Positions 1 to 64,000 of a stretch of DNA of 64,000 nucleotides are shown here, in pieces. The notes beneath the pieces are model-generated. The model saw nothing but the letters and a program-made list of their open reading frames with translations, ran no database searches and was not told where the DNA came from. Origin of the DNA: Polyangiaceae bacterium (GTDB taxonomy: Bacteria; Myxococcota_A; Polyangia; Polyangiales; Polyangiaceae); the NCBI GenBank assembly GCA_025936045.1, contig JAICUB010000002.1:1-64000 (forward strand), read 5' to 3'. Within the stretch, counting starts at the first letter, position 1; every line of letters begins with the position of its first letter. The position numbers were made by a program, and so were the translations under genes.

Positions 1-699
1 CTCGCGGGCAATCTCACGAGTCAGGTTCGCAACATCGCCGAGGTGACGACGGCGGTCGCGCGCGGCGATCTTTCGCGGAAAATCAGCGTCGACGCCAAGG
101 GCGAAATTTTGGAGCTGAAGAACACCGTCAACACGATGGTCGATCAGCTAAACTCGTTCGCCGCCGAAGTGACGCGCGTCGCGCGCGAGGTCGGCACGGA
201 AGGCAAGCTCGGCGGTCAGGCGGAGGTGCCCGGCGTCGGCGGCACGTGGAAGGATTTGACCGACACGGTGAACGTGATGGCGGCGAACCTGACCGAACAG
301 GTGCGCGGCATCGCCAAGGTGGTGACCGCGGTCGCGAACGGCGACTTGCGGCAGACCTTCACCGTCAAATCGAAGGGCGAAGTCGCTGCGCTCGCCGACA
401 CCATCAACGACATGACGAGCACGCTCGCCACGTTCGCCGACCAGGTGAGCACGGTGGCGCGCGAAGTCGGCGTGGAGGGGCGCCTCGGCGGCCAGGCGGA
501 CGTGCCGGGCGCCGCGGGAACCTGGAAGGACCTCACGGGGAACGTGAACCTGCTCGCGGCGAACCTCACGACCCAAGTGCGCGCGATCGCGGAGGTCGCG
601 ACGGCCGTGACGAAGGGTGATCTCACGCGCTCGATTCAGGTCGAGGCACGCGGCGAGCTCGTCGAGCTCAAAGACAACGTCAACACGATGATCGACAAC
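1..699 (+). repeat. 276-bp imperfect coding repeat (HAMP array)
   Basis: GDL-encoding segments begin at 64, 340 and 616, exactly 276 bp (92 codons) apart, and the flanking sequence is similar in each period. Each period encodes two alternating HAMP-type units. The array runs off the left edge, so the copy number is unknown. It lies wholly within the kinase gene. Confidence 0.85.
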
Positions 700-3510
700 C
701 TCCGGCTCACCACCGATCGCAACAGTGAGCAGGATTGGCTGAAGACGAACCTCGCGCGCTTCACGAGCATGCTGCAGGGCCAGCGGGATCTGGCGCGTGT
801 CGGTCAGATGTTGCTCTCGGAGCTCGCGCCGCTCGTCGGGGCGCACCAGGGCGTCGTCTATCAGAGCACCGACGAGCAGACCGAGAGCGGCGTCGGGCAG
901 ATGCGCCTTCTCAGCACGTACGCCGACGACGGCAAGAACGGACATCGCGAAACGTTGAAGTTCGGCGAAGGGCTCGTCGGGCAGTGCGCGATCGAGCGGC
1001 GCCGTATTTTGATCACGGATCCGCCGGCGGGGACCACGCGCGTCGGCTCGGCGCTGTTCGAGGCGCTGCCGCGCAGCGTGATCGTGCTGCCCGTCTTGTT
1101 CGAGGGGCAGGTCAAGGCCGTGATCGAGCTCGCGTCGCTGAACCGCTACACCGCGTCGCACCTCGCGTTTCTCGACCAGCTGACGAGCAGCATCGGTATC
1201 GTCTTGAACAGCATCGAGGCGACGATGCAGACCGAAGCGTTGCTCGATCAGTCGCAGCGGCTCGCGACCGAGCTCCAGACGCAGCAGAAGGAGCTCCAGG
1301 CGACCAACGAGCAGCTCGGCCAGAAGGCGCTCGAGCTCACCGAGCAGAACGCCGAAGTCGAGCGCAAAAATCAGCAGATCGAGCAGGCACGCCGCGCGCT
1401 CGAGGACAAGGCGAAGGAGCTCGCGCTCACGTCCAAATACAAGTCGGAGTTCCTCGCGAACATGTCGCACGAGCTCCGGACGCCGCTGAACAGCATCCTG
1501 ATACTCGGCCAGCAGCTCGGCGAAAACCCCGAACAAAACCTCACGCCCAAGCAGGTCGAATTCGCGCGCACGATCCACAGCGCCGGCTCCGACCTCCTGA
1601 ACCTCATCACCGACATCCTCGATCTCTCGAAGATCGAATCCGGCACGGTGACGGTCGAACCCGCCGAGCTTTCCTTCTCGACGCTGCTCGAGTCGGTGGC
1701 GCGCCCGTTCCGCCACGACGCCGAGACGCGCAAGGTGACCTTCGACGTGCAGCTCGATCCCAAGCTCGGCCGCACCTTCTATACGGACCAAAAGCGTCTG
1801 CAGCAGGTGTTGAAGAACCTGCTCTCGAACGCCTTCAAGTTCACCGACCACGGCGGCGTCCGCTTGAACATCACCGCCGCGGCCGCGGGCTGGACGCCGG
1901 ATCACCCCGTCCTCAACCAGGGCGGGACGGTGATTGCGTTCGAGGTGTCGGACACCGGCATCGGCATCGCCCCGGAAAAGCAAAAGATCATCTTCGAGGC
2001 CTTCCAGCAGGCGGACGCGGGCACGAGCCGCAAATACGGCGGCACGGGCCTCGGCCTAGCCATCAGCCGCGAGCTTTCGCACCTGCTCGGCGGCGAGCTC
2101 ACGTTGCGGAGCTCACCGGGGCAGGGGAGCACCTTCACGCTCTACTTGCCGCTCAAGTACGTCGGTCCGGCTTCGGCGCGCACCGTGGGTAACGTGCTCT
2201 CGTCACCGATGCCGGCGACGCGCGAGGGCGGACACCCGGCTCCGTTCGCCGTTCATTCGGTCGTCTCGACCTCCGTGCGCGTCGCGGACGCCACGCCCGA
2301 GCAAATCCCCGACGATCGGGGCGACGTGCATCCGGGCGAGCCCACGCTGCTCATCATCGAGGACGACCCACACTACGCGAGGGTGCTCGTGGATCTCGCG
2401 CGCGACAAGGGCTTCAAGGTGCTCGTCGCGCAGCGCGGCGCCGACGCCCTCGAGCTCGCCCGCGACTACCATCCGACCGCGATCTCGCTCGACGTCTTCT
2501 TGCCCGACATGCTCGGCTGGACCGTGCTCTCGTACCTGAAGCGCGACGCGAACCTGCGGCACATTCCCGTCCAGATCATCACGCTCGACGAGAACCGGCA
2601 GGATGCGCTCTCGCGCGGCGCGTTCTCGTTCATCACGAAACCCGCGACGACCGAGGGCCTCGAGCAGGCGCTTTCGCGCATCAAGGAGTACTCGATGCCG
2701 CGGCGCCGCCGGCTGCTCGTGGTCGAGGACAGCGCCGCCGAGCAGCTCAGCATCCGCGAGCTCCTCGGCCACGACGACATCGAGATCGTGAGCGCGACGA
2801 CGGGCGAAGAGGCGCTCACGATCCTGAAGGAACAGCAAATCGACTGCGTCGTGCTCGATTTGCGCCTGCCCGACATCTCCGGCTTCGAGGTGCTCAATCG
2901 CATTCGCGACGACGAAAGCCTGCCGGACTTGCCGGTCGTCGTCTTCACGGGCCGGGAGCTCACGCCGGAGCACGCCGGCCAGCTGCGGGAGCTCGCCCGT
3001 AAGGTCGTGATCAAGGGTGTCGAGTCACCCGAGCGACTGCTCGACGAGACCGCGCTCTTCTTGCACCGCGTGATCGCCGACTTGCCGTCGCACAAGCAGC
3101 AGATGCTCGAGCGCTTGCACCTCTCCGACGAGGATTTGCGTGGGAAGAAGGTGCTCGTCGTCGACGACGACGTGCGCAACATCTTCGCGCTCGGCAGCGT
3201 GCTCGAGCGTCACGGCATGAAGGTGCTGACGGCGCAGACGGGCCATGAAGCCATCGCCTCGCTCGAGAAGACGACGGACATCGCGGTCGTACTGATGGAC
3301 ATCATGATGCCGGAGATGGACGGCTATCAAACGATGCAGCTGATCCGCAAAAAGCCGAATTTGCGCCGGCTTCCCATCGTCGCCCTCACCGCCAAGGCGA
3401 TGAAGGGTGACCGCGAAAAGTGCCTCGACGCCGGCGCTTCCGACTACCTCGCGAAGCCCGTGAACACCGAGCAGCTACTGGCGACGCTGCGGCTCTGGCT
3501 GCATCGCTGA
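1..3510 (+). CDS. Poly-HAMP/GAF hybrid histidine kinase with three receivers (5' end outside window)
   Basis: The reading frame is open from the first base, so the start and any sensor or further HAMP units lie outside. Counting codons from base 1, residues 1 to about 230 are alternating HAMP-type units: GDL-type segments near 22, 114 and 206, with REVGxEGxLGGQA-type units between them. A GAF-like domain spans roughly 265-400, followed by a coiled coil. The HisKA domain has the SHELRTPL motif with H490. The HATPase domain shows an N box, DTGIGIAP and GGTGLGLA. Three REC domains follow, with acceptor Asp near 831, 953 and 1100. The last is the most canonical ([12 protein letters not shown], then a KP motif). 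The layout resembles group III (Nik1-like) HAMP-array kinases, which usually sense osmotic or envelope stress; the signal here is unknown. It converges on the STAS gene. Confidence 0.95.
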
Positions 3511-3519
3511 GCGGTCGAG

Positions 3520-3533
3520 CGGCAAACCTGCCG
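3520..3533. terminator. Small hairpin between convergent genes
   Basis: A 5-bp stem (CGGCA/TGCCG) with a 4-nt loop lies in the 32-bp gap between the convergent kinase and STAS genes. There is no T-run on either side, so intrinsic termination is uncertain. It is too short to be strong evidence by itself. Confidence 0.25.
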
Positions 3534-3542
3534 TGACGCGGG

Positions 3543-3854
3543 TCAGCTCACGTTCGCGAGTCCGAACACGATGTCGAGCCGCAGCATCTTGAAGATCACG
3601 AGCGGTTGCGCGGTCACGCCGACGAAGCGGACCGCGCCGCCCGCCGCGCGCACGCGTTTGTAGAGCCCGACGAGCGCGCCCACGCCCGAGCTGTCGATCA
3701 GGCGAAGATCGGACAGGTCTACGGTGATGTCGCGCCGCCCGTCTTCGAGCAGCCGGTCGAGGACCGGACGGAGCTCGGGGGCGGACAGCGCGTCGAGCTC
3801 ACCGCGTACCCGAAAGATGGTGTTCTTGTTGATATCCGTACGCGAGTAGTTCAT
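3543..3854 (-). CDS. STAS-domain anti-sigma factor antagonist (RsbV/SpoIIAA-like)
   Basis: This 103-residue protein is a single STAS domain, the usual length for the family. The motif IDSSGVG at residues 53-59 contains the serine (S55 or S56) that RsbW-type kinases phosphorylate in RsbV/SpoIIAA. Such proteins bind an anti-sigma or other HATPase partner when unphosphorylated and release its target. The ATG at 3854 lies inside the 3' end of the epimerase gene (56-bp overlap), so this is the last gene of the minus-strand polysaccharide run. A PP2C phosphatase (17163-17987) and an RsbW-like kinase (25915-26367), the matching partners, lie in the same locus. No sigma factor gene is in the window, so the final target is unknown. 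Confidence 0.9.
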   Translation of the reverse strand: MNYSRTDINKNTIFRVRGELDALSAPELRPVLDRLLEDGRRDITVDLSDLRLIDSSGVGALVGLYKRVRAAGGAVRFVGVTAQPLVIFKMLRLDIVFGLANVS

Positions 3855-4926
3855 GGGGCTCCTTGAGCGAACGCGCGCTCTTCGGTGCGCTCGAGTCGGT
3901 ACGGCCCGCGCGTGACGCGTACCAGCCGACCGTCACGTCGAGACCGCGCCGGAGGTCGTACGCCGGCTCATAACCGATACAGGCACGCGCCCGGTCGATC
4001 GCGGCGAGCGAATGTGGAATGTCGCCCGCGCGCGGGGGGCGGCGCTCGAGCGATGCGCCTTGCGCTTCCGGCGCGTACTTGGCGGCGCGGTCGCGAATGG
4101 CGTCGTAAAGCTCGAGCAGTGTCGTCCGCGCTCCGTACGCGACGTTGAAGACGCGCGGCAAAACCTCGGTCTCCGAGGCGGTAGCCGCGAGCAGGTTCGC
4201 TTGAACTACGTTGTCGACGAAGCAGAAATCGCGGCTGTTGCTGCCGTCGCCGAAGACGACGCTCGGATGTCCCGAGAGCAGTTGCTCGGTCCAGCGCGGG
4301 ATCACCGCGGCGTACGCACCGTTCGGATCCTGGCGCGGCCCGAACACGTTGAAGTAGCGTAAACCGACGCTGTCGACGTGGTGCGTGCGCAGGAACGTCT
4401 CGGCATAGAGCTCGTCCACGAGCTTGCTCGTCGCGTAGGGCGAAAGCGGGCGGCCGAGCTGGCTCTCGAGCTTCGGGCTGTTCTTGTCGTCGCCGTAGAC
4501 GGAGCTCGAAGAGGCGTAGATGACGCGCTCGATGCGCGCTTCCTGCGCGGCAAGCAGCACGGTGACGAAGCCGTCCACGTTGTTCGAATGCGTCGTCATC
4601 GGGTCGTCGATCGAGCGCGGGACCGAGCCGATCGCGGCCTCGTGCAACACGAAACGCGCGCCCTCCATCGCCGCCAGGCACGTCACGCGATCGCGGATGT
4701 CACCTTCGATGAAGTGAAAACGTGACGCTTTGTCCCCCACGCGGTCGAGCACGTCGTCCAGGTTCGACTGGTAACCCGTCGCGAAGTTGTCGAGACCGAC
4801 CACCTCTTGGTTGAGTCGCAGCAGCGCTTCCACGAGGTGAGAGCCGATGAACCCCGCGGCGCCGGTCACGAGCCAGCGCGCCGGGTTCGCGAGCAGCTCC
4901 GAGGAGACCTTTTCGAAGCGGGTCAC
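3799..4926 (-). CDS. NAD-dependent UDP-N-acetylhexosamine 4-epimerase (WbpP/TviC-like)
   Basis: This is an extended SDR protein of 375 residues. It has the N-terminal Rossmann motif TGAAGFIG at residues 21-28, the family-typical VVGLDNFATGYQ, an SSSSVYG segment and the catalytic YATSK. The sequence around the Rossmann motif and GLDNFATG matches the WbpP/TviC group, which interconverts UDP-GlcNAc and UDP-GalNAc or the matching uronic acids. I chose the GTG at 4926 because it follows the dehydrogenase stop (4928) by one base. An ATG at 4980 would add 18 residues read out of frame from that gene. With the adjacent dehydrogenase it would supply acetamido-hexuronate precursors. The 3' end overlaps the STAS gene, suggesting coupling. 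Exact substrate is inferred. Confidence 0.9.
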   Translation of the reverse strand: MTRFEKVSSELLANPARWLVTGAAGFIGSHLVEALLRLNQEVVGLDNFATGYQSNLDDVLDRVGDKASRFHFIEGDIRDRVTCLAAMEGARFVLHEAAIGSVPRSIDDPMTTHSNNVDGFVTVLLAAQEARIERVIYASSSSVYGDDKNSPKLESQLGRPLSPYATSKLVDELYAETFLRTHHVDSVGLRYFNVFGPRQDPNGAYAAVIPRWTEQLLSGHPSVVFGDGSNSRDFCFVDNVVQANLLAATASETEVLPRVFNVAYGARTTLLELYDAIRDRAAKYAPEAQGASLERRPPRAGDIPHSLAAIDRARACIGYEPAYDLRRGLDVTVGWYASRAGRTDSSAPKSARSLKEPHELLAYGYQQEHHLSGTR

Positions 4927-4927
4927 G

Positions 4928-6211
4928 TCAGAGGCTCCAGTACTTGATGTCGGCGCGAACCTCGCTCGGTTCGATCGCACCTTTGAGGTCGCAGAGGATC
5001 CCGTGGTCCCGGATGGCGCCGAAGAGCTCTTGGCGCGGCATCTCCAGGATTTGCTTGTGCGGGACGGCGAGGATCAGCGCGTCGAGCTCGGTAAACTCCG
5101 ACCAAGGCTGGAGACGAACCGGGTGCTCCAAGTGCTGTGAAGCTTCACCGTCGACCAATGGATCGTGGACGATGGGCTCGATACCGAATTGTTCGAGCTC
5201 CTTCACGATGTCGGTGACCTTCGTGTTCCTGAGATCCGGCACGTCTTGCTTGAAAGTGAGGCCGAGGATGCCGACGCGGGCGCCCTGGATGCGAACGTCG
5301 GCGCGCGCGAGGTGCTTCACCAGACGCTGCGCGACGAACGGCCCCATGCCCTCGTTGATGCGCCGGCCCGCGAGGATCACCTGCGGGTGGTAGCCGACCG
5401 ACTCCGCGAGCGTGGTCAGATAATACGGGTCGACGCCGATGCAGTGCCCGCCCACGAGTCCCGGCTCGAAACGCAAGAAGTTCCACTTGGTGCCCGCGGC
5501 GCGGAGCACGTCGCGCGTGCGAATGCCGATACGGTCGCAAATCAGTGAAAGCTCGTTCATGAGCGCGATGTTGAGGTCGCGCTGCACGTTTTCCACGGCT
5601 TTGGCCGCCTCGGCGACCCTGATCGAGGGCGCCCGGTACACGCCGGCGTCCACCACGGTCTCGTAGACGCGCGCGACGCGGTCGAGCGTCTCCTTGTCTT
5701 CACCGGACACCACTTTCACGATCTTCTCGAAGGAATGCTCGCGGTCGCCCGGGTTGATGCGCTCGGGCGAATAACCGAGCTTGAAGTCCCGACCGCGCTT
5801 GAGCCCGCTCGTCTTCTCGAGGATCGGGCCGCAGATGTCCTCGGTCACGCCGGGGTATACGGTCGATTCGTAAACGACGACGCTGCCCGGCTTCATGTGC
5901 TTGCCGACCGTCTCGCTCGCCTTCACGACCGGCGTGAGATCCGGGCGGTGATCCTCGTCGATGGGCGTCGGTACCGCGACGACGAAGAAGTTCGACCGCT
6001 CGAGCATCGAATCGTCCGTCGTCGCTTCGAGCTTCGACTGCTTGAGCGCGGCCGGATCCACTTCGTTCGTGGTGTCGATGCCACGACGCAAGCTGTCCAC
6101 GCGCCGCGCGCTCAAATCGAAGCCGATCGTTTGGGGAAAGCGACGCGCAAAAGCCAATGCGATCGGCAATCCGACGTAGCCGAGCCCGATGACCGCAATC
6201 CTATCTTCCAT
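4928..6211 (-). CDS. UDP-N-acetylhexosamine 6-dehydrogenase (WbpO/TviB-like)
   Basis: The protein has 427 residues. It carries the N-terminal NAD motif VIGLGYVGLP, a VPTPID segment, YESTVYPG, the catalytic GGHCIGVDPYYL with C257, and LGLTFKQDVPDLRN in the UDP-binding C-terminal domain. This order defines the UDP-glucose/GDP-mannose dehydrogenase family; sequence details and the neighbouring epimerase point to the Vi-antigen (TviB/VipA) or WbpO branch, which oxidises UDP-GlcNAc or UDP-GalNAc to the uronic acid. The ATG is at 6211. A 152-bp gap separates it from the barrel gene upstream, so a new transcription unit could start there. The stop is one base before the epimerase GTG. Confidence 0.93.
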   Translation of the reverse strand: MEDRIAVIGLGYVGLPIALAFARRFPQTIGFDLSARRVDSLRRGIDTTNEVDPAALKQSKLEATTDDSMLERSNFFVVAVPTPIDEDHRPDLTPVVKASETVGKHMKPGSVVVYESTVYPGVTEDICGPILEKTSGLKRGRDFKLGYSPERINPGDREHSFEKIVKVVSGEDKETLDRVARVYETVVDAGVYRAPSIRVAEAAKAVENVQRDLNIALMNELSLICDRIGIRTRDVLRAAGTKWNFLRFEPGLVGGHCIGVDPYYLTTLAESVGYHPQVILAGRRINEGMGPFVAQRLVKHLARADVRIQGARVGILGLTFKQDVPDLRNTKVTDIVKELEQFGIEPIVHDPLVDGEASQHLEHPVRLQPWSEFTELDALILAVPHKQILEMPRQELFGAIRDHGILCDLKGAIEPSEVRADIKYWSL

Positions 6212-6363
6212 GCGCGCCGACTCTTGCAAAACGTGGGCCGCGCTCGTTGCGCCACGGCGTATCTTCGGTGCCTTCCCGCGACGCTGCCACCGCAGCATCG
6301 CGCCACGGTGAGATCGCAAGTCACGCGCGTGCGGCGCAATCGACCCGCGCTCGCACGCGTGCT

Positions 6364-7728
6364 TCAGCGGGAGCGACCGCTCGGCGCGGCGATGCCCTGA
6401 CCGTCGGGTACCGTCGCGGTCCGGAGCTCGTCGGTGCGATCGACGCGCTGGGGGGCGCGGTACGCGGCGGGCATCTCCGGATCGGGGGGGAATTTGAAGG
6501 CCGCGCCGAGCATCAGATTGTTTTGCACGAAGCTCACCGGCAAGGTCACGACGCGCACGCCGGAGCGTTGATCGACGTGCTGGGCCCGGATACCGAGCAG
6601 GAGCCACGGAGTCGTCTGCCAGCCCAACGTCACGTCGGCGAGGAGAAGCGAGACGTGCGTCGCAAGATGCGCATCTTGATCGAGCAGACGCCCCGTTTGG
6701 TACCCGCCGCTCGCGGCCAGAGAAAAAGTCGCCTTCTGGTCCAGCGGCACGGCGCCGCGCAGGCGTATTTCGTCGGAAAGGTAGGACTGGCCGAGCAATA
6801 CGTTCGTGGTGATCGCGTGACGGTAGCTCAAGGTGGCGTCCCCGAAGGTGTCCGCGTACCCGAGCGTGGCGCTGCCCGTCGGGTACCAGCGGGTTCTGTC
6901 CGGCTCGACGCGGTCGAGCCGGGCCACACCGGCTTCGAAGCGCGAGTTCAGGTAGCGACCGATGTCCCGGCGGTATACCGCGACCGCGCGGGTCACGAGC
7001 TCGCGCTCGAGCGCCACGCGCGTCCCGTCGGCGAGAATGCCGTCGTGCACGACGTTGTAGTCGGCGCGAACTTCTGCGCCGAGGGCGTTGCCGAGCCAAC
7101 TGTACTCGCCGCCGAGCCGAGCATTCGGCATCAGCGTCGTCGGAGCGTCACCCGCGAGCGGCGTCCCGTAGACGAAGCCGAGGCCCTCGTATCCACGCCA
7201 CCCGACCGTGAAGTCGTCGCTGACGAGCTCGTCGACGCTGGCCTGGAAAAGCTTCGTCGAGGCGCTGCCGAGGAACGGTACGGCCCCGGCGCCAGGCGGA
7301 GCGAAGGTGAGCGCGCCGTAACTGTCGGATTCCGCCGCCGCCGCGCCGACAATCGCGTTCAGACCCTTGGAAAGGTCGAAAAAGCCGCGGTACTCGAGAC
7401 GATTCGAGGCGCTGTTGGTCGCGCTGCGCGCGAAATACACATCGTAGTCGAAGGTGTAAGCCAGGCGCTGCACGGTGCGCGGTGAAAGCAAGCCGAGTAC
7501 GAGGCCGGGCCTCAGCACCACGAAGGCGCCGGCCGTTTTGGAAGCGCCGCCGGGGAGCGGCACGTCCGGCGCGGACTGGACGTTGTCGCTCACGCCGAGG
7601 GAGGTGTCGCCGACCGCCTGGAGCTTGGGCGTTTGGGCGCGCGCTCCGCCGAGCCAACCAAAAAAGAAAGCCGAAAACGCGAGCGCACCGACGCTCGCTC
7701 GGGCCTTGCTCCCTCGGCGCCGCCGCAT
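6364..7728 (-). CDS. Outer-membrane beta-barrel protein of the exopolysaccharide system
   Basis: The protein has 454 residues. An Arg-rich N terminus, a hydrophobic core and an ARAQ cleavage region form a Sec signal peptide. The rest alternates short amphipathic strands rich in aromatic and Gly residues (for example ATLGYADTFGDATLSYRH), as expected of a large outer-membrane barrel. Its gene starts 3 bp after the CapK-like gene, inside the wzc/wze run. In Myxococcus, barrel proteins of the Wzp type are paired with short Wza-like proteins that lack an outer-membrane pore domain. The short Wza at 20372-20977 makes the same role plausible here. That role is inferred from context; no specific motif was recognised. 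Confidence 0.75.
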   Translation of the reverse strand: MRRRRGSKARASVGALAFSAFFFGWLGGARAQTPKLQAVGDTSLGVSDNVQSAPDVPLPGGASKTAGAFVVLRPGLVLGLLSPRTVQRLAYTFDYDVYFARSATNSASNRLEYRGFFDLSKGLNAIVGAAAAESDSYGALTFAPPGAGAVPFLGSASTKLFQASVDELVSDDFTVGWRGYEGLGFVYGTPLAGDAPTTLMPNARLGGEYSWLGNALGAEVRADYNVVHDGILADGTRVALERELVTRAVAVYRRDIGRYLNSRFEAGVARLDRVEPDRTRWYPTGSATLGYADTFGDATLSYRHAITTNVLLGQSYLSDEIRLRGAVPLDQKATFSLAASGGYQTGRLLDQDAHLATHVSLLLADVTLGWQTTPWLLLGIRAQHVDQRSGVRVVTLPVSFVQNNLMLGAAFKFPPDPEMPAAYRAPQRVDRTDELRTATVPDGQGIAAPSGRSR

Positions 7729-7731
7729 CCG

Positions 7732-9102
7732 TCAGTTCTCGACGACGACCACGCGCCGCTTGCCCGTGCGATCGGGCAAAAGCTCCGAGACGACCTCGGA
7801 CCTGAGCGGGACGCCGGGTACGTATTTGCCGATGTGGTCCTTGATGGCTTGGAGCAGCGAATCGTCGAGCTTGCCGACGGGGACGAGGCGCAGATCGATG
7901 GCGTTGTCGCGCCGCTGAATCACCTGGAATTCGCGCACCTTGTCGGCGAGGTACGCCATGAGCACGCTGAAGAACATGCCGCTCACGGGGTTGCCCTGCG
8001 CGTCGCGCAAGGTTTCCGTCGAGCGGCCCTCGATGCTTTCGAGCCGCGAGAGCCAGCGCCCGCAGGCGCAGCGCTCGTTCGCGTGGGCCACCGCGAGGTC
8101 GCCAGTGAGATAACGCACGAAGGGCGCCCCGTAGTTGTGCAGATCCGTGATCGCGACCTCGCCGAGCTCGCCCGGTTCTGCAAGACGTTGCCGATCGCCG
8201 TCCCGAACGACGACCTCCACGATCAGGTTTTCCATCGACTGGTGAAGGCCGGCGTGTGCTTCGCACTCGGCGGCGATCAGCATGACCTCGCGGTTGCCGT
8301 ACGTTTCGAACACGCCGGGTCCGAAGGCGCTCATCATGGCGCTGCGATCGCTCTGAAACAGCCGCTCCGCCGCGCAGATCACGTTGATGTCGCTCCAGTC
8401 GCGGCACCCCGTGGCGTTCACGTGGCGAGCGAGCGCCGCGCCGGCCTGCGCGTAGCACACGATGACCTTCGGTTTCACGGCGCGGATCCGCTCGACGACG
8501 CGATCGAGCGCCTCCGGCGAGCGCTCCGTGCAGTCGACGTAGTGCTCGCGGCGGAACGAATGATCCACCGTCTCCTTGAGCCGGCGTCCGAACGGTGGTG
8601 GCTCGAGCGACGGGGACCCCCAATAATGGATGCTCGGGTCGCCCAGTTGGTAGCCGGCCCAACCGTAGCCGCGAAGCTTGGTGGCCTGGCGCCAGTACTC
8701 GGAGCCGAAGTCGTAGGCGAACGCGAGCGGGCGGCCCGTCGTGCCGCTCGTCGACTTGTCGATGGTCGCGAACGGCGGCGCCACCGAACGCCGTTCCGCG
8801 AAGTGCTCGCGGGCCTCGTCGCGCGTGAGGAGCGGCAGCCGCCTGAGGTCGTCCAAGTGGTGCACGTCGCCGACTTCGAGCCCAGCCGCCCGATAGCGCT
8901 CCCGCAGATAAGGGATGTTTTGGAAGACGTGCGCGAGCAAGCGGCCGAGCTCGCGCTCCTGCAGCGCCTCGAGCTCGTCGAGCGAGCACCACTGAGTGCG
9001 CTCGAGCTCGCGCAGATGGTCGAGCGTCGGGCGGCGTTTGAGGCCGCTCTGCAGCCCGGGATAGAGCACGCGTTGAAAGAGAAACCCGTAAAGATCCATC
9101 AT
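7732..9102 (-). CDS. CapK-like adenylate-forming enzyme (phenylacetate-CoA ligase family)
   Basis: This 456-residue protein has the adenylate-forming phosphate loop STSGTTGRP. It also shows ETYGNRE followed by a conserved ECEAHAGLH segment, DLHNYGAPFVRYLTGD, and a CACGR motif near the C-terminal domain. CapK-like members of this superfamily are common in capsule and exopolysaccharide loci, but their acyl or amino-acid substrates are mostly unknown; they may activate a non-sugar substituent. The ATG at 9102 overlaps the upstream stop (ATGA), which indicates translational coupling and rules out longer starts. A second copy with the same motifs lies at 38612-40033. Confidence 0.85.
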   Translation of the reverse strand: MMDLYGFLFQRVLYPGLQSGLKRRPTLDHLRELERTQWCSLDELEALQERELGRLLAHVFQNIPYLRERYRAAGLEVGDVHHLDDLRRLPLLTRDEAREHFAERRSVAPPFATIDKSTSGTTGRPLAFAYDFGSEYWRQATKLRGYGWAGYQLGDPSIHYWGSPSLEPPPFGRRLKETVDHSFRREHYVDCTERSPEALDRVVERIRAVKPKVIVCYAQAGAALARHVNATGCRDWSDINVICAAERLFQSDRSAMMSAFGPGVFETYGNREVMLIAAECEAHAGLHQSMENLIVEVVVRDGDRQRLAEPGELGEVAITDLHNYGAPFVRYLTGDLAVAHANERCACGRWLSRLESIEGRSTETLRDAQGNPVSGMFFSVLMAYLADKVREFQVIQRRDNAIDLRLVPVGKLDDSLLQAIKDHIGKYVPGVPLRSEVVSELLPDRTGKRRVVVVEN

Positions 9103-10190
9103 GCGGCTAGCGGGGGTGGAGGGAGGGCATGGTCGCGGTAAAGGTTCGGATCGCCGCGCATGCCCTGCATGCCGGCGAGCGCGATGTTGAACATCTCTCG
9201 GGCGCTCACGTAGTGGAGCACGAAGCGCCGGCCGTCGTTGTACTTGCGCGTGAGCTCGCGGTGGAGCGCGCGGCCGGGCTCGCCGAGGAGCGCCTTCGCC
9301 TGCGTTTCGGGCGCACCATGCGTGTGCACCTTGACGAAGAGCCATTCGGGGCGACCCTCGACGTGAATGTCCTGCGCGACCCACGTGGCCACGCGATCGG
9401 GCGTGCCCGGGTCGCGCGCCGTGAGCGCGGCGCTCTCGATGCGGAAGCCGAGCTTTCGACGCGCGAGCGCGAGCGGTCCCTGGATCATCAAGATACGATC
9501 GCGCATCACGGTACCGACGCGCGCGCGGATGCCGTGCTCGTGCGCTCGCGCCCGCCGCGGATCGCCGGTGGGCCAGTAGATCTGATTGACGATGTTCGGT
9601 TGCGTGGAGTCCGGCGCTGAAGGAAAGGTGAAGTCCGCGTAACAGCCCGTCTCGAACAGCACGGCGAGCTCCGAATCGACGCCGCAGTAGCGGCCGTCCG
9701 GGCGGCTGTTCGCGAGACACCAATTGCCGTGGATGAACGCGTAGCGCGCCCGTCCGTCCTGATCGCGCGTGAGGTGCCCGTGCTCGGCGTAGGCACCGAT
9801 GTAACGCGCGAGGTCGTGCGTGAGCTTTTGCGCGTCGTCCGCGTCGTGATGCAGGTGGACCTCGACCTCGCCGTAGCCCCGGGCGACGAGGCCTCCGAGC
9901 AGGTCGAGGTAGCGCGGATCGTATTGTTCGCCTGGAAAGAAGAACGAGTGCCGCGGAGCGCGCCCGTCGGCGTCGTGAAACTCGTCGAAGGCGCGCGGGT
10001 ACTCGCCGGCCCAGCGCTCGACGCGCTCGAGGCCCCGCGTTCGGTCGACGTCGCCCCAGAGCGGCTCGTAATGATCGCAGAGCGCGAACAGGACGTGCCG
10101 CGGGCCCTCGAAGGTCGCTTTTTTGCGGTCACGTAAGCGTTGGCTCACGTATCCGGTGAGCCAGCGATGAACGTTGCGATGAAAAGCCAT
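9099..10190 (-). CDS. Polysaccharide deacetylase-like protein of the exopolysaccharide cluster
   Basis: This 363-residue protein has no signal peptide. It contains FALCDHYEPLWG, SFFFPGEQYDPRYLDLL, EVEVHLHHDADD and FIHGNWCLANS. The spacing of Asp, His-His and FIHGNW resembles a divergent NodB/GH57-like deacetylase barrel, but the canonical TFDDGP motif is absent. I therefore infer the fold and not a proven activity. It overlaps the CapK-like gene by 4 bp and follows the Wze-like gene by 15 bp, so it belongs to the assembly operon. A possible role is N-deacetylation of lipid-linked sugars in the cytoplasm; it could also be an unrelated carbohydrate-active enzyme. Confidence 0.6.
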   Translation of the reverse strand: MAFHRNVHRWLTGYVSQRLRDRKKATFEGPRHVLFALCDHYEPLWGDVDRTRGLERVERWAGEYPRAFDEFHDADGRAPRHSFFFPGEQYDPRYLDLLGGLVARGYGEVEVHLHHDADDAQKLTHDLARYIGAYAEHGHLTRDQDGRARYAFIHGNWCLANSRPDGRYCGVDSELAVLFETGCYADFTFPSAPDSTQPNIVNQIYWPTGDPRRARAHEHGIRARVGTVMRDRILMIQGPLALARRKLGFRIESAALTARDPGTPDRVATWVAQDIHVEGRPEWLFVKVHTHGAPETQAKALLGEPGRALHRELTRKYNDGRRFVLHYVSAREMFNIALAGMQGMRGDPNLYRDHALPPPPLAA

Positions 10191-10205
10191 GCGTCTTCGG
10201 TAAAC

Positions 10206-11348
10206 TCAGGAATCCAGGAGGATGGTGCCGAACACGGTGCTCGGACTCAGTTGCTGGATGGCGGCTTCGATGCTGCTCCGCCGCGACGAGCCGGCACGGG
10301 CGGTGAGCAGTACGCCGTCCGCGCATTCGCCGACGACGTCCGCGTCTGCGCTTTCGAATACGGCGGCAGAGTCCACGATGATGTAGTCGTAGTCGCTGCG
10401 GAGGTCGTGGAGTGCCGCCGTGAGCAGCAGGCGATCGACGTGACCGGGCCGCGGGCGCTGCTGCGGAAGGGCAGCGACGTGCAGGCGCGTGCCGCGCACG
10501 GCCGCCACGAGATAGGGCGGCGTCACGTCGCGGTTGGCGACGAGCCGTTCCATGAAGCTGTCCGAAGGTTCGAAGCCGAACGCCTGAGCCAGCGACGGCC
10601 GTCGCAGATTCGCGTCGATCAGGAGCACGCGCGCGAGCGTTTCGTCCGCGAGCGCGAGCCCGAGGTTCGCGGCGCACGTCGTCTTGCCTTCGCCTGGTTC
10701 CGCGCTCGAGACGGCGATGACGCGGGGATCGCCGAGGCTCAACAGCCGGTGACGCAACAGCCGATAGGCGCGCGCTTGCTCGGTCGCGTGCCCGTAGAGC
10801 ATGACGAGGCGCGGATCCACGTCCACGGGGATCTCGACGAGCTCGTGCACCTCGGTATGCGCTCCACCGCGGCCGGTCGTGACGATCGCCTCGGTGTCCG
10901 TCCAGCGCATGAGCGTCGAGCGGTTCGCTGCGGTCTCGGGGGGCGGGTCGGGTGCGGTGACGGGAGTGACGGGCAGCGCCGCGCCCGGTTCGGCCGCCTT
11001 TACCGGTTCACTCGGCCGCACCCTGTTCACGAGCGGCACGACGGGTTCCGGCTCGTCCGCGGTGACCTCCGCCGGGACGTTGAAGCCCTGGGGCGGCATG
11101 TCTTTCGAGGCCGTCGTCGAGGGAGCGGCCGCTTCGGGCGGCACGGGCATGCCCATCACGGTCGTACGCACGGCCGCGACGGGTGTGAACGGTCGGGGCG
11201 GTTCCGTCCGAACCGGCACGTTACGTCCGAGCGAGGGCAGCTGCACGGGCGCCGGCGTCCGTATTCGCTCGAGATGCGACGCCTCCGGCGGCAACGTCCA
11301 GTTGTCGATGATCGTGTGCTTGAACTTGAGACCCTCACTGTGAGGCAT
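10206..11348 (-). CDS. Wze/CpsD-like cytoplasmic ATPase (BY-kinase fold) without Tyr tail
   Basis: The protein has 380 residues. About 190 N-terminal residues are Pro/Val/Ala-rich and probably disordered. The C-terminal half is a BY-kinase/MinD-type ATPase: Walker A SSAEPGEGKTT, Walker A' VLLIDANLRRPS and Walker B DYIIVDSA. In Wzx/Wzy systems this protein works with a Wzc chain-length regulator at the inner membrane. The C terminus ends at TVFGTILLDS with no Tyr-rich cluster, so autophosphorylation of the usual kind is doubtful. The ATG at 11348 lies 14 bp inside the wzc-like gene. A longer frame upstream would only read through wzc and is not supported. Confidence 0.88.
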   Translation of the reverse strand: MPHSEGLKFKHTIIDNWTLPPEASHLERIRTPAPVQLPSLGRNVPVRTEPPRPFTPVAAVRTTVMGMPVPPEAAAPSTTASKDMPPQGFNVPAEVTADEPEPVVPLVNRVRPSEPVKAAEPGAALPVTPVTAPDPPPETAANRSTLMRWTDTEAIVTTGRGGAHTEVHELVEIPVDVDPRLVMLYGHATEQARAYRLLRHRLLSLGDPRVIAVSSAEPGEGKTTCAANLGLALADETLARVLLIDANLRRPSLAQAFGFEPSDSFMERLVANRDVTPPYLVAAVRGTRLHVAALPQQRPRPGHVDRLLLTAALHDLRSDYDYIIVDSAAVFESADADVVGECADGVLLTARAGSSRRSSIEAAIQQLSPSTVFGTILLDS

Positions 11349-12768
11349 AAGCCCTCCGTCGCCAGCTGAATTTCGGAACTTCGACCAGAATCGCCGTGGT
11401 GCCGCGCGCGTCGCTGGCGCGATAGATGCGATCGTCGAGCGCGGCATTGAGGGCGGCGGCGAGGATCCCGAGGACGAGACCCGCACCGAGGAAGATGGCA
11501 ATGAGCACGTTGAGCCCGAGGCCCACCGCGCGCTCCGGTAAAAACGCCGGATCGATGACCGAGATTTGCACCGCGCGACCGGCGATCTCCGAGCTTGCGA
11601 GCACGTCGGCCTTGAAGAGTGCGGCCTCCACCTGGTCTACGCGCTGGCGCGCTGCGGTGACCTCGCGCGTGAGCTTCGACCACTCCGTCTCGAGACCCAC
11701 GACGTCCTCGGGACCCGCGTGCGCGGCCGGTATCGCGGCCGGCACGGCGACCGCCACGCGACGTGCTGGGGCGGGCGCCGGCGTGACGGGCGCCGGCGCG
11801 GCAGGAGCGGGCGTTTTCGGCTCCGGCCCGAGCGCGGCGACGCGAGCCGTCGCGCGGTCGACCTCGGCTTGTGCGGCACGAACGTCGGGGTGCGCCGGGG
11901 TGTAGCGCTCGAGCTGCTCGGCGAGATTCGCCTTCGCCGCGGCGAGCGCCGCTACGGCCCGCGCGCGTTCACCCGCGTCCGCGGGCGCCGCAGCGGCGCC
12001 GCCGCCCGGCGCGGGACTCGGGACCGCGGCTGCCGGCGTGCTCCCCGAAGCGCGAATGCTGCGATACGTCACCGTCGCCGGCGCGCGCTCGCCCAAGCTC
12101 GCGCGGATGGCGGCGCCGGCGGCGAGCGGCGTGGTATCGAGCGCGAAGCGCCGGTGCTGGCCCATGAACTCCGCGAGCCGTTGCTCGGCGTCGCGCAGGT
12201 CCTTCGCCTTGTTGGTGCGTTCGGCGGTGAGAAAGTCCCGGGCTTGCTCGGCTTGGGTCTTCCGCAGCTCGGAGTCGCCCTCGATCACGAGCTTGCCGAG
12301 CGCCTGCGTCACGCGCTGAGCCTCGCTCGGCGAGGTGCCCGTGAACGCGATGCTGAAGGTGTCCCCGCCCGGCGCGCGGAATTCGATGTGACGCTTGAGC
12401 TCGTCCACGGCGTCCCCCATGCCGTACTTCGCGCGCGTTTCGGGATAGAGCGCGAACTCCCTGACGACTTTTTCGAGGCTCGGACGCGACAGCAAGAGCT
12501 CTTTGAGTCGCGTGCTCGCGCTGCGCGGGTTGTCGTCTTGCTCGCCGGCGTCGGCCTGGCGCACTCCTGCCGAGTACAGAATTACCGTCTCCGAGCGATA
12601 GCCTGGATGGCGGAAGTAGATGAACGCGCAGCAGGCAAACGCCGCGAGCGACACGCAGAGCAGCGTGAGCGGCCAAGCGTGCAGCGTGCGGCGCAAAAAG
12701 CTCCCTAGGTTTTCCAGCTCGCGACCGTCTTCGTCGTCGCGCGGGTAGGGGGGAGGTGAAGCAGACAT
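11335..12768 (-). CDS. Wzc-like chain-length determinant (kinase domain absent)
   Basis: The protein has 477 residues. One membrane segment (LTLLCVSLAAFACCAFIYF, residues about 34-52) is followed by a Wzz-type periplasmic domain with long helices and an Ala/Pro-rich linker. A second membrane segment lies near residues 420-445, before a short cytoplasmic tail. This is the polysaccharide co-polymerase layout; the ATPase is encoded separately next door, as in Gram-positive CpsC/CpsD and myxobacterial ExoC/ExoD. The start codon shares one base with the upstream stop (TGATG). It probably sets chain length and links Wzy to the export channel. Confidence 0.85.
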   Translation of the reverse strand: MSASPPPYPRDDEDGRELENLGSFLRRTLHAWPLTLLCVSLAAFACCAFIYFRHPGYRSETVILYSAGVRQADAGEQDDNPRSASTRLKELLLSRPSLEKVVREFALYPETRAKYGMGDAVDELKRHIEFRAPGGDTFSIAFTGTSPSEAQRVTQALGKLVIEGDSELRKTQAEQARDFLTAERTNKAKDLRDAEQRLAEFMGQHRRFALDTTPLAAGAAIRASLGERAPATVTYRSIRASGSTPAAAVPSPAPGGGAAAAPADAGERARAVAALAAAKANLAEQLERYTPAHPDVRAAQAEVDRATARVAALGPEPKTPAPAAPAPVTPAPAPARRVAVAVPAAIPAAHAGPEDVVGLETEWSKLTREVTAARQRVDQVEAALFKADVLASSEIAGRAVQISVIDPAFLPERAVGLGLNVLIAIFLGAGLVLGILAAALNAALDDRIYRASDARGTTAILVEVPKFSWRRRAYASQ

Positions 12769-13712
12769 CAGACGGTACCTCGTGCGGTGTTGAAGGCGCC
12801 GACCGTGAGCAGCACGAGCGGCAATCCGAGAACGAAGGAGCTCGCGATTCCGAGCAAGCGCAGGCGGGAGCGGCGATCGAAGAGCGGCGCGTCGGCGTCC
12901 TCCGCGATGTCGAAGCGAAGCCCGATGCCGCGGGCCTCGAGATCGGCGCCGAGATCCAGCGTCGTCGCTCGCCGCTCGGCGGCGTCGACCTGGCGCTCGA
13001 GCGCCGGCACCGAGCCGAGCAGGCTCACGAGCTCGACCTGCGTTCCCGGGTCGGGCGCGCGCGTGGCGCCGAGCGCGCGCTGCTTTTCCGCGATGGTCGC
13101 GAGGCGGGCGAGCAAGGCTTGTTCGAGCGTCTCGGCGCCGAGCTTGGCGGCGTCGGACGCGCGCTTGGCCTGCCCCTCACGCTCCGCCGTCATGCGAATC
13201 ACGACCAGCGCGCCGAGATCGCGCGTGACGGCGAGCGCCGTGTCGCGATCCGTCGAGCGGTAGCTCACCGCGACGCGTGCCGAACGGGGCGCTTCCTTCT
13301 CGCTCCGCTGCTCGACGAAGTAGTTCTGATAAACCTCGACCTCCAAATCGCGCCGGAACGCCTCCACGGCGCGTCGCGGGTACGCCTCGAGCTTCGGGTA
13401 CAGGTGGTAACGCCTGACCAGGTCGAGCAGCGGCTCGCTCGTGAACACGCCCTCGCGCACGTACTCGCCGAGCCGACGCTTGAGCTCGGGCATGCTGCCC
13501 GGGTCGCGATCGGCTTCGATCACGCGCAACACGACGCGCGGCGAGTAGCTGCGCGTGTGCATGATCGCGCCGAGGCCGAGCGCCGCGGCGAGACCGAGCG
13601 TGCCGAGCCCGAACCAGAGCGGCGCTTTGACGCCGGCTCGCACGAAGCGAAGCGCCTGCCGGAACGCGTCCGAAAGGGGCCGTTCCTCGCCGAGCCAGCC
13701 GCGTTCAATCAC
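12768..13712 (-). CDS. Second Wzz/Wzc-like inner-membrane protein
   Basis: This 314-residue protein has a membrane segment near residues 30-50 (APLWFGLGTLGLAAALGLGA) and another near the C terminus (LLGIASSFVLGLPLVLLTVG). Between them is a helical periplasmic region with PELKRRLGEYVREGVFTSEPLLDLV, similar in pattern to the Wzc-like neighbour. It has no cytoplasmic ATPase domain. Two adjacent co-polymerase-like genes are unusual; they might form a mixed complex. The ATG at 13712 overlaps the end of the DUF4091 gene by 8 bp, and its stop shares a base with the next start. Confidence 0.75.
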   Translation of the reverse strand: MIERGWLGEERPLSDAFRQALRFVRAGVKAPLWFGLGTLGLAAALGLGAIMHTRSYSPRVVLRVIEADRDPGSMPELKRRLGEYVREGVFTSEPLLDLVRRYHLYPKLEAYPRRAVEAFRRDLEVEVYQNYFVEQRSEKEAPRSARVAVSYRSTDRDTALAVTRDLGALVVIRMTAEREGQAKRASDAAKLGAETLEQALLARLATIAEKQRALGATRAPDPGTQVELVSLLGSVPALERQVDAAERRATTLDLGADLEARGIGLRFDIAEDADAPLFDRRSRLRLLGIASSFVLGLPLVLLTVGAFNTARGTV

Positions 13713-15231
13713 GGCACGCCGCCTCCACGTCGTCGAGCAGTTCCTCGCGCGCCGCTTCCCACGGCGGCTCGGACAGCGACCAGCTCGGGTTGCCTTTGCC
13801 GGCGCCGAGCGCGCGCGGCACCATGCGATCCATGAGCTGGCGAGCCGCTTCGCTCCCGCCGCAGCGTTCGAGCTCGCGTAGCAGCAGGCGATCCTGGAGT
13901 CCGCGGCGGAGCGCCTTGAGCCGGAGCGAAGGCAGCGCGTTCGGATACGCGAGCACGCCGTCGCCGTTGCCGAAGTCGCTGCCTCCGCGCGGGTTCGTGC
14001 GCTCGTCGAAGGTGATGGGGTCGTGGAGGACGTCCGTCGGCGTTCGATCGTTGTAGCGATCGGAAAAGTACAGCCCCTCCCACGCGTACCAGAGGTCGAT
14101 GCCGTACTTTTCGGCGATCCAACCCCAGGTGCGGAGCGCGGTGCCCTCGGTATCGAGGATCATACTGCCCGCCGCGGGCGGGCGGCCGTTGTAGGTCCAG
14201 AAGCGCACGCCGGAGCCGCGCTGCTCGGCCGCGACGGTCGGGAAGTTGTCGGGCGAGAAGTAGACGTCGATCGCGTCTCCGTAAATCGGATCGCGCGCGT
14301 CGGTGACGGCTCGGAGGAGTAACGGACGACCCCCGCCCGCCGCGCCGATCACGTCTGCGATGTGGCGCGCGCGCTGCTTTTCGGCGCGCGTCTTCGGCTC
14401 ATCCACCGGGATCGTGAACGGCGTGACGCCGGTACCGCGAAACTCCTCGATGAAGGCGCGCGTGTCGCGCGCGATCGCCTCGTCGCTCGAGGTGTCGACC
14501 GCCACGGGCCAGTACTTCACGTCGTGCATGAAGTCGCGCCGCGCGGCCGTTCGCGCCGGCGAGAGGTCCGACGCGAGGAGCGCCCCGTGCGCGCGGAAGA
14601 GCTCGTAGTACCGCCCCTCGAGCGCCAGCTCGGCCGGCGAGTCGTCGTCGGGCACGCCGTGGAGGCGCGCGAGCTCACGCGGAGCGTAAAAGACCCACAC
14701 GAGGGGGGCCTGCTCGAGCGCGATCTTCGCGCGGCTCACGTCGAGCGTGACCGGTAGCGTGCGCTCGTCGATGCGCAGCGTCCCGCTGTAGCGTCCAGGC
14801 TCGGCCTGTTCGGGCACCGCTATATCGAAGTAAGCGAGCTCGGAGCTCGGGACGGCTCCAGCCGCCGGTCGCAGAACGTCCGGATAGCGCCCGCGGCCCG
14901 TGCTCGCGCCGTACATGTCGGTCGAGGGCTTCTTCACCTCGAGCGCGTCGACGGCGAAGCCTTTCACGCCGATTCCGCGGGTGAGCTCGAGAGAAACGCG
15001 CCGCTCGCGCCCGTCCGTGATGCGCACTTCGAGTCCGAGTGTCTCCCCGCGCGCGCCGCGCAAATGCACGCGCTTGCCGTCGAAGAACGGAGACGCCTTG
15101 GGCGACGGCTCGCTCGCGCGAAGCCGCGTCGAATCCCCGAGCACTTGTACGGGCGGCCCCTTGCCGCACGCCAAGGTCGCGGAAGCGACGAAGCTAGCGG
15201 CCAAGCAGGTCACCCGTCGTCGTAAGCTCAT
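13705..15231 (-). CDS. DUF4091 lipoprotein, putative glycoside hydrolase
   Basis: This 508-residue protein has a lipoprotein signal (MSLRRRVTCLAAS, lipobox ATLAC). An N-terminal beta-sandwich-like region is followed by a DUF4091-type segment with FTIPVDEPKTRAEKQ, DVYFSPDNFP, FWTYNGRPPA and DLWYAWEGLYF. DUF4091 proteins are predicted TIM-barrel glycoside hydrolases. Acid pairs such as VDEP and the Trp-rich WYAWEG fit that prediction, but the substrate is unknown. The ATG at 15231 keeps the overlap with the deacetylase gene to 38 bp and begins a good signal peptide; an upstream alternative at 15273 would not. It may trim or modify the polymer at the envelope. Confidence 0.75.
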   Translation of the reverse strand: MSLRRRVTCLAASFVASATLACGKGPPVQVLGDSTRLRASEPSPKASPFFDGKRVHLRGARGETLGLEVRITDGRERRVSLELTRGIGVKGFAVDALEVKKPSTDMYGASTGRGRYPDVLRPAAGAVPSSELAYFDIAVPEQAEPGRYSGTLRIDERTLPVTLDVSRAKIALEQAPLVWVFYAPRELARLHGVPDDDSPAELALEGRYYELFRAHGALLASDLSPARTAARRDFMHDVKYWPVAVDTSSDEAIARDTRAFIEEFRGTGVTPFTIPVDEPKTRAEKQRARHIADVIGAAGGGRPLLLRAVTDARDPIYGDAIDVYFSPDNFPTVAAEQRGSGVRFWTYNGRPPAAGSMILDTEGTALRTWGWIAEKYGIDLWYAWEGLYFSDRYNDRTPTDVLHDPITFDERTNPRGGSDFGNGDGVLAYPNALPSLRLKALRRGLQDRLLLRELERCGGSEAARQLMDRMVPRALGAGKGNPSWSLSEPPWEAAREELLDDVEAACRD

Positions 15232-15922
15232 GGCCCGCCTGGCGCAGGCGCTCGATGACGCGCGGGAGCGCATCGAGCGTCCAGGTCTGCCCCTCGTGAA
15301 AAAGGATGATTTCGCCGGGGTCGACCGGGTGCTCGGCGAACGTGGCGGCGACCTCGTCGGCGCGATGCGTCGCCCAATCGTTCGAGTCGTAGGACCAGAG
15401 CACGGTCGTGTAGCCCGCGGACGCGGCGGTGACGGTCGAGGTGAGCGAAACGGACCCGTGCGGCGGCCGCACCACGCGCCGCTTTCCCGCCTCGCCCGGC
15501 AAGAGCGCCCGCGTGCGTTCGAGCTCGTCCACCAACGCGCGCGGCCCGAGGTTCGTGAAGCGGCGGTGCGTGTAGCCGTGCCCCGCTATTTCGTGGCCCG
15601 CGCGCTGGATCGCGAGCACGAGCTCGGGGTGGCGCGCGCAAAGCTCGCCCACGAGGAAGAAGCTCGCGCGCACGCCGTAGCGCTCGAGCACCGCGAGGTA
15701 GTCGCGCGTGAGCTCGGTGGGCCCGTCGTCGAAGGTGAGCGCGACGCGGCCGGCGCCGCCCTGGCCGCGGCGCGTCCCCGGCTCGCGCCACGCCACGAGC
15801 GACGTAGGCAGGAGGGCCTCGGCGAGCGCCTTCGCGCCACGCCGGCTGCGCGCCTTCAGCGAGGTCTTCGCGCGCGGCGCCGAGATACCACGAAGTCGAA
15901 AGATGTCTGCTTCCATGCTCAT
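15194..15922 (-). CDS. NodB-type polysaccharide deacetylase
   Basis: This 242-residue protein has the canonical family motifs: TFDDGP (metal Asp and catalytic base), GHGYTHRRF (H-x3-H metal ligands), RPPHGS, LWSYDSNDW and ILFHEG. This set is characteristic of metal-dependent carbohydrate esterase family 4, which removes N-acetyl groups from GlcNAc or GalNAc polymers. No clear signal peptide is seen, although the Arg-rich N terminus could hide an unusual one, so the compartment is uncertain. The gene starts 2 bp after the GT4 stop and overlaps the DUF4091 gene, placing it inside the operon. Confidence 0.92.
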   Translation of the reverse strand: MSMEADIFRLRGISAPRAKTSLKARSRRGAKALAEALLPTSLVAWREPGTRRGQGGAGRVALTFDDGPTELTRDYLAVLERYGVRASFFLVGELCARHPELVLAIQRAGHEIAGHGYTHRRFTNLGPRALVDELERTRALLPGEAGKRRVVRPPHGSVSLTSTVTAASAGYTTVLWSYDSNDWATHRADEVAATFAEHPVDPGEIILFHEGQTWTLDALPRVIERLRQAGHELTTTGDLLGR

Positions 15923-15924
15923 CG

Positions 15925-17145
15925 TTAGACCGCCTGCGTTTCGGTGATGGTGTGGACGAAGGAAGCGCGCGCCCGGGCCTCGAGCGCGGCGAGTAAGCTC
16001 CGGTGCAAGAGCTCCGCGCTTCCTTCCCAGCTCGGGGTCGGAAGCGCGCTCGAGACCCGCATCGGGTCGTAGGGAGTCACGACGGCGCGCTCGAGTGCGC
16101 AGGCGAGCGCTTCCGGGTCACGCGGTGCGACGAGCTCGCCGAGCTCGTCGGTCGCGACCACGTCCGGGATGCCGCCGACACGGGTGGCGACGACGCGCCG
16201 CCCGCTCGCGAGCGCTTCGAGCACGACGTTCGGTACGCCTTCGTTCCAGCTCGGCAGAGCGAGGACGTCGCAGGCGGCGAGCCAGAGCGGGACGCGCTCG
16301 TGCGGCTCCGCGCCCGCGAACGTGGTGTCAACCCGCAGCGCTTCCGCGAGCCGGCCGCATTCAGCGAAGTCGGCGCCGTCGCCGACCATGACGAGCCGCG
16401 TGCCTTTGAGACGTTCGCCTGCGGTCGCGAACGCGCGCACTAGATCGAGCGCGCCTTTTGCCGCGGCCACGTGACCCACGAAGAGCACCACCTGGCCTTC
16501 GACGGGAATGCCGAGCGCCCGGCGGGCGGCCGCGCGGTCGCGCGGATGAAACAGCGTCCGATCGATGCCGTTCGGGACGACGTCGATGTTCTCGCGCGGC
16601 GCGCCGAGCTCGGCCGCGATCTGCGCGAGCGGGCGGCTCACCGTGACCACGCGCGCGGCACGCCGGAACGCCGACTCCATACGTCGGCGCGGAGCCTTAC
16701 GCTTGGCGAGCACGTTCAGATCCGAACCGTGCACTTTGATCACCGCGGGCACGCCGAGCAGCTCCGCGAGCGTGACGGCCGCGTAGCCGTCGGGGTACGC
16801 CCACGAGCCGAGGACGATGTCGACGCGTCCCCGATAGCGCAGCACCGCGGGCGCGAGCGACGCGGCGTAGAGCGGGCCGGTCAAGCCTTGCGCGAGCCTG
16901 GGCACGTAGACGAAGCGGGGATGCCGCACCGGAAGGCCGTCGATGTGCTCCTCGCGCGGAACGTCTGCGAGGCGTCCCGCGGGCGACCAACGCTTCGCTG
17001 CCCACGCGCCGGGGAACCACGGAATCGTCGCGAGCACTTCGAGCTCGCAGGAACGCCCGAGCGCCGCGAACTGCTGGCGGTTGAAAGGAGAGGACAGCGG
17101 CTCCACGCTGTTCGGGAAGATCTTGGTGAGAACCAGGACGCGCAT
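15925..17145 (-). CDS. Glycosyltransferase family 4 (GT-B)
   Basis: The protein has 406 residues. The N-terminal Rossmann domain begins MRVLVLTKIFPN, with FNRQQFAAL. The middle has VIKVHGSDLN, VVPNGIDRTLFHP and VLFVGHVAAAKG. The C-terminal donor domain has LPSWNEGVPNVVLEALASG, the GT4 E-x7-E motif. It is predicted to transfer a sugar from a nucleotide donor to a lipid-linked intermediate on the cytoplasmic face. The gene follows the PP2C gene by 17 bp and precedes the deacetylase by 2 bp. The linkage it makes cannot be read from the sequence. Confidence 0.93.
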   Translation of the reverse strand: MRVLVLTKIFPNSVEPLSSPFNRQQFAALGRSCELEVLATIPWFPGAWAAKRWSPAGRLADVPREEHIDGLPVRHPRFVYVPRLAQGLTGPLYAASLAPAVLRYRGRVDIVLGSWAYPDGYAAVTLAELLGVPAVIKVHGSDLNVLAKRKAPRRRMESAFRRAARVVTVSRPLAQIAAELGAPRENIDVVPNGIDRTLFHPRDRAAARRALGIPVEGQVVLFVGHVAAAKGALDLVRAFATAGERLKGTRLVMVGDGADFAECGRLAEALRVDTTFAGAEPHERVPLWLAACDVLALPSWNEGVPNVVLEALASGRRVVATRVGGIPDVVATDELGELVAPRDPEALACALERAVVTPYDPMRVSSALPTPSWEGSAELLHRSLLAALEARARASFVHTITETQAV

Positions 17146-17162
17146 CGATGGCCCGTTCGCGG

Positions 17163-17987
17163 TCAGCTCGCGAGGCGCGTCGTCACGGGCTGTTCGAGCA
17201 GCTCGACACTGACGAGGGTGCGATCGTCCAGCGGTCGCTCCGCGCAGCAGGCGCGCAAGCGTTCGAGGATGCAGTCGTGCACGGCTCGGCTCCCGGCCGG
17301 CGCTCGCGCGAGCACACCGCGCAGCGTCGTCATCCCCACGAGGTCGCTCTCGATCGCTTCGAGGATGCCGTCCGTCATGAACACGAGCACGTCGCCCGGC
17401 GCGAGCTCGTGCCGTTCTTCCGGGTAAATGCAGTGATCGAGCAGGCCGAGCGCCGGGGCCGAGGTGCCCCCGATGAGGCTCACGTTGCCGTTCGCACGTC
17501 GCACGAGCACCGGGACGTGACCTGCGTTCGCAACCGTGACCTGCCCGAGCCTCGGGTCGATCTCGACGGACAAGGCGGTCACGAAGCGATCGAGGGGGAG
17601 TCGAGCGGCGACGCGGCGGTTGAAGGTGCCGAGCAACCGCCCCGGCCCCATGCCCGGAGAGGCGAGCCGCAGCATGTCGGGCAAGAGTCGGGAGACGAGC
17701 CGCGCGCCTTCCGCGCCGTGTCCGCAAGCGTCGCCGATCACCACAGCGAGGCGACCTGCCTCGCCCAGGCTCGCACAGTAGAAGTCTCCGCCGCGGTATG
17801 CGTTTACACCGTGACATTCGGCCACGATGCGGAAGGAGCCGAGTCGCCGAAAAACACGCGGCGCCGTCGCTCGTTCGATGGGATGCGCTGTGAGCTGCAC
17901 GGTCGAGAGCAGGTGCACGCCGCATGCCAGGGGCCCATTTCGTACGCAACGCGAGTGGCACGCCGATTGCTGCGGCACCCGCACCAT
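17163..17987 (-). CDS. SpoIIE/RsbU-type PP2C serine phosphatase
   Basis: The frame encodes up to 274 residues with a single PP2C_SIG domain: GGDFYCASL, VVIGDACGHGAEGA, TVANAGHVPV and LVFMTDGILEA supply the metal-binding Asp/Gly positions. No sensor domain is present. Such phosphatases dephosphorylate STAS antagonists; the matching STAS gene is the last gene of the same run and an RsbW-like kinase lies nearby. The start is uncertain. ATG 17987 would overlap the start of the divergent lipoprotein gene; GTG codons at 17918 and 17900 would leave a promoter region and keep the domain whole. No clear ribosome site favours one. Confidence 0.88.
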   Translation of the reverse strand: MVRVPQQSACHSRCVRNGPLACGVHLLSTVQLTAHPIERATAPRVFRRLGSFRIVAECHGVNAYRGGDFYCASLGEAGRLAVVIGDACGHGAEGARLVSRLLPDMLRLASPGMGPGRLLGTFNRRVAARLPLDRFVTALSVEIDPRLGQVTVANAGHVPVLVRRANGNVSLIGGTSAPALGLLDHCIYPEERHELAPGDVLVFMTDGILEAIESDLVGMTTLRGVLARAPAGSRAVHDCILERLRACCAERPLDDRTLVSVELLEQPVTTRLAS

Positions 17988-18873
17988 GATTGAGGAGCTC
18001 TATTGCGGGACTCGCGGGCGCTTCGCGTTCGCGTCGATCGGCGCTGCGTTGCTATTTCTGGTCGCGGGCTGCGGTTCGTCGAACGACGGCGCTGCGACCG
18101 GCGGTGCCGGCGGATCCGGTGGAGCGGCGAGTGGCGGCAAGGGAGGCAGCAGTGCAACGGCTGGGATGGAAGGCGACACCGTGTGCACGAGCGACGCCTC
18201 GCCAGGTGATACCGTGGCGGTGCCGGCCGGCTCGTTCATGATGGGCTGCAACGCCGACGTGGACGACGCGTGTAGCGACGACGAGAAGCCGCAGCACGAG
18301 GTCAATCTCGCTGATTTTTCCATCGACGTCACCGAGGTGACTCAAGATCAATACGCGGCTTGCTACGCCGCGGGTGCGTGCACGGCTCCGAGCTGCCCCT
18401 GGGATTGCAGCCAAGGGAGCCTGCCCGCGACCTGCGTCGCCTGGGATCAGGCGAAGAGCTTTTGCGCATGGGCGGGCAAGCGCTTGCCCACCGAAGCGGA
18501 ATGGGAAAAAGCCGCGCGGGGCACCGATTCCCTCAAGTATCCGTGGGGCAACGACGACGCCGATTGTACGCGCACGAACATGGCTGGCTGCGGTGACGCC
18601 ATCATCCCCGTGGGTTCGTTACCGGATGGTGCGAGCCCCTACGGCGCGCTCGACATGGCGGGCAACGTCGTGGAGATGGTCGCCGACTACTACGACGCGA
18701 GCTACTACGCGGATTCACCGACCGACAATCCGACGGGCCCGGAGACCGGCACGCGTCTCGGTGGCCGCGGCGGTGGCTACAAGAGCGAGACGCTGTGGCA
18801 GCGCGCCTCGAAACGCGACTGGTACGACACCTCCGACGAAGGCTCCGCCCTCGGGTTCCGCTGTGCGCAATGA
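17986..18873 (+). CDS. SUMF1/EgtB/PvdO-type lipoprotein
   Basis: The protein has 295 residues. The signal peptide ends in a lipobox (FLVAGC). A Gly/Ser-rich linker (about residues 35-60) is followed by a formylglycine-generating-enzyme-like domain: PAGSFMMGC, DVTEVTQDQYAACY, WAGKRLPTEAEWEKAARG, YPWGN, DMAGNVVEM and the C-terminal ALGFRCAQ. Many such lipoproteins occur in myxobacteria and most have no known catalysis. They can also act as binding or surface proteins. The ATG at 17986 gives a compact signal peptide; an upstream frame exists but would only add an Arg-rich stretch. It faces away from the PP2C gene and may be unrelated to polysaccharide synthesis. Confidence 0.85.
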   Translation: MIEELYCGTRGRFAFASIGAALLFLVAGCGSSNDGAATGGAGGSGGAASGGKGGSSATAGMEGDTVCTSDASPGDTVAVPAGSFMMGCNADVDDACSDDEKPQHEVNLADFSIDVTEVTQDQYAACYAAGACTAPSCPWDCSQGSLPATCVAWDQAKSFCAWAGKRLPTEAEWEKAARGTDSLKYPWGNDDADCTRTNMAGCGDAIIPVGSLPDGASPYGALDMAGNVVEMVADYYDASYYADSPTDNPTGPETGTRLGGRGGGYKSETLWQRASKRDWYDTSDEGSALGFRCAQ

Positions 18874-18898
18874 GGGCGCGACCCCTCGGGCGGGTGGG

Positions 18899-20368
18899 TC
18901 ACGTGGCAGTCCGTTGCGAGCGCAGCGCGTCGAACAAGCGCGCGACGAGATCCTCCGTCGGGCGGCGCGCGACGAGCAGCGCCCCGCCGACGTAAGCGAG
19001 GGCGCCCGCGACCACTTGCAACGCGAGCGAGATCCACGCTTTGGGTTCGCCGTAGCTCGCGAGCAGCGCGCGCACGCCGAGGACGGCCGCGACCATCGGC
19101 ACGCAGGCTCCGAGCGCCGGCAAGAGGCTGCCTATGGATTGTCGCAGCGCCAGCGCTTCGACGCGCGCAACGACGACGAGCGACGCGAGCGCGTGCAGCG
19201 CGAAGGCGAAGCCGACGGCGCCGCACGTCCAGAGCGGGCTTACTCGGCCGAACGTCGCGATGCCGCCCATCAAGCCGACGAGCTTCAAGAGCTCGAGCCA
19301 CAGAATCAGCCCCGGGCGTTGCCGGGCCTGAAGGTAAGACGCGATCGTCCAGCCGACGGGGCGGGTGACGGACAGCGCCGAGAGCAAGACGAGCATCGGG
19401 CCGATCGAAAGCCAGCGCTGATCGAAGAGCACGCTCACGAGCGTCGGCGCGACGGCTCCGAGTCCGACGGCGAGAGGGAATACGACGAGGCCGAGCAACG
19501 CCATCGAACGCAGGAGCGCGGGCACGCGCCGGCTCGGTTCGAGGCGCGCGAACGACGGAAGCAGGACGTCGCCGATCTGCTCGCCGACCTGGATCGCCGG
19601 AACGTCGGCGAGATTGTAGGCGAGGTTGTAGGCGCCCGCGGGGCCCGGCCCGAAGAAGTGGGAGACGAGCAGGTTGTCCCAGCGGCGCGAGGCGAACTGA
19701 CAGGACGCACCGAGCGCCATGGGCACGCCGAACGCGAAGAGCTTGCGTGTCTTTTCCAGGCTGAACCGGGTCGGCTCGAGCCAGTCGCGACGCTTCACCG
19801 CGAAGACGAAGAGGGCGCTACGCAGCGCCGAGCGGGCGACGTTCCCGGCGACGACCGCCATGGCGCCCCAGCCGAGCGCAGCGAAGAGCACGCTCGACAC
19901 GCTGTAGGCGAGCTCGGCCGCGGTTCGCGCGCCGCTCAAGCTGCCGAAGCGGAGATCGCGCACGAGCAGCCGTTCCGGCACGTATGCCACGCGATCGCAG
20001 AGCGCCGCCGCAACGAGACCGGGCAAGAAATGCGTGAGGTGCGGCGCATCGACGGCGAGCCCGAGTGGGCGGCCGCAGCCGGTTACGAGCGCGAGCGCGA
20101 CGATGCCCGAAAGGAAGTGATAGACGGTGACGTGGAAGGCGGTGCCGCGATCGGCCGACTGCTCCGCGATCAGGTACTGGCCGAGGCCGAGCGTCGAGAG
20201 CTGAGTTGCGGTCATCACGAGCACGGCCGCGACGGATACTTCGCCGTACTCGCTCGGCGTGAGGAAGCGCGCCAGCAGGAGAGTACTGACGAGGCCGATG
20301 GCGCGCGCGCCCATACCGGACGAAATCGAGAAGAGTGCGCCGCGCGCGGCGTCACGAGCGAGAGCCAC
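18899..20368 (-). CDS. wzx: Wzx-type polysaccharide flippase (MOP/PST family)
   Basis: This 489-residue protein has about 12-14 hydrophobic segments spread along its length, starting with a short Arg-containing amphipathic N terminus (ARDAARGALFSISSGMGARA). Layout and length match the PST branch of the MOP exporters, which flip undecaprenyl-linked repeat units across the inner membrane. The GTG at 20368 lies 3 bp after the Wza-like gene, so the two are probably co-transcribed. The gene converges on the SUMF1-type lipoprotein with a 25-bp gap. The match rests on topology and neighbours, because this family has few fixed motifs. Confidence 0.88.
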   Translation of the reverse strand: MALARDAARGALFSISSGMGARAIGLVSTLLLARFLTPSEYGEVSVAAVLVMTATQLSTLGLGQYLIAEQSADRGTAFHVTVYHFLSGIVALALVTGCGRPLGLAVDAPHLTHFLPGLVAAALCDRVAYVPERLLVRDLRFGSLSGARTAAELAYSVSSVLFAALGWGAMAVVAGNVARSALRSALFVFAVKRRDWLEPTRFSLEKTRKLFAFGVPMALGASCQFASRRWDNLLVSHFFGPGPAGAYNLAYNLADVPAIQVGEQIGDVLLPSFARLEPSRRVPALLRSMALLGLVVFPLAVGLGAVAPTLVSVLFDQRWLSIGPMLVLLSALSVTRPVGWTIASYLQARQRPGLILWLELLKLVGLMGGIATFGRVSPLWTCGAVGFAFALHALASLVVVARVEALALRQSIGSLLPALGACVPMVAAVLGVRALLASYGEPKAWISLALQVVAGALAYVGGALLVARRPTEDLVARLFDALRSQRTAT

Positions 20369-20371
20369 GAC

Positions 20372-20977
20372 TCAGGGTACCCGCACGGCGTCGCCGGCCT
20401 TGAGCACGATGTCCTCCTGCGGGTTCTTGCCCGAAAGAATGCGGTCGTAGTCGATGGCGATGCGCTCGGCGCCGCTCGGGGTCGGACGCACCACGACCAC
20501 GTCGTGCGTGGAAGCGTAACGATTCGGGCCGCCGGCGAGCGCGATCGCCTCCGAAACGGTGAGGTAGTAGCGCGAAGTGAAGAGGCCGGGATGCTCGACG
20601 TTGCCGGCCACGGTGAAGCGATAGCTGTTCACCTCCGAAACGGACACGGTGACGACGGCGTCCTTGACCAGGGTCTCGGCGCGCTGCTGCGCTTCCTTCT
20701 GCAGGTCCGCGATGGTGCGACCGGCCGCGCGGATCTCGCCGACGACCGGCATCGTGATCGTGCCGTCCGGCCGCACCGTGGCTTCGGTGGAGAGCGCCGG
20801 ATCCTTCCACACCGTGATCGTCACGACGTCGGACGGCCCGATCACGTAGGGCTGGCGGCGCGGGTCGTCGTTCGGGTTCGGGGACACGAGGTGGCCGGCG
20901 TTCGCGGCGCAACCAGCCGACACGAGCGCAAGTCCGAGTGTGATTGTCCAAATTGGAAGGTTACGTGAGGTTCGCAT
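20372..20977 (-). CDS. wza: Wza-like polysaccharide export (OPX) lipoprotein, short type
   Basis: This 201-residue protein has a signal peptide with lipobox VSAGC. A poly-export (PES) domain follows: YVIGPSDVVTITVW, VRPDGTITMPVVGEI and IADLQKEA. One SLBB-type segment has VAGNVEHPGLF and TVSEAIALAGG. It lacks the C-terminal amphipathic helix that forms the outer-membrane pore in Escherichia coli Wza. Export across the outer membrane would therefore need a partner, possibly the barrel protein at 6364-7728. The ATG at 20977 gives the best signal peptide; an in-frame TTG at 20998 would only add a few residues. It is the first gene of the wza-wzx pair and divergent from wzy. Confidence 0.92.
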   Translation of the reverse strand: MRTSRNLPIWTITLGLALVSAGCAANAGHLVSPNPNDDPRRQPYVIGPSDVVTITVWKDPALSTEATVRPDGTITMPVVGEIRAAGRTIADLQKEAQQRAETLVKDAVVTVSVSEVNSYRFTVAGNVEHPGLFTSRYYLTVSEAIALAGGPNRYASTHDVVVVRPTPSGAERIAIDYDRILSGKNPQEDIVLKAGDAVRVP

Positions 20978-21003
20978 CGGCCTACATCTAAACACCAAAT
21001 AAT
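20978..21003. promoter_or_regulatory. AT-rich divergent spacer between wza and wzy
   Basis: Only 26 bp separate the start codons of the divergent wza-like and wzy-like genes. The right half (CTAAACACCAAATAAT) is far more AT-rich than the surroundings and contains a TAATAT -10-like sequence adjoining the wzy ATG. No ribosome site precedes wzy, so a leaderless or very short-leader transcript is possible. The promoter for each gene must lie at least partly inside the other gene. Confidence 0.4.
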
Positions 21004-22401
21004 ATGTTCGCCATACCCGGAATCGTCGGGCTCGTATTTTTAATTTACGTGCGCCCGCAGGAGTTTCTTGGCCCCTTTCGGGCCGTGCCCTTCCTCTATC
21101 TATTTTTTGGATTGTGGCTCTTGGGCATGATCATCGATTTGCGAACTGGCAATCTCCGCTGGCGCAAAACACCCCAGTTCTGGCTCGTAGTCGTCTTCTT
21201 CGTGTTTGCGTCGCTCACGGCCCTCGTGCACGGGCCCACTGCGGCAATCAAGCCGATGACCACGCTCGCCGTCTGCGTCACGCTCTATCTCGGGATCGCG
21301 CACGCCGTGCAATCGTTCCGAGCGCTCGAGATCGTTTCGGGAACGGTGCTCGCGGTCGTGCTCTTCGTTTGCGCGGTGGGAGCCGAGCAAGGTTTCGCGA
21401 GCAACGGTTGCGTCGTCGTCGACGAATCGACGCCCTCGGACACGGCTTCCGGCAAGCCCGACGGCCGCCCCTGCGAGACGGCGAAGACCTGCTACCAGGG
21501 CGACGCCGAGCCCGAAGCCGAATACATGTGCGAGCGCATCGGCCTCTTCGGCACGACCTCGATCGGGCAGGGCCGCGTGCGTTACCGCGGAACCTTGCAG
21601 GATCCGAACGAGCTCGCGCTCGCGGGCGGGGCCGGCTTGCCGCTCGCCTTCGCGTTCGGACGGCGGCGAAAATCGATCAAGAAGGGACTGCTCGTGGCGC
21701 TCACGCTCGGGCTCGTCGGCTGCTGCGCCGTACTCACCGAGTCACGCGGCGGACAGCTCGTCTTCTTGGCGGTGCTCGCGGTGTACTTCGTCAAGCGCTT
21801 CGGTATCGGCGGCATGGCCGTGGGTGGAGTGCTCGCGTTGCCGCTTCTGCTTCTCGGCGGGCGCAGCGGCGCCGAAGCGACCAGCTCCACGGTGGAGCGC
21901 ATCGATTGCTGGGCGGAGGCGCTGTCGATCTGGCGCTCGCATCCGCTCGCCGGGGTCGGGCTCGGGCGCTTCGGCGAATTCCACTACATGACCGCGCACA
22001 ACTCGTATCTCCTGACGCTCGCCGAGCTCGGGCTCCCCGGGATGCTCCTGTTCACCGCCATCGTCTACCTTTCGGCGAAGATCCCGGTCGAGGTCTTGCG
22101 GCGCTTTCCACGGCCGCGGCGGAACGAGCCGGAAGACGACGCAGCGGTGGCACGGCGCTGGGCTACGGCCTATCTCGCGGCGTTCGCGGGCCTGATCGTG
22201 GGCATTTTCTTCCTCTCGTTCTCCTACCATTACGTGCTCTGGATTTACGTGGGGCTCGCGGGCGCCCTCTATTCGGCGGTGCGCGCACACGCCCCCTGGT
22301 TTCGCGTGCGACTCCGCTGGTTCGACGCGCTCGCGATCGGGCTCATCGACGCGTTCATCATCACGGCCGTTTATCTTTATACGCACGCCGCACAGGCTTG
22401 A
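21004..22401 (+). CDS. wzy: Wzy-type polysaccharide polymerase (O-antigen ligase superfamily)
   Basis: This 465-residue polytopic protein has about 10-11 membrane segments, including clusters at the N terminus (PGIVGLVFLIYVRPQEF) and C terminus (LAIGLIDAFIITAVYLYTH). A long loop near residues 135-190 carries several Cys residues, and another carries RYRGTLQDPNELAL. The LxGVGLGRFGEFHYMTAHNSYL segment, with a His-Asn dyad, is typical of the Wzy_C/O-antigen ligase domain. It probably polymerises flipped repeat units in the periplasm. It starts the plus-strand run and ends 11 bp before the heparinase-like gene. Polymerase and ligase cannot be separated from sequence alone; Wzx, Wza and Wzc in the locus favour polymerase. 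Confidence 0.87.
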   Translation: MFAIPGIVGLVFLIYVRPQEFLGPFRAVPFLYLFFGLWLLGMIIDLRTGNLRWRKTPQFWLVVVFFVFASLTALVHGPTAAIKPMTTLAVCVTLYLGIAHAVQSFRALEIVSGTVLAVVLFVCAVGAEQGFASNGCVVVDESTPSDTASGKPDGRPCETAKTCYQGDAEPEAEYMCERIGLFGTTSIGQGRVRYRGTLQDPNELALAGGAGLPLAFAFGRRRKSIKKGLLVALTLGLVGCCAVLTESRGGQLVFLAVLAVYFVKRFGIGGMAVGGVLALPLLLLGGRSGAEATSSTVERIDCWAEALSIWRSHPLAGVGLGRFGEFHYMTAHNSYLLTLAELGLPGMLLFTAIVYLSAKIPVEVLRRFPRPRRNEPEDDAAVARRWATAYLAAFAGLIVGIFFLSFSYHYVLWIYVGLAGALYSAVRAHAPWFRVRLRWFDALAIGLIDAFIITAVYLYTHAAQA

Positions 22402-22412
22402 AGGGACGAACG

Positions 22413-24632
22413 ATGCGACACCTGCGCTTGGCCATCGTGATCGGAAGCGTTCTCAGCGTGCTGGTGCTCGCCGCGGCCTGCGTACGGTTCGGGCTACATC
22501 GCGTGTCTTCGCGCGAGCGCGCGCCGGTCGTGCGCACCCCCGTAGGCGGCCTCGAAGCCGGCAGCTTGAACGTCGTGCGGGGCGGCGCGGACACGCACCG
22601 CATCCTCTTGGACGGGCCAGCGCTCGCGCGCCTGCGTGAAGCCGCAAAGAGCGAGACCGCGGCCTACCGTAGCGTGCTCGCGCGCGCGGACGAAGCGGCG
22701 GAAAAGTCGATCGCCTCGGGCTACCAGGGGTTCGAATGGGCGGACGCCGTGGCGGACTGCGCTCTCGTCTGGCACGCGAGCGGTGACGCGAAGTACGCCG
22801 CTTGCGCGCTCCGCTACCTCGGCGCGCTGCTCGACGATCGTCTCGCCGTCGGAGACAAGCAGGGTGGGGACGACGTCATCCACTACGATTCGGGCTATGG
22901 CATCCGCACCTTCGGCGCCTACACCGCGCTCGCCTACGATTGGTTGCGCGGCGCTCCCGGCTTCGATCGAGCGTTGAAGGACCGCGCTCTCGCCCGCCTG
23001 GACAAGTGGCTCGCTTGGTACGAGACGGACGGCTACCTCCACGACCAGCCGATCGCGAACTACTACTGGGGTTATCTCACCACTCTCGCGTTCGCGGGGC
23101 TCGCGGCGGCGGGCGAGTCGCCGCTCGGTGATCGCTGGCTCGAGCATGCGCGGCGCGAGCTTTCGACCCGCGCACTGCCGGCCTTTCGCGACGAGCTCCA
23201 AGGTGGCGGTTGGCCCGAAGGCTATCAATACGGCGAGTACACGACGGCCGAAGTGGCGCTCGTCGCCGAGGCGTTCCGCACGGGCGCGAACACCGACGTC
23301 ACGCGCAAGCTGCCGTGGCTGGCCGACACCATCACGCATCATAGCCACGCACTCTTGCCCGACGAACGCACGGTTTACGACGGAGGTACCCAGGGCGAGC
23401 ATCCGGTGGTGCCGTCGGCTCTGGCGGTCGCCGCCGTGGACGTCGCTCTCGACGGCATCGGTGACGCGCGGGCCGCGCAGGGCCGATGGTTGCTGCACCA
23501 CGCGCTGCCTCCGCTCCGGCGCGAACAATCCTGGGTGGGGTTGCTCGCGGATCGGCCGGGCGCGCCCGAGCAATCTCCGCGCGACCCAGCGAAGACGAGT
23601 CTCCACCTCGACGGCGTGGGGCTCACGTTCGCGCGCAGCGATTGGTCGCCCGCTGCAACCTGGGTCTCGTTTCAGGCCGGCCCCTGGCTCGCCGAGGACC
23701 ACCAGGACGCCGATCAGGGGCACTTCGAGCTGTTTCGCGGGGCCGACGGCCTGCTCATCGACGCTGGCGACGCGGAGGGCTCGGCCACGATCAACCACAA
23801 TACGCTGCTGATCGACGACGGCGGACGGCACCTCACGTACCCCCCGAATCAAGGCGTATGGGGAGGAGACCGCGTGAAGACCACACGCTACGGCGACGAC
23901 GGCGTGGTCATGCTCGCGGTCGGCGACTTCGGGGAAGCGTACGCTCCCAAGTGCGCTCGCGACGGCTGCAAGACTCGAACGGTCGAGCGCGCCGTGCGAA
24001 GCCTCGTCTTCGTGCGCCCGGACCTCGTCGTCGTCGATGATCGGGTCACGGTCGACGAACCGGACGTGAAGGTCGCGTGGGCCGTCCACCTGACGCAGCC
24101 GCCCGCCGTCGACGGCGACCTTGCGAGCGCCGTCGTCGGGGCGTCGCGCGTGGACGTGCGCACGCTCGAACCGAACGGAGCTCGTCACGCCGCCCTGCGC
24201 GAGCCGACGCCTTCCGGCGAGGGTTCGCACCGAGCGAACCATACCTGGGGCCCCACATTTCGCCTCGAAGTGGAGAGCCCGACGGGCACGCGCGAGCGCG
24301 GTTTTTTGCACGTGGTGAGCGCGGCCGTCGCCTCGGCGCGGCCACCCGACGCGCGGGCCGTGAGAGGCGAGCACCTGCGCGGCGCGGCCGTTCGCGGCGC
24401 GTCACGTCCGGTGGCCGTGCTCTTTGCAGCAGATGACGGCAAGGGACGCGCGCCGCTCGGCGGACCCATCGATGACGTCGTGGTCGCCGGGCTCGCGCCC
24501 GGTCGCCGTTACGACGTCACGGTGGACGCGACGTGCAATCTCACGCTCGCGCCGTCGAGCTCGAGCTCGGCCCTGGCGGCGAATGCGGGCGGTTTCGTGC
24601 GCGTGAGCGCGTCCAAGTGCGGTGCGCCGTGA
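22413..24632 (+). CDS. Heparinase II/III-like envelope protein (lipoprotein)
   Basis: The protein has 739 residues. The signal has a lipobox-like LAAAC. An alpha/alpha-toroid region (about residues 100-330) includes DSGYGIRTFGAYTALAYDWL and GGWPEGYQYGEYT. A beta-sandwich region follows with DHQDADQGHFELFRGAD and INHNTLLID, which resembles the His/Asn catalytic area of heparinase II/III and alginate lyases. Such enzymes cleave uronic-acid polymers by beta-elimination. It starts 11 bp after wzy, and its stop overlaps the next start (GTGA). A paralogue with the same motifs lies at 36061-38670. Possible roles are chain trimming or turnover; the exact substrate is unknown. Confidence 0.82.
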   Translation: MRHLRLAIVIGSVLSVLVLAAACVRFGLHRVSSRERAPVVRTPVGGLEAGSLNVVRGGADTHRILLDGPALARLREAAKSETAAYRSVLARADEAAEKSIASGYQGFEWADAVADCALVWHASGDAKYAACALRYLGALLDDRLAVGDKQGGDDVIHYDSGYGIRTFGAYTALAYDWLRGAPGFDRALKDRALARLDKWLAWYETDGYLHDQPIANYYWGYLTTLAFAGLAAAGESPLGDRWLEHARRELSTRALPAFRDELQGGGWPEGYQYGEYTTAEVALVAEAFRTGANTDVTRKLPWLADTITHHSHALLPDERTVYDGGTQGEHPVVPSALAVAAVDVALDGIGDARAAQGRWLLHHALPPLRREQSWVGLLADRPGAPEQSPRDPAKTSLHLDGVGLTFARSDWSPAATWVSFQAGPWLAEDHQDADQGHFELFRGADGLLIDAGDAEGSATINHNTLLIDDGGRHLTYPPNQGVWGGDRVKTTRYGDDGVVMLAVGDFGEAYAPKCARDGCKTRTVERAVRSLVFVRPDLVVVDDRVTVDEPDVKVAWAVHLTQPPAVDGDLASAVVGASRVDVRTLEPNGARHAALREPTPSGEGSHRANHTWGPTFRLEVESPTGTRERGFLHVVSAAVASARPPDARAVRGEHLRGAAVRGASRPVAVLFAADDGKGRAPLGGPIDDVVVAGLAPGRRYDVTVDATCNLTLAPSSSSSALAANAGGFVRVSASKCGAP

Positions 24633-25933
24633 CGCTCAAGGTGCTCGTCGTCTCGTACGCCTTTCCGCCCGTGGGAGGGGCCGGCGTGCAACGCATGCTG
24701 AAGCTCGTCAAATACCTGCCCGAGCACGGAGTTCTGCCGAGCGTCCTCACCGTCCGACGCCCCTCGGTGCCGGTGATGGATGCGTCCTTGCTCGCCGAAG
24801 TGCCGAAAGAGGTGTCGATCCTGCGCGCGCGCACGCTCGAGCCGAGCTACGCGGCCAAGGATCTCGCCTGGCGAGCCCACGCGGACGCTCCGAAGAAGCT
24901 TGCCGCGCGGCCGCTGCGCGCCGTTTCGAAGTTCGGTCGCGAACTGCTCGTGCCCGACCCGCAGGTGCTCTGGTTGCCCGCGGCGGCGCGTTCGCTGCTC
25001 GGACATTTGCGTGACTCCCCCGAAGACGTCGTGCTCATCAGCGGTCCGCCGTTTTCGCAATTCCTACTGGCGCCGCTCGTCGATCGACTGCGCCACACGC
25101 CTTACGTGCTCGACTATCGGGACGAGTGGACGACGACGAGCTCCATCTACGAAATGTCCGGCTCCGCTCGCGCCGCCGAACGGCTCGAGCGGGCCGTCCT
25201 CCGCCGTGCGAGCGTCGTCACGACCGCCACCGAGGAGTTTCGCGAGAACCTGCTCGCGCGCTTCGATTTTCTCGACCCGGAGCGCACGCTTTCGATCCCG
25301 AACGGCTACGATCCGGCGGATTTCCCCGAGGTCTTGCCGTCACCGCCGAGCGATCGCTGCCTCATCACGTATACGGGCACCGTCTTTCGTCTGACGAGCG
25401 CGCGCGGATTTCTCGCGGGCATGAGGCTCTTCCACGAACGCGAGCCGCACCTCGCCGCGCGCCTCGAGACGCGTTTCGTCGGGCGCATCGTCGAGACCGA
25501 GGCCGACGCGTTCGACGCTACGGAGTCTCTCGGCGTAACGAGGTTCGGCTATTTGCCTCACGCAGAGGCGCTGCGTCTGCTGGCCGAAAGTCACGTGCCG
25601 CTCTGCCTATTGGCCGACCTCCCGGGTTCGGACCGCATCTATCCCGCGAAGATTTTCGAGATCATGCGGCTCGGACGCCCCGCCCTGACGCTCACTCCCG
25701 AGGGGGCGCTCGCTCGCCTCGTCCGGCGCCACCGGCTCGGTGACGTCGTGCCACCGTCCGACGTTGTGGCCATTGCGGCGGTGCTCGAGCGCATCGTGCG
25801 CGCCTTCGTCGACGGTACCCTCGGCCGCGCCGAACGTCCCATCGACGTGGAGCGCTTCGATCGCAGGCTCCTCGCCGGGGAATTCGCGCGGGCGCTCGAG
25901 CTCGGCAGGCGCCGCTACGCCCGCGCCGGATAG
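24629..25933 (+). CDS. Glycosyltransferase family 4-like (GT-B)
   Basis: This 434-residue protein begins KVLVVSYAFPPVGGAGVQR, a frequent N terminus of GT4-like enzymes. It has VLDYRDEWT, VVTTATEEF, SIPNGYDPADFPE, ITYTGTVF and a C-terminal PAKIFEIMRLGRPAL donor-site segment. It probably adds one sugar to the lipid-linked repeat unit. The GTG at 24629 overlaps the upstream stop (GTGA), which fixes the start and suggests coupling. Its last 19 bp overlap the 3' end of the convergent HATPase gene. Confidence 0.9.
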   Translation: MTLKVLVVSYAFPPVGGAGVQRMLKLVKYLPEHGVLPSVLTVRRPSVPVMDASLLAEVPKEVSILRARTLEPSYAAKDLAWRAHADAPKKLAARPLRAVSKFGRELLVPDPQVLWLPAAARSLLGHLRDSPEDVVLISGPPFSQFLLAPLVDRLRHTPYVLDYRDEWTTTSSIYEMSGSARAAERLERAVLRRASVVTTATEEFRENLLARFDFLDPERTLSIPNGYDPADFPEVLPSPPSDRCLITYTGTVFRLTSARGFLAGMRLFHEREPHLAARLETRFVGRIVETEADAFDATESLGVTRFGYLPHAEALRLLAESHVPLCLLADLPGSDRIYPAKIFEIMRLGRPALTLTPEGALARLVRRHRLGDVVPPSDVVAIAAVLERIVRAFVDGTLGRAERPIDVERFDRRLLAGEFARALELGRRRYARAG

Positions 25934-26367
25934 CGCTTCGTCATCGTGAGCACGTTGGGCTCGTCCGGTCGCCTGCCGGGCTGGTAGGTCACCTGGTCCA
26001 TGCACGTGCGCATGATGTAAAGGCCCATTCCGGAGTCCGGCAGCTCGTCGAGGACGGGCGGGATCGTGCTCGTCGGGTCGTAGCTGGTCCCGGTATCGGC
26101 GAGGCGGATGGTGACGGCGTCCTCGCGTAGATCGAGCTCGAGCTCCACTGCGCCCACCGAACGGCCCCGGTAGGCATGAATTGCCACGTTGTTGAATGCC
26201 TCGCCCACGGCCGAGACGACCAGGTCATCGAAGTCCGCCGCTTCACCCTCGCGGCTTGTTTCTTGCTTCGTTGCTCGTTGCGGTCGCAGCAGGCGACACG
26301 CCGAGGCCACCACGCGCAGGACGATATCGCGATAGCGCAAGGTGCCCGGTACCGAAAGGCGAATCAT
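25915..26367 (-). CDS. RsbW/SpoIIAB-like HATPase (anti-sigma factor serine kinase)
   Basis: This 150-residue protein is a stand-alone GHKL ATPase. The N box is VGEAFNNVAIHAY, compared with the EAxxNAVxHAY type in RsbW. The G1 box is LADTGTSYDP and the G2 box is DSGMGLYIMRTCMD. RsbW-type proteins bind a target such as a sigma factor and phosphorylate a STAS antagonist. The strong site AGAAGGA, 6 nt upstream, supports the ATG at 26367. The gene is squeezed between plus-strand genes: its 3' end overlaps a GT4 gene and its start codon overlaps the divergent sugar transferase start. With the STAS and PP2C genes it completes a partner-switching set. Confidence 0.9.
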   Translation of the reverse strand: MIRLSVPGTLRYRDIVLRVVASACRLLRPQRATKQETSREGEAADFDDLVVSAVGEAFNNVAIHAYRGRSVGAVELELDLREDAVTIRLADTGTSYDPTSTIPPVLDELPDSGMGLYIMRTCMDQVTYQPGRRPDEPNVLTMTKRYPARA

Positions 26368-27181
26368 GGCAGTTCCTTCTTCCGTCCGCCTGGCTTCAGC
26401 ATCGTATCAGATCCCGCAAGAAGTGTCGGTCCCGGTGCCGGCCATCGATGTGTGGCCGCGCGGCCTCGCGGTTCGTTTCACGAAGCGCGCCATCGACCTT
26501 TTGATCGCCGGACTCGGACTGCTCGTCGGCGCCCCGGTCTTCGGCTTGATCGCACTCTGCGTTCGCCTCGACTCCAAGGGTCCAATTTTTTACCGCCAGT
26601 GGCGAGCCTCGATGCTGGAGGCGCGAAGAGCGAACGGTCATCTTCACTTCGGCCGCTTTCCGATGATCAAGTTTCGGTCCATGCGAGTCGACGCCGAGAA
26701 GCTTACCGGTGCCGTGTTGGCCGAGGAAAATGACCCACGCATCACGCGCGTCGGCCGCTTCTTACGTAAGACTCGACTCGACGAGTTGCCTCAACTTTGG
26801 AACGTGCTCACGGGCGATATGAGCATCGTCGGCCCGCGTCCCGAACGGCCCGAGTTGCTCGAAAATTTGTCCTACGCGATCCCCTTCTTCGAAGAGCGCC
26901 TGCGCGGCACCAAGCCGGGGATTACCGGGCTCGCGCAGGTATCGCTGACGTATTCGGGCCGCGCGCCGGCGGGCAGCGAAGTCGCGGCGCTCGACGGCAC
27001 GCTCGTGAATCCCTACGGCTTCGACGAAGCAGCCGGTTCGCTCGCCGACGACATGCGCACGAAGCTGCTCTTCGATCTCGCGTACGTGGCGTCGCTCGAG
27101 CATTTCTTCACGTTTTTGCGGATGGAGCTCATGATATTGCTCAAAACACCGTTGATCATGCTGCGCGGGGTCGGTCGATGA
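26366..27181 (+). CDS. Initiating sugar-1-phosphate transferase (monotopic phosphoglycosyl transferase)
   Basis: This 271-residue protein has one hydrophobic re-entrant segment (RAIDLLIAGLGLLVGAPVFG) followed by the bacterial sugar transferase core: GPIFYRQWR, MIKFRSMRVDAE, RLDELPQLWNVLTGD with the catalytic Asp-Glu pair, and MSIVGPRPERPEL. It lacks the N-terminal multi-pass region of WbaP and so is the small monotopic form. It should transfer a sugar-1-phosphate to undecaprenyl phosphate as the first step. The ATG at 26366 is preceded by AAAGG; a GTG at 26342 is possible but would reach into the opposite gene. Its stop overlaps the next start (ATGA). Confidence 0.92.
   Translation: MAVPSSVRLASASYQIPQEVSVPVPAIDVWPRGLAVRFTKRAIDLLIAGLGLLVGAPVFGLIALCVRLDSKGPIFYRQWRASMLEARRANGHLHFGRFPMIKFRSMRVDAEKLTGAVLAEENDPRITRVGRFLRKTRLDELPQLWNVLTGDMSIVGPRPERPELLENLSYAIPFFEERLRGTKPGITGLAQVSLTYSGRAPAGSEVAALDGTLVNPYGFDEAAGSLADDMRTKLLFDLAYVASLEHFFTFLRMELMILLKTPLIMLRGVGR
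26374..26380 (-). promoter_or_regulatory. Ribosome binding site of the RsbW-like gene
   Basis: On the minus strand this reads AGAAGGA, ending 6 nt before the ATG at 26367. It fixes the start and shows that the ribosome site lies within codons 3-5 of the divergent sugar transferase gene. Confidence 0.7.
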
Positions 27182-28329
27182 GCGCTCTCACCATCGCCCA
27201 TGTGCTTTCGTCATTCGGTATGGGGGGGCAGGAGCGCATGGCGCTCGAGCTCGCGACCTGGCAGAAAAAGCGCGGCCATCGCGTGCTCGCCGTATCGCTC
27301 GCCGCCGGCAGCGAGGGGACGCTCGGGGAGCTCTTTCGCGCCGCGGGCATTCCCGCCCACAACGTGCCCAAGCACGCCGGTGTCGATGCGTCGCTCCCTG
27401 TTCGGCTCGCCACGCTCATCGGCGGTGAAGCCGTCGATGTAGTGCACACGCACAATCCGCACGCCATGATTTACGGCGCGCCCGCGGCCGGGCTCGCTCG
27501 CGCGAAGAGCGTCCACACCAAACACGGGATGAATCCCGATCAGACGCGCAGACTCTGGCTCCGGCGCACCGCGGCCACGCTCGTGGACGCTTACGTCGCC
27601 GTCACCCCGCACCTCGCCAAGGTCGCCGTCGAGCGCGCCGAATGCGATCCGTCCCGCATTCACGTGGTCCCGAACGGCATCGACGTGGGGCGCTTCAAGC
27701 CCGACGCCGAAGCGCGCTCGCGGGTCCGTGCCGAGCTCGGCGTGCCTCAGAGCTCGTGGCTCGTCGGCACGGTCGGTCGGCTCGCTCCGGAGAAAGACCA
27801 GGCGCTCCTCATTCGAGCCATGGCGCCGCTGCTCGACGAGCGACGCCAGCTGCTCGTCGTGGGAGACGGTCCGGAACGCGAGGCGCTCGAGCGCGCACGG
27901 AGCGAGACGTGGCGCTCGGAGTTCGTGCACCTCGCGGGCGCGCGCGCGGACGTCGCGCCCTACATGGCGGCGATGGACGCGTTCGTCTTGAGCTCGCGGA
28001 CCGAGGGCCTGCCGCTCGTGCTGCTCGAGGCGATGGCGACGGGCGTCCCGGTCGTGAGCACCGCCGTCGGAGGTATTCCCGATCTGATCGAGCCCGAGGT
28101 GAATGGCTTGCTCGTGCCGCCCGAGGACGAGCACGAGCTCCTGCGCCAGCTCGTCGTGCTCGCTCATCAGCCGACCGCGGGGTTGAGGCTCGGACAGGCG
28201 GGACGTGAAGCCGTTCAGCGACGGTACTCCCTCGCGCTGATGGCCGAGCGCTACGAGGGGATTTACGAGCAGGTGACCGGCCGCAAGCAGGCCGAGCCTC
28301 GCGCGGCCGCCGCCAGCGCGGGCGCATGA
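27178..28329 (+). CDS. Glycosyltransferase family 4 (GT-B)
   Basis: The protein has 383 residues. The N terminus TIAHVLSSFGMGGQERMA contains the Gly-rich GT4 loop. It also has VVHTHNPHAMIYG, HTKHGMN, VVPNGIDVGRFKP, GTVGRLAPEKDQ and the E-x7-E segment SSRTEGLPLVLLEAMATG. It is predicted to build the repeat unit on the cytoplasmic face. It is coupled to the sugar transferase upstream and the GT2 downstream by ATGA overlaps, so the three are made together and may act in sequence. Donor and acceptor sugars are unknown. Confidence 0.94.
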   Translation: MSALTIAHVLSSFGMGGQERMALELATWQKKRGHRVLAVSLAAGSEGTLGELFRAAGIPAHNVPKHAGVDASLPVRLATLIGGEAVDVVHTHNPHAMIYGAPAAGLARAKSVHTKHGMNPDQTRRLWLRRTAATLVDAYVAVTPHLAKVAVERAECDPSRIHVVPNGIDVGRFKPDAEARSRVRAELGVPQSSWLVGTVGRLAPEKDQALLIRAMAPLLDERRQLLVVGDGPEREALERARSETWRSEFVHLAGARADVAPYMAAMDAFVLSSRTEGLPLVLLEAMATGVPVVSTAVGGIPDLIEPEVNGLLVPPEDEHELLRQLVVLAHQPTAGLRLGQAGREAVQRRYSLALMAERYEGIYEQVTGRKQAEPRAAAASAGA

Positions 28330-29441
28330 CTCACGCCGCGTTCGCCGCGCTCGCGCTCCTCGTCTATACCTACGCGGGCTATCCCTTGCTCGTGCTGCTC
28401 TGGTCGCGGCTCGCGCCGCGCCGGGTGCAGCTTCGTTCGGATTTCGAGCCGAGCGTGAGCGTTTGTATCGCGGTTCACGACGGCGAACGCTACCTGGAGG
28501 ACAAGATCCGGAGTCTCGACACGCTCGATTACCCCCGTGACAAGCTCGAAATCCTGCTGTGCTCCGACGGCTCGAATGACGGCACGGAAGCGCTCGCGCG
28601 AGCTCTGGCCGAACGGGACGCGCGCATTCGAGTGTTCTCGTTGCCGCGACGCTCCGGCAAACCGAGCGCGCTGAACCTCTTGCGGCGCGAGGCCCGCGGT
28701 GACGTTCTGTTGATGACGGACGTGCGGCAAACGCTCGCTCCGTCCGCGCTGCGTGCCTTGCTCGAGCCGCTCGCCGATCCGGGTATCGGCTGCGTCTCCG
28801 GGAGTCTCGTGCTCGCCGGCGAGACGGGGCCGAGCGCCTATTGGCGCTACGAGTACTTCATTCGCCGTTGCGAGGCGCGCCGAGGCTCGATGGTGGGCGT
28901 GAGCGGCAGCTTGTACGCCGTCCGCCGCGGGGATTTCGAGGAGCTTCCGCCGGACGTCTTGCTCGACGACATGTTCGTTCCGCTCTCGCTCGTGCGTTCG
29001 CAGAAGCGCACGGTGCTCTCGGTCGATGCCGTCGCCTATGACGAGGCGTGCGACGACGATCGCGAATTCGGGCGCAAGGTGCGTACGCTCGCCGGCAATT
29101 ACCAGCTCGTTGCGAAGATGCCGTGGCTGCTCGTGCCGGGAAAGAACGGCGTCTGGTTCGAGCTCGTCTCCCACAAGCTCTTGCGCCTCGTCTGTCCGTG
29201 GGCGCTCCTGCTCCTCTTCGTCGTGTCGACCTCGCTCGCCTTCGACGCGAGGCTCGGCGCGGGGGTGGCCCTCGGTTGGCGCGCCGTTTGGCTTTCGCAA
29301 TTGCTCTTCTACGGACTTGCGTTACTCGGCTCGCGTGCCGGGCGCGTCGGCGTGGTCGCGCGAACGTTCGTGGTATTGAACGCGGCGGCCGTCGTCGGGC
29401 TCTGGCGCTTCTTGCTCGGATCCCAGGCCGTCACCTGGTAA
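28326..29441 (+). CDS. Membrane glycosyltransferase family 2
   Basis: The protein has 371 residues. A membrane segment at the N terminus (AALALLVYTYAGYPLLVLLW) precedes a GT-A domain: VSVCIAVHDGERYL, EILLCSDGSNDGT (donor-binding Asp), LLMTDVRQTL (DxD-like TD) and GVSGSLYAVRRGDFEELPPDVLLDD (acceptor-side Asp). Two or three membrane segments close the protein. This is the layout of processive or single-step GT2 enzymes with C-terminal membrane helices. It ends the plus-strand run and converges on the PMT-like gene with a 19-bp gap. Confidence 0.9.
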   Translation: MTHAAFAALALLVYTYAGYPLLVLLWSRLAPRRVQLRSDFEPSVSVCIAVHDGERYLEDKIRSLDTLDYPRDKLEILLCSDGSNDGTEALARALAERDARIRVFSLPRRSGKPSALNLLRREARGDVLLMTDVRQTLAPSALRALLEPLADPGIGCVSGSLVLAGETGPSAYWRYEYFIRRCEARRGSMVGVSGSLYAVRRGDFEELPPDVLLDDMFVPLSLVRSQKRTVLSVDAVAYDEACDDDREFGRKVRTLAGNYQLVAKMPWLLVPGKNGVWFELVSHKLLRLVCPWALLLLFVVSTSLAFDARLGAGVALGWRAVWLSQLLFYGLALLGSRAGRVGVVARTFVVLNAAAVVGLWRFLLGSQAVTW

Positions 29442-29448
29442 CGGCGTG

Positions 29449-29460
29449 CGCGGGCCCGCG
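29449..29460. terminator. GC palindrome between convergent genes
   Basis: CGCGGGCCCGCG is a perfect 12-bp palindrome filling most of the 19-bp gap between the convergent GT2 and PMT-like genes. It could act as a bidirectional stop, but there is no loop or T-run and GC palindromes are frequent at this base composition. Confidence 0.25.
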
Positions 29461-31047
29461 TCAGCCCTCGAGGTCGTGTTCGCTGCGGCGGTGGTGATGA
29501 TGGCGGCGCGGCGCCGGATGCGGATGCCGGTCCGCGGGAGGCACCTCTACCTTGTGGCCGTCCCAAGAGAGCAGCCGCGCTTGCACGGGCGGCTGGAACG
29601 TCGTGCCCGGCAGATCGAGCAGCGGGACATCGCGCCAAGCGGCGGGAAGGAGACCGAAATATCTGCGGACCAAATGCTCGAGCTCCGCACGGCGCGCGTC
29701 GCTGCGCACGTGGATCTCCGCGACGAGGTAACGGTCGATGCCCGGCACCCGCTTGAAGTGCTCGAGCTCGATCGGGCGAGGGTTCACCGGGTATTCCCGC
29801 TGCATCATGCGGACACCGGCGGCCCCCGGAAAGGTGACGAGGGCGGTGTTCCACGCGAGATGCCGCATGAAATAGCGCTCTAGCCCGCGGTAATCACTCT
29901 CGCCCGCGCCCCAATTCGCCGGATACTCGGCGAGGCGCCAAGCCACGGGCGTGAGCACGAGCGCGCACGCAACCAATAGGCCCACTGGCGATGCCCTCGT
30001 CGCGAGGAGCCTTCGGACGGCGTCTCCCATCGCGAAGAGCGCGACACACGCTCCGACGTGGAAAAAAATCCACGAAGGAACCACGTAGCGGGGCGCGACG
30101 AAATGGCCCGACGTGATGAAGAGGGCTCCGATGCAGGGGCAAAACGCAAGCGCGAGCGGTACGATGCGCGCAATGCCTCGGAGCGAGCGGGCGAGCAGGA
30201 CGAGCCCTGCGGCCGCGAGTGCAAGCTCGACCTTGGCCGCCGCGGCGCTCGAACCGACGAACGAAAAGTCACTCAGGATCTGCTCGAGAAGCTCGGGCCA
30301 CGGTCCCGAACCGCCTCCCCTCTTTGCTCGCGAGTAGTAGCTCGCCAGTGCGACGGCGCGCAGGAGCACGGCGGCGAGAACACCGAGCAGCGCCGCGAGG
30401 ACGAGCCCGACGCGAATGGCACGGCGCGGCGTGAGCTCGACCTCTCGCCATTTCGGGATCATCCCGACGGCAAGCGCCCCGAGCAGCGCGAACGCGTACG
30501 CAAGGCCGAAGTAGTGGGTCGCGGCCATACCTCCGACGCAGACCGCAAAGCCGGTGAGGTAGCCGAGACGCGCCGGCTCGCGCAGGAGCCGCAGCATGCA
30601 CACGACGGCGAGCGCTGCGAGCGCGGAATAGAGGGCATACATCCGCGCCTCGATCGCCTGGTTCATGAAAAACGGCGTGATCCCGAGCAGCGCCACGACG
30701 GCGAGGCTGCGCCAGGCCGTGAGCTCGAGCTCGAGGCACAGCCAATAGACGGCGACGAGCAGCACGCAACCGGACGCGAGCGAAGTCGCGCGGAGCGCCG
30801 TCTCCGAATAGCCGAACGGCATCACGGCGAGCTTGGTGAGGACGAAGAACAGCGGAGGATGGGCGGGCTCCGGTCCGGCGAGGACGGTCGGCCACCCGCG
30901 GTCGATCTCGACGTGCGTGTAGTCCTCGTCGAGCCAAAGGGAGCAGGCATGCGAGACGTAGACGCGGAAGGCGAGGCTCACGAGCACGAGCACGGCGAGG
31001 GCGCTCGGCTGCGGGCGCCGTCGGAGCGCCGAGACGACTCGGTTCAT
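29461..31047 (-). CDS. PMT/RgtA-like membrane glycosyltransferase, His-rich tail
   Basis: This 528-residue polytopic protein starts with an Arg-rich N terminus and an early loop SLWLDEDYTHVEI that carries the Asp-Glu motif of GT-C enzymes, then HPPLFFVLTKLAV. About 10 further membrane segments include AATHYFGLAYAFALLGALAV. A periplasmic C-terminal domain of about 150 residues follows. PMT_2 enzymes use polyprenyl-phosphate sugars in the periplasm, so it may decorate the polymer. The C terminus is His-rich (RHPHPAPRRHHHHRRSEHD). The ATG at 31047 overlaps the stop of the upstream paralogue (ATGA), so longer starts are rejected. Confidence 0.82.
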   Translation of the reverse strand: MNRVVSALRRRPQPSALAVLVLVSLAFRVYVSHACSLWLDEDYTHVEIDRGWPTVLAGPEPAHPPLFFVLTKLAVMPFGYSETALRATSLASGCVLLVAVYWLCLELELTAWRSLAVVALLGITPFFMNQAIEARMYALYSALAALAVVCMLRLLREPARLGYLTGFAVCVGGMAATHYFGLAYAFALLGALAVGMIPKWREVELTPRRAIRVGLVLAALLGVLAAVLLRAVALASYYSRAKRGGGSGPWPELLEQILSDFSFVGSSAAAAKVELALAAAGLVLLARSLRGIARIVPLALAFCPCIGALFITSGHFVAPRYVVPSWIFFHVGACVALFAMGDAVRRLLATRASPVGLLVACALVLTPVAWRLAEYPANWGAGESDYRGLERYFMRHLAWNTALVTFPGAAGVRMMQREYPVNPRPIELEHFKRVPGIDRYLVAEIHVRSDARRAELEHLVRRYFGLLPAAWRDVPLLDLPGTTFQPPVQARLLSWDGHKVEVPPADRHPHPAPRRHHHHRRSEHDLEG

Positions 31048-32672
31048 GACTCGGGACCGGGCTCGGCTCGCCGGTGCCGGTGGGTGCGGTGCGGGTGCTT
31101 CGCCGCGGGTTCGGAAACGACTGCGTTGCCGTCCTTGAGAACGACGAGACGCGCGAGGACGGCGGGTTGATACTCGGAGTGAGGCAAGTCGAGGAGGGGT
31201 AGCGCGCGCCAAGCCTCCGGCGACAGTCCGAAATGGAGCTTGATCAGGCCTTCGAGCTTCGCTTGGCGGTCGGGGCTGTCCGCCTGGATCTCGGCGATGA
31301 CGTAGCGATTGACACCGCGCCGCGGCCGAAATTTTTCGAGCCAGATCGGTGCACTCCCGACGGGATACATCAGCCCCATGATGCGCTCACCGAAGAACCC
31401 GTCGAAGGTGACGAGCGCGGTGTCCGACTTGAAGTGCTCGGTGAAGTACGTCTGCAGGCCTTCGTAATAGTCCGTGCCGGTGCCGTACTCAGTCGGATAT
31501 TCGGCGACGCGGAGCAGAAGGACGACGGCGAGCGGCGTCCAGGCGAGGGTATGCGCGAGCCGTGGCTTCAAGGCCCCGGCCGTGCGCGCGAGGAAATCAC
31601 CGAGCGCGAGCAGCGCCGCCATGGCGCCGAGGTGATAAAGCACCCACGAGGGTGCGAGGTAGCGCGCCGCGATGAAGTGCCCGGAGCTCACGAGGAGCGA
31701 CGCCGCGCACGGAGCGAAGGCGAGCGCTGCCGGCACGATGCGCGCGAGCCCGCGCTGGCGAATACCGATCAGGACGACCCCCGCCGCGGCGAATCCGATT
31801 TCGACGTACGACGCCCACGGCACCGCGCCGAAGAACGAGAATTCGCCGGCGATCGCGGCGAGCAGGTCAGGCCACGGTAGAGTGCCCTCGACGGCGCGTG
31901 GCTTCGAATAGAACCGCGCGAGGTCGATGGCTCCGGCGAGGATCCACGCGAAAATGCCGAACAGCGCGGCGAGGATGAGCGCTGCCAGGAGCGTCTGCTT
32001 CCGCGTCAAGCCAAGGCGCTTCCAGCGGGGCCCGAGGTCCACGGCGAGGACGCCGAGAAGAGCGCAGCCGTACGCGAGCCCGAAATAGTGGGTCGCAGCC
32101 ATCGTCGCCGCGCTCGCCGCAAAGCCGGCAAAGTAGCGCAGTCGGGTGGGCTCACGTAGGCAACGGAGCGTGCAGCATATGGCGAGCGTGGCCATGGCGG
32201 GAAAGAGCGCGTAGTGGCGCGCCTCGGCCGCATGACGCACGAAAAAGGGCGCGAGTGCGACCGACGCCACGATGACGAGAGCCCGGCTTCGCTTGAGCCC
32301 GAGCTCCAAGCACAACCAATGAATGGCGACGAGCTCCACACAGCCGAACGCGAACGACGGGGCTCGCATGCTCGCCGCGGACGCGCCGAAAAGGTCGGTG
32401 ACCAGCTTGACGAGAACGAAGAAGAGCGGCGGATGCTCGGGAGAGCCCCCTCGCAGCACGGCTGCCCACGGCTTGCGTGTTACGATGACGTAGGTATTGA
32501 GCTCGTCGATCCAGAGCGAGCATTGACTCGAGACGTGGAGCTCGAACAATAAGCTTGCGACGACGAGACCGGCGAGCGCGAAGGCGTGAGGGTGGCGGCG
32601 AATTGCAGCCGGGAGTCCACGCTCCGAAAAAGGGACACGAACGCGCGCACCCGGCTCGACCTCGGAAACCAT
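31044..32672 (-). CDS. PMT/RgtA-like membrane glycosyltransferase, paralogue
   Basis: This 542-residue protein has the same order of motifs as its neighbour: SLWIDELNTYVIV with the catalytic Asp-Glu, EHPPLFFVLVKLV, MAATHYFGLAYGCALLGVLAV, FIAARYLAPSWVLYHLGA, and a long C-terminal domain ending in a basic, His-rich tail (AKHPHRTHRHRR). The pair looks like a tandem duplication that has diverged. Start is the ATG at 32672; a TTG directly before it is possible. It lies 70 bp from the glmS stop, on the same strand, so it may be transcribed with glmS. Confidence 0.82.
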   Translation of the reverse strand: MVSEVEPGARVRVPFSERGLPAAIRRHPHAFALAGLVVASLLFELHVSSQCSLWIDELNTYVIVTRKPWAAVLRGGSPEHPPLFFVLVKLVTDLFGASAASMRAPSFAFGCVELVAIHWLCLELGLKRSRALVIVASVALAPFFVRHAAEARHYALFPAMATLAICCTLRCLREPTRLRYFAGFAASAATMAATHYFGLAYGCALLGVLAVDLGPRWKRLGLTRKQTLLAALILAALFGIFAWILAGAIDLARFYSKPRAVEGTLPWPDLLAAIAGEFSFFGAVPWASYVEIGFAAAGVVLIGIRQRGLARIVPAALAFAPCAASLLVSSGHFIAARYLAPSWVLYHLGAMAALLALGDFLARTAGALKPRLAHTLAWTPLAVVLLLRVAEYPTEYGTGTDYYEGLQTYFTEHFKSDTALVTFDGFFGERIMGLMYPVGSAPIWLEKFRPRRGVNRYVIAEIQADSPDRQAKLEGLIKLHFGLSPEAWRALPLLDLPHSEYQPAVLARLVVLKDGNAVVSEPAAKHPHRTHRHRRAEPGPES

Positions 32673-32742
32673 CAAGGGGCGAAACCGTTGTCCGGAACGG
32701 CGCGCGGGTCCAGCGCCGTGAGGCCGCGGGCCCCCCTTGCGC

Positions 32743-34578
32743 TCACTCGACGGTCACGGATTTCGCGAGATTTCTGGGACGATCCACGTCGCAGCCGCGA
32801 GCGACGGCCATGTGGTACGCGAGGAGTTGAAGCGGGATCGAGTAGAGGATCGGCGCGACGATGGGGTGGGTGACGGGAAGCTCGAAGACGGCGTTCGCGA
32901 GGCCCTCGAGCGCCGTGTCGCCTTGCGTCACGAACGCGATCACGTTGCCTTCACGTGCGATCGTCTCCTGCAGATTCGAGAGGGTGCGCTCTCGGTGCTC
33001 GTCGCGCGGCATGAGCGCGACGATGGGCATGCGCGAGTCGATGAGCGCGATGGGGCCGTGCTTGAGCTCGCCCGCCGGATAGCCCTCGGCATGGATGTAG
33101 GAAATTTCCTTCAGCTTCAGCGCACCTTCGAGGGCGATCGGATAAAGCGGGCCGCGCCCGAGATAAAGCGCGTCGTGCGCCTCGTACCAGCGCGTCGCCG
33201 CTTCCGCGATGGCGGGCTCGAGCGCGAGCACCTGTTCGAGCTGCGCCGGCAACGCTCGGAGCGCGGCGAGCAGCTGATCGGCGCCGTCGTGAGTCAAGGT
33301 TCCGCGCGCCACGCCCGCCTCCATAGCGAGCAGCGTGAGCAGAAGCACCTGTGTCGTGAAGGCCTTGGTCGAGGCCACACCGATCTCGGGCCCGGCTTGC
33401 GTGAGCAGCGTACCCTGAGCGAGTCGCGTGATTTGCGAGCCTTCCGCGTTGCAGAGCGCGAGCGTGGTGGCTCCGAGGGCGGACGCTTCCGCCAGCGCGC
33501 CGAGCGTATCGGCCGTCTCACCGCTCTGCGTGATGGCTAGAGCGAGGGTACGGTCGTTCACGATCGGCGAGCGGTAGCGATACTCGGAGGCGTAATCCAC
33601 CTCGACCGGCAAGCGCGCGAGCTTCTCGATCAAGAACTTGCCGACGAGGCCGGCGTGCCACGAAGTACCGCACGCCAGGATCGAAAGGCGCTCGGCGTTG
33701 CGAAAGCCTTCCGCCGTGACGGGCAGCCCGAGCTTGAGGTCGTCGCCGTCCAGGTGCGCGACGAGCGTGCGCGCCAGGGCCTGCGGCTGCTCGAAGATCT
33801 CCTTGTGCATATAGTGGGCATGGCCGTCGAGCTCGGTCGCGGAGGCGTCGAGGTCGATGCGCGAGACGGTCCGCACCACCGATACTTCGTCTTCGTCCAG
33901 GATCGTGAGCCCGTCGGGTGTGAGCACGCCCATGTCGCCGTCCTCGAGGAAGACGATGTCGCGCGTATGCGGCAGCAGCGGAGCCACGTCGGACGCGACG
34001 AAGTACTCGCGCTCCCCGATGCCGACCACGAGGGTCGGTCCCGAGCGCGCGAGCAGGATCTTCTCGGGATGATCGGCGTGCAGGCACGCGATGGCGAACT
34101 TGCCCTCGACCCTGCGCGTCGCGGCCCGAAACGCCTCCTCGAAGGCGTAACCTTCGCGCATGAGAAGCGAGACGAGCAGCGGAAAGCACTCCGTGTCGGT
34201 CTGCGTCTTCGGGGCAAGGCCGTACGACGAGAGCTCGGCTCGGAGCTCGACGAAGTTCTCGAAGATGCCGTTATGCACGACGATGACCTTGCCGTCGTGG
34301 CTCGTGTGCGGGTGTGCGTTCGTCTCCGTGGGGCGACCGTGGGTGGCCCAGCGCGTGTGACCGATCCCGACGCGTGCGGCGAGCGCGTGCCCGTTCAGCC
34401 CATTGAGCTTGGACTCGAGGCCGGCGAGCCGCTCGGTCGAGCGGTGGACTTCGGCTCCCGTGGGCAGAATCAGGCCCACGCCGGCACTGTCGTACCCGCG
34501 GTATTCGAGCCGCTTCAAGCAATCGAGAAGGATAGGAGCTGCTTCACGCTGTCCGAGGTAGCCGACGATGCCGCACAT
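32743..34578 (-). CDS. glmS: Glucosamine-fructose-6-phosphate aminotransferase (isomerizing)
   Basis: This 611-residue protein is the normal GlmS length. The N-terminal MCGIVGYLG supplies Cys2, the nucleophile of the glutaminase domain, followed by RLEYRGYDSAG and TRWATHGRP. Two SIS domains follow (ILACGTSWHAGL; LGRGPLYPIALEGALKLKE), with the C-terminal DRPRNLAKSVTVE. It makes glucosamine-6-phosphate from fructose-6-phosphate and glutamine, the entry to UDP-GlcNAc. Placement in the polysaccharide locus suggests extra supply for acetamido sugars. Whether it is the only glmS of the genome cannot be seen. A good ribosome site (AAAGG) precedes the ATG; no glmS ribozyme is evident in the 60-bp upstream gap. 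Confidence 0.97.
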   Translation of the reverse strand: MCGIVGYLGQREAAPILLDCLKRLEYRGYDSAGVGLILPTGAEVHRSTERLAGLESKLNGLNGHALAARVGIGHTRWATHGRPTETNAHPHTSHDGKVIVVHNGIFENFVELRAELSSYGLAPKTQTDTECFPLLVSLLMREGYAFEEAFRAATRRVEGKFAIACLHADHPEKILLARSGPTLVVGIGEREYFVASDVAPLLPHTRDIVFLEDGDMGVLTPDGLTILDEDEVSVVRTVSRIDLDASATELDGHAHYMHKEIFEQPQALARTLVAHLDGDDLKLGLPVTAEGFRNAERLSILACGTSWHAGLVGKFLIEKLARLPVEVDYASEYRYRSPIVNDRTLALAITQSGETADTLGALAEASALGATTLALCNAEGSQITRLAQGTLLTQAGPEIGVASTKAFTTQVLLLTLLAMEAGVARGTLTHDGADQLLAALRALPAQLEQVLALEPAIAEAATRWYEAHDALYLGRGPLYPIALEGALKLKEISYIHAEGYPAGELKHGPIALIDSRMPIVALMPRDEHRERTLSNLQETIAREGNVIAFVTQGDTALEGLANAVFELPVTHPIVAPILYSIPLQLLAYHMAVARGCDVDRPRNLAKSVTVE

Positions 34579-34638
34579 ATTGACCTTTCGAGAAGGCTCG
34601 CAGAGCCAGTCGTTCTTTTGGTTAAGAGGGGTGGGTAA

Positions 34639-35928
34639 TCAGAAGAGAAGCTTCGCGAGATAAGCGTGTTCGTTCGTAGCCAGCGTGGGTTTGGCCGCGA
34701 CCGCCCAGAGCACGGCGTCGCAACCGTCGACCGCCACGGCACGCCCCGCGCCGAGCCCGGTGTCGGGCCACTCCGTGCGTTGCCAGAGCGAATGGCCCGC
34801 CGGGTCGAGCGCGAACAGGATCGGAATGCGGTACGGCGACGCGTCGCCCGGCTCCGCGCCGCTGATGACCACGTTGCCCTGCGCCGTGGTCGCGAGACCC
34901 GGCAACGAGCGCATCGGTCCGCGTGCGACGCTCCAAAGCGTCGTCCCCGTGGGGTCGAGCTTCACGACGAAGCCGGAGTCGTTGCACCACGCTTCCGACG
35001 GGCAGTGGGGCAATGTCAGCGCCCCCGTGCCGAAATCGATACTGCCGTCGAAGACGCCCGAGACGAGCACGTTTCCCTCGAAATCCGAGGCGATCGCTTG
35101 GCCGCGCTGATCGGTGCCGGCGTCGCCGTAGCGAACGCTCCACTGATGGGCTCCCGTTTCGTCGAGCTTCACGACGAACACGTCCTTGCCGCCCGCGCTC
35201 GTGAGCGCTCCTCCGCCGAAGTCCACGCTGCCGACGAGCGCGCCCGTGACGAGCACGTCGTCCGCGGCGTCCGTCCCGAGCGCGCCGAAGTAGTCGACCC
35301 GCCAGGCGGGCGCATCGGCAGCATCGAGCGCCACCGTCCCGAGTCCCGGGCCAGAAACGACGGCCCGTCCAGCATGATCGACGACGAGACTCGTGACCGT
35401 CTCGTCGCCGCTGCCGCCGAGCGCGACGGCGCGCTCGACGTTGCCGTCGCTGTCGAGTCGCGCGACGAAGACGTCGGTGCCGCCGGCGGAGGTCACTACC
35501 GTGCCGTCGAGCGTGAGCGTTCCCGCGAAGGAACCACTCACGACTACGTCCCCCGTCTCGCTGGTCGCTACGACGTTGCCGAACGGCTTGCTCCAAACGG
35601 TCCCGCCGTCGCTTCCGACCTTGCGGGTCCCGCCGCTCGTGGTCGTCATATATGCGTCATTGCCGTCGGTCGCGACGCTCGCGAGGTTCGTCCCGAGATC
35701 CTCCTCGAAGCTCGAAACCCAAGAAATCGAGGAATTTTGCCCGGAATTCGGCGCGGGGCATTCGGCCCCAGGTGAGTCGTTAACGGCGCTCGAGGACGTC
35801 GCTTCTTTCGCCGTCGACGAAACCCAAGGACCCTGAGGTGCGCCATAACCGCCGGCGTCGATGCTGTCGCCACACGCGGGCAACCAGACGGCGCTGACGG
35901 CAAGAAGAGCGAGTGCGAGCTTGGCCAC
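34639..35928 (-). CDS. Beta-propeller-like repeat lipoprotein
   Basis: This 429-residue protein has the signal AKLALALLAVSAVWLPAC with lipobox LPAC. The mature part has repeats of the type GGTDVFVARLDSDGN, GGKDVFVVKLDETG and DSGFVVKLDPTG. These alternate with DVVVSGSFAGTLTLDG, DVLVTGALVGSVDFGG and NVLVSGVFDGSIDFGT. Such SBBP-like repeats usually form a surface beta-propeller. The GTG at 35928 begins a compact signal peptide. Function is unknown. It is divergent from the second heparinase-like gene, with 132 bp between them. Confidence 0.8.
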   Translation of the reverse strand: MAKLALALLAVSAVWLPACGDSIDAGGYGAPQGPWVSSTAKEATSSSAVNDSPGAECPAPNSGQNSSISWVSSFEEDLGTNLASVATDGNDAYMTTTSGGTRKVGSDGGTVWSKPFGNVVATSETGDVVVSGSFAGTLTLDGTVVTSAGGTDVFVARLDSDGNVERAVALGGSGDETVTSLVVDHAGRAVVSGPGLGTVALDAADAPAWRVDYFGALGTDAADDVLVTGALVGSVDFGGGALTSAGGKDVFVVKLDETGAHQWSVRYGDAGTDQRGQAIASDFEGNVLVSGVFDGSIDFGTGALTLPHCPSEAWCNDSGFVVKLDPTGTTLWSVARGPMRSLPGLATTAQGNVVISGAEPGDASPYRIPILFALDPAGHSLWQRTEWPDTGLGAGRAVAVDGCDAVLWAVAAKPTLATNEHAYLAKLLF

Positions 35929-36060
35929 GTCGGTCGTCCATTCAAGCCTCGTGCCGAACTGACCCAACGCGTCGCGTCGTCCGCTGACCGATTGCTGACA
36001 TCGCGCTTCATGTGTCCTGCGCGAAGGCGTAACGCGACGCTCGATGCTAGATGCCACGGG

Positions 36061-38670
36061 ATGTCGCGAATCCCCCGGCGAGCTCTCGCCCTCGGTGTCG
36101 CCCCCGCAATCATCAACACAATCGCCGGTCTCGCTGCCGCGGCCCCTTCGGGCGCGCACCCGCGACTGTGGCTCGACAGTCAGACGGTCGCCGGGATCAA
36201 GACGCAAGTCGGCGTCAAGAACAGTCCTGTCGAGCGGGGGGCTGCGCGTTGCGCCGCCGCGCGCACCGATCCTTCCGAGTACAGCGACGGCGGTTGGCAG
36301 GGTTTCGAGTTCGTGACGACCCTGTCGGGATGTCTCGTTTCATGGGTTGCTTCGGGCAGCCCCGACGATCTCCAAACGGCCATTAAATACTGGAATGTGC
36401 TGCTCGACGACTACCAGTCCGTCGGGGACGGGGCAGGCGGCGACGACGTCGTCACGCATGACACGGGGTATGCGATGCGAACTTTCGCGCCGTACTCGGC
36501 GGTGGCCTACGACTGGCTGCACGACGCGCCCGGCGTGAGCGAGGATCTGCTCGCGCACGCCCGCGCGCGCTTCGACGCGTGGATGACGTACTACACGAAG
36601 AGCGGCTATCTGAAGGATCTGCCCGGTGCGAACTACGAGGCTGGTTACGCTTTTGCTGCGACGCTGATCGCCATCGCCGAGGGCGGGGAGGCGGGGACCG
36701 CCGGTGACGCGCATTGGGCTACCGTCCACGACGGCATTTGGGGCAAGGATCTCGCGCCGGCGCTCGCGCCCGGCGGAGTGCTCGAGGGCGGCGATTGGCC
36801 GGAAGGGTGGGAGTACGGTCCGCTCAGCGTGCTCGAGCTCGGCCTCGCCGCGCGCGCGATGATCGACAACGGTAACGCGGTCCCCGGCGCCGATACGTGG
36901 GCGGACTCGCTCGTGCTGCGCTTCGCCCACGGTCTCACGCCCACGACGCACATGGCGTTCGTCGGCGGCGACACACAGGACGATACGCCGGAGCAAACCG
37001 TCGACAATGGGCCACTGCTGGCCGCGCTCGCCGGGCCGGCGAGCGATCGGGCCAAAGCCTGGGCGCTGAAGCTCAACGCCGACCTCGCCCTCCAGAACGA
37101 CAACGCGCTCTTCGACGGCATCGCAGTCGCGCGCGCTCCGGCCGCGAGTGCGCTCCCCACAGATCTGCCCACGAACTACCTCGGCGCGGGCTCGGGCAAC
37201 TGGTACGTGCGGGGGGATTGGACGCCGAGCGCGCCGTGGAGCGTGTTTCAGTGCACGCATCGGCTCGTCGACGATCACCAGCACAACGACGCCGGTAATT
37301 TCGTGCTCACGCGCGCCGCCGACGACCTCGTGGTCGATCCCTCTCCCTACGGCACGCTCTCGACGCTCACGAGCAACGCGCCCGCGGTCGATTCGAACAC
37401 GCTGCCGGACGGCTACTCGCCGAGCCAAGGCAATTGGGGTGAGACGACGGAGCTCACGTGGGCCCGTCAATCCGGCTCCGGCGTCGCCGTAGCTCGCTGT
37501 GACTACGCGGATCAGTTTCGCTACGAGGACTATGCGAGCGACGTGAGCGTCGCGCTGCGCGACTTCGTGCTCGTGCCCGACGGCGGCGCGGGCGAAATCG
37601 TGCTGATTGATCGCGTCGTGACGGGCGACGCGGCGCGCGGTCTGCACCTGCGCGTGCGGACGCCGGGCAGTCTCGCACTTGCCGGTGAGCGCGCCACGGC
37701 GACGGTCGGTGATTCCGCGCTGTCCGTCGAGCACGTGTGGTCCTCGAGCGGCGTGCCGAGCGTGCGGGAGATGCCGCAGGCGTCCGAGTGCCCCTCGTCC
37801 GATCACACGTGCGACGTCTCACGCCTCGCCGCGGGCAGCGAGTACCGCATCGACGTGGCGGGTCCGTCCGCGATGGCACTTCACGTCGTGTCGGCGCGAG
37901 CGACCATGACCGACGCGCACGAGCTTTTGAGCGGCGACGGTTACCGCGGAGTCGTCATCCCGCGCGCCGGCGGCTCGGTCGCGGTCGTGACGAACGGAGC
38001 CGCGGACGGCGCGCGAACGAGCTCGCTCGTCTACAGCGCGCCCGCGAGCGCCGTGCACGTCGTCGTCGACGCACCGGTCGACGGCTCCGGTATGAGCGAC
38101 GTCGTCGCGGCCAAGGACGGCTCGAATTGTCGCGTGACCGTGACGCCCCACGCCGGCTCCAAAGCAGGCTTCGACGGCGCGCCGCTCGTCGTCGCGCTCG
38201 ACGAGAGCTGCGCGGTCAGCGACGACGGCGCCCGCGTGATGCCGCCGTCCCCGGGCGGGTCGGGCGGAAGCGGCGGAAACGGCACGGGCGGCACCGGCGC
38301 GGGCCCGATGAACACGGGCTCGGGCGGCGAGGGCGGCACGGGCGAAGGGGGCTCGGGTCAGGCCGGCGACGCGAGTGCGCCCGCGACCGGACCAGCTCCT
38401 GGCGGCGCGGCGAGCGGTGGAACGGGGAGCTTCGCCAACGGTGGAACCGTGGCTTCAGCGGCTGGCGGTCCAGCGACGGCGACTGCCTCCGCGCCCAGCG
38501 CTGCGGGTCAGCCGGGGGCCGCCGCGGTACCCGATTTGAGCCCCGGTTGCAGCGTGAGCACTGGCGCGAGCAGCAGCAGCAGCGGCGCCGCGGGCTTTTC
38601 TGCAAGCGCGTTCATCGGGCTGTTTCTGCTGGCGCGCAAGCGGCGCTGGGCGGGTTTCGCTCCACGATGA
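36061..38670 (+). CDS. Heparinase II/III-like protein with MYXO-CTERM-type tail
   Basis: This 869-residue protein has an N-terminal signal (RIPRRALALGVAPAI...AAAAP). The toroid region has DTGYAMRTFAPYSAVAYDWL and GGDWPEGWEYGPLS. The sandwich region has DDHQHNDAGNFVLTRAADD and DSNTLP, equivalent to the paralogue at 22413-24632. A Gly/Ser/Ala-rich linker (about residues 730-825) leads to a C-terminal signal: GCSVSTG, a hydrophobic stretch and RKRR. This matches the MYXO-CTERM type, predicted to be cleaved at the Cys for cell-surface lipid anchoring. It may cleave uronate-containing polymer at the surface. The ATG at 36061 gives a good signal peptide. The 3' end overlaps the convergent CapK-like gene by 59 bp. 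Confidence 0.85.
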   Translation: MSRIPRRALALGVAPAIINTIAGLAAAAPSGAHPRLWLDSQTVAGIKTQVGVKNSPVERGAARCAAARTDPSEYSDGGWQGFEFVTTLSGCLVSWVASGSPDDLQTAIKYWNVLLDDYQSVGDGAGGDDVVTHDTGYAMRTFAPYSAVAYDWLHDAPGVSEDLLAHARARFDAWMTYYTKSGYLKDLPGANYEAGYAFAATLIAIAEGGEAGTAGDAHWATVHDGIWGKDLAPALAPGGVLEGGDWPEGWEYGPLSVLELGLAARAMIDNGNAVPGADTWADSLVLRFAHGLTPTTHMAFVGGDTQDDTPEQTVDNGPLLAALAGPASDRAKAWALKLNADLALQNDNALFDGIAVARAPAASALPTDLPTNYLGAGSGNWYVRGDWTPSAPWSVFQCTHRLVDDHQHNDAGNFVLTRAADDLVVDPSPYGTLSTLTSNAPAVDSNTLPDGYSPSQGNWGETTELTWARQSGSGVAVARCDYADQFRYEDYASDVSVALRDFVLVPDGGAGEIVLIDRVVTGDAARGLHLRVRTPGSLALAGERATATVGDSALSVEHVWSSSGVPSVREMPQASECPSSDHTCDVSRLAAGSEYRIDVAGPSAMALHVVSARATMTDAHELLSGDGYRGVVIPRAGGSVAVVTNGAADGARTSSLVYSAPASAVHVVVDAPVDGSGMSDVVAAKDGSNCRVTVTPHAGSKAGFDGAPLVVALDESCAVSDDGARVMPPSPGGSGGSGGNGTGGTGAGPMNTGSGGEGGTGEGGSGQAGDASAPATGPAPGGAASGGTGSFANGGTVASAAGGPATATASAPSAAGQPGAAAVPDLSPGCSVSTGASSSSSGAAGFSASAFIGLFLLARKRRWAGFAPR

Positions 38671-40033
38671 TGGTCTGGAGCTTGCCGCTGCGGTGGTGCG
38701 GCTCGATCGCGTCGTGAAATTCGATACGGAACGGTAGGCCGCGGAGGTAGTGCGAAAACCGACCGGTGACGTGCTCGAAGGCGTCCTCCGCGAAATCGCG
38801 CCCGCGCACGACCTTCAACGTGACTTCGCCACGCACGTTTTGGACGGCCTGAAACTGGCGCACGAGCTCGCGGCGCGCATCGCTGAACAGCACGTGAAAG
38901 ACGATACCCGGAACGGCGTTGCCTTCGCGGTCGATCATCGTGTCGGCGCGGCGCCCGTCGACTTGCTCGAGCCGAGCGAGGCCGCGCCCGCAGGCGCACG
39001 GCTCGTCACCCGCGCGCCGCGCGACGTCGCCGTTCAGATAGCGAATCATCGGCATGCCGTAGTTGTGCAAATCGGTCACGACGACGTCGCCTGCCTCACC
39101 CGGCAGCGCCCCGCGTCCGTCCTTCAACACCTCGAGCAGCAGGTTTTCCTCCGAGAGGTGCATGCCGGCGTGTGCCTCGCATTCCGCCGCCATCAACATC
39201 GTCTCGCGCGAGCCGTAGGTCTCGAAAATGTGCGGGCCGAACGCTCGCTCGAGCATCGCCCGGTCGCCGAGCAACACGGCCTCCGCGCCGCAGATTACGG
39301 GGATATCGTCCCAATCGCGAAAGCCGCGCTCCACGATCCAGCGCGCGAACTGAGCGCAGGATTGCGTGTAGCAGACGATGATATCGGGCTTTGCGCGGCG
39401 GAGCGCGGCGAGCGCCGCCCAGCGCGCCGCCTCGTCCTGCCGCATCGAGTCGACGAAGGTCTCGCGCCGGAGCGCGCGATCGAGGCGAATTTTGAGGGTC
39501 GGCTCGGCCGAAGAGACGGAAGCCCAGTAGTAAAACGTCTTCTTGCCCGGTCGATAGCCGGCCCAGCCGTAGCCGCGGATCTTCACGGCCTGGCGCCAGC
39601 ACTCGCTCTCGGGCGAGTACTCGAACTTGAGCGGATTGCCCGTCGAGCCGCTGGTGCCCTTTTTGAGGTTGGTTGCGCGGTGCGCCGGGTCGACGAGGTC
39701 ATCGTAGCGCTCGCGAATGATTTCGCGCGTGAGGAGAGGAAGAACTTCGAGGTCCGCGGCCGAGCGCACGCCGCGTGGGTCGAAGCGGCTCGCGCGAAAG
39801 AGCTCGCGATAATAGGGCACGCGCTCGCCCGCGTACGACAGCAGTGAAATGAGCGCGCGCAGCTCTTCCTTTCGACGGAGCTCGGGCTCGAGCCACTGAC
39901 TCCGTCCGAGGTAGGACAGATGCTTACGGGTTTCACGCCGCCGGATCGCCCCGTCCCAGACGGGCCAGAGCACCCGCTCGAACATCGCGGCGTAGACTTG
40001 GTCCCCATACTTCCGCGCGTTCCATGCGTGCAT
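38612..40033 (-). CDS. CapK-like adenylate-forming enzyme, second copy
   Basis: This 473-residue protein is a paralogue of the product at 7732-9102. Shared features are KKGTSGSTGNPLKFEY (phosphate loop), KIRGYGWAGYRPG, DIIVCYTQSCAQFARW, FETYGSRETMLMAAECEAHA, DLHNYGMPMIRYLNGD and CACGRGLARLEQVDGR. The conserved ECEAHAG and CACGR segments suggest a shared specialised subfamily. The start is taken at ATG 40033, because longer readings extend into the AsmA-like gene's promoter area without a recognisable domain. It may activate a substituent for the polymer. Confidence 0.84.
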   Translation of the reverse strand: MHAWNARKYGDQVYAAMFERVLWPVWDGAIRRRETRKHLSYLGRSQWLEPELRRKEELRALISLLSYAGERVPYYRELFRASRFDPRGVRSAADLEVLPLLTREIIRERYDDLVDPAHRATNLKKGTSGSTGNPLKFEYSPESECWRQAVKIRGYGWAGYRPGKKTFYYWASVSSAEPTLKIRLDRALRRETFVDSMRQDEAARWAALAALRRAKPDIIVCYTQSCAQFARWIVERGFRDWDDIPVICGAEAVLLGDRAMLERAFGPHIFETYGSRETMLMAAECEAHAGMHLSEENLLLEVLKDGRGALPGEAGDVVVTDLHNYGMPMIRYLNGDVARRAGDEPCACGRGLARLEQVDGRRADTMIDREGNAVPGIVFHVLFSDARRELVRQFQAVQNVRGEVTLKVVRGRDFAEDAFEHVTGRFSHYLRGLPFRIEFHDAIEPHHRSGKLQTIIVERNPPSAACAPAETAR

Positions 40034-40259
40034 CTCTGGACGGTGCAGGTCGGGGCTCGACAAGGCGTCAACCCGCAAGCTTGTGCAATCTATGTACCGG
40101 CCTTCGAAAAGGAACGGACAGGTAACCGCGGGCGCTGTGAGCAGGCCGAGCCGGGTTCGGGCTCGTGCCGGTCGAGGCAGAGCGCCACGAACGGCGCGGA
40201 ATGTGACGACACGCCGCGCGAAAGTCGCGTCAGTCTCCCTGGCTCGGGGCTTGCTACCC

Positions 40260-42152
40260 GTGAGCGCAGTGAAGACCGAGGACGACACGATTCCCGCGGA
40301 CGGGGTGCTCAAGCGGAGCCTGCCGCACGCGTGGGCGGTCGCCTGGCGGGTGCTTCTGGTGCTTGCCGCGCTCGAGGTCGGCTACCTGCTCCTCGCCAAC
40401 GTTCTGCTCCTTACCCCCGCCGTCCGCGCGTTCGCGACCAACGACGACATGCGTCTCAAGTACGACTTGGCCTTCAGCCCCTGGCCCGGTCACGTCGTCG
40501 TGCGGAACCTGAGCTTGCGCTTTCAGGATCACAACGTGCAGTTTCTCATCGGCATCGAGCGAGGCTCGATCGATCTCAGCTTGCACGAGCTCGTGAGCAA
40601 GCGTTTCCATTTGGTCCGCGTCGATGCCGATGACGTTTCGTACCGCATGCGACACAAGGTGAGTCGCGTGGGGCTCGAGGGTCCGCGCTTGGCCGCCTAC
40701 CCGCCGATCGAAGGGTTCCCCGATCCGCCCCTGTTCGACAGTCCGCCGTCCCCCGAAATTCCCGACAGCAAATACAATCTCTGGGACGTGCGGGTAGAAA
40801 ACATCACCGCTCACGTGAAGGAGGTGTGGATCCTCGAGTACCGTTACCGAGGCGGCGGCATTGCGCGCGGCAACTTCCACGTGAAACCGGCGCGCTGGTA
40901 CGAGGTTTATCCGGCGTCGCTGGAGCTCCACGGCGGCAAGCTCACGCTCGGCGACACGATGGTTGCGGAGCACGCCAACCTTTCCATCGATTGCCAGGTG
41001 GAAGGCAGCGATCCGCGGAAGCTCGAGGGCCTCGATCCGTTCCACAAGATCCACGCTGGCGCGCGGGGCTGGCTCGCCGGCACCGACCTCGCGTTCCTCG
41101 ACGCGTACCTCGGGCCGCGAGCGGGGCTCTCCGCGACGGGGAGCGGCAACGTTCAAGTCGACGCCAAGCTAGAGCGTGGCGTCGTGGCACCCGGGACGGA
41201 CATCGAGATCCGGAGTCCCGAGGGCTCGCTCGGCAACGAGCGTTTTCGCGTGGAAGGGGCCTCCGAGTATCGGCTTCGGGTGCCGTCAGGGGCCGAGCAA
41301 GCCCCGATGGAGCTCGGGTTTCGCTCGCCGCGCCTCACGATTCGGGGCGCCGGCGGGCACGCTCCTCCGCGGCTCGAGCACATCGACGCCAGCGTCCACG
41401 TGACGCCCGATCTCACGAGCTCGCTCGCGCTCGTCGGGGCCGATCTGGCTCCCGTCGATCTCGACGTGCCCGATCTCGCCTGGATTTCGCGTTCCATTCC
41501 GGATGCGCCGCCCTTGAGCGGCCGCGCCGTCGCTTCACTCCAGGCACACCGTGACGCAAAGGGAGCCTGGTCGGGCACCGGGCACGTGAGCGCTCCGAAT
41601 CTCTCCGCCACCGTGGGCAAGGCGAAGCTAGGCGGCAAGGGCAAGCTCGACGTGAGCTTCGACTCCGCACCGAAGGACGACAAGCTGAAGCTCGAGCGTC
41701 TCAATCTGGAGATCGCGGGCGGCACGCTGGCCGTCGGGGAACGCACCAGCAAACCTTGGTCAGCCGTGCTGAAGAGCAGTGACATCGAAGTCCAAACCAA
41801 AGAGCCGGTGAGCGCCCAGGGCACCCTCGAGCTTCATGCCGACGATGCGAACGCGCTCATGCCGCTCGTCGTCGAATCGCCCTTCGCGCGGCAGCTCGAG
41901 AGCACGCTACTCGGGCTCAAGGGGCTCGACGCCAAGGCGCTGTTTCGACTCGGCAACCTGTCGCGCCTCGAGCTCGTGCGGGCGCGGGCTGGCATCGCTC
42001 AGGCGCGAGGCGTGCTTTCCGTGACCAAGCATGGGCCCGTCGGCGCATTTTTGGTGTCGACGGGCGTCGCGAACGTCGGCGTCCGCGTACGCCCCGGAGA
42101 AACGAGCGTCGTGCTCTTCGTGGGCAACAACTGGCTCGAGAAGCAGCGGTAG
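40260..42152 (+). CDS. AsmA/DUF748-like membrane-anchored protein
   Basis: This 630-residue protein has one N-terminal membrane segment (VLLVLAALEVGYLLLANVLLL). A long, regular beta-rich periplasmic region follows: DLAFSPWPGHVVVRNLSLRF, GSIDLSLHELVSKRFHLVRV, VEGSDPRKLEGLDPFHKIHA and SLALVGADLAPVDLDVPDL. The opening topology and repeated beta pairs resemble AsmA or DUF748 bridge-type proteins, which are linked to lipid transport or outer-membrane assembly. No catalytic motif is seen. The GTG at 40260 is the favoured start; a GTG at 40269 is equally possible. A hairpin lies between it and the encapsulin operon. Confidence 0.65.
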   Translation: MSAVKTEDDTIPADGVLKRSLPHAWAVAWRVLLVLAALEVGYLLLANVLLLTPAVRAFATNDDMRLKYDLAFSPWPGHVVVRNLSLRFQDHNVQFLIGIERGSIDLSLHELVSKRFHLVRVDADDVSYRMRHKVSRVGLEGPRLAAYPPIEGFPDPPLFDSPPSPEIPDSKYNLWDVRVENITAHVKEVWILEYRYRGGGIARGNFHVKPARWYEVYPASLELHGGKLTLGDTMVAEHANLSIDCQVEGSDPRKLEGLDPFHKIHAGARGWLAGTDLAFLDAYLGPRAGLSATGSGNVQVDAKLERGVVAPGTDIEIRSPEGSLGNERFRVEGASEYRLRVPSGAEQAPMELGFRSPRLTIRGAGGHAPPRLEHIDASVHVTPDLTSSLALVGADLAPVDLDVPDLAWISRSIPDAPPLSGRAVASLQAHRDAKGAWSGTGHVSAPNLSATVGKAKLGGKGKLDVSFDSAPKDDKLKLERLNLEIAGGTLAVGERTSKPWSAVLKSSDIEVQTKEPVSAQGTLELHADDANALMPLVVESPFARQLESTLLGLKGLDAKALFRLGNLSRLELVRARAGIAQARGVLSVTKHGPVGAFLVSTGVANVGVRVRPGETSVVLFVGNNWLEKQR

Positions 42153-42167
42153 CGCATCGAAATGCCC

Positions 42168-42182
42168 CACCCTGACAGGGTG
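42168..42182. terminator. Hairpin between AsmA-like gene and encapsulin operon
   Basis: CACCCT-GAC-AGGGTG forms a perfect 6-bp stem with a 3-nt loop 15 bp after the AsmA-like stop and 87 bp before the ferritin start. No T-run follows. It could end transcription or be a regulator site for the encapsulin operon. Confidence 0.35.
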
Positions 42183-42269
42183 CCTCGGCGCCGCGCGTTC
42201 TCGGGTGCGGCGCAGCCCGCTTTCTTGCGTCGATTCGGCTGGCACGTGCGCTGCATATGTCCGAACCCC

Positions 42270-42653
42270 ATGAGCGAGTACCACGAGCCGACCGGGGAGC
42301 TCGATGACGAAACACGCGACGCGCATCGCGCTTTGACGAGCGTCAAAGAAGAATTCGAGGCGGCCGATTGGTATCAGCAGCGACTCCAGAGCTGCAAGGA
42401 TCCCGACCTCAAGCGTATCCTCACGCACAACCGCGACGAGGAGTTCGAGCATGCATCGATGTTGGTGGAGTGGCTGCGGCGCAACCGGCCCGAATTCGCC
42501 GAGCGCCTCGCCAAGGTCGCGTTCACCGATCGGACCCTCGGCGTGGAGCTCGACGCAGAGAAGCCCGCGAACGGCGCGGGCTCGAAGGGGCCGCCGCGCG
42601 GTGAATCCGGTCGCGGACTCGGTATCGGCTCGCTCAAGGCGGTGGGGTCGTGA
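42270..42653 (+). CDS. Encapsulated ferritin (EncFtn)
   Basis: This 127-residue protein starts MSEYHEPTGEL, as in the Rhodospirillum rubrum type. Residues E27, E28, E30, W34, Y35, E58 and H61 (segments SVKEEFEAADWY and HNRDEEFEHA) align with the metal and ferroxidase residues of EncFtn; E28, E58 and H61 would be the core iron ligands. The Gly-rich C terminus ends GLGIGSLKAVGS, a typical encapsulin cargo-loading peptide. It oxidises Fe(II) inside the shell. The ATG at 42270 is chosen on homology; its ribosome site is weak. The stop overlaps the shell gene start (GTGA). Confidence 0.95.
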   Translation: MSEYHEPTGELDDETRDAHRALTSVKEEFEAADWYQQRLQSCKDPDLKRILTHNRDEEFEHASMLVEWLRRNRPEFAERLAKVAFTDRTLGVELDAEKPANGAGSKGPPRGESGRGLGIGSLKAVGS

Positions 42654-43435
42654 TCACCGGGCGGGGGTCGGCGCCGATCGCGCCCGAGGTATGGGCCAAG
42701 CTCGAGGCGGACGTGAAGGAGGTGCTCGAGGAGCACTTCGTGGGGCGCCGCATCGTAGATTTCGACGGGCCGCACGGCCTCGGATTTTCGACGCTGAACC
42801 TCGGTGAGCTCGTGCCGTGCGACGTGGGTCCCGGGATCGTGGCCGGCCAGCGCGCCGTCTTGCCGCTCATCGAAGCCCGCGTGCCGTTCGAGCTTCCGCG
42901 GGCGGCGTTCGATGCACGCGAGCGCGGCGCTCCCGATCTCGACGATCACCCTGCGCTAGCCGCGGCCCGCACGCTGGCAGAGCTCGAGGATCGCGCCATT
43001 TTCTACGGCATCGAACCCGCCGGCATGCAGGGCGTGCTTGCTGCGTCGTCGAATGCTCGCATTCCGCTCGGCGGCGACGTGGCCTCCACGATCGACGCCG
43101 TGACACGCGCTCTGCTGGTGCTCGATGAAGCGACGGTGAAAGGCCCGTACGCGGTGGTGCTCGGCGACACGGCATACCGCAGGCTGGCGTCGGCTCCCGA
43201 ATATCCGCCGCTGCGCCAGCTGCGCGAGCTCGTGGGCGGCCAGGTGCTGCACTCACGCGTGTTGCGCGGCGGCGTCGTCCTCTCGCTGCGCGGCGAGGAC
43301 TACCAGCTGAGCGTCGGTCAGGATGCCGCGATCGGCTACCGCTCGCACGACGTGGAAAACGTCGCGCTCTACCTGGTTCAATCCTTCGCGTTCCACGTGA
43401 TGTCACCCGAAGCGATCGTCGGGCTCGACGAGTGA
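42650..43435 (+). CDS. Encapsulin shell protein (family 1, HK97 fold)
   Basis: This 261-residue protein has the usual length. It shows APIAPEVWAKLEADVKEVL, VGRRIVDFDGPHGLGFS, ELEDRAIFYGIEPAGMQG and VLGDTAYRRL. The C-terminal part has GGVVLSLRGEDYQLSVGQDAAIGY and ENVALYLVQSFAFHV. These are characteristic of linocin-type encapsulins, which usually assemble into 60-subunit (T=1) shells at this length; the assembly size is inferred. The GTG at 42650 overlaps the ferritin stop, and its own stop overlaps the next start in the same way. The shell would sequester iron mineral made by the ferritin. Confidence 0.96.
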   Translation: MITGRGSAPIAPEVWAKLEADVKEVLEEHFVGRRIVDFDGPHGLGFSTLNLGELVPCDVGPGIVAGQRAVLPLIEARVPFELPRAAFDARERGAPDLDDHPALAAARTLAELEDRAIFYGIEPAGMQGVLAASSNARIPLGGDVASTIDAVTRALLVLDEATVKGPYAVVLGDTAYRRLASAPEYPPLRQLRELVGGQVLHSRVLRGGVVLSLRGEDYQLSVGQDAAIGYRSHDVENVALYLVQSFAFHVMSPEAIVGLDE

Positions 43436-44655
43436 CGTGGCGGCATAGGTGCGTCGGCCTCGCCACTGCGGTGCTCGCGCTCGTGTGCGGTTCGCGAACC
43501 GCCGCGGCGAAGGACCCCGAATTCACGATCGTGCCCATCGTGGGCGGCGACAGCGACGTCGGCATCGGAGGCGGCTATCTCACGTCACTCGCGCACGTGT
43601 CCGCCGGGGTCCGCCCGTACGTCTGGCGCCTCGAGAGCGCGGGAGCGATCGCCGCGAAATTCGGCAATAGCACGCGCCTCGGCTACCTCGACGACTACGT
43701 GCTCTTCGTCGTGCCCCACGCTTGGCTCGAGGGCCTGCATGTCGAGCTCCGTGCCGGCTACACCTATGAGCCTACGCTGAAGTACTACGGCCTCGGAAAC
43801 GCTTCCACGATCCAGGGGGGCCGCTCCGACTCCGACCCGTACTTCGAATACAAACTCTCGCACTCAATCGTCGCTGCGAGCGCGACGCTCCATCTTGGAC
43901 ACATGCTCTTGCTCTGGGCGCTCGGAGAGCAGCACGTTCAAGCAACCTATCCCGACGACGGAAGCATCGCCCGGGACGCGCGCTCGGAGGACGCTCGGAC
44001 GCGGAAATTCTTACGCACCGATCCGGGGCTCGAGGTGGCGAAATTTTCTTATGGGGTCGGTTGGGATTCGCGTGACAACGAGGTGTCGTCGCATCGCGGC
44101 CAGTACCACACGCTCCGCGCTGATCTGGCCCCCGGCGGCTTCGGTCGCTTCAGCTACGCCTGGGTGCGCATCAACCTGAAGCTCAGCGCTTTCGCGACGC
44201 TCATCCCGGATCACCTCACGCTCGCCGCCCGCGGGGTAGTCGATGTGCTCGAAGGCTCTCCTCCGTTTTACGAGCTCGCGCGCTCGGTCGAGAATTTCAA
44301 CGATGATACCTTCGCGCTAGGCGGCGGCAAGGGGGTCCGCGGGGTTCCGGCGGGCCGCTATTTCGGCAGCGTGAAGGCCTTTTCGAACGTGGAGCTCCGG
44401 AGCGAGCTCTTCTCGTTTCATGCGTTCGAAAAGCGCAATCTGTTCGGCCTCACGGCGTTCTTCGACACGGGTCGAGTCTTCAGCGCGTTACCGAGCTCGG
44501 CCGCGCTCGATGGCACGACGCTGGGGCTGAAATTCGGCATGGGACTCGGCGCGCGCATCACGGCCGGCGATTCGTTCGTCGTGCGAGGTGACCTCGCCTG
44601 GTCCCCGGATGCCCATCCGATCGGGGCATATTTGCTCGGCGGACAGCTGTTCTAA
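43432..44655 (+). CDS. Omp85-type outer-membrane barrel without POTRA domains
   Basis: This 407-residue protein has a Sec signal ending near RTAAAKD. The mature protein resembles the bacterial surface antigen (BamA/TamA) barrel: DSRDNEVSSHRGQYHTLRAD, DTFALGGGKGVRGVPAGRY, NVELRSELFSF, LTAFFDTGRVF and LKFGMGLGARI. The GGGKGVRG segment corresponds to the VRG motif of the family. No POTRA repeats are present, so it is a barrel-only member. The GTG at 43432 overlaps the encapsulin stop, which implies co-expression. A role in iron handling is inferred only from that. It may instead be a general envelope protein carried in the same unit. Confidence 0.82.
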   Translation: MTWRHRCVGLATAVLALVCGSRTAAAKDPEFTIVPIVGGDSDVGIGGGYLTSLAHVSAGVRPYVWRLESAGAIAAKFGNSTRLGYLDDYVLFVVPHAWLEGLHVELRAGYTYEPTLKYYGLGNASTIQGGRSDSDPYFEYKLSHSIVAASATLHLGHMLLLWALGEQHVQATYPDDGSIARDARSEDARTRKFLRTDPGLEVAKFSYGVGWDSRDNEVSSHRGQYHTLRADLAPGGFGRFSYAWVRINLKLSAFATLIPDHLTLAARGVVDVLEGSPPFYELARSVENFNDDTFALGGGKGVRGVPAGRYFGSVKAFSNVELRSELFSFHAFEKRNLFGLTAFFDTGRVFSALPSSAALDGTTLGLKFGMGLGARITAGDSFVVRGDLAWSPDAHPIGAYLLGGQLF

Positions 44656-44719
44656 GGCCTGAGCGGCCGGAGCTCCGAACCTTGAGCACCCGCCGCAAGG
44701 CTGAGGTACGGTGTGCCTC

Positions 44720-45127
44720 ATGGAAAAGAGCGACCTCGAATCGATGCCGCCTTCGAGTGGCTCGCAACGCCGCGTGCTCATCGTCGAAGACGATGACGAC
44801 GTTCGCGACGTTCTCGGGGAGCTCGTCGCGGCGCTCGGTCTCGAGCCGCTGCCCGCCGCTACCGCTGAAGAAGCGATCGAGCACGCCACGCAGTCGCCGG
44901 TGGCGGTCGCGCTCGTTGATCTCGGTTTGCCGCTCGTCGACGGCTATGAGGTCGCACGCAGACTTCGCGCGAGCGCATGGGGTGCGCAAATGCGTCTCGT
45001 CGCGCTCACCGGCTACTCCGATCAAGAGACGCGTCGGCACGCCGCCGCCGCCGGCTTCGATCATTTTTTGGTCAAGCCCGCCGATCCGGCTGCGATCGAA
45101 CAGGCGCTCGTGGCGACGCCGGCCTGA
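44720..45127 (+). CDS. Single-domain response regulator
   Basis: This 135-residue protein is a lone receiver domain: RVLIVEDDDDVRDVL (acidic pocket), ALVDLGLPLVDGYE (phosphoacceptor Asp), LVALTGYSD (Thr switch) and FLVKPADP (Lys). It has no output domain and would act through protein contacts. A hydrophilic N-terminal segment precedes the domain. No cognate kinase lies next to it. It starts 64 bp after the Omp85-type gene and converges on the metallopeptidase gene with a 10-bp gap. Confidence 0.93.
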   Translation: MEKSDLESMPPSSGSQRRVLIVEDDDDVRDVLGELVAALGLEPLPAATAEEAIEHATQSPVAVALVDLGLPLVDGYEVARRLRASAWGAQMRLVALTGYSDQETRRHAAAAGFDHFLVKPADPAAIEQALVATPA

Positions 45128-45137
45128 AGCCGCGTCG

Positions 45138-46223
45138 TCAGCTCGCGATACGCGTAGCCGTTCGAGCGAACGACGCCGGTCCGGGCGGCGGCGTGCTTTT
45201 CACGGCCGCGGAGCGCGCTTCACGAACGATACGGTGGACGGTCTCGAGCTTGTCGCGCACGACCTCGGAGATCGAAAATGGATACGGGTCGGGCAGTCCC
45301 ATACTGCGGCTCACCGCGTTCAGGGCCACGGAGAGCTCCGTCCATTCTTCGAGCATGAGATCGAAATCGGTGCTGCCCGGCAGGCTGAGCTCGGGCGAGA
45401 GCGCGCCCGCGAAGCCGAACTCGCGCGCGGTATCGAGCGTATCGAGCATCAGGAGATAGTGCGCGAAAGTCTCCGCCCAATCCTCCCACGGATGGCAGCT
45501 CGCGTAGGCAGTGATGAAGTCGGCGCTCCACGTGTCGTCGGCTGGCGCCGCGTAGTGCGCGTGCAGACACGCCGCGTAGTCGCGCTGCTCGTCGCCGAAG
45601 CGCTCGCGAAAGAGCGCGAGCCGCCCGCCGTCGCGCACGAGCCGCTCCCAGAAATAATGCCCTATCTCGTGCCGGAAATGGCCTAGCAACGTGCGGTAGC
45701 GCTCCTTGAAGCCGAGGCGCAGCCGTTCGCGCGTGAGCGGGTCAGCCTCGGCCAGGTTCAGCGTGATGAGGCCGTCCGCGTGGCCCGTGAGCACGCGCCG
45801 GCCGGCGGTGTCCGCGACGATGTCGAACGCGAGCCCGTTCTCCGGATCGTCTCGCAGCGACAGCACGGGCAAATGCAGCTGATCGAGCGAATGGATCAAA
45901 CGACGCTTCGCCTTCTCGACCTCGGCCCAGAGCGCGAGGTTGGTCGGGTCCGACAGATCCGGCACGACGTGATTCAAGCGGCAGGCGCGACAGAGCGGCT
46001 CGTTCGAATCGATCGGAACGAGCCAATTGCATACACCGCGCGCCGAGTAGTTCTCGCACTTACGGCAGGGACCGTAGGGCGTCGCATGCACGCCGTTCAC
46101 CGGGGGTTCCAGCCCTACGACCGTGCCCGCTTCCGAAAAGAAACCGAGCTCGCGAGAGCATGAAAGACATTGCGTGTTGTCGAAGAAGACGCGCTCTCCG
46201 CACGCACATCGAAAGGTTCTCAT
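45138..46223 (-). CDS. Putative zinc-binding metallopeptidase with N-terminal zinc ribbon
   Basis: This 361-residue protein has an N-terminal Cys-rich part (RCACGERVFF, CLSC, CRKCENY, CRACRLNH) that suggests zinc ribbons. The middle carries LLGHFRHEIGHYFWERLV, an HExxH motif, with ESx-type acidic residues further on (HPWEDWAETFAHYL). It resembles the DUF2248-type putative metallopeptidases. No signal peptide is present, so it is cytoplasmic. The ATG at 46223 begins the zinc ribbon; upstream frame without recognised sequence is rejected. Substrate unknown. Confidence 0.82.
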   Translation of the reverse strand: MRTFRCACGERVFFDNTQCLSCSRELGFFSEAGTVVGLEPPVNGVHATPYGPCRKCENYSARGVCNWLVPIDSNEPLCRACRLNHVVPDLSDPTNLALWAEVEKAKRRLIHSLDQLHLPVLSLRDDPENGLAFDIVADTAGRRVLTGHADGLITLNLAEADPLTRERLRLGFKERYRTLLGHFRHEIGHYFWERLVRDGGRLALFRERFGDEQRDYAACLHAHYAAPADDTWSADFITAYASCHPWEDWAETFAHYLLMLDTLDTAREFGFAGALSPELSLPGSTDFDLMLEEWTELSVALNAVSRSMGLPDPYPFSISEVVRDKLETVHRIVREARSAAVKSTPPPGPASFARTATRIAS

Positions 46224-46474
46224 CACTCTCTCGTTTCGCCTGATCGGTTCGGGTGCACGCGATGTGCCAGATGCTTTACGGTCGTCCGAAGCGGCAGGTT
46301 CCAGTGCGCTCGAGGACAGCCGGACGGACCGCCGCATTTTCCCTCGAGCGAGGCAGTTCGCCTCGCGGGCGTCAGCGAAAAGTGGCTTCGGTGCGCGTAG
46401 GACCGGCCTGCGGGGTCGCACGGAAGTTGCTTGAGCCGTGCTGGGCGCCGTTCGCCGGGCGCTCCCCGAGTAGC

Positions 46475-46765
46475 ATGTCCGCACCCATCAACCCGAGACC
46501 TGGTCCCGCCGACGTCTTCGATCGCGACACGCTCGAGGACACCCAAGAGCTCGAGGACACCCAGCCCTCCGTGCTGTGGTGGCCGGACCGTGACGAGGAT
46601 TTCTGGGAGGCGCCCACCATACCGGGCTTTCGGATGCGCGCGGACGGGTCCGTCGTCCACGACGCCTCAGCGAAGTCGGCGGGCGACGACGAAACGTGGG
46701 ACCGCGTGCTCCGTGCCGTGGCCGTCGCGGTGAGGCGCGTGTTCGCGAGTCATTCCATCAGTTGA
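46475..46765 (+). CDS. Small acidic protein of unknown function
   Basis: This 96-residue acidic protein contains TLEDTQELEDTQ, a short acidic repeat, then SVLWWPDRDEDFWEAPTIPGF rich in Trp. I recognise no domain. It has no signal peptide. It lies 13 bp before the DUF4142 gene on the same strand, so the two may be co-transcribed. Codon use looks like that of its neighbours. The ATG at 46475 is the most plausible start. Confidence 0.5.
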   Translation: MSAPINPRPGPADVFDRDTLEDTQELEDTQPSVLWWPDRDEDFWEAPTIPGFRMRADGSVVHDASAKSAGDDETWDRVLRAVAVAVRRVFASHSIS

Positions 46766-46778
46766 GCGAGGTCAGCCA

Positions 46779-47447
46779 ATGCGATCATTCACCATCTCCC
46801 AGGTGCTGGTTTTCTCTCTACCGCTCGCGCTCTTCGCCTGCAGTCACGAGAGCGACCAGCGGTCCGCGCAAGCTCCGTCCGGCTACGAGGCGGGCATGAC
46901 GCCTGCGTCCGGCACGACGACGACGACGGCGAGCACGCCGGTGACGCCCGCGACGAGTACGTCCACTCCGGCTTCGCCGACCGCGAGCTCGACGCAGGGC
47001 CTGACCGACGGACAGATTGCGGCCGTCGTGCGCGCCTCCAACATGGCCGAGATCGACCAAGCGAAGATCGCCGTCGGCAAGGCCCGCGACGCGGGCGTCA
47101 AACATTTTGCCGAGACGATGATCGCGCAGCACGGCCAGGCGGTAAAAGACGTCGACGAGCTCGATACGCGGCTCAACCTCCGCCCGACGGAGAGCCAGCT
47201 CATGACCGAGCTCCGCGTGAACGCGACGAGCGTCGAGAATCAGCTCAGTAAGAACGACGAGCCGAGCTTCGACAAGCAGTACATGCAGAGCCAGCTCGAC
47301 GCCCACCGGCAGCTGCTCGACACCATCGACGGGCGGCTCATGCCCGCCGTGCGCAGCGAGCAACTCCGGGAAATGCTCGTGAACCTGCGGCCCCGCGTCG
47401 CCGATCACCTGCAGATGGCGCAGACCATCCTCGACACCCTGAAATGA
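46779..47447 (+). CDS. DUF4142 lipoprotein (ferritin-like helical bundle)
   Basis: This 222-residue protein has a signal with lipobox LFAC. A Thr/Ser/Pro-rich linker (residues about 30-75) precedes a DUF4142-type helical region: DGQIAAVVRASNMAEIDQAKI, DAGVKHFAETMIAQHGQ and DKQYMQSQLDAHRQLLDTI. DUF4142 proteins form a ferritin-like bundle and have no established enzyme role; several bacterial members are stress-linked. The stop overlaps an ATG (ATGA), but the next gene's stronger ribosome site points to a later start. The protein is probably periplasmic, anchored to a membrane. Confidence 0.88.
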   Translation: MRSFTISQVLVFSLPLALFACSHESDQRSAQAPSGYEAGMTPASGTTTTTASTPVTPATSTSTPASPTASSTQGLTDGQIAAVVRASNMAEIDQAKIAVGKARDAGVKHFAETMIAQHGQAVKDVDELDTRLNLRPTESQLMTELRVNATSVENQLSKNDEPSFDKQYMQSQLDAHRQLLDTIDGRLMPAVRSEQLREMLVNLRPRVADHLQMAQTILDTLK

Positions 47448-47470
47448 CGGGAAGAGGGGAGGCCGGCGAC

Positions 47471-47842
47471 ATGGCCAAGCTCCCGAACACGACCGTGCGC
47501 GACGAGCTCACGCGCGCCGACGAGGCGAGCAATGCGCGCGACGTGGCTCTGCGGGCCGATCCCCACGCCGGGGTCGGGCTGGAAACCGACGAGATCTACG
47601 CCGTCGTGAGCGTTCTTTACCATGCGCTGAAGGGCGTGAGCGCGTACGACAGGTACATCGGTGACGCGCAGAAAGCCGGTGACCAGGAGCTCGAGCGCTT
47701 TTTTCGCGCGTGCCGCACGGAAGAGCGTGCGCGCGCGCGGCGAGCACGTGCGCTACTCGTCGAACGTCTCGCCTCGGACGAAGACTTCGGGCAAGCGAGC
47801 GCCGCGAGCAACCAGGTCGAGCCCATCGCCGACGGTGGCTGA
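47471..47842 (+). CDS. Small helical protein of unknown function
   Basis: This 123-residue protein is charged and probably helical (VSVLYHALKGVSAYDRYIGDA; RACRTEERARARRARALLVERL). The ATG at 47471 is chosen because AGGGGAGG lies 8 nt upstream; the alternative ATG at 47444 overlaps the DUF4142 stop. I recognise no family. The length and the Tyr/His-Glu pattern are compatible with a small four-helix protein, but that is a guess. It converges on the CHAD gene with a 12-bp gap. Confidence 0.6.
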   Translation: MAKLPNTTVRDELTRADEASNARDVALRADPHAGVGLETDEIYAVVSVLYHALKGVSAYDRYIGDAQKAGDQELERFFRACRTEERARARRARALLVERLASDEDFGQASAASNQVEPIADGG

Positions 47843-47854
47843 GCCGGCTTTCGG

Positions 47855-48745
47855 CTAGCCGAAAACCTCGCTGAAGGCGGGGGGATGAGCGGTGACCTGC
47901 GCGCCGAGTGCGATGACCATCGTCTCGATGCGCCGGCGCTGTTCGTGCTTGAGCCCTCCGAGCAGCAGCTGAACGGCCTTCGTGTGGCGTGCGAGCGGCT
48001 TCGTGCTCGAGAGCGTGTCGATGAGCACACCGGCGTCTTGAATGGCACCGAGCTCGTCTTGAAAGAGCTTCATGGCCGTGAGCGCGCGTTCGGCGTGGCG
48101 AGGGAGGAGCGGTCGCGCGATTTCGACCGCGTAGCGGTACTTCTTGAAAGCGATGCGTACCCCGTGGAGCGCATGCCGATCACTCCCGGCCACGGCGTGG
48201 CGACGCCGATCGAACTTCACGTAGCGGCGCACGACCGCGGCGAGCAGCAGAATGCGCGCCACCTCTGGCACGGCGGTTTCGGTCTCGAGGGCCTCCGCGC
48301 AGTGCTCGAGTGCGCGCTCGACGAGCTCGGGCGCGAACTCGTCGAGTTTCTGGACGACGCGTCGGGCCAAGACCGAGCGGCGTTCCTCGAGACGCTCGGC
48401 GAGCTGGAGAAGCTCGGGCTGGTCCTCGCCGAGGCGCTCGAGCGTTTGCTTTTGCACCTCGAGATCGCGAAGCGGCGAGAGCGCGCTCAGGAGCCGCTCG
48501 AGAGCTTTCGCCGTCTTTGCGGGAACGCGCACGTCCAGACACTGCGCAAGCTCGAGCGCCGCGAGCAGGCGACGGAGCGCAACCCTGAGATCGTGGACGT
48601 TGAGCCCCACCCGCGGCGAGCAAACCTTCATCAGCTCGTCACGCGTGCGTTTCCAATGCGTGCGAATGGCGGAGGCGACGACACGCGCGGCGTTCCGCAC
48701 GGCCGGCGCCGCGTCACCCGCGCGACTGGGCTGAGCTTGGGGCAT
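47855..48745 (-). CDS. CHAD domain protein
   Basis: This 296-residue protein is a stand-alone CHAD domain: VHDLRVALRRLLAALEL (conserved H-x-x-R-V-x-x-R-R), SPLRDLEVQ, ALHGVRIAFKKYRYAVEI and FQDELGAIQDAGVLID. The repeated basic helices form the anion-binding surface. CHAD domains bind inorganic polyphosphate. It is encoded on the same side of the window as ppk and the phosphate transporter, though 6.3 kb from ppk. No CYTH triphosphatase domain is attached. It is probably cytoplasmic or granule-bound. Confidence 0.92.
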   Translation of the reverse strand: MPQAQPSRAGDAAPAVRNAARVVASAIRTHWKRTRDELMKVCSPRVGLNVHDLRVALRRLLAALELAQCLDVRVPAKTAKALERLLSALSPLRDLEVQKQTLERLGEDQPELLQLAERLEERRSVLARRVVQKLDEFAPELVERALEHCAEALETETAVPEVARILLLAAVVRRYVKFDRRRHAVAGSDRHALHGVRIAFKKYRYAVEIARPLLPRHAERALTAMKLFQDELGAIQDAGVLIDTLSSTKPLARHTKAVQLLLGGLKHEQRRRIETMVIALGAQVTAHPPAFSEVFG

Positions 48746-48907
48746 TCCAGGCTGCGTACCATCCTTTTCTTGCGGAGAGGGGAGGCCTAGCTTGGCGCGG
48801 CTCCCGAAAAGGAGCGCTCGGAGCGGTGCGCGACCGCCAAAATCCGGAGGCAGGCGCGCTCCTTCGAGCCGGTTCGGCGCCCGTCGGTGCTAACTTTCTC
48901 GGCTTAG

Positions 48908-50971
48908 ATGGTCGGAAAGAAAGAGGAGGCGGCGCGTCAAGCCGTCCGTGCCGCCTTCGACACGTGGAGCGGTCGCGTGCCCGTGCGCTCTCCTCCGAGC
49001 CGCCGCGGCCGCGCCCGCAATTGGTCCCAATCAAGCGTTCGCACCGAGTTTTCGACGACGGTCTTCAGCGCCGAGCCGGAAGAGTGGGTCCAATACCTCA
49101 CCCTCCCGCCGGCCGAGCGTTACGAGCCCGACCTGCGTGTACGGCTCCACCGGCACCGCGCGATGAAGCTCGTCGCCTTCGAGGCGGAGAACGACGAGTC
49201 GGGTTGGCTCGCCGGGATCCTCGACGAAGGCCTGCGTGCCGTCCGCCAACGGCTCGAATCGAAGCCGAACGTGCTTGCGGCGTTCGAGGACCTCTTGTTC
49301 GGCTCGATGCAGGGCCCGAACCAAACCATCAACGTGCTCCTCAGCGTGCGCGTGCCGAGCGACGGCACGCGTGAATCGGCGCACGAGAGCGAGAACCAAG
49401 GGCCCGACGTACGCGTCGTGCTCCACTCGCGGCTCGCGCATTTCGTGCAAGAGACGGTGCACGGCGGCACCTGGCTTCCGGCCGATCAGCGCGTCGGCGT
49501 GTATTGGCCGCTGATCTCGCGGCTCGCCGCGGAGCTCGCCTACCCGGCCGCGCCGCTCGATCGCTTCGCCGCGAAAATCGACGTCTTCGCCAAGCTCACG
49601 TACGTGACGCTCAGCGTACTCTACGAGGGGCGCCGCACGGGTGTGTTGATTCGAAGCCCCGCGGGGCAGATCTACGAAAATCAGATCGCGGAATCGCTCG
49701 GGATCCCCGCAGCCCGCCTGGAAGAAGAGCACGCGTATTTCAGGCTGCTCTCCGCGCTCGGATTCATGTCGCGCGGCGAGCCTTACGCGAGCTACGCGAG
49801 CGAAGCGAAAATCGCGACGCGCGAATACCTCGACGATCTATATCTGCGCCTGAGCTTGTCGGGAGCGATGCCGGAGATCCCGGTCGCGATGCAGCCGATG
49901 CCGTTCGAGCGCAAAGGCCGGGAGGTGAAGACCCCGAAGCCGAAGCTCGGCGCATACGGCGTGCAGAGCGTCGAGGATCTCGACGGGTGGAAGACGGTCG
50001 TCGGACCCTTCGCGGACCTCGGCTTCACTCTCTTGCGCCAGCTCGGCATCGGCGAGTTCGGCCGCGTCTACGAGGTCCTGAACGATCACAATCCGCGCTA
50101 CCCGGCGCACCTCGCGCTCAAAGTCGATCGCATCCAGGGTAAGAAAAAGAACGCAATTTTGCAGGCCGAGCAGGCGATGGTCGTCGGCCGCGACCTCGCG
50201 CCGGCCGTACACCTCATCCGCCTCTACGATAGCGGAAAGCTCCGCGGTGAGCGCTACACGTATCACGTCCTCCAGCTCGTCGAGGGCGACACGCTCGACA
50301 ACTTGATCGGCGTGACGGGCACCGAGCATGCGAGCGTCTCGCGTCCGCCACCGCGTCGTTCGGTCTCGGAAGGCGAGGAGGAGTACGCGCGCGCCGTCAG
50401 CCAGCCCGGCAGCCAGCTCTGGCGCCGCCAGCGCATCGCGCTCCCGTTCACGCATCCGCTCTCACCCGCGATGGTTCTCGATCTCATGAGCAGCATTCTG
50501 CTCTGCTTGGTGGAGGTTCACTCGATGAACTACGCCATCAACGATCTCAAGAACGGCAACTTGATGATGAGCCGCCGCGGGCAGCTCAAGGGCATCGACC
50601 TCGACTCCTACGCGCCCGTGCACTCGACCAAGGACAAGGTCACCGACTTCATGTTCCTCGCGGTGTCGCTCGTGCTCTTGCTTTCGAGCGCCGGCGGGCG
50701 TCTCAACGTGCCCGTCGTCCCGTGGGAAGAGCTGATACGCGACGAAAAGCGCCTGCGGGAAGGCCTCATGCGGGCTTGGCCCTTCGGCGACGTCGAAGTG
50801 CTGAGCGAAGGTCGCGTGTGTCACGAAGAGCTGCTCCGCACCCTCGTCGACCTCGTTCTGCGCAGCCGTCAGCTCGTCTACGCGAAGGAACCCGCGCTCT
50901 TCGTCGCGGACGTCGCGCGCCTCGTCAGCATCAAGCGTCGCTTGCTGCCGGAAGAAATGGTGATCGACTGA
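48908..50971 (+). CDS. Atypical Ser/Thr protein kinase with long N-terminal region
   Basis: This 687-residue protein has an N-terminal region of about 360 residues without a recognised family. A kinase-like domain follows: LGIGEFGRVYEV (P-loop near 380), LALKVDR (ATP Lys), LVEGDTLDNLI, INDLKNGNL (catalytic loop, D546, K548, N551) and IDLDSY (D564). The HRD motif is replaced by IND, and DFG by DLD. Asp, Lys and Asn for metal and catalysis remain, so activity is possible but unproven. An acidic/Arg insert lies within the domain (near residues 475-505). It converges on pstB with a 26-bp gap. Confidence 0.8.
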   Translation: MVGKKEEAARQAVRAAFDTWSGRVPVRSPPSRRGRARNWSQSSVRTEFSTTVFSAEPEEWVQYLTLPPAERYEPDLRVRLHRHRAMKLVAFEAENDESGWLAGILDEGLRAVRQRLESKPNVLAAFEDLLFGSMQGPNQTINVLLSVRVPSDGTRESAHESENQGPDVRVVLHSRLAHFVQETVHGGTWLPADQRVGVYWPLISRLAAELAYPAAPLDRFAAKIDVFAKLTYVTLSVLYEGRRTGVLIRSPAGQIYENQIAESLGIPAARLEEEHAYFRLLSALGFMSRGEPYASYASEAKIATREYLDDLYLRLSLSGAMPEIPVAMQPMPFERKGREVKTPKPKLGAYGVQSVEDLDGWKTVVGPFADLGFTLLRQLGIGEFGRVYEVLNDHNPRYPAHLALKVDRIQGKKKNAILQAEQAMVVGRDLAPAVHLIRLYDSGKLRGERYTYHVLQLVEGDTLDNLIGVTGTEHASVSRPPPRRSVSEGEEEYARAVSQPGSQLWRRQRIALPFTHPLSPAMVLDLMSSILLCLVEVHSMNYAINDLKNGNLMMSRRGQLKGIDLDSYAPVHSTKDKVTDFMFLAVSLVLLLSSAGGRLNVPVVPWEELIRDEKRLREGLMRAWPFGDVEVLSEGRVCHEELLRTLVDLVLRSRQLVYAKEPALFVADVARLVSIKRRLLPEEMVID

Positions 50972-50997
50972 CGGCGCGCGCCCCGGAACCGGGCGCG

Positions 50998-51852
50998 TCA
51001 GCTGAAGTCGCCGCGGATGTACGCGCGCGTCTGCTCTTCCTTCGGGTCACCGAAGAGCTCCTGCGTGGGACGGTACTCGATGAGGTAGCCCGTGCGCCCG
51101 CCGGCCGAGGTGTCCACGAAGAAGAACGCCGTGCGATCGGCGACGCGCTGAGCCTGCTGCAAGTTGTGCGTCACGATGGCGATCGTGTAGGTCTGCTTGA
51201 GCTCGAGCATCAGCTCTTCGACGCGGCGGGTCGCGATCGGGTCGAGCGCCGAGCAAGGCTCGTCCATCAGCAGCAAATCCGGCTCGACCGCGATGGCGCG
51301 GGCGATGCAGAGGCGCTGTTGCTGGCCGCCCGAAAGCGCGAGCCCGCTCGAGTTGAGCTTGTCCTTCACCTCGTCCCACAGTGCGGCGCCGCGCAGCGCC
51401 TTCTCGATGCGTTCCGCGTAGTCGCCCTTGAAGCGGTTCAGCTTCAGGCCGAACGCGACGTTGTTGTAGATGCTGGTCGCGAACGGATTCGGCTGCTGGA
51501 ACACCATGCCGATGGAGCGCCGTACCGCGACCGGATCGACGCCGGGCGCGTAGATGTCTTGCCCCCGGTAGTGCACGTGACCTTCCATGCGGAAGCCGGG
51601 CACGAAGTCGTTCATCCGGTTCAAACTGCGGAGCACCGTGCTCTTGCCGCAGCCCGAAGGACCGATGAACGCCGTGATTTCATTGGCGATGATCGGCACC
51701 TCGGCGTTGCGCACCGCGAGGAAGGACCCATAAAAGATGTGCTCAACCCTGCAGTCCATCAACACTGGACCGGCCGCCGCTGGCGCCGGAGCGCCGGTGG
51801 CGACCTCGGGCGCCGCGGCGAGGCTTGCCTGCGTCGACATGTCGGCATTCAT
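50998..51852 (-). CDS. pstB: Phosphate ABC transporter ATP-binding protein
   Basis: This 284-residue protein has Walker [19 protein letters not shown] (Q loop), the signature LSGGQQQRL, Walker [14 protein letters not shown] and [10 protein letters not shown] (switch His). The PstB-specific SLNRMND and [17 protein letters not shown] are present. It has an Ala/Pro-rich N-terminal extension of about 25-30 residues. It powers the PstSCA phosphate importer at the inner membrane. It is the last gene of the pst run, 62 bp after pstA, with a good ribosome site (AGGAAGAG). No phoU follows in this orientation. Confidence 0.97.
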
Positions 51853-51914
51853 GGTGACTCTTCCTTCGCTTGGCTAGGTGAACACTCGAATCCCTCGTAA
51901 TCTACCGAATTTGC

Positions 51915-52805
51915 TCAAAATTCCTGTGGACGCCGGATGATGAGCTGTGCCCCGACGTTGAGTACGAGCACCAGAAAGACGAGGATGAGGGAAGCCGCCC
52001 ATGCGAGCTTGACGAGGTGAGGGAAGGGGCTCCCGGAGAAGTTGTAGATGAGCACGGCGAGCGATGCGATCGGTGAGCCGAGCCGACCCTCGAACCAGTA
52101 GTCGCTGAAGAGCGCCGTGAAGAGCAGCGGCGCGGTCTCACCGGCGGCGCGCGCGAGGGCGAGCATGACGCCCGTGAGGATGCCGGGCAGCGCAGTCGGC
52201 ACGACGACGCGCAGCGTGGTTTCCATCCGGGTAGCGCCCATGCCGAGGGCCGCCATCCGCATCTTCTCGGGCACGGCGCGCAACGCTTGCTCGGCGGTGA
52301 GCATGACGGTCGGCACCATCAGCACCGACATCGCGACGCCGCCGGCGAGCGCGCTGAACGAGCCCATCGTGACGACTACGAGCGCGTACGCGAACACGCC
52401 CGCGAGGATGGACGGCATGCCCGTGAGCACCTTGCCGGCGAAGCGCACCAAGGTTCCGAGCTTCGATTCGCCGGCGTATTCGGCCAGGTAAATCGCGGCG
52501 AGCAAGCCGAGCGGCAAGCTCAGGACGCTCGCGATCAGCACGACGATCAGCGTGCCGAGCACGGCGTTGCCGATGCCGCCGCCTTCCATGCCGGCGCCTG
52601 GGGTAAGCTCGGTGAAAAGCGAGGGTGAAAGGAGCTCGCCACCGCGCACGAGCAACATGTAGAGCACCGACAGGAGCGGAAACAACGCGAACAGGCTGAG
52701 CCCGATCGCCAGCAGCGTGAGCACGCGATCGAGCAGTGTGCGCGAGTTGCCGAGCGAGAGATGCAGATTGTTGCCCGCTCTGCCCGCCGTCGTCGGGGGC
52801 GCCAT
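51915..52805 (-). CDS. pstA: Phosphate ABC transporter permease
   Basis: This 296-residue protein has six predicted membrane segments. The EAA-type loop ALGMGATRMETTLRVVVPTAL, preceding ILTGVMLALARAAGETAPLLFT, is typical of PstA. It forms the inner-membrane channel with PstC. The ATG at 52805 shares one base with the pstC stop (TGATG), so the two are translationally coupled; this also sets the start against longer frames. Confidence 0.96.
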   Translation of the reverse strand: MAPPTTAGRAGNNLHLSLGNSRTLLDRVLTLLAIGLSLFALFPLLSVLYMLLVRGGELLSPSLFTELTPGAGMEGGGIGNAVLGTLIVVLIASVLSLPLGLLAAIYLAEYAGESKLGTLVRFAGKVLTGMPSILAGVFAYALVVVTMGSFSALAGGVAMSVLMVPTVMLTAEQALRAVPEKMRMAALGMGATRMETTLRVVVPTALPGILTGVMLALARAAGETAPLLFTALFSDYWFEGRLGSPIASLAVLIYNFSGSPFPHLVKLAWAASLILVFLVLVLNVGAQLIIRRPQEF

Positions 52806-53776
52806 CAGCGGAGACCTCGCAGGCCCGCCGTCGCGCGCACCATGATGAGCGACCCCACCACGTTGACGGCGAGCGTGATGAGCAAGAGTACGAGGGCCGC
52901 GTACATGAGCGCGCCGACCTCGAACTCGCCCGCTTCGGGGAAATGGTTGGCGAGCAGCGCTGCCAGCGTGTTGCCCGGCGAAAACAGCGACCAACTGAAG
53001 TTTGGCGCGTTGCCGGCGAGCATGGCGAGCGCCATCGTTTCGCCGAAAGCGCGGCCGAGCCCGAGCACGAGCGCGCCGAAAATGCCGCCCGACGCGGTGG
53101 GCAGCGTGACCCTGAAAATGACCTCCCAACGTGTCGCGCCGAGCCCGTACGCCGCAGCCGCGAGACGCGGTGGAACGGCGGCCATCGCTTCACGGGACAC
53201 CGCCGTCACGGTCGGCAGGATCATGATCGCGAGCACGAGGGAGGCAGGCAAGATGCCGGGGCCGCTCAGGCGCGTCGCGAACAGCGGGAAATTCGGAAAG
53301 TGATCGTTGAGCCAGGCGGCGCCCGGGCGCAAGAGCGGCACCAGCACGAAGATGCCCCAGAGGCCGTACACGACGCTCGGGATCGCCGCGAGCAGCTCTA
53401 CGACGTTCTTCATGACGACCTCGTAGCGGCGGTGCAGGAAGCCCTGGCTCAACACGAGCGCGAGCGTGACGCCGAGGAAGCCCGCGAGGAGGAGCGCCCA
53501 GAACGATGTGTAAAGCGTCCCGCCGATCTCCGGCAGAATCCCGAATTCGTTGCGGTTTGCGTCCCACACCGAGCCCGAAACGAAGCCGGCGCCGTACTTG
53601 GAGACCGCGGGGCTGGCATGCCGCAGCACTTCGAACACGATGCCTGCGAGCAACACCACGACCGCGCCGCCGAAGGCATGCGTGAGCCCGCGGAAGACGA
53701 CGTTCGCGCCCGTTTGCCAGGCCGTCGGCGGCCTGGCGACCGGCAGGCGAGGCGGGGTCGCGGCGGAGGGCGTCAC
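52805..53776 (-). CDS. pstC: Phosphate ABC transporter permease
   Basis: This 323-residue protein has six membrane segments. PstC-type features are AIPSVVYGLWGIFVL, GPGILPASLVLAIMILPTV, YGLGATRWEVIFRVTLPTA and GLGRAFGETMALAMLAGN. The GTG at 53776 overlaps the pstS stop (GTGA), which rules out the much longer upstream reading. It pairs with PstA to form the channel. Confidence 0.96.
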   Translation of the reverse strand: MTPSAATPPRLPVARPPTAWQTGANVVFRGLTHAFGGAVVVLLAGIVFEVLRHASPAVSKYGAGFVSGSVWDANRNEFGILPEIGGTLYTSFWALLLAGFLGVTLALVLSQGFLHRRYEVVMKNVVELLAAIPSVVYGLWGIFVLVPLLRPGAAWLNDHFPNFPLFATRLSGPGILPASLVLAIMILPTVTAVSREAMAAVPPRLAAAAYGLGATRWEVIFRVTLPTASGGIFGALVLGLGRAFGETMALAMLAGNAPNFSWSLFSPGNTLAALLANHFPEAGEFEVGALMYAALVLLLITLAVNVVGSLIMVRATAGLRGLR

Positions 53777-54873
53777 TCGATCGTCTCCGCAGCCTTCTGG
53801 ACCTTCTCCGTCACGTTCGCAGGCAGCGGCAGGTAGTGGAGCTCTTTCGAGAGCGCCTGCCCGTCGCCGAGGCACCACTTGAGGAGCGCCTTGATCGAGT
53901 CGGCCTTGGTCTTGTCGCCGTACTTCTTCTTCGCAAGAAGCCAGGTGTAGGTCGCGATCGGATAGGAGTCGTCTCCTTCGGGATCGGTCACCCATGCGCG
54001 GAGGTCGGCCGGGAGCTCGACGTGCGACAGCGCGGCCGCGGCGGCTTCCGGCGTCGGCGCGACGTACTTACCGGCTTTGTTCTGCAGCATGGCCGTCGGC
54101 TGGTTACTCGTCGCTGCGAAGACGTATTCGATGTAGCCGATCGCGCCGGGGGTGCGCTGCACCAGTGCCGCGACGCCGTCGTTCTTGGCGCCGCCGACCG
54201 CCGCTTTCGCCGGCCAATTCACGGACTTACCGGTGCCCGGGCCCTTCTTCCACTTCTCGCTGATGGCGCTCAGGTGCTGAGTGAAGACGAACGTCGTGCC
54301 GCTGCCGTCAGAGCGGTTCACCGGGGTAATCGCCGTGGCAGGGAGCTTCACGCCCGGATTTTCGGACGCGATCCTCGGGTCATTCCAGTTTGTGATCTCG
54401 CCGAGGAAGATACCGGCGTAAGCGTCGCGGCTGAGCTTGAGCACCTTCACGTCGGGCAGGTTATAGGCGAGCACGATGTGGCCCGCGGTCATCGGCAAGA
54501 GCACCACGTTGCCGTGCGCCTGCTTGAGCTCCTCGTCCGTCATCGCGGAGTCGCTCGCGCCGAAGTCGGTCTGCCCGGCCGTGAAGGCCTTGATGCCGGC
54601 GCCGCTGCCGGTCGCCTGGTAGTTCACGCGGATGTGAGGGTTCTTCGTGCTGAACTCGCGGAACCATCGGGAGTAAAGTGGCGCGGGGAAGCTCGCTCCC
54701 GAGCCCTGGAGCGTCACCGTGCTCGGCTCCGCCGCCTTCGCGGGGGTTGCCTCGGAGCCGGTCGCCGGGGCTCCGCTGCCTTCAGGCGCTCCCTTCTTGC
54801 AGCCGGCCATGAGCATGAGCGTGAGCGAGAGGAGTGCGAAGAGGGTTCGTACGGAACGGTCCAGATGACGCAT
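53773..54873 (-). CDS. pstS: Phosphate-binding lipoprotein
   Basis: This 366-residue protein has a lipobox LMAGC at the end of the signal and an Ala/Glu-rich linker. The PstS core follows: TLQGSGASFPAPLYSRWF, YQATGSGAGIKAFTAG, TDFGASDSAMTDEE, NRSDGSGTTFVFTQHL and GAIGYIEYVFA. These Ser/Asp/Arg positions bind phosphate. It is the first gene of the pstSCAB run and divergent from ppk. The ATG at 54873 begins the lipoprotein signal. Confidence 0.97.
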   Translation of the reverse strand: MRHLDRSVRTLFALLSLTLMLMAGCKKGAPEGSGAPATGSEATPAKAAEPSTVTLQGSGASFPAPLYSRWFREFSTKNPHIRVNYQATGSGAGIKAFTAGQTDFGASDSAMTDEELKQAHGNVVLLPMTAGHIVLAYNLPDVKVLKLSRDAYAGIFLGEITNWNDPRIASENPGVKLPATAITPVNRSDGSGTTFVFTQHLSAISEKWKKGPGTGKSVNWPAKAAVGGAKNDGVAALVQRTPGAIGYIEYVFAATSNQPTAMLQNKAGKYVAPTPEAAAAALSHVELPADLRAWVTDPEGDDSYPIATYTWLLAKKKYGDKTKADSIKALLKWCLGDGQALSKELHYLPLPANVTEKVQKAAETIE

Positions 54874-55059
54874 CGATGAGCTGCCTCGCGGTAAGCCGCA
54901 GGGTTGCGGTAGATTTTTTCGGTTGCGTCCCCCCTTAGCGCGAAGTGGGGTCAAAATTCACCCGAAGACGGCTTTGGCACCGAAACGTCGCCCCGCCTCC
55001 ATCGACTAGTTTCCTCCTGCACCGCGACACGGGAATTTGTTCACGTTAGGACTCCGGTC
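54874..55059. promoter_or_regulatory. pstS-ppk divergent control region
   Basis: This 186-bp region separates divergent pstS and ppk and must hold both promoters. GGTTGCG occurs at 54902-54908 and 54921-54927 as a direct repeat, 19 bp apart from start to start. That does not match the 11-bp spacing of a classic Pho box, so PhoB control is only a guess. AGGA at 55037-55040, or close to it, serves as the ppk ribosome site. Confidence 0.45.
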
Positions 55060-57303
55060 ATGTCGGAAAAAGCCTCGCAAAACGGCGTCGGCCCGGACCA
55101 GCGCCCCCTTGACGACCCGGCGCTCTATGTGAACCGGGAGCTCTCCTGGCTCGCCTTCAACGCGAGGGTGCTGGAGCAGGCGAGCGATCCGAGCTGGCCT
55201 CTGCTCGAGCGCGTGAAGTTCCTCGCCATCTTTGCGGCGAACCTGGACGAGTTTTTCATGATTCGCGTCGCCGGCCTGCACGATCAGCGGGCGGCCGAGC
55301 TCGCGACCCGCGCGCCCGTCATCGAAGAGCTTGCGAAGATCCGCCTGGCGGTGAGCGAGCTCTCCGAGCGCGCGCAGGAGCTCTTCGTCGAGCTCTGCTC
55401 CGCGCTCGAAGCGAACGGCATCCGGCTGAAACGCTACGGCGACTTGAGCGAGCGTGCGCAGCGCTGGACGCGCGACTATTTCCGCAAGCAGGTCTTCCCG
55501 GTGCTGACGCCGCTCGCCGTGGATCCGCTGCATCCGTTCCCGTTCGTTTCGAACCTCTCGCTCTCCCTCGCGGTCGAGGCTGAGGATCCCGAGACTCACG
55601 AGCGCGGCGTCGCGCGCGTGAAGGTGCCCGAGAGCCTCGAGCGCTTGCTCCACGTTCCGAGCGAAGCGAAGCCGCAAGGCGACGCGCCCGCGCCGCTCGA
55701 CATCCTGCTACTCGAGGCGCTGATCGCGGAAAACCTCGCGGATCTGTTCCCCGGGATGAACATCGTCGGCTGCTGGGCGTTCCGCGTGACGCGCGACATG
55801 GATCTCGAGATCCTCGAGGAAGAAGCCGCGGATCTGCTGGCGCTCGTCGACCGCGAAGTACGGCGCCGCCGTTTCGGCGAAGCGGTCCGGCTCGAAATCG
55901 TCGCCGACGCGCCGGAGCGCATCCGGCGCCTCTTGCTCGAAAACCTCGAGCTCGATCCGAGCGACGTCTACGAGACGCGCGGTCTGCTCGGCCTTTCGAG
56001 CCTGTTCGCGCTCGCAAAGCTGCCGGTCGCGAGCCTCCACGACGCCCCGCTCCACCAGCTCGCTCCGATTGGCTGGGGCGGCGATCCGTTCGCGCGCATC
56101 GCCTCAGGGGAGCTACTGCTGCATCACCCGTACGAATCCTTCACGCCCGTGCTCGACCTCCTGCGCGCGGCCGCCCACGACCCCAACGTCTTGGCCATCA
56201 AAATGACGCTCTACCGCGCCGGCTCCGACGCCGAAGCGGTGAAGGCGCTGATCCGTGCCGCCGAGCACGGCAAGCAAGTTGCCGTCTCGATCGAGCTCAA
56301 GGCGCGCTTCGACGAGGAGAACAACATCGGTTGGGCGCGAGCTCTCGAGCGCGCGGGCGCGCACGTGTTCTACGGCGCTTCCGGGCTGAAAACGCACGCC
56401 AAGGCCCTGCTCGTCGTCCGGCGCGAGGCGGACGGTTTGCGCCGCTACGTCCACCTTTCGACCGGCAACTACAACGCTTCCACGGCGCGGCTCTATACGG
56501 ATCTCGGCTTCTTTACGACCGACGACCTCATCGGTGAGGACGTGACGGAGCTCTTCAACGCGCTGTCCGGCTTTTCACGCGACGTGGCGTATCGAAAGCT
56601 AGCCGTGGCGCCGCGCACGATGCGGCCCATGCTCGTCGCGAAGATCCGCCGGGAAGCGGAGCGCGCGCGCCGCAGCGAGCCCGCGCGCATCTTCGCGAAG
56701 CTGAACGCGCTGGTCGACGCCGAAGTGATCAGCGAGCTCTACGAGGCGTCACGCGCCGGCGTGCCGATCGATCTGCTCGTGCGCGGTACGTGTTGCCTGC
56801 GCCCGGGCGTGGCGGGCGTTTCGGAGAACGTCCGCGTCTACTCGCTGCTCGGGCGCTTCCTCGAGCACGAGCGCGTGTACCTGTTCGGAACGGGTGAAAC
56901 GGAGGAGTTTTTCCTGGGTTCCGCCGACTGGATGCCGCGCAATCTCGACCGCCGCGTCGAGGTGCTGTTTCCGATCGCGAGCCGCGCGCTGTGCGATCGC
57001 ATCCGGCACGAGGTGCTCGAGCCGTTCGAGCTCGACGACTCCCGCGTGTACACGATGGATAGCGACGGCAAATACCAGCGAAGGAAGCCGGCGGCGGGCG
57101 CGGCGCCGATAGACGGCCAGGTCGAGGCGCAAGCGCGCGTCGCCGCCGAGCACGCCGCGTCAGTGCGCGGGCGTGTCGAGCGTCTCCCGCACCTTGCGCA
57201 GGAGGAGCTCGGGCGTGATGGGCTTCTGCAGGAAAGCGACTTCCCCCTCGAGGAGCCCGTGCCGGACGACGGAGTCGTCCGTGTAGCCGGACATATAGAG
57301 TAA
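55060..57303 (+). CDS. ppk: Polyphosphate kinase 1
   Basis: This 747-residue protein has the PPK1 order: N domain (YVNRELSWLAFNARVLEQ), head domain, and the two PLD-like C domains. The phospho-His lies in LKTHAKALL (H446), followed by HLSTGNYN and YTDLGFFT; later motifs include RGTCCLRPGV and FFLGSADWMPRNLDRRVEV. It makes polyphosphate from ATP, and reversibly. After the usual end near YQRRKPAAGAAP it continues about 60 residues; the last 48 codons (57160-57303) are antisense to the histidine kinase gene. It is divergent from pstS. Confidence 0.96.
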   Translation: MSEKASQNGVGPDQRPLDDPALYVNRELSWLAFNARVLEQASDPSWPLLERVKFLAIFAANLDEFFMIRVAGLHDQRAAELATRAPVIEELAKIRLAVSELSERAQELFVELCSALEANGIRLKRYGDLSERAQRWTRDYFRKQVFPVLTPLAVDPLHPFPFVSNLSLSLAVEAEDPETHERGVARVKVPESLERLLHVPSEAKPQGDAPAPLDILLLEALIAENLADLFPGMNIVGCWAFRVTRDMDLEILEEEAADLLALVDREVRRRRFGEAVRLEIVADAPERIRRLLLENLELDPSDVYETRGLLGLSSLFALAKLPVASLHDAPLHQLAPIGWGGDPFARIASGELLLHHPYESFTPVLDLLRAAAHDPNVLAIKMTLYRAGSDAEAVKALIRAAEHGKQVAVSIELKARFDEENNIGWARALERAGAHVFYGASGLKTHAKALLVVRREADGLRRYVHLSTGNYNASTARLYTDLGFFTTDDLIGEDVTELFNALSGFSRDVAYRKLAVAPRTMRPMLVAKIRREAERARRSEPARIFAKLNALVDAEVISELYEASRAGVPIDLLVRGTCCLRPGVAGVSENVRVYSLLGRFLEHERVYLFGTGETEEFFLGSADWMPRNLDRRVEVLFPIASRALCDRIRHEVLEPFELDDSRVYTMDSDGKYQRRKPAAGAAPIDGQVEAQARVAAEHAASVRGRVERLPHLAQEELGRDGLLQESDFPLEEPVPDDGVVRVAGHIE

Positions 57304-59130
57304 CCGGACGCCCGGGCGGCGGCTCCGGAGCGCGCTGCCGAGCTCCGGACCGCCCATCTCGGGCATCACGACGTCGCTCACGAGCAGGTCGATGTGGCCC
57401 TCGAAGCGCTCGGCGACGGCGAGCGCATCGCCGCCGGAGCGCGCTTCGAGCACGCGATAGCCGCCGCGCGCGAGCACGCGCCGGAGCACGGCCCGCACCT
57501 GCTCGTCGTCCTCGGCCACCAGCACCGTCTCGCCGCGCGACGTGGTGCGGACGGCGGGTAGGCGCGTCTCGGAAGCGACGCGGAGCTCGTCGGCACGCGG
57601 GAAATAAAGCTTGAACGTCGCGCCGCGGCCGGGCTCGCTGTACGCGAAAAGCGAGCCGCCGCTCTGCTTCACGATACCGAACACGGTCGACAGGCCGAGC
57701 CCCGTGCCTTTGCCCTGCTCCTTGGTCGTGAAGAACGGCTCGAACGCGCGCTCGAGCGTCGCTCGGTCCATGCCGGCGCCGGTGTCGCTCACGGCGAGCA
57801 TGACGTGCGGCCCCGGTTTCACGTCCGGGTGCGTCTCCCCGTAGCCGCTGTCGAAGACGACGTTCGCCGTTTCGATCGTGAGGCGACCGCCGCGCGGCAT
57901 CGCGTCGCGCGCGTTGACGACGAGGTTCAAAACCACCTGCTCGAGCTGCCCCACGTCGACCTTCACGCGCCCGAGACCGACGCCCTGCACGTACTCGAGC
58001 GCGATGTCTTCGCCGATCATGCGCACGAGCATCTCGCGCGAGCTTAGCAGCACCTCGTTCAGATCGAGCACGCGCGGTTCGAGCAGCTGCCGTCGGCCGA
58101 ACGCGAGGAGCTGGCGCGTGAGGCGGCTCGCTCGTTCCGCGGCGAGCTGGATTTCCGCGAGATCGCTCCTCACCTCCGCCGGATCGTCCACCGCCCCGAG
58201 CGCGAGCGACGCGGCGCTCTGGATCACCGAGAGCAGGTTGTTGAAGTCGTGCGCGACGCCGCCCGCCAGCCTGCCCACCGCTTCCATCTTCTGCGCGTGG
58301 CGCAGCTGCTCTTCGGTCCGTTCGACCTTGAGCGCGAGCTCGTCATGCGAGGCGCGCAGGAGATCCTGGGCGCGCTTCGTGTCGGTGATGTCGATGGAAA
58401 CGCCCAGCAGATGCTCGGGTCGACCGGCGTCGTCGTAGAGCGGGATCTTGCGCGTGTGGAGCCAGCGCTCGCCGTTCTTCGTTCGAATCGGCTCTTCGGG
58501 GACGTCGAGGACGCCCGTGCGCAGCACCTCGCGATCCTTCGTGACGAAAAAATCGGCCTGGTCTTGCGGAAAGAAGTCGTAGTCCGACTTGCCGAGTAGC
58601 TCGTCCCTCGTGAGCCCGAGCAACTCCTCGCCGGCGCGATTGAAGCGCTCGAAGCGCAGGTGCTCCGCCTCCTTCATGAAGACCATGGCCGGCATGTTTT
58701 CGACGATGGAATCGAGGAAGCGGTTCAGGCGCGTGGCCTCCGTCTCCGCGCGCCTCAGCGCGTCCTGTTCGTCGATCAGCACCGCGACCGCGCCTTCACC
58801 GACCGGGAGCGCACGGAGGAGCACGGCGCTCGCTCCGAGGCCCGTCCATGTCGTCGCCCCGAAGTCCTGCGCGCGGCGCGTGCGCGCCACTTCGAACATG
58901 GCCGCGATGCGCGCGCGGTCGGCGTGCGGAAACAGATCGCGCATCGTGCGACCGGCGCTTCGCTCCGGGTCGAGCGAAAGCCAACGCGCTGCGGTGCGGT
59001 TGACGTAAACGAGCCTGAGCTCCCTCGGGTCCGTGTCCGTCCACTCGCTCGCCGAGGTCGGTTGCCAGACGAGCACGCCCGACGCGACCGCGTCGAGCAG
59101 TTCCGCCTGAATTCCCGAATCCACCCGCAA
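57160..59130 (-). CDS. PAS hybrid histidine kinase with C-terminal receiver
   Basis: This protein has about 656 residues. Two PAS-like domains span roughly 10-120 and 145-260 (the latter IVENMPAMVFMKEAEHLRF and DYDFFPQDQADFF). A coiled segment is followed by HisKA with GGVAHDFNNLLSVIQS (phospho-His). The HATPase has VVLNLVVNARDAMP, DTGAGMD and GKGTGLGLSTVFGIV. The C-terminal REC has LVAEDDEQVRAVL and LLVSDVVMPEMGG, with YMSGYTDD. No membrane segment is seen, so it is a cytoplasmic sensor. The start is TTG 59130 or GTG 59124. Its last 48 codons overlap the ppk 3' end. Confidence 0.93.
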   Translation of the reverse strand: MRVDSGIQAELLDAVASGVLVWQPTSASEWTDTDPRELRLVYVNRTAARWLSLDPERSAGRTMRDLFPHADRARIAAMFEVARTRRAQDFGATTWTGLGASAVLLRALPVGEGAVAVLIDEQDALRRAETEATRLNRFLDSIVENMPAMVFMKEAEHLRFERFNRAGEELLGLTRDELLGKSDYDFFPQDQADFFVTKDREVLRTGVLDVPEEPIRTKNGERWLHTRKIPLYDDAGRPEHLLGVSIDITDTKRAQDLLRASHDELALKVERTEEQLRHAQKMEAVGRLAGGVAHDFNNLLSVIQSAASLALGAVDDPAEVRSDLAEIQLAAERASRLTRQLLAFGRRQLLEPRVLDLNEVLLSSREMLVRMIGEDIALEYVQGVGLGRVKVDVGQLEQVVLNLVVNARDAMPRGGRLTIETANVVFDSGYGETHPDVKPGPHVMLAVSDTGAGMDRATLERAFEPFFTTKEQGKGTGLGLSTVFGIVKQSGGSLFAYSEPGRGATFKLYFPRADELRVASETRLPAVRTTSRGETVLVAEDDEQVRAVLRRVLARGGYRVLEARSGGDALAVAERFEGHIDLLVSDVVMPEMGGPELGSALRSRRPGVRLLYMSGYTDDSVVRHGLLEGEVAFLQKPITPELLLRKVRETLDTPAH

Positions 59131-59261
59131 GTTTCTTTAGGTCCGCGGGCAGCCCTTTGCCCGCACGGTGGGCGCTCAGCGTACCATGCTCCTAAGCGTA
59201 TTTCTTTAGACGTCAACCGCTCGCTCTGGACATGAACACTGCCAGATACATGGAGGCTCGA

Positions 59262-59348
59262 ATGCGTTTCAACCCGGCCATCTGCGCGGTTTCTTTGGTG
59301 TTCGAGGGGGCCGTCGTTGCGGCCGCCGGCAATTGCGGCGAGAAGTAA
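59262..59348 (+). CDS. Possible 28-residue hydrophobic peptide
   Basis: GGAGG at 59253-59257, 4 nt before ATG 59262, is one of the strongest ribosome sites in the window. The frame encodes MRFNPAICAVSLVFEG and a short Ala/Gly-rich end, and stops 5 bp before the next ATG. It could be a leader peptide, a small membrane protein or a degraded signal peptide. An in-frame ATG at 59232 would add 10 residues. Confidence 0.35.
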   Translation: MRFNPAICAVSLVFEGAVVAAAGNCGEK

Positions 59349-59353
59349 GCGCC

Positions 59354-60139
59354 ATGCGAGAACCGTCTCTTCGGTCCGTCCTCTCGGTCGTCGTTCTCCC
59401 GCTTCTCGCCGCCTGTGCCGCCCCCGCTCGGCCGGCGCCGATCGCGCCTTGCCCGACGGCGCCGCCGCCCGCGGTCGCCGCCGCCTCCGCTCCGCCGGCT
59501 CCGAGCGCAGCGCCCGCGGTCGCCACCAATCCGCTGCCGGTTTGCGCGCACGGCATGCAGCCCGGGCCCGAGGGCCTCTTCGACGACTTCGAGGACGGCA
59601 CGAATCAGGTCGCCGTGCTCGACGGTCGCAACGGTTATTGGTGGATCGCCAAGGCTCCGCACGCTTCCGTGGAGCTGCCCGGCCCGGAGTTTCGCGTCTC
59701 GGACGGCGGCCCCGCGGGCTCGAAGCGCGCCGCGCACGTGGCGGGCAAGACGGACATCGAGGACGTCTGGGGCTTCTCGCTCGGCGGGAACTTCCTCGGC
59801 GGCGGCTTTTACGACGCGTCCAAGTACGCGGGCGTGAGCTTTCAAATCAAGGGCACGCCGAAGAGCTTCGTGCGCTTCAAGGTGCACGACGTGAACACCC
59901 ACCCCGACGGCGGCGTGTGCAAGGAATGCTGGAACGCGTTCGGCAAGACGCTCCAGCTGAACGGCGATTGGCAAACCTTCGAGCTTTCGTTCGCTGAGCT
60001 CCGGCAGCTCGACGGCTGGGGCAGCCCGCAGCCGGCGAACCTCGCGAGCGCGAAGGTGAAGCACCTCGAGTGGGCGATCGATCAGGGGACGCCCTTCGAC
60101 TTCTGGGTCGACGACGTGAAGCTGCTTCAGTGCAAGTAG
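59354..60139 (+). CDS. Carbohydrate-binding-like lipoprotein (beta-sandwich)
   Basis: This 261-residue protein has a lipoprotein signal (VVVLPLLAAC) and a Pro/Ala-rich linker to about residue 60. A beta-sandwich domain follows: LFDDFEDGTNQVAVLDGR, YWWIAKAP, DVWGFSLGGNFLGG, AGVSFQIKGTP and WAIDQGTPFDFWVDDVKLL. The FDDFEDGTN opening and the D-x-W-V-D-D-V ending are typical of CBM11-like or related sugar-binding sandwiches found with glycoside hydrolases. It converges on a GH5 gene, which fits a role in cellulose or beta-glucan binding. I recognise no catalytic residues. Confidence 0.75.
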   Translation: MREPSLRSVLSVVVLPLLAACAAPARPAPIAPCPTAPPPAVAAASAPPAPSAAPAVATNPLPVCAHGMQPGPEGLFDDFEDGTNQVAVLDGRNGYWWIAKAPHASVELPGPEFRVSDGGPAGSKRAAHVAGKTDIEDVWGFSLGGNFLGGGFYDASKYAGVSFQIKGTPKSFVRFKVHDVNTHPDGGVCKECWNAFGKTLQLNGDWQTFELSFAELRQLDGWGSPQPANLASAKVKHLEWAIDQGTPFDFWVDDVKLLQCK

Positions 60140-60145
60140 CGTAGA

Positions 60146-60185
60146 GACGCGCGCGTCACGACGCGCGCGTCACGACGCGCGCGTC
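60146..60185. repeat. Three tandem copies of a 12-bp palindrome
   Basis: GACGCGCGCGTC occurs at 60146-60157, 60160-60171 and 60174-60185, with a 14-bp period. Each copy is a perfect palindrome. They fill the gap between two convergent genes, and the third overlaps the GH5 stop codon. They can pair within or between copies, and may act as a bidirectional terminator or a protein site. Confidence 0.8.
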
Positions 60186-61440
60186 ATCGATCCATGAGCG
60201 CGCGCCGGAGGCCTTCGTTCCAGTTGCCTGCGTAGACGTTCATGGCCTTGAAGCCGCCGCCGTCGTCCCAGTACGCCCAGCCGATCCCGCGCCGTTCGGC
60301 CTCGGTCCGCACGAGCCAAACGTAGTTCTCCCGTGACTGTTGGTCGGCGTTGTCGATCGCGCCGAACTCGCCGAGGTAGACGCGCTTGCCGGTCGCCTTC
60401 ACGTACTTGGCGGCGAAGTCCAAGTAGTCGTAGACGGCCTTCGGCCCGCCGGGGTTCTCCGCCGCGGGAAGCTCGTTGTAGCCCTTGAACCAATCCGCGA
60501 CCCACTTCTCCTTCGCGGCGTCGGGCAGCGGCGTCACGGGCGTGGCGGGGGGGCCGGGGAAGATCACGCCGCGCGTCTGGAACGGCGGGTCCATCCACGG
60601 AGCGCCCTGGTGCGTGAAGAGGATCGGCTCGTACATGTGAAACTGCGCGACCACGTTCGGATCCTTCGGCAAATCGAGCTCGGCCAAGCGTCGCGCGTTC
60701 GCCCAGAAGTACGAGTCGGCGAAGATGATGCGCTTCGGATTCTTCGCGCGGATGAGCTTGATGGCGTCGCGCGTGATGGCGTTGAGTAGCTTCGGCTCGA
60801 GCTTTTCCGTCGGCTCGTTCAGAATTTCGAAGGCGACCTCGGGCGGACGCTTCGCGAAATGCTCCGAAATCTGGCCCCAAATCGCCAACAGGCGCGCCTT
60901 GTTCGCGTTCGGATCCTTGTTCATCTCCTCGAAGTGGTGCACGTCGATGATGATCGAGAGGTGGCGAGCGAGCGCCTGATCGACGGCCCAATCGACGCGC
61001 TTCATGAACTCGTCGTTCACCTTGAAGGGCGCGGTCTCGCCCGAGCGCTCGGGAGTGCTGAAGCGCACGGGCAAGCGGACGTGATCGAACCCAGCCGCCT
61101 GCGCCATCTCGAAATGCTTCTCCGAAAGCACCGTGCCCCACGCCCCCTCCGTGGGAGCGTCGAGGCAATTGCCGAGATTGATGCCCTTCATGAAACCGGG
61201 AAGCGGCGCCGATTTCGCGATCACGTCGGGCCGCGCGAGGTTCTTGTCGAGGGGAGCCGCGACCGGGCCCTTCGGCGCGGGGGCAGCTCGTTGCGGCTCG
61301 GGCGCCGGTGCGACCGCGACGGGCGGGGGAGGCGCCGCGGTGACGGGCGGGCACGGCGGCGGCGCGACCGTCTCCGACGTCTGACAAGCGAACAGCGAGA
61401 GCCCGAGGGCAAGAGCAAAGCTTCGCGACGGAGTCGACAT
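60184..61440 (-). CDS. GH5-family endoglucanase-like lipoprotein
   Basis: This 418-residue protein has a lipobox LFAC and a Pro/Ala-rich linker (to about residue 65). The GH5 barrel shows MKGINLGNCLDAPTEGAWG, FDHVRLPVRFS, IIDVHHFEEM, FEILNEPT (acid/base Glu), FADSYFWANA, QFHMYEPILFTHQG and VYLGEFGAIDNAD (nucleophile Glu). Key residues are all present. GH5 enzymes hydrolyse beta-glucans, commonly cellulose. It is likely anchored outside the inner membrane. The ATG at 61440 starts a good signal. It converges on the CBM-like gene across the palindromic repeat. Confidence 0.93.
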   Translation of the reverse strand: MSTPSRSFALALGLSLFACQTSETVAPPPCPPVTAAPPPPVAVAPAPEPQRAAPAPKGPVAAPLDKNLARPDVIAKSAPLPGFMKGINLGNCLDAPTEGAWGTVLSEKHFEMAQAAGFDHVRLPVRFSTPERSGETAPFKVNDEFMKRVDWAVDQALARHLSIIIDVHHFEEMNKDPNANKARLLAIWGQISEHFAKRPPEVAFEILNEPTEKLEPKLLNAITRDAIKLIRAKNPKRIIFADSYFWANARRLAELDLPKDPNVVAQFHMYEPILFTHQGAPWMDPPFQTRGVIFPGPPATPVTPLPDAAKEKWVADWFKGYNELPAAENPGGPKAVYDYLDFAAKYVKATGKRVYLGEFGAIDNADQQSRENYVWLVRTEAERRGIGWAYWDDGGGFKAMNVYAGNWNEGLRRALMDR

Positions 61441-61503
61441 GCGGGCCCGCACGCTACTCTCGGCGCTTCGCGCGCGCCATCTCGTTGCGCGCCGTTCGGC
61501 GGG

Positions 61504-62697
61504 CTACGCGGAGCTCAGCGTGCGCGCGTGGACGTGGAGCACGCTCTCTTCCGACGGCACCCCGAGGCGCAGCGGGAAGCCGTAGTGACCGGTGCCGCGA
61601 TGCACGTAGAGCCGATCGACGCCCCGCGCCCAAAGCCCGTGATCCGGCGCGCTCACGAAGGCGCGCATGAACGTCCACGGTAGCCCGAGGCTCACGAACC
61701 CTACCTGGCCGCCGTGGGTGTGCCCCGAGAGCACCAGATCGCCTTCACCGTCCGGGAGGTGGCGAAATGCGCTCGGATCGTGCAGGAGGAGCAGGCGGAG
61801 CGCCCCGGGCCGGCGCGGGTTCGTCCTCGTGACGCGCGCGAGGTGCTCCGGGCGGTTCCGCCAAACGAAGTCGAGCCCGAGCACTTGTACGTCACCGGCG
61901 GGCGTGCGCACCTCCGCGGCCTCGTCCACGAGCAGGCGCACGCCGTTCGTCGCGAGCGCGTGCTGGACGTTGTCGAGCGCTTCGTAATCGTGGTTGCCGA
62001 GGCAGGCGAAGGTGCGTCCTTCGAGCGCCCGCAGCGGCTCGAGCGCACTCGCGAGCAGATCGGCCCGCGAGTGCGACTCCATCGTCAAAAAATCGCCCGT
62101 GAGCACGACCAGGTCCGGCGCCCGCTCCACGGCGCGCTCGCAAATGCGGTGTAGCCGCTTCACGGACATGAAGGGGCCGAGGTGAGGGTCGGTGATCTGG
62201 ACGATCTTGAGCGGGCGTGCGACACGGAGCTCACCGTGCGCGTGGCGCTTGAGACCGGTCACGTTTTGGCCGTCGGCGACCGTCACGTCGATCACTTCTT
62301 CACGCGTGGTGAACGACTGCACGATGCCGACCGCCGCGAAGAAATACGGGAGCCAGGCGCCGTGCGGCGTGACCCCGAACGCCGCGACGATGGCCCACGG
62401 CCAGGCGAGCAAGGTGCCCGCCGCGAAAAAAGACGCCGGCACACTGACGAGCGTCCGGTACGCAAGCCCGCGTAGTCCCGGCCGAATCAAAGCGAGCGCA
62501 CTCAGGAACACGAGCGCCTGCAGCACGGCTACCGCCGGAAAAAGACGCCCGAAATAGGGCACGAGGGCGCAAGAAATCAGGACCTGGAGCCCCAGCGTCA
62601 CGCCGCGGTAGATGGCATACGCGCGGCTCCGCAGCGCCCACCCGGCGCCGACCACGACCAACCATGCGCCCATGGAGGCGAGAGCGAAAGTGCTCAC
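61504..62697 (-). CDS. Membrane metallophosphoesterase (YkuE/YaeI-like)
   Basis: This 397-residue protein has about four or five N-terminal membrane segments (up to residue about 150). A calcineurin-like domain follows: VQITDPHLGPFMS, LVVLTGDFLTMESHS, CLGNHDYEAL, LLLHDPSAF and LVLSGHTHGGQVGF. All metal-ligand motifs are present. Family members hydrolyse phosphodiesters such as lipid or UDP-sugar headgroups, but the substrate here is unknown. The GTG at 62697 is the chosen start; an ATG at 62673 is possible. It is divergent from the SDR gene. Confidence 0.88.
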   Translation of the reverse strand: MSTFALASMGAWLVVVGAGWALRSRAYAIYRGVTLGLQVLISCALVPYFGRLFPAVAVLQALVFLSALALIRPGLRGLAYRTLVSVPASFFAAGTLLAWPWAIVAAFGVTPHGAWLPYFFAAVGIVQSFTTREEVIDVTVADGQNVTGLKRHAHGELRVARPLKIVQITDPHLGPFMSVKRLHRICERAVERAPDLVVLTGDFLTMESHSRADLLASALEPLRALEGRTFACLGNHDYEALDNVQHALATNGVRLLVDEAAEVRTPAGDVQVLGLDFVWRNRPEHLARVTRTNPRRPGALRLLLLHDPSAFRHLPDGEGDLVLSGHTHGGQVGFVSLGLPWTFMRAFVSAPDHGLWARGVDRLYVHRGTGHYGFPLRLGVPSEESVLHVHARTLSSA

Positions 62698-62759
62698 CCC
62701 TTGCCTATGAGGCGCGAGTCGCCGTGACGCAAGTCGCCCTCCGTGCCACGCTCGCCGGC

Positions 62760-63578
62760 ATGTCTCGATACGATATGAGCGGGAAGGTGGCGCTCGTGAC
62801 GGGCGCCTCGGCGGGTATCGGCGAGGCAATGGCCCGCGAAGCCGTACGGCGCGGCGCAAGCGTCGTGCTCGTGGCCCGGCGCGCCGAGAAGACGCAGGCG
62901 CTCGCGGCGGAACTCGGCGAGCGGGCGCTCGCGGTCGCGGGCGACGTGACGCTCGACGGCGACGTGGCCCGCGCCGCGGCCATGGCTCGTGAGCGCTTCG
63001 GCGGGCTCGACATCCTGCTCGCGAACGCCGGCTTCGGCGTCTCCGGCCGGTTCATCGACCTCTCGCTCGAGGACTATCGGCGCCAGTTCGAGACCAACGT
63101 GTTCGGCGCGATGCGCTCGATCAAAGAGGCGATGCCCGAGCTCGAACGGCGCCGCGGTGCCATCGGCGTCGTCGGCAGCGTCAACGGCTACGTCTCGATC
63201 CCCGGGTGGTCGCCCTACTGCATGAGCAAGCACGCGCTGCGCTCTTTCTGCGACGCCGTACGACTCGAGCTCCGGGAGCGTGGCGTTTCGCTCACCCACC
63301 TTGCGCCCGGCTTCATCGAGACCGACTTCCGCAAGGTGGACAACGCCAATCGCGTCCACCTCGACGCGGTCGATCCCACGCCGCAATTTCTCATGATGTC
63401 GGCCGAGCGCGCGGCCGCGCAGATGCTCGACGCGACGCTCGCGCGTCGCGGCGAAGCGGTCATCACGGCGCACGGCAAGGCCGCCGTGGGCCTCGCGCGC
63501 CACACGCCCGGCCTCGTCTCGTTCGCCCTCGGGCTCGGAAGCAGCGTCACCGAGCGGCTTTCCAAGCGCCCGCACTGA
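62760..63578 (+). CDS. Short-chain dehydrogenase/reductase
   Basis: This 272-residue protein has ALVTGASAGIGEAMA (cofactor binding), ILLANAGFGVSG, GVVGSVNGYVSIPG (catalytic Ser) and SPYCMSKHALRS (YxxxK). VARR after the second strand favours NADP(H). A C-terminal extension contains hydrophobic segments (LVSFALGLGSSV). The substrate cannot be read from the sequence. The ATG at 62760 begins the domain without the Arg-rich upstream frame. It converges on the last gene with a 27-bp gap. Confidence 0.92.
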   Translation: MSRYDMSGKVALVTGASAGIGEAMAREAVRRGASVVLVARRAEKTQALAAELGERALAVAGDVTLDGDVARAAAMARERFGGLDILLANAGFGVSGRFIDLSLEDYRRQFETNVFGAMRSIKEAMPELERRRGAIGVVGSVNGYVSIPGWSPYCMSKHALRSFCDAVRLELRERGVSLTHLAPGFIETDFRKVDNANRVHLDAVDPTPQFLMMSAERAAAQMLDATLARRGEAVITAHGKAAVGLARHTPGLVSFALGLGSSVTERLSKRPH

Positions 63579-63605
63579 CGCGCGCGGGCGCGGACGTGCG
63601 AGCGG

Positions 63606-64000
63606 CTAGCCGCCGTGCGCCGCGCGAAGGCGCTCACGCTTGCTCTCCCGCGACGCGGCGGCGCCCCTCGCGGGCGCCGAGAGTTGGCGCGACCACACCC
63701 GATCGGCTTCGATCAGCGCCTTGGCCGCGAACACGGCGGCGAGCCCCTCGCGTGCCGCCGTGAGGGCTTCCGGCGCGCTTGCGCCGAGATCGTGGAGCTC
63801 GTCCTCGTCCTCGGCGGCGTAGGCCTCGAGCGCAGGCGGTAGCGCGCGCACGATGACGCTGCCCGTCGCGTAGTGGATGCGGACGAGGCCGCCGGCGAGC
63901 GGATTCAGCGACACGGCGCGTCGATCGGCGCCGGTGCTCGGAAGCGCCAGATCGCGGCCCATCGCCGCGTGAACGGCCTGGATGCCGAGCAGGCCGAGCA
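63606..64000 (-). CDS. Protein of unknown function (5' end outside window)
   Basis: The frame stays open to the window's right edge. It reads LGLLGIQAVHAAMGRDLALP upstream of an in-frame ATG at 63962, so the true start may lie outside. The visible part has IHYATGSVIVRALPPAL, an acidic patch (EDEDELHDLGAS), EALTAAREGLAAVFAAKALI and a basic C terminus (RESKRERLRAAHGG). I recognise no family. Composition and codon use resemble its neighbours. Confidence 0.6.
   Translation of the reverse strand, partial: LGLLGIQAVHAAMGRDLALPSTGADRRAVSLNPLAGGLVRIHYATGSVIVRALPPALEAYAAEDEDELHDLGASAPEALTAAREGLAAVFAAKALIEADRVWSRQLSAPARGAAASRESKRERLRAAHGG

Follow-up and report, generated by a model that had tools for sequence, protein, structure and literature searches.

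The 64,000-nucleotide window, as we call the whole stretch of Polyangiaceae DNA analyzed here, contains a full set of PP2C phosphatase, STAS antagonist and RsbW-type kinase that belongs with a polysaccharide locus. On balance, we lean toward the reading that this set is a sigma-free RsbU/RsbV/RsbW-type switch for one Polyangia Wzx/Wzy exopolysaccharide (EPS) pathway, with its output most likely on the initiating phosphoglycosyl transferase (PGT). By homology, the kinase (25915-26367) would transfer phosphate to S55 of the STAS protein (3543-3854), from which the PP2C phosphatase (17163-17987) would remove it again. Whichever partner is then free, the kinase or the unphosphorylated STAS protein, would constitute the output, which would most likely act on the PGT encoded beside the kinase, docking at or near an insertion in that enzyme and setting whether repeat-unit synthesis starts. 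Linkage, co-occurrence and precedent make it likely that the switch controls this EPS pathway, and they point more tentatively to the PGT as its direct target.

All three genes of the set, which the original prediction had proposed, were confirmed, and the three functions reside on separate proteins, as it had stated. The STAS protein (103 aa, minus strand; PF01740, E 1.5e-19) is of the RsbV/SpoIIAA type and matches TIGR00377 above the cut-off. It contains the motif D54-S55-S56-G57, in which D54, S55 and G57 were invariant in 58 of 58 aligned sequences, and S55 is predicted to be the phospho-acceptor serine that characterizes the antagonist of an RsbU/RsbV/RsbW module. The RsbW/SpoIIAB-type serine kinase (150 aa, minus strand; HATPase_c_2 PF13581, E 6.6e-21) has the N, G1 and G2 boxes of an RsbW-type GHKL kinase and lacks a DHp domain; E56, N59 and G115 were invariant in all 57 aligned sequences, and N60, D91, G93 and G113 were conserved in at least 90%. 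Its AlphaFold2 model (pLDDT 90.4) gave RsbW (6m37) and SpoIIAB (1th8/1til) as top Foldseek matches, and for both the kinase and the STAS protein, members of the RsbU/V/W and SpoIIE/AA/AB modules were among the closest solved relatives. The SpoIIE/RsbU-type PP2C phosphatase (minus strand; PF07228, E 1.9e-37) has the motifs GGD, DACGHG, TDG and DD all intact in a comparison of 44 sequences, including the aspartates of GGD and the other motifs, which we take to be the metal-binding residues of SpoIIE-type phosphatases. Its true start may be the GTG at 17918, since a 79%-identical congener PP2C aligns only from residue 17. Compared with a congener genome (G004), dN/dS was below 0.27 in all 23 locus genes, with the lowest value for the STAS gene (0.081), the highest for the PP2C gene (0.261) and 0.172 for the kinase gene. 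Judged by sequence, the trio looks genuine and functional. In the window's own genome there are nine SpoIIE matches, and contig C66 carries another STAS/kinase cluster, so cross-talk with other switch proteins is possible, a point against the preferred reading.

As originally predicted, the PP2C gene is the first and the STAS gene the last of a same-strand run, which comprises 13 genes whose overlaps and spacings nowhere exceed 134 bp, making a single putative transcript plausible. Between these two ends, all on the minus strand, lie genes for a family 4 glycosyltransferase (15925-17145; PF13692/PF00534 on the longer ORF; NCBIfam), a polysaccharide deacetylase (15194-15922; PF01522, E 3e-29), a GH123-like protein under the Pfam cut-off (13705-15144; PF13320, E 1.8e-4, longer ORF), a second PCP-like membrane protein, so assigned from sequence only (12768-13712; no Pfam or NCBIfam match, homologues in related loci), a TIGR03007-like PCP-2 chain-length determinant (11335-12696; NCBIfam E 1.2e-23, under the equivalog cut-off) and a separate BY-kinase-type ATPase (BYK) with Walker motifs, in which no Tyr-rich tail was seen (10206-11348; TIGR03018, E 9.4e-25, under the cut-off). 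They are followed by a conserved protein without a family (9099-10190; 83% identity in G004 and approximately 54-63% in more distant loci), a PaaK/CapK-like adenylate-forming protein (7732-9102; NCBIfam E 4.3e-34, under the equivalog cut-off), a probable outer-membrane beta-barrel, again assigned from sequence (6364-7728; no Pfam match), a UDP-glucose/GDP-mannose dehydrogenase (4928-6229; PF03721/PF00984/PF03720 on the longer ORF) and an NAD-dependent sugar epimerase (3799-4926; PF01370, E 1.1e-60, longer ORF), whose gene overlaps the STAS gene by 56 bp. Beyond the run, the minus strand encodes a Wzx-type flippase (18899-20368; PF13440, E 1.6e-46) and a short Wza-like OPX export protein (20372-20923; PF02563/SLBB; TIGR03027-like), and the plus strand encodes a polymerase of the Wzy/O-antigen ligase family (21049-22401; PF04932, E 6.7e-14 on ORF 21004-22401), a heparinase II/III-like protein (22398-24632; PF07940, E 2.1e-6, longer ORF), a glycosyltransferase (24629-25933; PF13579, E 2.5e-14, longer ORF) and, past the PGT gene, glycosyltransferases of family 4 (27178-28329; PF13692) and family 2 (28326-29441; PF00535). 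The kinase gene does lie among these plus-strand glycosyltransferase genes, as had been noted, although it is itself on the minus strand, a point missed earlier; its 3' end overlaps that of the glycosyltransferase gene 24629-25933 by 19 bp, and 55 bp separate its start from the PGT gene, which runs divergently.

The PP2C-first/STAS-last layout is common to G004 and to a member of another genus of the same family (G250), whose proteins are 39 to 65% identical to those of the window over the run, and a layout kept across these genomes is more than a recent accident. As a general rule this order was rejected: among 81 kinase loci, the STAS gene was within 1 kb of the kinase gene in 72, farther away in 3 and absent from the stretch in 6. 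The coupling of phosphatase and antagonist in one unit, which the original prediction had suggested, would therefore apply to the window lineage only; elsewhere the STAS gene mostly stands beside the kinase gene. This split of the STAS gene from the kinase could also mean that the switch is decaying in the window lineage. The window PP2C has no FHA or GAF match, in contrast to five of the six relatives scanned, which have FHA and/or GAF; its gene has the highest dN/dS of the locus; and in G004 the metal-binding GGD is replaced by GGY, which argues against a needed phosphatase at that locus in G004. We nevertheless regard decay as very unlikely, given the intact motifs of the window PP2C, the low dN/dS values of the STAS and kinase genes and the PP2C of G250, which is likewise short and keeps AGD, GDACGRG, TDG and DD in the same layout in a different genus, indicating that this form is old and maintained.

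The PGT (26423-27181, plus strand, 252 aa; PF02397, E 4e-50; longer ORF 26342-27181) is of the small monoPGT form, and its Bac_transf domain and fold, with Foldseek matches to PglC (8g1n/8e37) and WbaP (8t53), place it in the monotopic PGT (PglC/WbaP) superfamily. This conserved neighbor of the kinase had been overlooked earlier. A PGT search of 317 genomes (E ≤1e-40) gave 96 matches of at least 247 bits, counting the window, plus another 25 that scored under 168 bits; from these we compared 95 same-type PGT loci (88 fetched stretches and 7 earlier ones, window excluded) with 12 of the 25 lower-scoring loci as controls, 5 of which have Wza genes and 5 Wzy genes. At a threshold that we set at >60 bits, the kinase was found in the fetched stretch in 81 of the 95 loci and within 2 kb of the PGT in 78, with 13 of the 15 families represented, the STAS protein was found in 76 and the PP2C in 45; the 12 control loci with other PGTs contained no kinase, no STAS protein and no PP2C. 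Conservation of the trio with the locus in relatives, on which the original prediction turned, is thus borne out. Of the 95 loci, 49 extend for under 9 kb on one or both sides, and 4 reach under 1.5 kb beyond the PGT gene in the upstream direction, so the absence counts are upper bounds; among the 46 loci with 9 kb on both sides the PP2C was present in 29. The presence of the PP2C in only 45 of the 95 loci counts against the preferred reading. The PGT and kinase genes were divergent in 71 loci, tandem in 7 and convergent in 3; the link outlives these changes of orientation, and a shared divergent promoter alone is not enough to explain it.

Similar linkage was seen from the side of the kinase. 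In a kinase-centered set of 80 loci, we grouped 56 as Myxococcota from their record titles, a group that takes in records named no more precisely than delta proteobacterium or Proteobacteria. In the 49 loci of this group with 2 kb on both sides, the STAS protein lay no farther than 2 kb from the kinase in 40 cases, the PGT in 37, Wzz in 11, Wzy in 10 and BYK in 7, and a PGT was found near the kinase in 0 of 19 loci with the remaining titles. These counts bear on the reading that the switch controls EPS post-translationally at another protein, such as a glycosyltransferase, PCP-2 with its BY-kinase partner, or a diguanylate cyclase encoded elsewhere, in the manner of SiaC, which is reported to activate the cyclase SiaD (PMC8457831). 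Wzz and BYK were indeed present in 57 and 59 of the 95 same-type PGT loci, respectively, and the co-divergence of the kinase with Wzz (0.72) was as good as that with the PGT (0.71), with PGT-Wzz at 0.74. Linkage therefore does not single out the PGT over Wzz or any other protein of the locus, and the mirror-tree test was rejected as a pointer to the target. However, the PGT is far more often within 2 kb of the kinase than Wzz or BYK, and where EPS gene content differs, the PGT and the kinase-STAS pair mostly remain together, leaving another target rather unlikely in our estimate.

All five of the locus genes tested co-diverge, as would be the case if kinase, STAS protein and PGT were passively inherited as one ancestral EPS block, with no functional tie. 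The trio is also separable from the PGT, as the stretches of 14 of the 95 loci lack a kinase, although some of these stretches end near the PGT. We consider passive co-inheritance improbable, since the core is kept across 13 families, whether divergent, tandem or convergent, amid changing neighbors, dN/dS is low and one genome (G055) retains both the kinase and the PGT on different contigs. The last case was counted for a tie between switch and PGT. In the same genome the trio lies beside histidine genes (L153), outside any EPS locus, making it at least one genome that counts against an EPS-dedicated switch. Across 59 genomes, with thresholds of our choosing (at least 139 bits for the kinase and 109 bits for the STAS protein), strong matches to the kinase, STAS protein and PGT occurred in the same 14, the window's own included, among them 3 of the 8 of its genus. 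This argues that the association of the trio with the locus is not due to chance (Fisher 7.5e-14, uncorrected for descent, genomes of one genus or family not being independent). At E 0.001, some kinase match was found in 23 and some STAS match in 27 of the 59 genomes, the additional genomes scoring no higher than 45 bits.

The PGT carries a subfamily-specific insertion of 27 residues (178-204) with highly conserved positions (G179 1.00, N196 0.99, P197 1.00), where all 12 control PGTs have a gap. That the Polyangia kinase and/or STAS protein binds the PGT via this insertion, turning polysaccharide on and off without a sigma factor, is a possibility to which we give a little less weight than to the PGT being the direct target at all. 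The insertion residues are also kept in the 14 PGT loci with no kinase in the stretch, which counts against the PGT as target and led us to reject the idea that the insertion strictly marks a kinase gene next door. A search for plasmid-borne PGTs gave 1,004 matching records; of the 10 compared, 9 were at least 31 residues shorter than the query stretch, and the tenth (H5) lacked the insertion on alignment. Overall, the PGT-kinase linkage, the co-occurrence in 14 of 59 genomes, the insertion and the low dN/dS support a switch acting on the EPS pathway and the PGT.

In its three protein types and their motifs, the trio resembles the RsbU/RsbV/RsbW and SpoIIE/SpoIIAA/SpoIIAB modules of Bacillus. 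What sets it apart from them is that it is linked to genes for EPS assembly and for a PGT and that no cognate sigma factor was found in or near it, in agreement with the original prediction. The 80 kinase-centered loci contained no sigma-like ORF in searches with six sigma queries from the window's own genome, which a distant ECF-type factor could escape, and the only one in the 107 PGT-centered loci is in a locus without the kinase (L288). In an ordinary anti-sigma switch, the kinase would bind and hold back a sigma factor from another part of the genome, and the EPS genes would only be members of its regulon or lie nearby. Such a switch would fit the anti-sigma factors RsbW and SpoIIAB as closest solved kinase relatives, as well as the 14 SigB/F/G model matches in the window's own genome. 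The best of these reaches 123 bits, however, and none reaches the NCBIfam cut-off of 234 bits; moreover, in the available text of PMC4517449, the authors of work on the STAS protein SypA state that they know of nothing to indicate that it acts as an anti-anti-sigma factor. We therefore judge an anti-sigma switch unlikely.

Several other known systems resemble the trio in part. In Vibrio fischeri, SypA, a STAS protein with a phosphorylatable Ser whose target is reported as unknown, controls the syp polysaccharide locus (excerpts of PMC4517449 and PMC8256260), and the window STAS protein, with its predicted acceptor, is likewise tied to such a locus; SypE, however, is a response regulator that unites kinase and phosphatase in a single protein, whereas these are separate in the window. 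HmpU/HmpV/HmpW of Nostoc punctiforme form another partner switch of three proteins, connected with motility and polysaccharide, but this one is cyanobacterial and a PGT link is not mentioned in the part of PMC8256260 consulted. Two further cases were counted in favor of a switch acting on the PGT. In the EPS pathway of Myxococcus xanthus, phosphorylated EpsW activates the PGT EpsZ (PMC12802240, in part), so that there, too, a small phosphorylation-controlled protein acts on the initiating PGT. EpsW is a response regulator, however, and EpsZ is a large monoPGT with an N-terminal membrane part and a cytoplasmic DUF, whereas the window has a STAS/kinase pair and a small PGT with an insertion in the catalytic domain, its PF02397 match beginning near the N terminus; a single REC profile gave 2 matches in the 95 PGT loci (L280 and L298). 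The second case is MlaB, a STAS protein that attaches to the ATPase of a membrane machine and binds it less when its STAS site carries a phosphomimetic (PMC7367683, in part). This resembles the contact proposed here, but MlaB-MlaF belongs to an ABC transporter, and a cognate kinase or phosphatase is not shown in the consulted portion of that paper.

Our literature searches, which left most subscription papers outside, found no work joining PGTs with partner switching or RsbW with a sugar transferase and exopolysaccharide. SpoIIE phosphatases and STAS proteins are expanded in Sorangium cellulosum according to a survey of the Myxococcus and Sorangium phosphatomes, the available text of which does not mention a kinase-PGT linkage (PMC2887360). 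The set described here occurs in S. cellulosum So0157-2, So ce26, So ceGT47 and So0008-312 and in Minicystis rosea, and with named, sequenced strains carrying it the question becomes testable. Whereas the target of SypA is reported as unknown, the PGT is a named, adjacent and conserved candidate target with an insertion. These results suggest that the switch may act directly on polymer production in Sorangium-related soil myxobacteria; if the PGT is indeed its target, partner switching would reach the committed step of polymer synthesis, and the trio would give myxobacteria a second way, unrelated to EpsW and EpsZ, of regulating polymer initiation.

A Wzx/Wzy-type exopolysaccharide (EPS) locus spans approximately 3.5 to 29.4 kb of the window, which belongs to a 6.37-Mb assembly of 87 contigs. 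It encodes OPX, Wzx, Wzy, and PCP-2 proteins, a separate BY-kinase-type ATPase, an initiating phosphoglycosyl transferase (PGT; 26423-27181, plus strand), glycosyltransferases, sugar-nucleotide enzymes, and a deacetylase. The genes that the original prediction assigned to a partner switch, namely, a PP2C phosphatase (17163-17987), a STAS protein (3543-3854), and an RsbW-type kinase (25915-26367), all on the minus strand, were all real. On a coding-potential gene map, the run from PP2C to STAS comprises 13 minus-strand genes whose overlaps or intergenic gaps do not exceed 134 bp, and 55 bp separate the kinase gene, flanked by two plus-strand genes, from the start of the divergent PGT gene.

Other features of the region were also recorded. 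The short OPX protein (183 amino acids, 20372-20923) and a probable outer-membrane barrel (6364-7728) share the EPS locus and possibly form a composite OPX/barrel translocon, an arrangement reportedly described in one published study. The BY-kinase-type ATPase (10206-11348) has a long N-terminal extension and Walker motifs, with no Tyr-rich tail seen; the EcpK pseudokinase (PMC12004946) offers a comparison. A conserved protein without family assignment (9099-10190) shows 54 to 63% identity in more distant loci, and two large plus-strand genes (36061-38670 and 40269-42152) gave no Pfam match at an E value of 0.001. A large hybrid histidine kinase with three receiver domains (43-3510), convergent with the STAS gene, is 90% identical across 1,102 residues to its counterpart in the congener G004.

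When the window PGT was used as the query against 317 genomes of the class, the matches were bimodal: 96 scored at least 247 bits and extended to residue 247 or beyond, and the other 25 scored below 168 bits and ended near residues 177 to 186. The switch proved to be conserved with the locus in relatives, as the kinase was found at 81 of the 95 high-scoring PGT loci (window excluded), STAS at 76, and PP2C at 45, versus none of the three at the 12 of 25 lower-scoring PGTs checked as controls. Among these 12 control loci, Wza and Wzy genes were each present in 5. The kinase lay within 2 kb of the PGT at 78 loci; across all 81 loci with a kinase, the two genes were divergent in 71 cases, tandem in 7, and convergent in 3. 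When only the 46 loci flanked by 9 kb or more in each direction were considered, the counts were 42 (kinase), 41 (STAS), and 29 (PP2C). A kinase within 2 kb of the PGT occurred in 13 of 15 families; none was found in f16 (0/3) or f30 (0/1). The kinase was missing from the fetched stretch at 14 of the 95 loci, including that of genome G272, where it lies approximately 32 kb from the PGT provided that locus L144 is on the same contig, and that of genome G055.

In G055, the kinase and PGT are on different contigs, and the trio (L153, with an FHA-GAF-PP2C protein) adjoins histidine genes, not EPS genes; therefore, integration of the trio into an EPS locus is not universal. G055 nevertheless keeps both trio and PGT despite this separation. 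Loci L156 to L158 appear similar to L153. The window's own genome carries a second partner-switch cluster (G000:C66:141976-144858), in which two matches are kinase-type, two are STAS, and one is SpoIIE.

The high-scoring PGTs are short (median, 243 amino acids) and have a common insertion at window residues 178 to 204, shortly after the GITGLAQV segment, with conservation of 1.00 at G179, 0.95 at S185, 0.99 at L194, 0.99 at N196, and 1.00 at P197. All 12 control PGTs had gaps at this position, and the profile match to solved PglC and WbaP stops immediately before it. The predicted PGT model was confident (pLDDT, 88.9; 83 to 88 in the blocks covering the insertion) and resembles PglC and WbaP.

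When named genomes were scanned around the kinase, 126 relatives were obtained, and the best 80 of these were analyzed. Considering loci with at least 2 kb of sequence on each side of the kinase, the 49 with titles of Myxococcota or unresolved delta/proteobacteria had STAS within 2 kb in 40, PGT in 37, and PP2C in 20, and the 19 with other titles had STAS in 7, PP2C in 6, and PGT in none. Strong matches to the kinase (139 bits or more), the STAS protein (109 bits or more), and the PGT occurred in the identical 14 of 59 genomes, own included, among them 3 of the 8 genomes of the window's genus (Fisher's P value of 7.5e-14, a statistic that ignores shared descent).

The idea that PP2C and STAS conservatively form the first and last genes of the run held in G004, where the layout is identical gene for gene, and in G250, of another genus in the same family. 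G250 shares the PGT, divergent kinase, Wzy, OPX, Wzx, and an FGE-like gene and continues with a gene run that starts at a short PP2C and ends at STAS (39 to 65% identity); no counterpart of the GH123-like, dehydrogenase, or epimerase gene was detected. Elsewhere this order did not hold, and STAS usually lay no more than 1 kb away from the kinase gene (72 of the 81 loci with a kinase; farther in 3 and absent from the stretch in 6). PP2C lay approximately 1.4 to 17 kb from the kinase in G010, G026, G036, G041, and G056. At L250 (approximately 10.2 to 11.9 kb) and L262 (approximately 5.8 to 7.6 kb), the kinase and STAS genes, two of each, are consecutive and adjoin the PGT, which is a duplicated switch.

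The STAS motif is D54-S55-S56-G57, and all 58 homologues aligned (57 of the 76 extracted proteins plus that of the window) share D54, S55, and G57. Kinase residues E56, N59, and G115 were invariant in 57 of 57 (56 of the 81 extracted plus the window protein), and the confident kinase model (pLDDT, 90.4) had RsbW (6m37) and SpoIIAB (1th8/1til) as its top structural matches. The window PP2C retains GGD, DACGHG, TDG, and DD and is missing the FHA and/or GAF part present in 5 of 6 relatives scanned. In the G004 PP2C (L094:18256-19053), GGY replaces the expected metal-binding GGD through one changed codon, which may be a true change or an assembly error; this comparison covered the 12 commonest motif strings, so further motif losses are possible. 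The dN/dS values versus G004 were 0.081 for STAS, 0.110 for PGT, 0.172 for the kinase, and 0.261 for PP2C. That the switch is decaying in the window's lineage is very improbable, and the recurrence of the PP2C-to-STAS layout in G250 of another genus makes it less likely still.

By homology, the kinase would phosphorylate STAS and PP2C would reverse this, as in Bacillus. The textbook target of such a switch is a sigma factor. Against that answer, six own-genome sigma queries found no sigma-like gene near the kinase in 80 kinase-centered loci, and no match in the own genome reached the SigB/F/G cutoff. The same queries, which recovered one another but which distant ECF types could escape, found one sigma-like gene in 107 PGT-centered loci, at L288, without a kinase. 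We consider it likely that the switch controls this EPS pathway. For the PGT as target, gene linkage points that way and two precedents make it plausible: EpsZ, a PGT of M. xanthus, is activated by EpsW~P (PMC12802240), and the MlaF ATPase is bound by the STAS protein MlaB (PMC7367683). However, linkage is not binding, and in co-divergence the PGT was no closer than Wzz, both of which count against it; the PGT is thus a tentative candidate for the direct target.

Partner switches near polysaccharide genes are already known, such as SypA/SypE (PMC4517449, PMC8256260) and Hmp (PMC8256260). No example emerged from the literature searched of a kinase, a STAS protein, and a phosphatase that are encoded by separate genes and linked to a PGT subfamily throughout Polyangia. 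If the PGT were the direct target, the novelty would go further beyond the known switches near polysaccharide genes.
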